IMG/VR virus record: IMGVR_UViG_3300032046_000233
Coordinates: 1-23,038 of that record
Length of the DNA stretch: 23,038 nucleotides
Direction: 5' to 3' (one strand)
Origin: a virus
Of the stretch, positions 1 through 23,038 are shown piece after piece (positions within the stretch are counted from its first letter, which is position 1; each line of letters opens with the position of its first letter). The translations under genes and the position numbers were made by a program. The notes under the pieces are model-generated. The model was not told the origin of the DNA and ran no database searches. It was given only the letters and a program-made list of their open reading frames with translations.

Positions 1-417
1 TTCGACGGCTACATCGCACAGGGACTTATCACCGACAAGACACTCGGGGAAATGTGGCGTATCGGCACCATCGTTCGCATGCAGTTCAATACCGCCTTCA
101 ACGACGGGAGACATCGGAAGTTTGATGACCCAGACGTGGCGGACTTTGTTGTGGCCTACGACTGGTCGGCGGTCATGGACGACGCCACAACGGAGTATTG
201 CAGAGCGATGGACGCGGGCGGGCCGTATCGCAAAGAGGAAATAACGATGGAGGGTTGGCCTCCCGCACATTTCAACTGCCGCTCGATTGTCGTGCCGATC
301 ACACAGGGCGAGGCGTTTGAGCTACACGCGCTGCCGCCGTCGCGGGGGCCGCGTGCGGAGGGATTCGTTTTAGAGGCACCCGTGATCGAGTGCCGACATG
401 CTGGCGAGGCTCAATAG
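1..417 (+). CDS. Minor head / head morphogenesis protein (SPP1 gp7, Mu gpF type), 5'-truncated
   Basis: The frame is open from base 1, so only the C-terminal 138 residues are present. They carry the family's typical end: an Asp/Cys segment (DATTEYCRAMDAG) followed about 30 residues later by EGWPPAHFNCRS, the Cys...PPxHxNCRS signature of the SPP1 gp7/Mu gpF family. In that family the protein joins the portal inside the prohead and takes part in DNA packaging or ejection. The position just upstream of a prohead protease/scaffold and capsid gene fits. The stop codon TAG at 415-417 lies in the D-loop of the overlapping tRNA gene, so the last six codons are also tRNA sequence. The first internal ATG (52) is not the real start. 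The family call is firm; the exact role is inferred. Confidence 0.85.
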   Translation, partial: FDGYIAQGLITDKTLGEMWRIGTIVRMQFNTAFNDGRHRKFDDPDVADFVVAYDWSAVMDDATTEYCRAMDAGGPYRKEEITMEGWPPAHFNCRSIVVPITQGEAFELHALPPSRGPRAEGFVLEAPVIECRHAGEAQ

Positions 418-475
418 GCAGAGCATCCGGCCTGTAACCGGACGGTTGGGGGTTCGATTCCCTCCGCCAGCTCCA
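400..475 (+). tRNA. tRNA-Thr (anticodon TGT), CCA encoded, overlaps the preceding CDS
   Basis: A full cloverleaf can be drawn. The acceptor stem GCTGGCG (400-406) pairs perfectly with CGCCAGC (465-471). The D-stem is GCTC/GAGC (409-412/421-424) with GG in its loop. The anticodon stem is TCCGG/CCGGA (426-430/438-442) around loop CCTGTAA (431-437). The variable loop has 5 nt. The T-arm GGGGG/CCCTC (one G-U pair) carries TTCGATT. Discriminator T472 is followed by CCA 473-475. The perfect stem fixes the loop, giving anticodon TGT at 433-435, which reads ACA (Thr). Two near-universal bases are unusual: position 8 is A (407) instead of U, and position 33 is C (432) instead of U. Eighteen bases overlap the upstream head gene. 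Function is uncertain because of the two substitutions, but the fold is convincing. Confidence 0.85.
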
Positions 476-494
476 GAGAGAAACAGGAGACACC

Positions 495-1760
495 ATGCCG
501 TACCCCAAAGGATTCCAGTTGACCGAAGGCGAGAAGCGAAAGCTCGCAGAGGCTATCGAGCGCGAGATGAAGTCCGACGCCACGGAGCCCGTGAAGTTTG
601 AGATAGAGACGGAGACTGTCACCGACCAGGCGTTTTTCGAGGAGGGAACCTGGACCAACTCTCGGGGAGAAACGCACACATACACCGCCGGAGAGTTGGA
701 CGAGGTTGTCAAGAACGCCGCCGAACTCGACGGGAAGCTCATCCCGTTTATCCGCGTTGACCACACGGACGAAAAGACGCACAAGCGCATAACGGGCCGC
801 TTCAAGATCGGGGACATCGCAAACATACGGCATATCGGCAAGCGGCTCATCGGGGACTTCGTAAGGATGCCCAAGAAAGCGGCGGAACTCCTACGCGCCG
901 GTTTGCTTGGGAGGCCGTCAGCCGAGTTTGTTCCGGGGTTCAAGGACGAATCCACGGGTAAGGAGTACGGGCGCGTGCTGTGGGGAACGGCGGTATTGCC
1001 CGCGAAGCATCCGGCGGTTACGTCGCTTCCCATGAACACGCTCGACGGTATCTATGACCTGTGTTTCGGAAGCACGGCGAGCATCCCCGACAGCTACGAA
1101 TTTACCACGGCCAACGAGGCCGAATTGTTTGAAGAAGTCGAAGTAGTAGAGGACACCACGAAAGGAGGTACAGAGGTGACTCAAGAAGAAATCCAAAGGC
1201 AGATCGACGAGGCCGTTGCCAAGGCGAGAGCCGAGCAGAAAGCCGAGTTTGAGGCTGACAAGAAAGCCCTGAACGACAAGCTCGCCGCCTTCGAGCAGAA
1301 GCAGGCCGAAGAGGCCGCCGCGAAGTTCGAGCGCGACTACACGGAGCTGGTTGACAAGGGAAAGAAAGACGGGAAGATCCTGCCCGCGCAAGAGGCGGGG
1401 CTCAAGAAGATGGTGGACGCCTGGAAAGCGACAACGCCGGACACCGCGATTGCGGAGTTCGCCGCGTATGTCGATGGGCTCCCCGTTGTGGTTGTGACCC
1501 ACGAAGCGGGCGCGCAGGGCGATCCCAAGGAAAAGGCGAAGGGTGGTGAGGTGAAGGTGAGTTTGCCGCAGGATTTGGAGCGGTACGCGAAGAAGAACGG
1601 CTACGAGATCGACGCCGAAAGCGCCGAGAAGGACGCCAAGGTGCGCGATGTGATGAAGCGAAACAAGGGTATGAACTACTCCCAGGCGCTCAACGAAGTG
1701 GAGCAGATCACTGTGACCGTCGTTGAGCCGACGGAGCCAAGCGAGAAGGTGAAGGAATGA
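495..1760 (+). CDS. Prohead protease-scaffold fusion protein
   Basis: This 421-residue protein has a protease-like N-terminal part (about 30-180) and a charged, Glu/Lys/Ala-rich coiled-coil part (about 225-300) with an acidic tail. The protease part shows a His in VDHTD (His90) and a Ser in RPSAEF (Ser142), the arrangement expected of capsid maturation serine proteases (Mu gpI-like, HK97 protease-like). It is followed by a VLWGTAVLPAKHPAV segment resembling the conserved end of that domain. Phage enzymes of this kind cleave scaffold, and often capsid, inside the prohead. The start is chosen for the RBS CAGGAGA ahead of ATG 495. An internal in-frame start at 1176 probably gives free scaffold. 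The gene ends in an ATGA overlap with the first decoration gene. The catalytic residues are assigned by pattern only. Confidence 0.8.
   Translation: MPYPKGFQLTEGEKRKLAEAIEREMKSDATEPVKFEIETETVTDQAFFEEGTWTNSRGETHTYTAGELDEVVKNAAELDGKLIPFIRVDHTDEKTHKRITGRFKIGDIANIRHIGKRLIGDFVRMPKKAAELLRAGLLGRPSAEFVPGFKDESTGKEYGRVLWGTAVLPAKHPAVTSLPMNTLDGIYDLCFGSTASIPDSYEFTTANEAELFEEVEVVEDTTKGGTEVTQEEIQRQIDEAVAKARAEQKAEFEADKKALNDKLAAFEQKQAEEAAAKFERDYTELVDKGKKDGKILPAQEAGLKKMVDAWKATTPDTAIAEFAAYVDGLPVVVVTHEAGAQGDPKEKAKGGEVKVSLPQDLERYAKKNGYEIDAESAEKDAKVRDVMKRNKGMNYSQALNEVEQITVTVVEPTEPSEKVKE
1161..1178 (+). promoter_or_regulatory. Internal ribosome binding site and GTG start for scaffold
   Basis: AAAGGAGGT (1161-1169) lies six bases before GTG 1176-1178, in the same frame as the protease gene and exactly at the junction between its protease and coiled-coil parts. 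This matches the arrangement of lambda C/Nu3 and Mu I/Z, where scaffold is made from an internal start. Confidence 0.75.
1176..1760 (+). CDS. Nested scaffold protein from internal start
   Basis: This predicted 194-residue product would start at GTG 1176 (codon 228 of the longer gene) and share its C-terminus. The sequence opens with a heptad-rich Glu/Ala/Lys coiled coil and is very charged throughout, as scaffolds usually are. Its own ribosome site is as strong as those of the capsid and decoration genes, so free scaffold would be expected in excess over the protease fusion. Scaffolds fill the prohead, direct coat assembly and are then removed by the protease. Separate translation is inferred from the ribosome site and from the precedent of lambda Nu3. 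Confidence 0.65.
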   Translation: MTQEEIQRQIDEAVAKARAEQKAEFEADKKALNDKLAAFEQKQAEEAAAKFERDYTELVDKGKKDGKILPAQEAGLKKMVDAWKATTPDTAIAEFAAYVDGLPVVVVTHEAGAQGDPKEKAKGGEVKVSLPQDLERYAKKNGYEIDAESAEKDAKVRDVMKRNKGMNYSQALNEVEQITVTVVEPTEPSEKVKE

Positions 1761-2161
1761 GCGTCAACGATGTGTGTGCCATGTTTGGCGAGGGTATTTC
1801 GATGATCGCCACTGCCACCATCAATGACTACGATGTCGTGAAGCTCGGGACGAACCCCAACGAAGTCGCCAAGACTTCCGCCACGTCAAGTATCCCCTTT
1901 GGGTGGGTGCGTAATGGTGCGGCGGCGGGCTCAAGCGTCACCGTCTACAAGAACGACGGTTGCGTGTTCCTGTGTCGCGCTTCGGCGAACAACATCGCCA
2001 AGGGCGCTCTTGTGGGGCCGACAGCGGACGGAGAGATCGCAACGATCACCGTCGCCGGTGCCGCCAAGAAAGCATGTGGACAGGCGCTCAAGGCGAGTAC
2101 CGCAATCGACGACATCATACCCGTCTGGTGGCAGCCGGGCATCATTCAATCACACGCGTAA
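1757..2161 (+). CDS. Capsid decoration-like protein, paralogue 1 of 3
   Basis: This 134-residue protein is the first of three tandem homologues that align nearly end to end. They share MSVNDV at the start, NDYDVV, GTNPNEV, VRNGAxAGxSVxVY, a Phe/Tyr-Leu-Cys-Arg segment and a DDIIPVxWQP end. The small beta-rich pattern and position between scaffold and major capsid genes match the DUF2190-like capsid cement/decoration proteins, the functional equivalents of lambda gpD. ATG 1757 overlaps the protease stop (ATGA), so translation is probably coupled. This copy is the most diverged, with extra Cys residues and IPFGWVRNG where the others have GVVRNG. Decoration is inferred from family resemblance and position. 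Confidence 0.65.
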   Translation: MSVNDVCAMFGEGISMIATATINDYDVVKLGTNPNEVAKTSATSSIPFGWVRNGAAAGSSVTVYKNDGCVFLCRASANNIAKGALVGPTADGEIATITVAGAAKKACGQALKASTAIDDIIPVWWQPGIIQSHA

Positions 2162-2182
2162 CAAGGAGACGGAGGTGAGCAC

Positions 2183-2584
2183 ATGAGTGTGAACGACGTT
2201 GCCGTGAAGTACGGGCGTCCCGTCTCCATGATTGCCACAGTTGCGGTTGATGACTACGACGTGGTGATTATCGGGACCGGGTGCAACGAGGTAATCAAGT
2301 CCGCCGCCGTGACTAGCAGGGCTCTTGGAGTCGTGCGTAACGGTGCCGCCGCAGGGTCAAGCGTTTCGGTCTACGGACACACGGGAGACGTGTATCTCTG
2401 CCGGCTGGGAACGGGCGGCGCTACGGCTGGGAATGTGTTAGGACCAGCTGCTGATGGCGAGGTCTGCGTTATCACGCCGGGAACCACGAGCCAGCTGGGT
2501 GTTGGCTTTGCCCTGAAAACGGGCGTAGAGAACGACATCATCCCGGTGCTTTGGCAACCGCAGGTATTCGTGACACACGGGTAA
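2183..2584 (+). CDS. Capsid decoration-like protein, paralogue 2 of 3
   Basis: This 133-residue paralogue of its two neighbours is closest to the third copy: both have VDDYDVV, GVVRNGA, SVSVYGHTGDVYLCR and NDIIPVLWQPQV. It sits behind a strong site, GGAGGTGAG (2171-2179) before ATG 2183. It differs locally at GTGCNEV (GTNPNEV in the others) and has a Gly-rich stretch, LGTGGATAGN, where the third copy has ASANITLGD, suggesting one surface loop is free to vary. A capsid cement role is inferred as for the first copy. Confidence 0.65.
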   Translation: MSVNDVAVKYGRPVSMIATVAVDDYDVVIIGTGCNEVIKSAAVTSRALGVVRNGAAAGSSVSVYGHTGDVYLCRLGTGGATAGNVLGPAADGEVCVITPGTTSQLGVGFALKTGVENDIIPVLWQPQVFVTHG

Positions 2585-2603
2585 TTATGAACGGAGGTGA
2601 GAC

Positions 2604-3002
2604 ATGTCAGTAAATGACGTGGTTGTGAAGTATGGCGAGCCAGTTTCGATGGTTGCCACAGCCGCCGTTGATGATTACGACGTGGTGATTCTTGGGACGA
2701 ATCCCAACGAAGTCACGAAGGCAACAGCCGCTACGGACTATGCCATCGGCGTGGTTCGGAACGGCGCCCTTGCGGGACGAAGTGTATCCGTCTACGGGCA
2801 CACCGGAGACGTGTACCTTTGCCGTGCGTCGGCGAACATCACACTGGGCGACCGAGTCGGCCCCGTGACAGACGGAGAGATCGTGACCATCACAACCGGA
2901 AACGCCACACAGCTGGGAATCGGTGTCGCGCTCAAGACAGGCGTCAACAACGATATCATCCCGGTGCTTTGGCAGCCCCAAGTGATCTTTACACACGCTT
3001 AA
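2604..3002 (+). CDS. Capsid decoration-like protein, paralogue 3 of 3
   Basis: This 132-residue protein is the third tandem copy, adjacent to the major capsid gene. It keeps all the shared landmarks (MSVNDV, DDYDVVILGTNPNEV, HTGDVYLCRAS, NDIIPVLWQPQV). Its ribosome site GGAGGTGAG precedes ATG 2604 with good spacing. DNA similarity to copy 2 is obvious at the 3' end (CATCCCGGTGCTTTGGCA in both), pointing to duplication rather than convergence. A role as a decoration or cement subunit on the capsid is inferred. Confidence 0.65.
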   Translation: MSVNDVVVKYGEPVSMVATAAVDDYDVVILGTNPNEVTKATAATDYAIGVVRNGALAGRSVSVYGHTGDVYLCRASANITLGDRVGPVTDGEIVTITTGNATQLGIGVALKTGVNNDIIPVLWQPQVIFTHA

Positions 3003-3023
3003 CTAGATAGGAGGTGAGTTTTA

Positions 3024-3962
3024 ATGCCTGACTACAGAGACGTAAGGGTCAACGTGACCCTCACCAACGTCATCCGCGACTACAAGTTCCAGAATGTGAA
3101 CCTGATTGCGGACATCGTGGCCCCGCCCGCGCCTGTGATTTCGTCCATCGGAACCTACAAGACGCTTGGGCGCGAGTTGCTTTCGACTCAGCACAGCGAT
3201 GCGCTCGGCCAGGAAGGCGAACTCACGAAGATCGGCTACGAGATGAGTTCCAGCACTTACGAGTGCATGCCCTATGGTCTGAAGATGCTTGTCACCGACA
3301 GGGAAATCAACCAGGCGCCGCCGGGATTCGATCCCATGCGGCAAGCCGCGATCACCCTGCTCCACGGCCTCAAGCTCCGCGAAGAGCTTCGCATCGTGAC
3401 GCTCGCGCAGGTGGCGGGGACGCCGACGAACTACTCGACGCCCTCGAACGATTGGGATGTGGACAACGCAACCATCGTTGCAGACATCAATGCGGCGAAG
3501 GTGCTTTTCGAGGCGAACATGGGCGGGCCAGACCCGACGGACTTCGTGATCCCGAACCACATCGCTAACGAGATGGTGAACCAGCAAGAGATTCTTGCGC
3601 TGTTGAGCGCGGTTGGCGCGATCCCGCGTCCGCTCGACGTGCTGAACCTCGCTGTCACGGGTAGCGACCTTCCCGGCTCGATCTTCGGGATGAAGTTGCA
3701 CCAGCCGAAGGCTCGCCACAACACGGCGAACCTCGGCGCGACCGAAGTCATTGCGAACCTCTGGGGCGACGATGCCTACATGTTCCTGATTGACAACGAT
3801 CTCCAGGGCGCTTCGTGGGCGCGGCAGTTCCGTCTTACCGACGTGGCTATCCGCCAGTGGCGCTCGTTTGACCCGCTCGGATGGTGGGTCGGCGCGGAGT
3901 GGGAAGTTGACGAAGTTCAACTCAACTCCAACGCCATGTGGAGATTCATCGACGTGACGTAA
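3024..3962 (+). CDS. Major capsid protein (HK97-fold)
   Basis: This 312-residue protein has the size and position of a phage coat gene, right after protease/scaffold and decoration genes, and one of the best ribosome sites in the window (AGGAGGTGAG before ATG 3024). Recognisable traits are an early hydrophobic segment NVNLIADIVAPPAPV, a central DFVIPNHIANEMVNQQE helix region, and a Trp-rich C-terminal part (RQWRSFDPLGWWVGAEWE then NAMWRFIDV) like that of many HK97-fold coats. No large N-terminal delta domain is obvious, consistent with a separate scaffold. The assignment rests on pattern and context rather than on close recognition of a named relative. Confidence 0.8.
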   Translation: MPDYRDVRVNVTLTNVIRDYKFQNVNLIADIVAPPAPVISSIGTYKTLGRELLSTQHSDALGQEGELTKIGYEMSSSTYECMPYGLKMLVTDREINQAPPGFDPMRQAAITLLHGLKLREELRIVTLAQVAGTPTNYSTPSNDWDVDNATIVADINAAKVLFEANMGGPDPTDFVIPNHIANEMVNQQEILALLSAVGAIPRPLDVLNLAVTGSDLPGSIFGMKLHQPKARHNTANLGATEVIANLWGDDAYMFLIDNDLQGASWARQFRLTDVAIRQWRSFDPLGWWVGAEWEVDEVQLNSNAMWRFIDVT

Positions 3963-3984
3963 GCCAGTAGTGGCTGACTGATTT

Positions 3985-4014
3985 TGGGGCGGAGTCGCCT
4001 TTGCGTCCGCCCCA
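3985..4014 (+). other. Strong hairpin after the major capsid gene
   Basis: TGGGGCGGA (3985-3993) pairs perfectly with TCCGCCCCA (4006-4014) around a 12-nt loop. There is no T-run on either strand after the stem, so it is not a classical intrinsic terminator. A smaller GCCA/TGGC hairpin lies at 3963-3974. Placed between the coat gene and the weaker-expressed genes that follow, it may protect the 3' end of capsid mRNA or act as a partial stop. This role is inferred. Confidence 0.45.
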
Positions 4015-4046
4015 CAACAAACACTCAAGGGAGAGGACGAAGGGAC

Positions 4047-4301
4047 ATGGGAAAGAAACAGTTCATCGTAGTGAGCAACGTACACATGGGCAAGACGCCC
4101 TATACGCTGGTTAGCGGGACTCCTATTGCGACCGCCAAGTGGAACACGCTCGACAAGGGCATCGTGTTCGAGGCCGACGAGGCTGACGTGACGAAACTCT
4201 TGGCGGCGGGTGCGATCAAACCGTACAAGGGTTCCCCAACCGCCAAAGAGCCCGAGCCGGTCGAGGCCGTCAACGAGCCCGCCGCGAAGAGAGGAAAGTA
4301 A
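4047..4301 (+). CDS. Small post-capsid protein, function unknown
   Basis: This 84-residue basic/acidic protein starts at MGKKQFIVVSNVHMGKT. ATG 4047 is chosen because a purine-rich ribosome site (GGGAGAGGACGAAGGG) precedes it; an upstream TTG at 3984 in the same frame falls inside the hairpin and is unlikely. The residues ADEADVTKLLAAGAIKPY resemble the end of small proteins often found after phage coat genes, where a short beta domain ends in a helix with LLAxGAI. The last 25 residues are Pro/Glu/Ala-rich and look unfolded. Its stop overlaps the next start (TAATG). It may be a head-completion or accessory head protein, but no function can be assigned. Confidence 0.65.
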   Translation: MGKKQFIVVSNVHMGKTPYTLVSGTPIATAKWNTLDKGIVFEADEADVTKLLAAGAIKPYKGSPTAKEPEPVEAVNEPAAKRGK

Positions 4302-4897
4302 TGAAGCGAAGGAGCTACATCGAGATCGCAGCGTGGCTCTGCGCCTTCGTTTGTTTCATGGCGTGGACGACGCTACGGGCGGACGAGATCAATCGCAAAA
4401 CAAAAAACCCCTATTCGGCGGGAACGGGGCAGCTCACAACCTCGAACTCGGCGACGTGGAATCTAGCGGACATCGAGGCGGACACCGATAGTTGCGTCTT
4501 TTCAACCGTGTTCGACATGACCAACGCAGACCTCGCGCCGAAGGCTGTCGTGGTCTACGTCGTCTGGACCGCCGCCGCCGGCGGGAGTACGACAACCAGC
4601 TTCGGCGTGACCCTTTTCGCGCATGGCGCGAATACGTCTACCGCAGGATCGAACACGACGCAATTTGATAACCGCGTCCCCCTGGGCGCCTGGCAAGTGG
4701 CTCCAAACGATACTGCATCGGTCGCCTGCAAGGCAACAGCCGCGGGAGAGGCGGTTATGTTCATTGTCGAAAGCGCCTCGCCATATTCGGCACCAAGCGT
4801 GCTCCCCCGTTACGTCAGCGTTGCAATCCAAAAGGAAGGCAACGGAAAGTTTACGGCGGGAACAGTGACGGTCTACATTTACCCCGACGAAGGCTAG
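4301..4897 (+). CDS. Exported beta-rich protein with signal peptide, paralogue A
   Basis: This 198-residue protein begins with a typical Sec signal: basic MKRRSY, a hydrophobic core IAAWLCAFVCFMAW, then TTLRADE, with cleavage likely after LRA (about residue 27). The mature part is Thr/Ala/Gly-rich and beta-like, with no recognised domain. It aligns with the next gene product through W-rich and DTDS segments, VVWTAAAGG, a PRYVSVAIQKEG stretch and an AGTVTVY end. The start overlaps the previous stop in TAATG. Virion proteins assemble in the cytoplasm, so a signal peptide inside the head module is odd: the product may be secreted or displayed on the host surface rather than built into the capsid. 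Function unknown. Confidence 0.75.
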   Translation: MKRRSYIEIAAWLCAFVCFMAWTTLRADEINRKTKNPYSAGTGQLTTSNSATWNLADIEADTDSCVFSTVFDMTNADLAPKAVVVYVVWTAAAGGSTTTSFGVTLFAHGANTSTAGSNTTQFDNRVPLGAWQVAPNDTASVACKATAAGEAVMFIVESASPYSAPSVLPRYVSVAIQKEGNGKFTAGTVTVYIYPDEG

Positions 4898-4907
4898 GGT
4901 GAGAACG

Positions 4908-5501
4908 ATGAAAAGACTTTTGACAGTAAGCATCGCCCTCATGGTGCTGGCGACCCTGGCTAGTTCGCAGACCGTGACGGGTCCGACGGTAAGCAAGTGG
5001 GCGGCGGGAAACACCATGCCAGGCCGGCTGATTGCGAATGGATCGATCGCCTGGAGCCTGTCCACGCTCAACCACGACACGGATTCTTCGATCACAACCG
5101 CCGTGGTTGACTTGACAAACCAGACCCGCCTCGCAGGGATATACTTTTTCAACCTCACATGGACGGCCGCCGCCGGCGGGAACACGGGTACACAACTCGT
5201 TGTGACGCCCTACTGGCATGCCGCATCAACGGACGTGGCTGGCGCAAGCTACGCCAAAAATAGCGTAATGGTCGGTGGATATGGAGTCACCGGATCAGTA
5301 GCGTTTACGGTCACCTGTGCGGCGGTCGCCGCCGGGACGGTGCCGTTCCTGATTACCACTTCTGCCGCGGCGGGAAGTTACCCGACGCCCTATTTTGTTC
5401 CGCGGTATATGTCGTTTGCGCTCGACAAAGAAGGCTCGACAAACCCCGGGCACTTTAGCGCGGGAACCGTCACGCTCACCTGGGAAGCGTACGCCCGATG
5501 A
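4908..5501 (+). CDS. Exported beta-rich protein with signal peptide, paralogue B
   Basis: This 197-residue protein has the N-terminus MKRLLTVSIALMVLATLASS, a clear signal peptide with probable cleavage before Gln-Thr-Val. ATG 4908 is preferred over GTG 4899 because AGGGTGAG precedes it and it puts the Lys-Arg of the signal at the N-terminus. The mature part matches paralogue A: LNHDTDSSITTAVVDLTN, LTWTAAAGG, VPRYMSFALDKEG and FSAGTVTLTW. Coding DNA is also alike where both read GCCGCCGCCGGCGGGA. The two are adjacent and probably co-expressed, which suggests a hetero-oligomer or a diversified surface protein. Cellular location outside the cytoplasmic membrane is inferred from the signal only. 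Confidence 0.75.
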   Translation: MKRLLTVSIALMVLATLASSQTVTGPTVSKWAAGNTMPGRLIANGSIAWSLSTLNHDTDSSITTAVVDLTNQTRLAGIYFFNLTWTAAAGGNTGTQLVVTPYWHAASTDVAGASYAKNSVMVGGYGVTGSVAFTVTCAAVAAGTVPFLITTSAAAGSYPTPYFVPRYMSFALDKEGSTNPGHFSAGTVTLTWEAYAR

Positions 5502-5508
5502 GGAGCTA

Positions 5509-7155
5509 ATGGCGAGTCCATCGGTAGTCGGCACCCCCATTGAGGGTGCCATAACAACGGCGGCATACGACTTCACCCCGACGTTTACCCAAACGACGGG
5601 GAACTTCGTTGTTATTTTTATCGAGACCGCCGTGTCGGTTACGATGGACAGCGTTGGGTTATTCACGCAACTTGAACCCGCCGATCCCGAGGAGCTGGCC
5701 CGCTTCTTTGTTTTATACAGGCAATTAACGGGGATAGAGGGCGGGGAGGTTCTAATATCCACCTACGACGCCATAGGCGACCCCATATTAACCAAAGCCT
5801 GTTGGGTTTCCTGCAACATCACGGCGCACTCGACGACGACCGCTCCCGTCAAAGGAACACTGGCAACCGGCACAAGTAACGAGCCACAATCTCCAGAACT
5901 CACTCCCGCCGGAGGAAGCAAGGATTTCCTCTGGCTCGTTGGCTTTGGACAGGATGGCGAGGAGGCCAACGACGACACTTGGCAGAACAACACGCCTACC
6001 GGAGAGGGGGGTGGATCGTATACACCTGCGCTCGGGTATCAGATAACCACCGGGACCGATGGTGCCGCATCGACCAACTGCCAGCTTTGTGTTGCCTATC
6101 GTGCGTACACGGGAACACACGATCACCCGACAGTTTGGAGTACAGACCAGTCAAAAGCCTGGCGTGCCCAAACGATAGCGATTTATCCGGCGGCTGCCGC
6201 TGCCGCTACAGGCCAAGTCGTAGCCGTCCAGGGGAACGTCACCTACAACCCGATGACAGGACGCCTCACCGCGGCGCAGGGCAACTTGACATACACGCAA
6301 AAGACGGGACGCATAACGGCGGCGAATAGCGTCCTAACCTACGACCGAATGACGGGGCGAATCGCCGCGGCGCAAGCGAACCTGACTTACAATCCCGTAA
6401 CCGCGGGGATGCTTACAGCCATCCAAGCGAACGTCGGCCATACGGAGGTATGGTATATCTTGCCCGCCCCCGGTAGCCCCACAGCCTATTGCACGCTCTC
6501 GGGGCAGTACAAAAACGAATGGACGAACCCGACAAACGCCTACACGTCAAACGGCGTCTACGCGACATCACTCGGTAACGACCCGACAAAAGACGAGCAG
6601 GACTATTACGCCTTCGATCTCTCGGCGATTCCGAGCGACGCCATCATCAAGGGAATTAGGGTCTATGTCTACGGGTCGTGTTCGTACGCGGGCGCGGTTA
6701 TGGATCTCGAGGCGCAGCTCTTGAAATACTATCCACCGGCTCTGCCGCCGCCCGATCCATATATCGAGCCGATTAGCGGGATCGGCCGGCTAGAACTCGT
6801 GGGATCGAGCATTACAAACAGATTCACCGGAACGACCGACACACTCGCCATCTATGGCGGCCAAGAAATCATGTGGGGTGGAACTCTAAGACGAGCAGAC
6901 GTCGTGCGGACAAACTTCGGCGTCTACTTCCGCACGAGATACGTCAGCGGGACCGATGGGCTTCGAGTCGATTATGTCGCAATGGACATATCCTACACAA
7001 CCCCGGCAATTCTCATGGGCGGATTCATTGTGAGAGCGCACGCGACAAAAGGTCTACAGCCATCGACGGGTGGAACCGATTCGATTGATACGAGCGCGAC
7101 ATCGGCAACGGTCACGTCTCATACCGTGCCGAAGGGATGGAGGAGTGTGAACTAA
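5509..7155 (+). CDS. Modular beta-rich virion protein with 16-aa repeats
   Basis: This 548-residue protein starts at ATG 5509 behind GAGGAGC. It has three parts. Residues 1-230 form a beta-sandwich-like domain of the type common in environmental phage surface proteins, running from GNFVVIFIETAV through a Tyr-rich middle to a WRAQTIAIYP end. Residues 235-315 are five tandem 16-residue repeats (consensus GRxTAAQxNLTYxxxT). Residues 320-535 are a second beta-rich domain with WTNPTNAYTSNGVYA and YYAFDLSAIPSDAIIKGIRVYV, a pattern shared with the N-termini of the two tail-tip proteins at 16422 and 17195. Its place between coat and connector genes suggests a head fibre or capsid surface protein, perhaps a glycan binder. 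No enzyme motif is visible. The role is inferred. Confidence 0.65.
   Translation: MASPSVVGTPIEGAITTAAYDFTPTFTQTTGNFVVIFIETAVSVTMDSVGLFTQLEPADPEELARFFVLYRQLTGIEGGEVLISTYDAIGDPILTKACWVSCNITAHSTTTAPVKGTLATGTSNEPQSPELTPAGGSKDFLWLVGFGQDGEEANDDTWQNNTPTGEGGGSYTPALGYQITTGTDGAASTNCQLCVAYRAYTGTHDHPTVWSTDQSKAWRAQTIAIYPAAAAAATGQVVAVQGNVTYNPMTGRLTAAQGNLTYTQKTGRITAANSVLTYDRMTGRIAAAQANLTYNPVTAGMLTAIQANVGHTEVWYILPAPGSPTAYCTLSGQYKNEWTNPTNAYTSNGVYATSLGNDPTKDEQDYYAFDLSAIPSDAIIKGIRVYVYGSCSYAGAVMDLEAQLLKYYPPALPPPDPYIEPISGIGRLELVGSSITNRFTGTTDTLAIYGGQEIMWGGTLRRADVVRTNFGVYFRTRYVSGTDGLRVDYVAMDISYTTPAILMGGFIVRAHATKGLQPSTGGTDSIDTSATSATVTSHTVPKGWRSVN
6211..6450 (+). repeat. Five in-frame 48-bp units (16-aa repeats)
   Basis: Units begin at 6211, 6259, 6307, 6355 and about 6403, the last with one extra codon. 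They encode GQVVAVQGNVTYNPMT, GRLTAAQGNLTYTQKT, GRITAANSVLTYDRMT, GRIAAAQANLTYNPVT and a degenerate fifth. The protein pattern is kept better than the DNA, so the array is old or selected at protein level. Confidence 0.85.
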
Positions 7156-7499
7156 TGCCACTGCCTATCAGTGTTCATTATGGCAAGGCCGACCGCGGGC
7201 CGGACTTCATTATCGAAGTGACTGAACGCGACGGGACGGTGAGAGACATCACCACCGCAACGAGTCCAAAATTCTATCTCTACGACTTGGTTAACGGAAC
7301 GCTCCTTGTGAACGGCTCGACGGACGGCGTGAGCATCGTTCCGACCAATCAGATAAAGCGGATTATTCAGCCAAGCGACACCGCCTCAGAAATCGAAAAC
7401 GCAGTGGCCTGGTTCACCTATACGCTTGCAGCCAAAGAGGAGTCAACTTACGCGGTGGGCTTCATTGTCTCCGAACGGTGGAAACGGGTGATGATCTAG
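7155..7499 (+). CDS. Small beta-rich structural protein, BppU N-domain-like
   Basis: This 114-residue protein starts at ATG 7155, overlapping the previous stop (TAATG) behind GGAGGAG. It shows a beta-strand pattern with short turns: DFIIEVTERDGTVRDIT, PKFYLYDLVNG, a DGVSIVP segment, then AVAWFTYTLAAKEESTYAVGFIV. This resembles the immunoglobulin-like N-terminal domain of baseplate upper protein BppU and the small proteins encoded at 10261 and 10588. In those families the domain links tail or fibre parts. The stop overlaps the connector start (TAGTG), so the two are probably translated together. The similarity is weak; head-tail junction or neck decoration is a guess from position. Confidence 0.5.
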   Translation: MPLPISVHYGKADRGPDFIIEVTERDGTVRDITTATSPKFYLYDLVNGTLLVNGSTDGVSIVPTNQIKRIIQPSDTASEIENAVAWFTYTLAAKEESTYAVGFIVSERWKRVMI

Positions 7500-7948
7500 T
7501 GGGAACCTATACCGATACAACGACCTTCGTTCAGACGTTGCCCGAGAACTCCATCGAGCGGTCTTTCGTGCGGGAGGCCGCGGAGATTGCGTACGAATAC
7601 ATCAACTCCGCCTTGGACGGGGTTTACGTCGTCCCCCTCACGCCAACGCCAAGCGTGATTGAAAAGGTCTCGAACCTCTTGACGCGGGCGATTGTTCTGG
7701 CGCTCGTCGCCAAGGGAACCGTCACAATCAAGGACATCAAGGACCGTAGTGCGATCGATCCGGTGCAATGGCTTCAGGACATACGCGCACGGAAGCTCTC
7801 AATCCCCGGCGTGACGGTGCTCGCCACTTCGGGGTCGTGGTGCAATACTGCAGATCAAATGCACATTTTCGACTTGGACAACGAAGTCTATCACCAAGCC
7901 GATTCAGACCGACTCGACGAGTTGCAAGACGACAGGTGGAGTTACTGA
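7499..7948 (+). CDS. Head-tail connector (gp6 / Mu gp36-like)
   Basis: This 149-residue protein probably starts at GTG 7499, which overlaps the previous TAG. An upstream in-frame GTG at 7478 has no ribosome site. The sequence has the helical layout of the gp6/DUF1320 connectors: an N-terminal sensor stretch (TTTFVQTLPENS), a helix EAAEIAYEYINSALDGVY followed by VVPLTPTPSVIEKVSNLLT, and a helical segment rich in Ala/Leu. These proteins form the ring under the portal that receives the tail. The C-terminal 50 residues are not recognised. The gene sits between head and tail modules, as expected. Confidence 0.65.
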   Translation: MGTYTDTTTFVQTLPENSIERSFVREAAEIAYEYINSALDGVYVVPLTPTPSVIEKVSNLLTRAIVLALVAKGTVTIKDIKDRSAIDPVQWLQDIRARKLSIPGVTVLATSGSWCNTADQMHIFDLDNEVYHQADSDRLDELQDDRWSY

Positions 7949-7975
7949 CACATTTGAGAATGTGTAGGTGTTTTT
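7948..7975 (+). terminator. Possible weak terminator or leader hairpin
   Basis: ACACATT (7948-7954) and AATGTGT (7959-7965) pair perfectly around TGAG, followed after five bases by TTTTT (7971-7975). The stem is AT-rich and the T-run is displaced, so termination would be weak. The spacer AGGTG is the likely ribosome site of the next gene, so the hairpin may instead tune its translation. Confidence 0.3.
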
Positions 7976-7978
7976 GAC

Positions 7979-8170
7979 ATGGAATACAACCCCGAGAAAC
8001 ACGGGAAGGTTCACCTGCATTGCGCGTGGCGCGGGACGTGCCGCAACTGCGGGTGGACGCTGGAAGCAACGGACGTGTGCGTCGGGGATGATACGCCCCC
8101 GGCGTTTGTCCCTTGCCCGCAGTGTTTGATGCAGGGCAAGTGGAGTTCGGTACGGGTGGTGCGGTCGTAA
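7979..8170 (+). CDS. Zinc-ribbon microprotein
   Basis: This 63-residue protein has two Cys pairs of zinc-ribbon type, CRNC (21-24) and CPQC (46-49), with additional Cys15 and Cys34 and His residues near the N-terminus. AGGTG lies eight bases before ATG 7979. Zinc ribbons of this size bind nucleic acids or stabilise protein contacts. Between a head-tail connector and a tail morphogenesis gene it could be a small assembly factor or an unrelated accessory gene. The spacing of four Cys is the main support that it is a gene; function is unknown. Confidence 0.6.
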   Translation: MEYNPEKHGKVHLHCAWRGTCRNCGWTLEATDVCVGDDTPPAFVPCPQCLMQGKWSSVRVVRS

Positions 8171-8196
8171 AGTAACGACGGGCGGCGGGGCCGCTC

Positions 8197-8892
8197 GTGG
8201 GCTGTGGGGCTGCGGTGGCGAACTTCGATACAGACTTTGGAAATCTCGCGGACTACGCATCTGGCGGGACGGGAAATATCGGACCTGATATTCCCGTGTT
8301 CGACATTGACTACCGTCAGATTGCATCCATCCCCAAGATTCTCGCCTACATGACAAAGCATGGCGGGAACCCCCGCGCCCCGCTCAAGCGTTTCAATGTC
8401 TACATGATCGGCCAGACCGACAAGACCTTCCAGCAGGGGGGTCGTAGCAATGTCCGCTGGCAACCGCTCGCGCCAATCACGGTCATCATGCGGAAGTATC
8501 GCGGGCGCGGGAGCGGGCGCACGCACCCGAAGCGAATCCTTCATGACTCTGGGCATCTCAAGAACGCAACGAACGAGCAGGTCATACAGCACGGCGAATC
8601 GCTCGCCTCTCGCATCTTCAACGACGTGCCTTACGCCAAGACGCACCAGTTCGGGGGGACGATCTCAATTCCAGAGAGAACCATCGAGGCGAAGAAAAAG
8701 AAGTTCCTGCACTTCTTCATTGCTGGTCACGAGGTATTCAAGAAGAGCGTGACAATACCGGCGTACACGAAACCCGTGCCTGCGCGCCCATTCCTTTTCT
8801 TTCTCGAACGCGATAAGGACCGGGCCGTCGAAATCCTACTCGACTACGCCGAGAAGGTATCAGGCCAGGCGGTAGACCAGGGGGCGCTATGA
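8197..8892 (+). CDS. Virion morphogenesis protein (Mu gpG / P2 gpS-like)
   Basis: This protein of up to 231 residues matches the phage virion morphogenesis (tail completion) family. It has WQPLAPITVIMRKY, then ILHDSGHLKNAT, then PYAKTHQFGG and, near the end, VPARPFLFF, the conserved order W-PL...ILxxxGxL...YAxxHQFGG...PARPFL. In P2 and Mu such proteins complete or join heads and tails. The start is unclear: GTG 8197 follows GGCGGCGGGG, while in-frame GTG 8215 would remove six residues. The gene ends in an ATGA overlap with the next one. The family call is confident; the 80-residue N-terminal extension (FDIDYRQIASIPKIL region) is not recognised. Confidence 0.8.
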   Translation: MGCGAAVANFDTDFGNLADYASGGTGNIGPDIPVFDIDYRQIASIPKILAYMTKHGGNPRAPLKRFNVYMIGQTDKTFQQGGRSNVRWQPLAPITVIMRKYRGRGSGRTHPKRILHDSGHLKNATNEQVIQHGESLASRIFNDVPYAKTHQFGGTISIPERTIEAKKKKFLHFFIAGHEVFKKSVTIPAYTKPVPARPFLFFLERDKDRAVEILLDYAEKVSGQAVDQGAL

Positions 8893-9395
8893 CCGCATAC
8901 GGAACCGGCACAAGTATCACGGAACTCTTGACTGCCATGCGGGACAAGGCGATGCAGGACACCGCCACGCTCGGATATTTGCGAGACGTGGGCGTGGCGC
9001 TCCCGCCGATGACCGGCGCGGTCCTCAACACGCCCAAGCTCTACATCGTATGGAGCGGTTCGCCCGAGGAAACGATTAGCGCAGAGAACGGCGTGCGCGT
9101 CAAACGCGCAACGCACCAAGTCACTTTGTACGCCGTCGTCTACGCAGCATCCCATGACGACACGGCGTCGATCCTGGGAGACGGATATCAGGTTGGGATC
9201 ACGAAGCTCGCCGAGGACGTGATCGACTTCTACGCCGGGAACACCCTCGGTTTGACTGGCCTGGACGCGGCAAATACGCCCGACATCCAAGCGGTCGAAG
9301 GATCATACGGCGTCTTTCCGACGCTCGACGACAAGTGGATGCACATAATCGGGCTCGTTTATTCGGCCCGTACCAAGCCCTTTGAACGGGCCTAA
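8889..9395 (+). CDS. Probable tail terminator / neck protein
   Basis: This 168-residue protein is translationally coupled to the morphogenesis gene (ATGA). Its layout resembles tail terminators: a long N-terminal helix (ITELLTAMRDKAMQDTATL), a beta section RATHQVTLYAVVYAASHD, then a helix GITKLAEDVIDFYAGNTLGL and a C-terminal strand HIIGLVYSARTKPF. Terminators cap the tail tube and set the joining end. In many siphoviruses this gene follows the connector and HK97 gp10/Mu gpG-like gene and precedes the tube gene, which fits, although five small genes separate it from the tube gene here. The assignment is mainly by position and fold pattern. Confidence 0.5.
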   Translation: MTAYGTGTSITELLTAMRDKAMQDTATLGYLRDVGVALPPMTGAVLNTPKLYIVWSGSPEETISAENGVRVKRATHQVTLYAVVYAASHDDTASILGDGYQVGITKLAEDVIDFYAGNTLGLTGLDAANTPDIQAVEGSYGVFPTLDDKWMHIIGLVYSARTKPFERA

Positions 9396-9422
9396 CAGAT
9401 CACTGACGGAGGTGAGGGGACG

Positions 9423-9860
9423 ATGGCGACGATGACACTTTACGTTGACGGAGACGTTGGGACTCCCGGTTGGGATTTCAGCACCGACACGGCGCATTAC
9501 ACGGAAATCGACGAGGGGACGGCTTCGCCCAACGATGCGAACTACATCGAAACGACGACTGCCGACGACGTGGACATCTTTTCATTCGGGGCGACCCCCG
9601 CGAACACGGACGTCGTGACGCAGGTGAACATCTCGATCCGCGGGAAGCTCACGGATGGGGGGAGCGCGGCGCACTTGCATGTTGAGCTCTGGCACACGGG
9701 CGACACCGTGCAGATCGGCGCGACGAAGGCAATCGTGGGTGCCGGCTTCGGCGGATACGGGACGCTGGGCACCGCAGCGGATCTCTCCTGGACGGGGCTC
9801 ACCCTTACCAAAGCGCAGGCCGATTCGATGACGTTGCACGTCATCTTCAAGGTCGCGTAA
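9423..9860 (+). CDS. Beta-rich structural protein, possible surface or lectin-like
   Basis: This 145-residue protein sits behind a strong site (GGAGGTGAGGGG before ATG 9423). The pattern YTEIDEGTASPNDANYIET, then a beta-sandwich with VTQVNISIRGKL, HLHVELWHTG and TLHVIFKV, is that of small beta-sandwich domains common in environmental phage genomes, related in style to the domains at 5509, 16422 and 17195. Gly/Thr/Asp-rich composition and no Cys suggest an exposed virion protein. No catalytic motif is seen. It could decorate the tail tube or neck; the function is not known. Confidence 0.6.
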   Translation: MATMTLYVDGDVGTPGWDFSTDTAHYTEIDEGTASPNDANYIETTTADDVDIFSFGATPANTDVVTQVNISIRGKLTDGGSAAHLHVELWHTGDTVQIGATKAIVGAGFGGYGTLGTAADLSWTGLTLTKAQADSMTLHVIFKVA

Positions 9861-9876
9861 GGGGGAGGCGATACCG

Positions 9877-10257
9877 ATGGCCGGAGAGGAAGCAAGAGTT
9901 ACTGCGGCGCTCGCCGACCTCACCTACGACGAGATGATAGGGCGGGTTGTGGCGGTGCAGGCCGACACGACGCACACGCTCAAAACTGGCCGAGTGACGG
10001 CGGTTAAGGCTGTGGCAACGGTCACGACAACGGGAACTGCTCTCGGAGACCCCGGCGCGCGCGTACATGCGGTACACGCCGTCGCGACGCGGCCAATCCA
10101 CCACAAGTCAGTCTATGCGGCGCCGATAAACAAGACGTCAACCCACGCCTCGCCGATTAACGCAACGCTGACATACAACGCGCCGCTTGACCCCGAGACG
10201 CTAGACAAAATCGAATCGCCTCCGCGCGGGGGCGACAAAGAACCGATGGAGGAGTAA
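9877..10257 (+). CDS. Repeat-only protein with 16-aa motif
   Basis: This 126-residue protein follows AGGGGGAGGCG and starts at ATG 9877. Residues 6-53 are three tandem repeats of the same 16-residue type seen at 6211 and 17696 (ARVTAALADLTYDEMI, GRVVAVQADTTHTLKT, GRVTAVKAVATVTTTG). After a seven-residue break a fourth diverged unit follows, then shorter imperfect units (YAAPINKTSTHASPIN). The last 25 residues are acidic and Pro-rich. There is no folded domain outside the repeats, so the protein may be an isolated linker or polymerising beta-repeat. It could also be the remnant of a larger modular gene. Confidence 0.6.
   Translation: MAGEEARVTAALADLTYDEMIGRVVAVQADTTHTLKTGRVTAVKAVATVTTTGTALGDPGARVHAVHAVATRPIHHKSVYAAPINKTSTHASPINATLTYNAPLDPETLDKIESPPRGGDKEPMEE
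9892..10104 (+). repeat. 16-aa repeat array, three perfect-length units plus one separated
   Basis: In-frame units start at 9892, 9940 and 9988, each 48 bp. A diverged unit at 10057-10104 comes after a 21-bp break. The third unit (GRVTAVKAVAT) most resembles the single unit at 19331 (GRVTAVNAVAT) in the tail-tip gene. Confidence 0.75.
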
Positions 10258-10260
10258 CCG

Positions 10261-10572
10261 ATGGCTGATAGCACAAACATCATCACCCTCCAGTCTTGGG
10301 GCCAGAAGATTGTCCTGGAGACTGGGGAAGACCTGACGAGCAACACGGGATTGAAGCTCATATTCAAGAATCCCGCCGGAACAACGGTGGAGAAAACCGC
10401 CAGCACGGACGCGGTGACGGGTGGAGACATCTATTGGGTATCGACGACGGACTTTTTCAGTTCGTTCGGGACGGCGGGCAACTGGTACGTCACAGCGAAA
10501 GTCACGTGGGCCGCTGCGGTGCTGTATTCGCGGCCCGTTCTCCTCAGAGTCGTTGACCAGTGGAGCGACTAA
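10261..10572 (+). CDS. Small beta-rich tail-region protein, paralogue 1
   Basis: This 103-residue protein starts at ATG 10261 behind GGAGGAG. It is a paralogue of the next gene: both have a WGQ(K/R)I start, a predicted strand with a D(L/I)YW- or VYWxST-like centre, GxWxVxAxVT(W/F), a YSRP/YTRP motif and a closing VVDQW/VNEW. The fold pattern is that of a small immunoglobulin-like or BppU N-terminal-like domain, as in the gene at 7155. Lying just before the tail tube gene, it is probably a minor tail or baseplate-linking protein. Function is inferred from pattern and position only. Confidence 0.6.
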   Translation: MADSTNIITLQSWGQKIVLETGEDLTSNTGLKLIFKNPAGTTVEKTASTDAVTGGDIYWVSTTDFFSSFGTAGNWYVTAKVTWAAAVLYSRPVLLRVVDQWSD

Positions 10573-10587
10573 CAAAAGGGGGGAACC

Positions 10588-10887
10588 ATGTCCGCGTCGT
10601 TGACGCTCAACAAAGAAGGGTGGGGGCAGAGAATCACGCTCCAAACCGGAGTGTCAATCTCCGGTTATAGCGCGCTTGACCTTGTTTTCTACCGGCCCGT
10701 TGGGGCCGAGGTTGCGGTCTCCGGTACAACCGCAGACGCCGAGGTGGGTGAAGTCTATTGGGATTCAACCTACCACTTCTGGAACGTACTCGGAGACTGG
10801 AAGGTCATTGCCCGCGTGACGTTTGGAACAGACGAGGTGCTTTATACGCGCCCGTACACAATCCACATCGTGAACGAATGGACGTAG
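10588..10887 (+). CDS. Small beta-rich tail-region protein, paralogue 2
   Basis: This 99-residue protein follows AAGGGGGGAACC and is the tandem partner of the preceding gene, with the same length and order of landmarks (GWGQRITLQTG, VYWDSTYHFW, GDWKVIARVTFG, LYTRPYTIHIVNEW). Sequences have diverged enough that the duplication is old. Two copies may form a heteromer or sit at different places in the tail. No other feature is visible. Confidence 0.6.
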   Translation: MSASLTLNKEGWGQRITLQTGVSISGYSALDLVFYRPVGAEVAVSGTTADAEVGEVYWDSTYHFWNVLGDWKVIARVTFGTDEVLYTRPYTIHIVNEWT

Positions 10888-10906
10888 TGAGGAAGGGGAT
10901 AAACAC

Positions 10907-11431
10907 ATGGCTCTGATGTACGACACCGGAAACATCAGCATTGGTGGTGCGACGATTGATATAAGCGCCGTTGGCGGCACTTACACTCAAAACGTCGGCT
11001 ACATCAAAGACGGCATAACGATCACGCCGTCGTTCGAGGTCTACGAGGTTGGCGGGATCGAGGGGCTTCCCGTCACCGTCAAGGTCAACCGGACCAAGAC
11101 GCAATACACGCTCAAGACGACGCTCATGGAGCCGACGCTTGGTAACGTGGCGAAGGTCTGGGACATCACCAGCAGCCCCACGTCGCCCATGAAGATTGAC
11201 GCCCCGGCGGCATGCGCGGAACGTAAGGTCAAGGTCACAAGCAACGGCCCGGCATCTGCGGGCGGGTCGCAGAAGGTGTGGACGTGGGAGTTCACGCGCT
11301 GCGTCGTCCAGAGCCCCGAGGCGTTGAAGATTGGCGACGCCGAAGAGTCGAAACTGCCCGTGAGCTTCATCTGCTTGTACGACACGGCAGGTGCGGCAAA
11401 CGCTGTCGGAACGATTACGATCGCCGCGTAG
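10907..11431 (+). CDS. Major tail tube protein
   Basis: This 174-residue protein has the size, position and strand-rich pattern of a siphovirus tube subunit: an N-terminal GNISIGGATIDIS strand pair, a loop with GYIKDGITITPSFEV, a long central beta-sheet with VTVKVNRTKTQYTLKTTLMEP, and a terminal strand pair with LPVSFICLYD. It is followed within 1.3 kb by the chaperone pair and tape measure, the usual order. The subunit polymerises as hexameric rings into the tail tube. It is preceded by GGAAGGGGAT and expected to be highly expressed. A near relative was not recognised, so the call rests on context plus fold pattern. Confidence 0.7.
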   Translation: MALMYDTGNISIGGATIDISAVGGTYTQNVGYIKDGITITPSFEVYEVGGIEGLPVTVKVNRTKTQYTLKTTLMEPTLGNVAKVWDITSSPTSPMKIDAPAACAERKVKVTSNGPASAGGSQKVWTWEFTRCVVQSPEALKIGDAEESKLPVSFICLYDTAGAANAVGTITIAA

Positions 11432-11446
11432 TACAGGGAGGAGAAC

Positions 11447-11878
11447 ATGGAACCGCTCATCGAGGGGATGCGAGTCGGGCGGGCGCCGGCGGTCGAGTAT
11501 CGGACTGGCGGCATGGCCGTCGAGGACATTCGGGACGCTGCACTCTTCACAGCAACCGGATACGTCTGGCCGAACTACCTCTGGCGACAGGGGAAGAACG
11601 TACTCACCGAAGAACGCAAGGGGCAGGAGCCGAATGGCATCGAGGTCTATCGCCGCAAGGATGAAGAGGGCGAAGAGTGGACCGCACTCTTCGTCTTCCT
11701 TGGGGACGTGGCCCTGCTCCGGCGTAGGCGATTCCTGTTCTACAACGGCGAGTTTTGGATTCCACCGTGGGTTCTTTCTGCCACCGAGGCGCGCCTGTGG
11801 GCGATGCGAGACGAAGAGATCGCCAAGGTAAAGATGCGTCTCGAGCGAAGAGACGAGGAGTTCACGTTTAAGGGATAG
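11447..11878 (+). CDS. Unknown protein between tail tube and chaperone genes
   Basis: This 143-residue protein starts at ATG 11447 behind AGGGAGGAGAAC. It contains EDIRDAALFTATGYVWPNYLWRQ, several Trp, a basic cluster LRRRR and a charged C-terminal helix (ARLWAMRDEEIAKVKMRLE). The composition is unlike the Thr/Gly/Ala-rich structural proteins around it and looks like a compact intracellular protein. No family is recognised. The position between tube and chaperone genes suggests an assembly factor, but this is only context. Confidence 0.65.
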   Translation: MEPLIEGMRVGRAPAVEYRTGGMAVEDIRDAALFTATGYVWPNYLWRQGKNVLTEERKGQEPNGIEVYRRKDEEGEEWTALFVFLGDVALLRRRRFLFYNGEFWIPPWVLSATEARLWAMRDEEIAKVKMRLERRDEEFTFKG

Positions 11879-11894
11879 AGGGGAGAGTGTGGGG

Positions 11895-12410
11895 ATGAGC
11901 TTAGAAGAGGCTGTCAAAGAAGTAACGGGAACGCGCGACGAGGTAGACGCCCTTGTGAACGAGGAAATCAAACTCGTTGTCGGGGGCGCCGGTGTCACCA
12001 AACGCAAAACTATTTGCCTTCGGGAGCCCTCTATTCGGCGCTTCGGAAAACAAGTGAAGATCATCGCCGGCGGACTTGTCGAGGCGTTCAAGGACGCCCA
12101 GACACAGGCCGCCTTGCAGCGTACCGTCACCGATCTCAAAGAGGGAAAGACACCGACAGACTTCGGGCTCGGGGAACTCATCAAGACCAGCGCGATGACA
12201 GACGCCGTGGCCGACCTCGTAGCGGATCTCGTCGAAGAGGACCGCAACTACGTGAATGACGAGATGACGCCGAAGCAACTCGGGCGCGTGCTCGGGGCTT
12301 ACGCGAACCTTGTCGGTTGGGACACGATACAGCGTTTTTTCGCCCGGGCCATGACGCAGGGGACAGCCCTCGCGGAGAAGATGGCCGTAGTGGAGAAGAC
12401 AGCAAACTAG
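11895..12410 (+). CDS. Tail assembly chaperone, upstream product (lambda G-like)
   Basis: This 171-residue protein starts at ATG 11895; an in-frame GTG at 11889 is an alternative, and GAGGGGAGAG lies upstream. It is mostly helical (FGKQVKIIAGGLVEAFKDA; QLGRVLGAYANLVGWDTIQ) and stands immediately before the tape measure. This is the place of the chaperone that keeps tape measure protein soluble and loads tube subunits. Like lambda G and its many counterparts, part of translation should shift -1 near the end to add a second domain. The shift site is T_TTT_TTC at 12335-12341, 22 codons before the stop. Sequence similarity to a named family is not obvious; the gene order and frameshift arrangement carry the call. 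Confidence 0.7.
   Translation: MSLEEAVKEVTGTRDEVDALVNEEIKLVVGGAGVTKRKTICLREPSIRRFGKQVKIIAGGLVEAFKDAQTQAALQRTVTDLKEGKTPTDFGLGELIKTSAMTDAVADLVADLVEEDRNYVNDEMTPKQLGRVLGAYANLVGWDTIQRFFARAMTQGTALAEKMAVVEKTAN
12335..12341 (+). promoter_or_regulatory. -1 programmed ribosomal frameshift site T_TTT_TTC
   Basis: In the upstream chaperone frame the codons are CGT TTT TTC, so TTTTTTC fits X_XXY_YYZ exactly. A -1 slip re-pairs as TTT TTT and enters the downstream open frame at CGC 12341. A small AGGG/CCCT stem (12358-12361/12367-12370) lies downstream. No other X_XXY_YYZ heptamer was seen in the overlap. Confidence 0.7.
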
Positions 12411-12742
12411 CGTTCTCGAAGGCGCTCGTTACCGTGGGGCAAGCGTTCGGGAAGACCCCGCGCGAAGTCTACGAAACGATGGGACTGAACGAGTTCCAGG
12501 CCGCATACGGGGCACTCGCTCACATCGAGAACGCGCACTTCGCCCAAGACGTTCTTTCATCTATGTACGGGAGCCGTGCGGATGCAAAGGCAATAGACGA
12601 AATACTTTTGAAGCTCCGGTCATCGAAGAGCACAGACGAAGCGATTGACCGGGGGGCGATGCCGCTGCCCCCAGTCGAGATCACGACGGGCACACTTGAA
12701 GCCGAGGGGTTTGAAAGGGTTGAGGTAGGGGATGGCAAGTAG
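12341..12742 (+). CDS. Tail assembly chaperone, frameshifted extension (lambda T-like)
   Basis: This is the 133-residue extension read after the -1 shift; with 149 residues from the upstream gene the fusion would be 282 residues. The extension begins with a polar Gly/Asp/Arg linker (RPGHDAGDSPRGEDGRSGED) and then a helical domain, ALVTVGQAFGKTPREVYETM followed by NEFQAAYGALAHIE. No ribosome site or good start codon is seen at its upstream edge (only TTG 12317), which supports production by frameshift. In lambda the G part binds the tape measure and the T part recruits tube protein. The end overlaps the tape measure start by 11 bases. Confidence 0.7.
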   Translation, partial: RPGHDAGDSPRGEDGRSGEDSKLAFSKALVTVGQAFGKTPREVYETMGLNEFQAAYGALAHIENAHFAQDVLSSMYGSRADAKAIDEILLKLRSSKSTDEAIDRGAMPLPPVEITTGTLEAEGFERVEVGDGK

Positions 12743-15455
12743 ATCCGTCGAAATCTTTCTCATCGCAAACGCCGACAAGTGGATCAAGGGGATCGACAAG
12801 GCGACCGCGAAGGCCGACGAACTCGGTCGGGCGATACAGAAGCAGAAGAACATCGCGGACATGAGCTTCAAGGCGGGCGCGGCCCTGTTCGTGGGCGCCG
12901 CCGGGATGATCGCCGCCACCGTCGGCCCTGCGATCAAACTTGAAGACGCTGTTGGGCGCATCGCCGCACAGACAGGGCTGACGGGCGAAGCATACAGCGC
13001 CTTCACGAAGAAACTCTCCGCCGATACCAAGAAGCTCTCCGTTGAGATTGGGGCGTCCCTCGATTCGGTAATCTCCGCTTACGACATGGCCGTCCGTGAG
13101 GGGATCGACCCCGCTTCGGACTCCTTCGACAAGTTCGTCAAGCAAGCCCTCCAACTCGCATCTGTCACGCGCGTAGACCTTCCAACGGCCATTGCCACGG
13201 TCGATAATGTTCTCGACCGCTTCGGCACGACCCTTTCTAAAACCCCAGACGCAATGGATATGCTCTACCGCGCGTCACGTGCTGGCGAGACGGGATTCCA
13301 AGAGTTTACTAATACGCTCGCGCTTACGGCTCAGGCGGCGGGAGCGTTAGAGCTTCCACTAGACAAAGTGGCCGCCCTGATGGCGCTGCTGGGACAGCGC
13401 GGAATGACGGGATCGCGTGCGGGCATGGCAATGGGGCAGGCTCTTGCGCGTCTCGCCACGGCGAGCAAGGACAGCGCAGACAATCTCCACGCTCTCAAGG
13501 TCAATGTGCTTGATCCTACGACGGGCAAGGTGCGCGACCTTGCTGATGTTTTCTCCGATCTTCGCAAGGCAATACTCTCACTCCCAGAGGCGAAACGAGA
13601 CACGGTTCTAATGGAACTCCTCGGCCCTGCGGGGTTCCGCGTTCTCGGTGGACTCATCAAAGATGTCAACACCGATTTTAAGGGCATGTTCAATACCATC
13701 GCCAAGGGCAAGGGCATCAACGACGCCTTTGCCGAGAGCGCAAAATCCGCCGGGCACAAGCTCGACGTGATGAAGGCGTCGATCACCGCCGCACGAACAG
13801 AGATCGGCACGGCGTTTCTCCCGGTACTTGCAGAAGCCGCCGAAGGTCTATCAGGCGTTCTCAAGGCTCTCACCCCATTCATACAGGCCAACGCAGACCT
13901 CGTCGTCCCACTCACAGGCGCGGCGCTTGGGCTTGGCGCGTTCGGCATGGCCGCGGGCAAAGCAGCTTGGGCGGTCACGCTTCTCCGGGCTACATGGCCC
14001 GCGTTCTTTGCGCTGTTTGGTCCGTGGTCAATAGCAATAATGGCTGTCGTTACCGCACTATCCTTGGTCGCCCATTTCACAAAGGGTTGGACTGATAAGG
14101 TCAATGAGGCAAAAACGGCCTTGTCCGAGAAAGAAGCAAGGGCCGAATTACTGCGGGCGAAGATTAAGGAACTTGAGAGCCAACAGGCAACCTACAACAA
14201 GACGCTTGTGGATGGGACAATTCCGGGGCTCAAAGAAGCTAAAGCAGAGCTTGCCAATCTCACCGGAGAGGCGGACAAACTCCAAAAGAAACTAGCTGAA
14301 CTAAGGGGAGAGTGGGTCATACCCGAAACGCTACCCGGTGTTTCGGCGGCGCTCCAACAAGCATTTATAGACCTCTCTGCTGTTCAACGTCAAGCTAGAA
14401 CGGGGTGGGAGGGCGGAGAAGGCGCGCCCATATTTGCCTCACAGGGCGAAGAGATTGAGCGACTCCGGGCGTATATCGATGCGCTCCGCAACAAGTGGGC
14501 GGAACTTGCCACAACCCAGACCTCCGCTACCACCACAACTGACGCCCTGACTGGCGCCACAGTTGCGGGAACCGCCGCGGCCCTCGACAATGCCGACGCC
14601 GTAATGACGATGGGCAAGTACGTTGCCGAGTACGTCGCCAAGGCAAAGCAGGCAAAGCTCGAAGCGGGCTGGCTCGCAGCTCCTGGGGCTGCGGGTGCCG
14701 CGTTACCAACAGGGCCGGAGGAGCCCATAATTCCCCCGCTCGGAGAACAGGCCGCAGATGAGGTGGATCTAGTTCAATCCGAGTGGGCGCGTCTCCTTGA
14801 AAGCGGCATCTCGACGGCGGATCTCCTAGACACAGGATTCGGCGCAGCCCTCTCAGACATGGAGCCCTACGCGCAAGAGTTTGCGGACAGTTTCATCTAC
14901 AACTTTGAGCGCATGCAGGCCGAGGGGAAGAACGTCCTAAAATCCCTCGCCGCCTCTTTCGCCCTGGCGATGATGGACATGGTCAAGATGGCAATACACG
15001 CCGCGATCGCGCAGATCGTTGCGACGAAGATTGCGCAGGTGGCTATCGCGTCAATGCAGGGCTTTATGACGTTCGGCGCCTCGCTCCTTGAGATTGGACC
15101 CATTCTCGCCACAGCCGCCGGGGCCATTGCCGCCTTGAGTGGTTTGCAGAAGAAATTGGGCGGTTACGCAGCCGGGGGCATCGTTCCACAGACGGGTCTC
15201 GTTCTCGCACACGCGGGCGAGCGCATCATCAACCCTGCCTACAACACCGCAAGCGATCTAGTGAACATGCTCTCGGGTACGCGCCTGGCGGCGGCTTTGA
15301 CGCCGGTTCCCGTTGCTTCAGGCGCGGGCGCCCCTGGGATGGCCGCCGCCTCGTTCTACTTCCACATGCCTATCTACGGCAACGTCAACTCCGAACTCGA
15401 CATGGAAAAGGTTATGCGAAAGGCGGCTGACGTTTTCCGAAGCCGCGCGGGGTAA
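12732..15455 (+). CDS. Tail tape measure protein
   Basis: This 907-residue protein is the longest helical, Ala-rich product in the window. Residues 1-100 include ADKWIKGIDKATAKADELGRAI and a hydrophobic GAALFVGAAGMIAATV. Residues 75-330 show the PhageMin_Tail/TIGR01760 pattern, including GETGFQEFTNTLALTAQAA and MALLGQRGMTGSRAGMAMGQ. Hydrophobic stretches follow at about 390-455, coiled coil at about 455-530, and a second hydrophobic block at about 735-800. The end has the common GGYAAGGIVPQTGLVLAHAG and ERIINPAYN motif. The protein fixes tail length (about 136 nm by the 0.15 nm per residue rule) and is ejected with DNA. GAGGTAGGGG precedes ATG 12732. No lysozyme or peptidase motif was seen inside. 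Confidence 0.92.
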   Translation: MASRSVEIFLIANADKWIKGIDKATAKADELGRAIQKQKNIADMSFKAGAALFVGAAGMIAATVGPAIKLEDAVGRIAAQTGLTGEAYSAFTKKLSADTKKLSVEIGASLDSVISAYDMAVREGIDPASDSFDKFVKQALQLASVTRVDLPTAIATVDNVLDRFGTTLSKTPDAMDMLYRASRAGETGFQEFTNTLALTAQAAGALELPLDKVAALMALLGQRGMTGSRAGMAMGQALARLATASKDSADNLHALKVNVLDPTTGKVRDLADVFSDLRKAILSLPEAKRDTVLMELLGPAGFRVLGGLIKDVNTDFKGMFNTIAKGKGINDAFAESAKSAGHKLDVMKASITAARTEIGTAFLPVLAEAAEGLSGVLKALTPFIQANADLVVPLTGAALGLGAFGMAAGKAAWAVTLLRATWPAFFALFGPWSIAIMAVVTALSLVAHFTKGWTDKVNEAKTALSEKEARAELLRAKIKELESQQATYNKTLVDGTIPGLKEAKAELANLTGEADKLQKKLAELRGEWVIPETLPGVSAALQQAFIDLSAVQRQARTGWEGGEGAPIFASQGEEIERLRAYIDALRNKWAELATTQTSATTTTDALTGATVAGTAAALDNADAVMTMGKYVAEYVAKAKQAKLEAGWLAAPGAAGAALPTGPEEPIIPPLGEQAADEVDLVQSEWARLLESGISTADLLDTGFGAALSDMEPYAQEFADSFIYNFERMQAEGKNVLKSLAASFALAMMDMVKMAIHAAIAQIVATKIAQVAIASMQGFMTFGASLLEIGPILATAAGAIAALSGLQKKLGGYAAGGIVPQTGLVLAHAGERIINPAYNTASDLVNMLSGTRLAAALTPVPVASGAGAPGMAAASFYFHMPIYGNVNSELDMEKVMRKAADVFRSRAG

Positions 15456-15458
15456 TGA

Positions 15459-16418
15459 ATGAGCTACGAAGTCAACACGTATCGAATTGAACTGTGCTGC
15501 CCTGGGCTTGGAAGCGGTGCCGAGAATCCTGTTGTCGGGGCGCTATCAACCGAACGCCTCTCGCTATCGCAGTACGGGTTTCGCATCGCCAACCCCTACG
15601 ACATTGTGGGGAGCGTTCAGTCCTATCCGATACCGTTCAAGAACGGAGCGGGCGTCATCACAAGCGGATACCTCGGGGCGCACGACGTTCAACTCATGGG
15701 CACGATTTTCGATTCTACGTCGTATGGACTGTGGAACTCTATTGCGCGGGACTATCTTCTCCGCTGGCTTTCCATTGCCGCGATTCGGCGGGATACTTAT
15801 CTGCGCATTGGCCTCTGGAACGGCGCGACAATCCAATGGTTTCGGCTCTACTGCGTGCTTCGCGAGTCCAACATCCCATTTGTCCAGTATTCGCAGCTGA
15901 CAATAGCAACCCCGATTCAGCTCACGTTTTTCGCATACGATCCCGTGCTCTACGAGGATACCGAGGGGAGCGCCGACATCATTGTCGCCGCCGGGGCGGC
16001 GATGGGCCAGCACCAGCCGTTGAACGACGTGCCGCTCCAAACTGTTTTACTCCCACACCAAACCGGAGCCAACCGGCCCATATTTCGGAGCGTCTACACC
16101 TGGACAAATAGCTCGGGCGCAGACCTCACAATGGTTTCCGCGAACGACATTATGACGGGGAGCACCGCAACCATCACGGACACGATGGCAAACGGCCATA
16201 GCTTCACCATCGACAACTGGAACGGGCTTGTCTACGGGGGCGGCGCAACGAATATGACCAACCGCATGGACAAGTTCACCGGAAACTTCTGGTGGAGCGG
16301 GAACACGACGGCCCACTGGCATATCGATAGAGACCCGCACACCTACGCCCTGACGTTCAACATCAAGTTCTTGAAACCCGCTGCGAACTACTTTGTGACG
16401 CAGCGATACGCGGCATAG
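15459..16418 (+). CDS. Distal tail protein (Dit-like)
   Basis: This 319-residue protein follows the tape measure directly, the normal place of Dit. Its N-terminal half has strand-rich segments (NPYDIVGSVQSYPIPFKNG, HDVQLMGTIFDSTSYGLWN, LLRWLSIAAIRRDTYLRIG, QLTIATPIQLTFFAYDPVLY) in the order of a Dit tube-like domain with a QLxFxAYDP element typical of Sipho_tail proteins. The C-terminal half (about 190-319) is a beta-sandwich (FRSVYTWTNSSGADLTM to THWHID-like end) like the galectin-type domain of Dit proteins. Dit forms the ring joining the tube and tail tip. Start ATG 15459 lies within TAATGAATGAG just after the previous stop. Confidence 0.7.
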   Translation: MSYEVNTYRIELCCPGLGSGAENPVVGALSTERLSLSQYGFRIANPYDIVGSVQSYPIPFKNGAGVITSGYLGAHDVQLMGTIFDSTSYGLWNSIARDYLLRWLSIAAIRRDTYLRIGLWNGATIQWFRLYCVLRESNIPFVQYSQLTIATPIQLTFFAYDPVLYEDTEGSADIIVAAGAAMGQHQPLNDVPLQTVLLPHQTGANRPIFRSVYTWTNSSGADLTMVSANDIMTGSTATITDTMANGHSFTIDNWNGLVYGGGATNMTNRMDKFTGNFWWSGNTTAHWHIDRDPHTYALTFNIKFLKPAANYFVTQRYAA

Positions 16419-16421
16419 ACG

Positions 16422-17189
16422 ATGGTTGTTACCCTATATAAGTCACCAACAACAAGCGGTGGAGTTATTCAGCAATGGACCACGCCACAGAATGTTTACG
16501 CAACCGACAACGCTGTTGCCACCGCCGGGAATGGACTAAGCAATAGTTATGCTGGCTTTGGTTTCACGGCACCGGAGGTTTTTCTTTGTTCCGCAATCAA
16601 TGGGTTTGAGGTGTCCTGTGAGGCAAAAAATAGCGGCACCTCTGGAAACAACCGGCTTGACGTATGGCTAATCAAAGGCGGCGTAAAACAGTCAACGACA
16701 TTAACAAACGCGCAATCGTGGACGACGACAACCGACGCCGCAAAGGTATGCGGATCGTCGTCCGATACCGCCGGGGTTGTGTGGACGGCGAACGACGTCA
16801 TCGATCCGGGATTTGGAATATATTGTACGATGGTTACTGTTTCTGGTACGCGCAACCTGCTGGTCGATCAGTTGAGACTTAGAGTATACGTCACCCCCCC
16901 GAGTTTCTTGGATGTGTTCCCAGGGGAAGGAGATGCCTCGATCCCTGGATATGTTATGCGAGCCAAGAAATGCGCGGTATGTTCTACTAGGGCTTATTAC
17001 GCCCACCACTATTCTTCTCCGCAACGCCTGTTGAATCCAAGTCGTTGTCCTCATTGTTCCAGCGCCATTTCGTATGTATGTAAAGCGCACCAGGCTAATC
17101 CGGTGGTTCCGGCCAACCACACATGGAGCTTTGTAGAACCGGCAACCACGGTATTTTGGAATAGATTTATGGAACTGGAGCCGGTTTAG
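16422..17189 (+). CDS. Lectin-like tail-tip protein with C-terminal zinc ribbon
   Basis: This 255-residue protein has two parts. Residues 1-165 form a beta-sandwich whose first 65 residues match the tail-tip protein of the next gene (VTxYKxPTxxG, WxxPQxxYxxD, SAINGFEV, and a closing LRLRVYVTPP). Residues 180-230 hold a zinc ribbon, CAVC (184-187) and CPHC (209-212), 21 residues apart, with Cys and His nearby (YVCKAH). Such a ribbon at the end of a phage tail protein is unusual. The gene reads as less GC-rich than its neighbours (29 of 60 G/C in bases 16981-17040), hinting at recent gain. It could be a receptor-binding or baseplate decoration protein with a metal-stabilised tail. The ligand is unknown. 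Confidence 0.65.
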   Translation: MVVTLYKSPTTSGGVIQQWTTPQNVYATDNAVATAGNGLSNSYAGFGFTAPEVFLCSAINGFEVSCEAKNSGTSGNNRLDVWLIKGGVKQSTTLTNAQSWTTTTDAAKVCGSSSDTAGVVWTANDVIDPGFGIYCTMVTVSGTRNLLVDQLRLRVYVTPPSFLDVFPGEGDASIPGYVMRAKKCAVCSTRAYYAHHYSSPQRLLNPSRCPHCSSAISYVCKAHQANPVVPANHTWSFVEPATTVFWNRFMELEPV

Positions 17190-17194
17190 CGGTC

Positions 17195-20100
17195 ATGTCT
17201 GTTACTGCCTATAAAGGTCCAACCGCCGACGGGCAGATCATTGATGCCTGGAACAACCCCCAGTATGCATACACCATAGACGTGCTTTATTGGGCCATAT
17301 GCTCGACGTGGGACCCTCCGACCAATGCCGAGGACTTCTATCATTTTGACTTTACATCTTCTGACATCCCCGCCGGATCAGCCATTAACGGTTTCGAGAT
17401 CGAGATTACCGGCCACAATGGGACCACGGCATGCACAACAAACATGCATTGCAAGATGGTCAAGGACTCTACTCACACCTACGGGGATGAATATGCATAT
17501 CTGAGTGTGTTCGACTCGGATGAAACGATCACGGTTGGGAGTTCAACCGAGCTGTTTGATACGACCTGGACACAGGCCGAAGTGGTTGCCGACACGTTCG
17601 GCGTCAAGGTCTGGCCTGTCAGGATTACAACAAGTAGTTGGCACGCATGCCATATCAACGCGGTTCGTATTCGCGTTTACTACACGAAACCGACGGCCAC
17701 GGTCACCGCTGCACAGGCCGATCTCACCTACACGATTCCGACGGGTCGGGTAACTGCAGGGCAAGCTGATCTCACTCACTCACTTAAAACGGGCCGTGTC
17801 ACTGCAGGGCAAGCTGATCTCACTTACTCGCAGAAAACCAGTCGCGTCACGGCGGCCCAAGCCGATCTCACTCACTCGCTTAAAACGGGCCGCGTCACTG
17901 CAAGCCAAGCCGATCTCACTTATACAGAAACAGGAGAGCCAGAACCTAGCCCGCCGATAAAGCCGTCGGGAACCTTCTACTACATCAAATCGGGTGGCAA
18001 CAACGCGAGCGCGGGAACATCTTGGGCAACCGCCTGGGCGGACACGGACAAACTCCACACACTCTATCCCCTTCCCTGCCCGATAACAAGCACCGATTGC
18101 ATCGTCATTCGGTCGGCCACCTACATGCCGACCTTAACCGTGATGATTTGGAAAAGCCAAGTCACCATCGTCTCCGAAAAACAAGCCGTCGCCTACCTGT
18201 GGATCGACCAGGACGCCGAATACATCAACGCGGTGCCGGTCATCGATGGGACGAACATTCTCGACAACACGGGCGGGCGCAACCCGTACTCACAGGACAT
18301 TCTCGCGCTCGACGTGCCGGGGAACCGCGGCGGCGGAGTCGAGAACGACTGCCATAGCTTCACGCTCGACGGCATCAATCTCATCAACGGCAAGCGGAAC
18401 GGTTTTTGGACTTCCTGCGTCACGGGTGGCACACGCGCATACAACGCCTTCCATGAGATTCGCAATTCAACCATAAGCTACTGCGCAGCGACCGGCGTTT
18501 ACGGTCGACAAGCGAATGACTTCTATCTCCACGACGTCGAGCTCCACCATAACGGGGATGGCGTCGAGGCGCATCTTGTCCACGCCGTCTACCTCAATGA
18601 CTCGGACAACGTGCTTATCGAAGACGCGATTGTCCGTGACACGTTGAACGCCGGGGCAATCCACCTAAACGGCGACAAGGTAAGCGGCGTTCAGGGGTTC
18701 ATGCGGAACGCCATCGTGCGCCGGTCAAAGTTCTGGAATAACAAGGGCGTCGACATCGACCTCTACAACGCCATCGGCGGGCGGGTCGAGAACAACGTCA
18801 TTCATACGCCGCTTGCCACCACGACCCACATCAATTCGCTCATTTACGTCGGCGTCGACGCGTTGGGTGTACCCTTCCCCCAACCGTCAAACGGCGTCGA
18901 GATCGTCAACAACACTCTCGTCTGTGCCGCAACCCAGAACGACGCCATTCGCCTGGGTTCATCGCCGGGAGAGGCCAAGAACTGCGTCGTCTTCAATAAC
19001 ATCGCCGTAACCGCGGATGGGATAGCGGCAACATCAATCATCTCCGACTCCACCGACAACCACACCATCGTGCCGAATAGCGTTGTAGCGTACACAACCG
19101 GGAACCTTACGGCATGGTTCGTGGACCCGCTCAATGCAACACTTGCGTCGAGAAACTATCACCTGAAGGTTGGGGGCCCGTTTTTTAACGCTGGCGCGAA
19201 CTCCGTCTACAATTCGGAAACCGGAACGGTCTTCGCGCCGCTCGAAGACTATGACGGACTCCACCGACCGCAGGGCGCGGGATTCGACACGGGCGCTTTC
19301 GAGTATCCCGTGGCAGGCCCCACAGTCTACGGGCGGGTCACCGCCGTAAACGCGGTCGCAACCTACACAGAACTCCCGTGGGAACGTGCCTCATTCGCGC
19401 CGCTTCAAACCTTTCAGCTCGAAGACTATCGCATAGACTTCATGTCGTGGGCAGGCGCGCGAAAGGACTCCGTTCAACGGGCCTCTGGATACAACCCACT
19501 CACGTTTCTCGACTTCAAGTTGAACGCAAACGGCGGCTGTGGAGACGCAACGATAAAGCTCCTACGCGAGCGCGTGCCCGGCCCCCCGCGTGCGGCACAG
19601 TTCGGATACCTCATGGAGCCCGGCGATGTCGTGGACGTCTGGCTCCATTCGTGGTACTTCGGGGACGCACTATTGCAGTGGTATCAGGGTGTAATCACGA
19701 AGGTCGAAGACCCCGAGGGATTCGGGGATACCATCACGATTGAGGCGCGGGGCATATGGGACGAGATCCTCGAGAAGCGCCTGGTGACGAAATACTACGA
19801 GGGGAAGGCCATCAATGTCATGGTGGCCGACATTCTCGCAGACGTGGCCGCCGAGAGCAGGATATCGACCTCCACGGCGGGAATCGTCGTTACTTCCCCG
19901 TACACTATCGACGACGTGGAGTTGGAACTCACGTCGGTTGCCGCTGCAATCGAATCCCTTGCCGCTGTTCAGGGGAACATCCAGTACGGCATAGACCCGT
20001 CTGGCGTGTTCTACTTCAAGACGCTTGATGCTACAACGAAACTCACGGCGCAAGTGGGGGTGAACGTATCCGATTACAAGAAGCACGGCGAATCGAATGA

Positions 20101-21577
20101 CGTGACAAACCACTACCTTTTGCAAGCCAAGCAACTCGTCGGGGGTGCAAACCTTATTCTCTCGCGTGAGGACGGGGTGTCGATAGCGACCTACGGCCGG
20201 CGGACGAAGATCGTCCAGGCAACAGGGCTACAGAACATCTCTGATCTCTACCGATACGGCGACATGCTTCTCGACGAATCGGCAGAATACAAGGATCACG
20301 TTGACGTTGAAGTGACCGGGGACGTGTACTACCTATTCCCCCGCGGCAAGTGCAACGTGGCGAAGCTCGACAAGACGTCGCTTCCGCTAGACATCCAGTC
20401 TGTCAGATACACGTTCGAGGGTAACGGCAAAATGACACTTGGCTTGGGAGACGCGCCCGTCTCGACGCTCTCCGACGAGGTGAAGCGCATTTCTCGGAAC
20501 ATCTCCGTCGGCAAACAGACGGCCATGTCGAACACGAAGATTGAGCACACGAAAAGCGACGAATGGACCCAGACCGTCCGCCTTGACGCAGGCAAGCAGG
20601 GGAACCTCACCGTTTACTACGACATCTTCCCCGACGAAACCGGACTCGATCAAGCGCGCTCCCACGGGTACACCTTCGACTCCAGACGCGGATTTATGCG
20701 AGCGGGGCCTGAACTCGCCCCAAACTCCTGCTCGATTCAATCCCAAGCTATTCCCATCGGTGTTCAGGTGGACACGATCCGCGTCTACACGAATACGAAC
20801 CTTAACGGCATGATCGACTTCAACACCGGGGACGATATCCGCGATTACTTCACACAGCCGGACTCGGGACTGTGGGCAATCTCCGACCTGGGGAGCTACC
20901 TATACGATACCCGTGATCCGGCCGGATCGTTCCTTACGTTCGATGGGGATAAGTACATCTACCCGACGATCTACTTTGTGAGACTGACAGGCTTCACCCA
21001 ACTTCCCACGCCCACTGGCGAGGTCGCGTGGATCATTTGGAACTACCATGCCGACGACGGCATCGACCCGGAGTCGTATCACTACATCAAAATCTACGCA
21101 ACGGCCACGACGGGTCAATTCGAGATGAAGACGTACGACGGATCGACACACACGCTCGTTAACGGTCCCATCGCGTCGAACGATATCGGAAGAATTGATC
21201 TCGAGGTTCGGCACTCGGGGACGGGGAACACCACCGCCGCCCTATACCGCCGGTCAACCGGGGCTTTGCGAGGTACGCTCACGGGATCGCTCACGTCCTA
21301 TGCCTTCCGCCCACCGAAGCTCTTCAACTTCGGGAACCCCTACGGACAGCAACCGTGGATTGTGGATTCGATTGGTCTCACGCGCTTGACGAAGTGCGAC
21401 GTATACGCCTCGCGTGACGGCGGAACGACGTGGACGCTTGCAACTATCGCAGATGGGGAGACCGTCGTGGACGTTGACGTATCGACGCAACCGGCGGGTT
21501 CAACGATATGCTTGAAAGCGGTTATGCAGTACCCGTCGCGGCTAAACGGATGGGGCTGGTCCGCGAAAACGAGCTAG
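17195..21577 (+). CDS. Mosaic tail-tip protein: beta-sandwich, repeats, beta-helix, hub domain, ConA-like end
   Basis: This 1460-residue protein is an assembly of modules. Residues 1-165: beta-sandwich paralogous to the preceding gene. Residues 168-247: five 16-aa repeats (GRVTAGQADLTHSLKT type). Residues 260-705: right-handed parallel beta-helix, from FYYIKSGGNNASAG with Asn-rich turns (NCVVFNNI, IEIVNNTLV-like) to a GLHRPQGAGFDTGAFEY end typical of secreted bacterial beta-helix proteins. Residues 713-726: one more repeat. Residues 730-1100: baseplate hub (gp27/Tal-like), with LEDYRIDFMSW, PGDVVDVWLHSW and DTITIEARGIWDEIL. Residues 1210-1395: ConA/LamG-like domain. The hub should close the tube; the beta-helix probably binds or degrades surface glycan. 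In known Tal proteins the hub is N-terminal, so this order is odd. Confidence 0.8.
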   Translation: MSVTAYKGPTADGQIIDAWNNPQYAYTIDVLYWAICSTWDPPTNAEDFYHFDFTSSDIPAGSAINGFEIEITGHNGTTACTTNMHCKMVKDSTHTYGDEYAYLSVFDSDETITVGSSTELFDTTWTQAEVVADTFGVKVWPVRITTSSWHACHINAVRIRVYYTKPTATVTAAQADLTYTIPTGRVTAGQADLTHSLKTGRVTAGQADLTYSQKTSRVTAAQADLTHSLKTGRVTASQADLTYTETGEPEPSPPIKPSGTFYYIKSGGNNASAGTSWATAWADTDKLHTLYPLPCPITSTDCIVIRSATYMPTLTVMIWKSQVTIVSEKQAVAYLWIDQDAEYINAVPVIDGTNILDNTGGRNPYSQDILALDVPGNRGGGVENDCHSFTLDGINLINGKRNGFWTSCVTGGTRAYNAFHEIRNSTISYCAATGVYGRQANDFYLHDVELHHNGDGVEAHLVHAVYLNDSDNVLIEDAIVRDTLNAGAIHLNGDKVSGVQGFMRNAIVRRSKFWNNKGVDIDLYNAIGGRVENNVIHTPLATTTHINSLIYVGVDALGVPFPQPSNGVEIVNNTLVCAATQNDAIRLGSSPGEAKNCVVFNNIAVTADGIAATSIISDSTDNHTIVPNSVVAYTTGNLTAWFVDPLNATLASRNYHLKVGGPFFNAGANSVYNSETGTVFAPLEDYDGLHRPQGAGFDTGAFEYPVAGPTVYGRVTAVNAVATYTELPWERASFAPLQTFQLEDYRIDFMSWAGARKDSVQRASGYNPLTFLDFKLNANGGCGDATIKLLRERVPGPPRAAQFGYLMEPGDVVDVWLHSWYFGDALLQWYQGVITKVEDPEGFGDTITIEARGIWDEILEKRLVTKYYEGKAINVMVADILADVAAESRISTSTAGIVVTSPYTIDDVELELTSVAAAIESLAAVQGNIQYGIDPSGVFYFKTLDATTKLTAQVGVNVSDYKKHGESNDVTNHYLLQAKQLVGGANLILSREDGVSIATYGRRTKIVQATGLQNISDLYRYGDMLLDESAEYKDHVDVEVTGDVYYLFPRGKCNVAKLDKTSLPLDIQSVRYTFEGNGKMTLGLGDAPVSTLSDEVKRISRNISVGKQTAMSNTKIEHTKSDEWTQTVRLDAGKQGNLTVYYDIFPDETGLDQARSHGYTFDSRRGFMRAGPELAPNSCSIQSQAIPIGVQVDTIRVYTNTNLNGMIDFNTGDDIRDYFTQPDSGLWAISDLGSYLYDTRDPAGSFLTFDGDKYIYPTIYFVRLTGFTQLPTPTGEVAWIIWNYHADDGIDPESYHYIKIYATATTGQFEMKTYDGSTHTLVNGPIASNDIGRIDLEVRHSGTGNTTAALYRRSTGALRGTLTGSLTSYAFRPPKLFNFGNPYGQQPWIVDSIGLTRLTKCDVYASRDGGTTWTLATIADGETVVDVDVSTQPAGSTICLKAVMQYPSRLNGWGWSAKTS
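17696..17935 (+). repeat. Five near-identical 48-bp units (16-aa repeats)
   Basis: In-frame units start at 17696, 17744, 17792, 17840 and 17888. They encode ATVTAAQADLTYTIPT, GRVTAGQADLTHSLKT, GRVTAGQADLTYSQKT, SRVTAAQADLTHSLKT and GRVTASQADLTYTET-. The DNA is very similar between units (GCAGGGCAAGCTGATCTCAC occurs twice), so this array expanded or was homogenised more recently than the one at 6211. Confidence 0.9.
19331..19372 (+). repeat. Single copy of the 16-aa repeat between beta-helix and hub
   Basis: GRVTAVNAVATYTE is encoded directly after the beta-helix end and before the hub domain. With the array at 17696-17935 it brackets the beta-helix. It is closest to a unit in the gene at 9877 (GRVTAVKAVAT). 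Confidence 0.75.
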
Positions 21578-21587
21578 AGAGGACAGT

Positions 21588-21962
21588 ATGGCAGACGAAA
21601 AACAGATTGGGCCAAAATGGACGGTGAACGGGAACACCGCGACGGTACTCAATCTTCTCAAAATCATCGGGATCATCGGGGCGGTAATCTACGCACTTGC
21701 TCAATTTATCATTGTGAGCCAGCAGACCCGCGCGCAGTTGGGCGAACTCAAGGCCCAACAAACAATCATCGTTGTACAATTAACTACTTTGTCGGCACAG
21801 ATGAACAATCATCTTGGCTGGACGGATGCGCGGGATCGCGAGCTTGATGCTGTTATCGACGAAGATCAGCGGCGACTTGATCGGCTCGAATCTATAACAC
21901 TTGGAGACGCTCTCGATAGAAAACTCAATAACCGCTTGGCTCCGAAATCTCAGACGAGGTGA
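21588..21962 (+). CDS. Membrane-anchored coiled-coil protein, possible holin or lysis accessory
   Basis: This 124-residue protein has a polar N-terminus, one hydrophobic segment (about 19-43, VLNLLKIIGIIGAVIYALAQF), then a long Gln/Leu/Arg-rich helix likely to be coiled coil (about 45-115). GAGAGGACAG precedes ATG 21588. A single transmembrane helix followed by a charged helix, in the first gene after the tail tip, is a layout seen in small phage lysis proteins (holin or accessory) and also in haemolysin XhlA-like proteins. No endolysin lies in the window, so a lysis role cannot be confirmed from neighbours. A membrane location is well supported; function is not. Confidence 0.6.
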   Translation: MADEKQIGPKWTVNGNTATVLNLLKIIGIIGAVIYALAQFIIVSQQTRAQLGELKAQQTIIVVQLTTLSAQMNNHLGWTDARDRELDAVIDEDQRRLDRLESITLGDALDRKLNNRLAPKSQTR

Positions 21963-21971
21963 CAAGGACCG

Positions 21972-22187
21972 ATGCGCCAGCTTTGCAAGAACTGTCTCTT
22001 TTGGGTGCCCGCGGTCTCACCCGACAAACGATACGGAGAGTGTAGAGTTTCTCAACCGTATTCGAGTAGAACGATCACTTTGGACAATCAGCAAGCACTC
22101 GACGGCGCCTGGCCGATTGTCCGGGCAGTGGACTGGTGTGGGGGGGGATTCCAGGGGAAACCGAGAGGGAAGGGAGTGCGTCGATGA
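21972..22187 (+). CDS. Four-Cys phage microprotein
   Basis: This 71-residue protein has Cys at 5, 8, 24 and 56: CKNCLFW, GECR and DWCGGGF. The pattern CxxCxxW...GxCR...WPxxxxxDWCG is one seen in small phage and bacterial proteins of unknown function; four Cys suggest zinc or an Fe-S centre. The C-terminus is basic (GKPRGKGVRR). ATG 21972 follows ACAAGGACCG, and the stop overlaps the next start in ATGA, so it is coupled to the HExxH gene. It may bind nucleic acid. The metal type cannot be told from sequence. Confidence 0.65.
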   Translation: MRQLCKNCLFWVPAVSPDKRYGECRVSQPYSSRTITLDNQQALDGAWPIVRAVDWCGGGFQGKPRGKGVRR

Positions 22188-22555
22188 AGATAGGCGACAA
22201 ACTGATAACCCCGGTGGCATCGAAGCAAGCCTATTGGCGCGGCAGAACATGGACGATTGCCGTTCTAAAAAAGCGAGAGTTCAACAGTGTGGTTGGGCCG
22301 GAGTACAACGCAGATGCCCTCATAGATTCAGACGGAGCCGTCATCGTTTACCCGAGGACAATTAGCAATGATCTTGCCCTTGTAGCCATTCTGCACGAAG
22401 CGTTTCACGAGATGTTTCCCGAGTGGAAGTCGGAGCCCTGCGATGAATCTAAGTCCGAGCTGGGAGTTGGGGAAAGAGACATGAAGGCGTTCCTAGAGGC
22501 GTTTGGCGTAGACCTTATGCCATTACTCCCCGAACGAAAGAAGCGTCCGAGATGA
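22184..22555 (+). CDS. Small HExxH putative metalloprotease
   Basis: This 123-residue protein starts at ATG 22184 (MKIGDK) behind GGGAAGGGAG; this is preferred over upstream in-frame starts because of that site and the ATGA coupling. The core is ALVAILHEAFHEMFPEW, an HExxH zinc motif (His71, Glu72, His75) in a helix, preceded by a strand VIVYPRTI. The C-terminal helix contains acidic residues that could give the third ligand. This resembles short phage metallopeptidases of ImmA/IrrE- or SprT-like layout. Targets might be host or repressor proteins, but none can be named. Activity is inferred from the motif alone. Confidence 0.7.
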   Translation: MKIGDKLITPVASKQAYWRGRTWTIAVLKKREFNSVVGPEYNADALIDSDGAVIVYPRTISNDLALVAILHEAFHEMFPEWKSEPCDESKSELGVGERDMKAFLEAFGVDLMPLLPERKKRPR

Positions 22556-22680
22556 CTCAACGACGGGGGATAATGGTATTTCTCGCATGTCATATTGTAG
22601 ATGCGCGCCAACAAGACAAGGAAATACTCGAAGTGGTAGAGGGGCCAATATGCAGGCCGCATCGTAAGCGAACACGATAG
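22552..22680 (+). CDS. Possible 42-aa basic microprotein
   Basis: ATG 22552 overlaps the preceding stop (ATGA) and opens a 42-codon frame ending at TAG 22678. The product starts MTQRRGIMVFLACHIVD and ends PHRKRTR, with two Cys and a basic tail. No strong ribosome site is visible other than coupling, and the length is too short for codon evidence. It fills a 151-base interval that otherwise shows no feature. It may be a gene or chance. Confidence 0.4.
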   Translation: MTQRRGIMVFLACHIVDARQQDKEILEVVEGPICRPHRKRTR

Positions 22681-22706
22681 GGGAGACGAACAGGGGAGGC
22701 GGGGAA

Positions 22707-23038
22707 GTGTTCATCACACAAAAGAAATTTGACGCGAATCGCGGAAAAAAGGAACTGACGCTGACGCTAATGTCAGACCTCCACTTCGGCGCGCCGAACG
22801 TGGACTATGAGCGCATGCGCGAGGACTTGGAGGGCGCGAAACAACACGGCGACCGCATCCTTTTGGACGGCGACGTGTTCGATATGATTCTCCCCGGCGA
22901 CATGAAACGCTACATCCCTGAGGCGCTTGACCCGCGCTTGCAGGGGCGCTCCGAGATCATCAACCGCGTGATCGACTTCGGATTCGAGTTTCTCAGACCC
23001 TATGCCCCGCTCATCGATCTTATGGCGACGGGGAATCA
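22707..23038 (+). CDS. Calcineurin-like metallophosphoesterase, 3'-truncated
   Basis: The frame runs from GTG 22707 (behind GGGGAGG) to the window end, giving 110 residues. It has the first three metal motifs of the family: SDLHFG (Asp24, His26), LLDGDVFD (Asp56) and TGN at the very end, where the usual GNH/GNHD motif would continue. Enzymes of this type cleave phosphomonoesters or diesters, including nuclease-type substrates such as SbcD/Mre11. In phages such a gene often acts in DNA metabolism, so it may mark the start of a different module after the structural genes. The motif YERMREDLEGAKQHGDRIL between motifs I and II fits the family's helix. Substrate cannot be told. Confidence 0.85.
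   Translation, partial: MFITQKKFDANRGKKELTLTLMSDLHFGAPNVDYERMREDLEGAKQHGDRILLDGDVFDMILPGDMKRYIPEALDPRLQGRSEIINRVIDFGFEFLRPYAPLIDLMATGN

Follow-up and report, generated by a model that had tools for sequence, protein, structure and literature searches.

Donor-strand complementation is familiar from chaperone-usher pili, type 1 and Caf1 among them. Whole accessory domains are a known decoration of phage virions, and how the number, place and exchange of such parts are controlled is poorly understood. In siphophages, for example the 936 phages, accessory carbohydrate-binding and Ig-like domains are dispersed over the virion proteins (PMC6669499), and a survey of domain mosaicism in phage tail proteins described shared fragments of at least 50 amino acids (PMC10684548). 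In the viruses described here, a selected 11-residue strand occurs in 1-21 copies in unrelated proteins, always together with a small gene, g11, which suggests a two-part mounting system.

A 16-residue repeat in several virion genes

The window, by which we mean the whole stretch of DNA analysed, is the 23,038 bases of IMG/VR virus record IMGVR_UViG_3300032046_000233. It holds the structural half of a siphovirus: a head maturation protease, scaffold-like paralogs, a major head protein, neck and connector genes, a tape measure, a gene at the distal-tail position, and g22, which encodes a tail protein of 1460 aa, has a parallel beta-helix in its middle and matches a tail-protein profile at residues 827-1041. 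Several paralogs adjoin one another in this layout. Three tandem proteins of about 133 aa lie at 1757-3002 (one matches PHROG 673, head scaffolding; the sister virus has two), a tandem pair of paralogs whose N-termini are hydrophobic and signal-like separates the major head protein from g6 at 4301-5501 (the sister has a single counterpart), and g13 and g14, adjoining paralogs of about 100 aa at 10261-10887, are both present in the sister. A tRNA-Thr gene (TGT) lies at 400-475, past the end of the first ORF and ahead of the gene for the head maturation protease; the sister virus pieces and the other array viruses examined carry no tRNA-Thr gene.

A 16-residue unit with the core R(V/I)TAxxAxLTY is present in five copies in g6, three to four in g12, and five plus one in g22. 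The features concerned are the following.

5509-7155, plus strand: g6, with a lineage-specific N-domain, an array and a C-terminal jelly-roll-type domain (about 6454-7020)
6211-6453, plus strand: g6 array, four 48-bp units at 6211, 6259, 6307 and 6355 and a weak fifth at 6406
9423-9860, plus strand: g11, a predicted beta protein of 145 aa and the proposed docking partner
9877-10257, plus strand: g12, a stand-alone array ORF of 126 aa, mostly repeat, starting 16 bp past g11
9892-10104, plus strand: g12 array, three 48-bp units (9892-10035) and a degenerate fourth (10057-10104)
16422-17189, plus strand: g21, a jelly-roll-type domain and then a CxxC segment
17195-17695, plus strand: N-terminal jelly-roll-type domain of g22, whose last strand, HINAVRIRVYY, continues into the first unit
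17696-17935, plus strand: g22 array, five 48-bp units, preceded by the N-terminal domain and followed by the beta-helix domain
17960-21577, plus strand: remainder of g22, a parallel beta-helix and then a tail-hub region
19331-19378, plus strand: single g22 unit, between the beta-helix and tail-hub parts

The preliminary description had placed an in-frame repeat in several genes of the window, and this was confirmed at the positions listed. In order to avoid circularity, a unit matrix was trained solely on arrays from three other viruses; it recovered 12 units in the window (six in g22 and three each in g6 and g12), with an expectation from 200 shuffled proteomes of 0 for the nine best units, 0.01-0.02 for two and 0.25 for one. 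The first and fifth units of g6 and the fourth of g12 were not significant by the matrix alone and were accepted because of their position only. Most spacings are indeed 48 bp, as had been described, but one spacing in each of the arrays of g6 and g12 is not: the weak fifth unit of g6 (6406-6453) has one extra codon ahead of it, giving 51 bp, and the degenerate fourth unit of g12 follows at 69 bp. Likewise g12, which had been listed among the structural genes as consisting almost entirely of repeat, is mostly repeat, but at 126 aa it is no large gene. Tandem Repeats Finder detects the g22 array only. Thus, only this array is repetitive enough in its DNA, and the remaining arrays are protein-level repeats.

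The repeat had been put forward as unnamed, and it has stayed so: in Pfam, NCBIfam, PHROGs and PDB sequences the window array regions had no accepted or significant match, and the array of L006 had weak matches only, to unrelated or uncharacterised families. No description of this repeat was found in a literature search of open-licence papers. A search of IMG/VR, phages and plasmids for close homologs of the window array yielded nothing real; matches in Aeromonas plasmids were rejected, as they run antisense to a gene that is annotated there. A strict DNA pattern for two units had zero matches in the genomes of 84,980 bacterial and archaeal species, and the sole match to a looser pattern, a DNA tandem repeat on a Lentisphaerae contig, was discarded, as it does not encode the unit. 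The array was not found in 50,697 phage records. The repeat family is rare, if perhaps only in its exact form.

Array-bearing relatives and the partner gene g11

Scanning degenerate DNA patterns for two or three tandem units over 2.9 million viral contigs led to four more array viruses.

G001, IMGVR_UViG_3300031746_000136: syntenic sister of the window
G002, IMGVR_UViG_3300002120_000013: array virus
G003, IMGVR_UViG_3300027814_000019: array virus
G004, IMGVR_UViG_3300022665_000047: array virus

Two further candidates from the three-unit scan, L013 and L015, were rejected as stop-containing tandem repeats.

Copy number varies among relatives, as the comparison of array lengths proposed at the outset bears out. 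Homologous tail proteins carry 21 units in G003, 2 in G004 and 0 in both G005 and G006, the latter two proteins being 83% identical to that of G003 outside the array. The 21-unit protein is homologous to PHROG 1082; its relatives occur in 367 phage records, and among the matches listed the match starts at a query residue of at least 347, past the array. Between the window and G001 the counts are 5 versus 6 in g6, 4 versus 5 in g12, 5 versus 0 in the g22 array and 1 versus 1 at the late g22 position. Several virion genes thus carry the repeat module, and its presence varies between relatives, as it does for phage accessory or decoration modules; by gene position, the array genes sit among head, neck and tail genes.

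Each of the five array-bearing viruses has a g11 homolog, which lies upstream of an array gene at a distance of 0-2 genes. Searching IMG/VR with a g11 profile returned the other four array viruses and one contig, L045, that carries a fusion of a g11-like domain with a different array; there (10001-11395) the g11-like domain has its terminal strand and is accompanied by units of about 20 residues, YSGxIPLxxxPSYLSxLEK. When all window genes were compared with G002, G003 and G004, g11 and the array were the only matches, and g11 and the array are also all that G002 has in common with G003 and G004. The array is inherited with g11, a co-inheritance of two components that the preliminary description had not noticed. 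Because g11 accompanies the array even in viruses that are otherwise unrelated, the array is probably a mounting rail that can be changed and not a passive linker.

We rank first, as a tentative choice, the explanation that the array serves as a rail on which several copies of g11 dock, and we infer the binding of g11 to the units. In its favour stand the purifying selection on the core in the best arrays, the variable copy number, the co-inheritance with g11, the block exchanged between G003 and G005, the likeness of the unit to a terminal jelly-roll strand, and a similar layout in distant phages. On this reading each unit is one copy, in a tandem series, of a beta-strand of 11 residues under selection, R(V/I)TAxxAxLTY, with five free residues between, and virion proteins with such units built in would hold several copies of the small beta protein g11. 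In the most likely mode, g11 would be a jelly-roll that stops one strand early, and each unit would donate a strand to it in trans by donor-strand complementation. Beads of g11 would then follow one another about every 16 residues along the array, the number of units would set the bead count on a neck, tail or tail-tip protein, and gain or loss of the array would go along with gain or loss of g11.

From its sequence, g11 appears to be a jelly-roll without the last strand, and the unit appears to resemble that strand. Complete jelly-roll-type domains end with the strand pattern V..V.L.V.Y, and the unit matrix ranks this terminal strand first to fourth of about 150 positions in six of the seven complete domains (Fisher p 9e-7, too favourable a value, since the domains are related to one another and strands of a generic kind show this pattern too). 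In alignments of g11 with L045 and, at low gap cost, with the complete family, the last strand of g11 falls on the penultimate strand; g11 is then short by about 30 residues, including the terminal strand, a result that depends on gap cost. These placements count less for docking in that the alignment to the complete family is weak beyond the first half of g11, that MAFFT, contrary to the low-gap-cost alignment, sets the last strand of g11 on the terminal strand, and that g11 paralogs that also stop early are present in the array-less G005 and G006. A profile comparison of g11 with the complete family without L045 was not significant. Also speaking against docking, two known phages with a g11-like truncated domain had no units in the flanks of that domain. 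By motif, too, g11 ends at the penultimate strand: like it, distant proteins of other phages that combine LamG with a jelly-roll stop at a WT..(E/D)(V/I)...FG(V/I)K strand. One of them, L017, repeats the layout of the window: its g11-like domain ends ..WTVTSVNAMEAGYELVT, and the next gene carries three units of RVTNVHGQVLY, a peptide that scores above most non-array peptides.

Two further arrangements were seen around domains of this kind. A second g11-like gene, also ending early, lies at 4503-4979 in G003, 4616-5071 in G004 and 8337-8804 in G005 (oriented coordinates); it is kept in the array-less viruses, directly before the tail protein, whose N-terminus has a lone DRI(T/A)TYT stub. In Brevundimonas phage Gurke (L054, 2268-4435), which like L017 resembles the window in layout, two RVT-type units form the end of a lectin-like gene, and the gene directly after it has a jelly-roll-like domain that goes no further than the penultimate strand.

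Alternatives to docking

The explanation that we rank second, and regard as possible, is that the units need no partner in order to fold: they would stack into a beta-rod (a solenoid or meander, possibly oligomeric) that spaces surface modules, with a length set by copy number, and g11 would be a neighbour, cap or decoration independent of the units. The preliminary description had spoken of a beta-bead and proposed structure prediction for a multi-unit chain. AlphaFold models of the window array have one strand of 11-12 residues per unit (pLDDT mostly in the 60s to low 70s), and ten units of G003 are modelled as continuous beta structure (pTM 0.65, pLDDT up to 86), for which the nearest PDB folds found by Foldseek were mostly beta-solenoids and beta-helices (tapirin, FHA, HxuA). 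No fold match was significant: every Foldseek match to the ten-unit model had an E of at least 1 and a probability of at most 0.11, and the first model gave meaningless matches only (rmsd 7-33 Å). A self-folding rod would also suit the near-constant period of 16 residues in four viruses and the amphipathic cores. It fits less well with the isolated unit at 19331, which is conserved together with its counterpart in the sister, as are short arrays, and it leaves unexplained why g11 is the only other shared gene. Perfect repeats readily become solenoids in folding programs. Tandem repeats yield such models easily, so that self-folding stays a serious rival; that the ten-unit chain is predicted alone as continuous beta fits a rod equally well, and to that extent counts against docking.

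A simpler explanation of the co-inheritance is that g11 and the array are mere neighbours on a transferred segment, the array being a generic accessory and g11 having a separate role. The DNA of G003 and G005 is 82% identical except for one block, which runs from 14 bp before g11 to about 30 bp past the last unit and which in G005 contains neither g11 nor the array. Treating the joint absence in G005 and G006 as two losses was rejected, as the DNA shows one exchanged block that counts once. The ends of the block fall at g11 and at the array, which speaks for docking. As a single event, though, the exchange agrees with hitchhiking as well and does not tell a shared function from mere linkage. 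However, in G002, G003 and G004 the arrays are embedded in different large tail genes, and the one or two genes that lie between g11 and the array are unrelated and are not shared with the window. Mere hitchhiking is on this evidence improbable.

Neutral or near-neutral tandem expansion, which would leave a flexible linker, has in its favour that copy number is variable and that the linker residues are nearly free. At residues identical between units of a 20-unit array, codon agreement was 0.42 versus 0.41 at random; the codons are no more alike than chance would make them, and the units are therefore old. Synonymous sites are saturated between units of one array. In the best arrays, those of window g22 and L006, the 11-residue core has a pN/pS of 0.15-0.18 and the 5-residue linker one of 0.70-0.75, and the core is under strong purifying selection. 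The g6 and L004 arrays show no such contrast between core (0.45 and 0.38) and linker (0.34 and 0.30). Saturated synonymous sites together with a conserved core exclude simple slippage and argue against a merely flexible linker, and one core is conserved across four viral lineages. Neutral expansion is thus refuted in its simple form and very improbable altogether, and "linker," the word used for the repeat at the outset, is too weak a term.

The domains that flank the arrays have changed places between relatives, as had been expected of them. In G001 the g6 homolog consists of an N-domain that is 41% identical to the N-terminal domain of window g22 (array included), an array, and a C-domain that is 49% identical to that of window g6; its g22 starts at window residue 262, without the N-domain and array, and in its complete length is 44% identical to the remainder of window g22 (17960-21577). 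The N-terminal domain of g22, g21 and the C-domain of g6 form one paralogous jelly-roll-type family (28% identity between the g21 domain and that of g22, E 6e-19), and g21 is missing from the corresponding place in G001. Because G001 carries a g22-type N-domain before its g6 array, the array is a seam of domain exchange between genes. The suggestion that the array lets modules join and swap is accordingly right as to where the moved domain is joined, but the array DNA is not the cause: arrays of different genes, within or between the window and G001, share exact words of at most 9-13 bp, and the seam therefore acts at the protein level. That array DNA itself drives the exchange by homologous recombination is, with such short words, scarcely credible, even though the arrays stand at the junctions of the exchanged domains.

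Comparison with described systems

Docking, if true, would also account for short-strand arrays of a broader class, so far without explanation, in the tails of metagenomic phages, and would put a modular display rail on offer. In its general form, which we consider doubtful, the proposal is that there are tandem donor-strand arrays, strings of jelly-roll last strands each of which would complete one copy of a truncated jelly-roll, so that neck, tail and tip proteins could bear a changeable number of identical beads; the same principle would apply to other short-strand arrays near truncated jelly-rolls. In the tail tubular protein of phage ctype202 (MW202473; L032, 2968-5229) the same jelly-roll-type domain is followed by a long array whose unit is a different one, LSVNSKSLRLTPSSVxLxR, of about 22 residues. 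The arrays of MW202473 (about 22 aa), L045 (about 20 aa) and L017 (16 aa) are like that of the window in that short tandem strands stand directly behind a beta-sandwich domain, jelly-roll or LamG-like, in phage structural proteins. They differ in unit sequence and mostly in period; the likeness is one of layout, and homology to the unit of the window would be conjecture. The beta-solenoid proteins tapirin, FHA and HxuA resemble the ten-unit model weakly in fold, with no significant match, and none has this unit.

As in the chaperone-usher pili, an incomplete beta-sandwich would be completed in trans by a strand of another protein. Unlike in those pili, the strands would stand in tandem on virion proteins, with no chaperone, usher or secretion, and the completion itself is something that we infer. 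With the accessory domains of siphophages the repeat shares the occurrence of one type of module in neck, tail and tip proteins and its variability between relatives; those modules are whole folded domains, whereas here a strand of 11 residues makes up the arrays, and the partner has a gene of its own. Finally, as in the mosaicism of tail proteins, domains are exchanged between the structural proteins of related phages, but in this case the seam is marked by a short repeat, with which a partner gene is co-inherited.

Follow-up and report, generated by a model that had tools for sequence, protein, structure and literature searches.

A putative tail-tip hub with a beta-helix and repeat arm ahead of the hub domain in a tailed-phage record

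The window, i.e. the whole stretch of DNA analyzed here, is a 23,038-base virus record whose plus strand holds head genes, a tape measure gene, and tail genes; the tail genes, repeat copies, and protein domains mapped below lie on that strand. At the start of the record, the first gene (1–417), which is head-morphogenesis-like, shares its last bases with a tRNA-Thr (TGT) gene (400–475). Three tandem paralogous genes with 50–70% identity (1757–3002) lie ahead of the capsid gene and all match phrog_673 (head scaffolding); for comparison, the gene adjoining the capsid gene of Arthrobacter phage Ottawa is annotated as a head fiber protein. Together with two further adjacent paralogue pairs (4301–4897 with 4899–5501, and 10261–10572 with 10588–10887, 35% each), this trio indicates that local gene duplication is frequent in the phage. 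Distant matches to the capsid protein occur in Roseobacter phage CRP-6 (26%) and the Arthrobacter phages Ottawa and Kharcho (23%).

The tail region includes a tape measure protein (12732–15455; PF10145, E 2e-25; phrog_28, E 2e-42), followed by a probable distal tail protein (Dit; 15459–16418) recognized by position and by eye, for which profile family scans returned no match. One gene (16422–17189) separates this candidate from an open reading frame of 1460 aa (17195–21577), which is a single unbroken frame. The frame encodes, in order, an N-terminal beta-rich domain (17195–17692, aa 1–166), five tandem repeats (17693–17932, aa 167–246), a right-handed beta-helix region (17945–19312, about aa 255–705), a sixth repeat copy (19328–19375, aa 712–727), a baseplate hub (Tal-like) domain (19376–20449, about aa 728–1085), and a C-terminal region (20450–21577). 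The order of five repeats, beta-helix, one repeat, and hub given in a preliminary description made from the sequence is thus confirmed, and its view of a modular arm fused to the hub is supported. The C-terminal region appears lectin-like by eye only, and family profile scans gave no match above the cut-off.

The N-terminal domain is marked by a paralogue, a profile match, and low synonymous GC3. It shares 27.6% identity (E 4e-14) with the product of the preceding gene, which carries the same type of domain without repeats and ends in a Cys-rich tail. No window copy of the domain has a Pfam match above cut-off, and a jelly-roll fold for aa 1–166 would be a guess. A counterpart by profile comparison is the N-domain of UOF77207 (hhalign, probability 99.4, E 3.4e-21), a protein of podovirus MW202473, which was assembled from a spring sample. 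UOF77207 has the same order as the window protein, i.e. an N-terminal-type domain, short tandem repeats, and a tail-protein domain; however, its repeat is unrelated, its tail domain is a different one (phrog_394, E 1.2e-35), and it has no beta-helix. A profile of the N-terminal domain that includes UOF77207 matches 14 of 251 Chloroflexota genomes and 2 of 246 Actinomycetota genomes; among 47 phage or virus records, the single match is the podovirus already in the profile. Several of the Chloroflexota carriers look secreted by eye, including a subtilase-like protein and a beta-helix protein with an anchor-Q-like end (L287), and the domain recurs in large, apparently secreted Chloroflexota proteins (L272–L287). 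Separately, the C-terminal part of the preceding gene product, next to the hub gene, holds a CxxC...CxxC cluster resembling a zinc ribbon or an iron-sulphur site; an iron-sulphur cluster in a tail-tip protein is described for lambda and RcGTA in the excerpted text of PMC10721106.

The tandem array between the N-terminal domain and the beta-helix was delimited by repeat scoring and by Tandem Repeats Finder, which reports a period of 48 nt and 4.3 copies at 17720–17926, i.e. a unit of 16 aa. The sixth copy, on the far side of the beta-helix, reaches 23.0 bits when scored by a matrix derived from the 13 other copies in the window, while the best nonrepeat 16-mer in the listed ORFs reaches 12.0 bits with the same matrix. 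None of 2000 shuffles of aa 247–1460 attains the score of the sixth repeat (highest, 16.0), so the repeat proposed on both sides of the beta-helix is genuine. The closest relative of the sixth copy is the third copy in gene 9877–10257 (11/16 residues, 56% DNA identity); compared with repeats 1–5 of its own gene, it matches at 6–10 of 16 residues.

The same 16-aa family is found in two other genes of the window, both without a beta-helix. Gene 5395–7155 contains five copies, the last of them weak (6208–6447), followed by an N-terminal-type domain (about 6475–7041) that resembles aa 1–90 of the hub protein, and gene 9877–10257 contains three (9889–10032). In two genes the repeat lies beside domain borders, and in a third it takes up a large part of the first half, which makes its reading as a linker a natural one; judged from these positions, it acts like a domain joint used repeatedly, in three or more genes of the virion region. 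A match of the repeats to DUF1833 (23 bits on the isolated piece against a cut-off of 21, and under the cut-off in the full protein) was set aside as repeat-composition noise. A repeat-pattern scan of viral contigs gave at least 119 stretches; among the 121 loci examined, no tandem array of this type was found except the window's own, and a stricter pattern gave 0 matches. The scan of genomes with the repeat pattern returned 101 stretches, none of which is a 16-aa RVTA-QADL-type array by eye; most belong to one conserved HQSG protein, which we take to be MurG.

The beta-helix region is Pro-rich at its start and closes with a choice-of-anchor Q segment (aa 654–704). As the preliminary description had proposed, a beta-helix with an end of the secreted-protein type is recognized, with both profiles passing their cut-offs on isolated pieces only: PF13229 scores 26.3 bits on the isolated piece (cut-off 25.9) and 21.7 bits, under the cut-off, in the full protein, and NF041518 (choice_anch_Q) scores 25.9 bits (cut-off 25) and 24.5 bits, just under it, respectively. 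An AlphaFold model of the region has a pLDDT of 28.9, too low to use. No catalytic or glycan-binding residue was identified, and a role of the beta-helix as a polysaccharide-cutting enzyme is hypothetical. In the literature searched (titles and abstract openings) for hubs with a beta-helix, repeats, or choice-of-anchor Q, we found no paper describing the present arrangement, and none that mentions phage together with choice-of-anchor Q.

The beta-helix and the N-terminal domain could, alternatively, be purely structural, e.g. a stalk or a trimer-stabilizing element with no receptor or enzyme role. The lack of an identified catalytic motif fits this, as do the short beta-helices that excerpts of PMC9692632 describe in lactococcal Tals. 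However, exoprotein-type features mark both the end of the beta-helix and the N-terminal domain, and at about 450 aa the helix region is far longer than those lactococcal helices (PMC9692632, in part), so that we consider a purely structural arm unlikely.

The hub domain is assigned through phrog_1887 ("tail protein"), a hub-family profile that matches aa 827–1041 with an E-value of 5.9e-8 on the isolated piece and 7.7e-7 in the full protein. This match, and the position of the gene downstream of the tape measure, support the hub identity claimed earlier. The N-terminus is not occupied by the hub, whose domain begins near aa 728 and whose profile match begins at aa 827, so that a hub-first architecture is absent. 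The AlphaFold model of aa 706–1122 (pLDDT 33.0) is too low in confidence for the fold to be read, and sequence searches of the PDB gave no believable relative. Similarity to individual relatives is weak: hhalign of the window hub against nine hub relatives gives a probability of 24% (E 8e-4), the best single-sequence E-value against relatives is 0.015, pairwise BLAST against an Arthrobacter hub finds nothing, and a hub model built from 18 relatives without the window sequence recovers the window hub only marginally (domain E 0.0049). The relatives themselves match phrog_177 ("baseplate hub") and PF24032 (YQBQ-like), the latter just under the cut-off.

Matches to phrog_1887 occur in 14 of 296 Actinomycetota and 32 of 301 Chloroflexota genomes; a single-sequence search with the hub hit 0 of the 301 Chloroflexota genomes. 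The position of the hub was tallied for 20 Chloroflexota loci (14 of the 34 Chloroflexota match rows have no locus); L246, whose match falls outside the hub part of phrog_1887, is not counted in the tally. About 300 aa precede the matched hub in 11 of these loci (L248, L250, L253–L257, and L259–L262) and an estimated 176 in one, the hub comes first or nearly so in six, and two are cut. The 11 long proteins thus resemble the window protein in carrying additional material before the matched hub in the same chain, but their extra part looks BNR- or beta-propeller-like by eye, whereas that of the window protein is a beta-helix. PF13088 (BNR_2) was detected in one of three long proteins scanned, with an E-value of 0.0096 that is below the cut-off standard. 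Because the long proteins begin with residues similar to the start of a hub, the module may lie within the hub itself. One Chloroflexota hub-family protein (L269) has no obvious phage genes in its listed neighborhood. For the high-GC Actinomycetota loci, start codons are uncertain, and hence the lengths before the hub are too. Two Actinomycetota hub proteins are 80% conserved over 440 aa, a stretch that takes in a short N-terminal domain, which indicates that the N-terminal part was not exchanged between these two.

Among phages, the phrog_1887 hub of Arthrobacter phage Ottawa is a separate 391-aa gene, the second after the tape measure, and Ottawa is the sole match in a phrog_1887 search of 50 records, the other 49 being IMG/VR records from at least 119 pattern loci. 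In TaylorSipht, Karkharias, and Salgado, too, the hub is encoded by a short gene of its own. Searches of viral contigs with protein patterns of the full protein, the hub, the tape measure, the capsid, a head-gene alignment, and the Dit candidate found no relatives, nor did tblastn against phages with the full protein, the hub, the beta-helix, and the repeats, and a hub pattern scan of genomes gave no match. No relative with the same N-terminal arm was found in the viral contigs, phages, and genomes searched.

Known hubs are described as trimers beneath the Dit ring (excerpts of PMC7291167), and they are decorated in many ways (PMC7291167, PMC10276861, PMC10721106, PMC9692632, and PMC13243795, each in excerpt). 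The window protein shares with siphophage Tal or baseplate hubs (gp27-like; e.g. T5 pb3, p2 ORF16, and SPP1 gp21) its place after the tape measure, a hub-family profile, and a long multi-domain chain. In those Tals, however, the hub is N-terminal with extensions after it, whereas about 727 aa precede the hub here. Material before or interrupting the hub is also found in lambda gpJ, whose hub segment lies away from the N-terminus (PMC7291167), and in gp32 of Salmonella phage Jersey, whose N-terminal extension is a domain on a flexible tether (PMC13243795); unlike the window protein, neither is described in the excerpts of PMC7291167, PMC10721106, and PMC13243795 as having a beta-helix, a 16-aa repeat array, or a choice-of-anchor Q end. 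The earlier statement that known lysins place the hub first therefore fails as a universal rule, given lambda gpJ, Jersey gp32, and the 11 of 20 Chloroflexota loci. "Evolved" Dit and Tal proteins with carbohydrate-binding modules also fuse host-contact modules to a tail-tip core; according to the excerpts of PMC7291167, those modules decorate or sit inside the core, whereas in the window protein they precede the hub, and none lies inside the hub core.

We compared codon composition along the tail genes using synonymous GC3 corrected for amino acid, with significance assessed by codon shuffles and block shuffles. The 1460-aa gene has a single GC3 break, which follows codon 251, where the five repeats end, and is reached in 0/2000 codon shuffles and 0/2000 block shuffles. 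Within aa 255–1460 there is no break (the best split is reached in 1648/2000 shuffles). The segment with atypical GC3 (16410–17944) comprises the preceding gene and aa 1–250 of the hub protein, ends with the repeat array, and is the oddest of the tail module (0/60 block shuffles reach it). A small gene after the hub (21588–21962), which encodes a hydrophobic segment and a coiled-coil-like end, has atypical codon composition as well, with a mean GC3 residual of -0.160, so low GC3 is not peculiar to the arm. The beta-helix thus groups with the hub in composition, and it is the N-terminal domain, together with its repeats, that stands apart.

This pattern bears on the proposal of the preliminary description that the beta-helix is an exchangeable cassette, inserted between the repeats by homologous recombination. 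A real repeat copy does flank the beta-helix on each side, and the end of the beta-helix is bacterial-exoprotein-like, but the beta-helix and the hub have a common codon composition, with the break falling before the beta-helix, on which ground we rejected a compositionally foreign insert; the shared composition argues against insertion between the repeats. In addition, the sixth repeat has only 44–52% DNA identity to repeats 1–5, making recent recombination between the flanking repeats unlikely, and the presence of the repeat in two other genes without a beta-helix means that flanking repeats are what a linker would be expected to show. We therefore regard the cassette as improbable, and the insertion claim is not upheld; an older insertion of the beta-helix whose composition has since adapted may still have occurred. 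From the GC3 break, we infer that the N-terminal domain and repeats were added or exchanged later than the beta-helix.

Between aa 690 and 790, in-frame start codons occur only at aa 706, 750, and 776. By eye, no obvious ribosome-binding sequence accompanies any of them, and the start of the 1460-aa gene itself likewise has no obvious one. Cleavage of the product by a protease, or initiation at an internal start, leaving arm and hub as two proteins, is for us the least probable alternative: the domain boundaries are sharp, and excerpts of PMC10721106 describe hubs spread over several proteins in lambda and RcGTA, but the open frame is one and holds no good internal start near the hub, so that a separation into two proteins, which the preliminary description named as evidence that would refute it, is unsupported.

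We consider it probable (roughly 60%) that the 1460-aa protein is a trimeric tail-tip hub with an N-terminal host-surface arm of exoprotein-type modules. The protein would be the hub (Tal, baseplate hub) of a tailed phage, encoded downstream of the tape measure gene, and its arm would run from an exoprotein-type beta-rich domain through a five-repeat tether, a right-handed beta-helix, and a one-repeat joint to the hub core and its C-terminal extension, with the 16-aa repeat serving as a domain-joining linker that the phage also uses in its other virion-region genes with the repeat. Hubs are generally trimers. If this one is too, the tail tip would bear three protruding arms that contact surface glycans, for binding and possibly hydrolysis. 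Surface glycan contact is the most likely function of the arm; because both AlphaFold models are unusable, we infer the trimer and the fold, as we do the virion position and the glycan binding of the arm.

A more tentative idea, which we hold possible rather than probable, is that one short repeat is a standing joint in several virion genes, letting bacterial exoprotein-like modules plug onto virion proteins, the hub included. The most recent exchange would then have been that of segment 16410–17944, one of whose joints would lie where the repeat array ends. Decorated hubs and N-terminal extensions are known, and the beta-helix and repeat arm ahead of the hub looks like an unusual variation on them. 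It also suggests a route by which a tail hub could gain a long host-contact arm N-terminally rather than C-terminally, and it provides, in the repeat array, a concrete candidate joint where arms might be exchanged. If true, recurring repeat joints in several virion genes would be a simple mechanism for modular tail-tip evolution.
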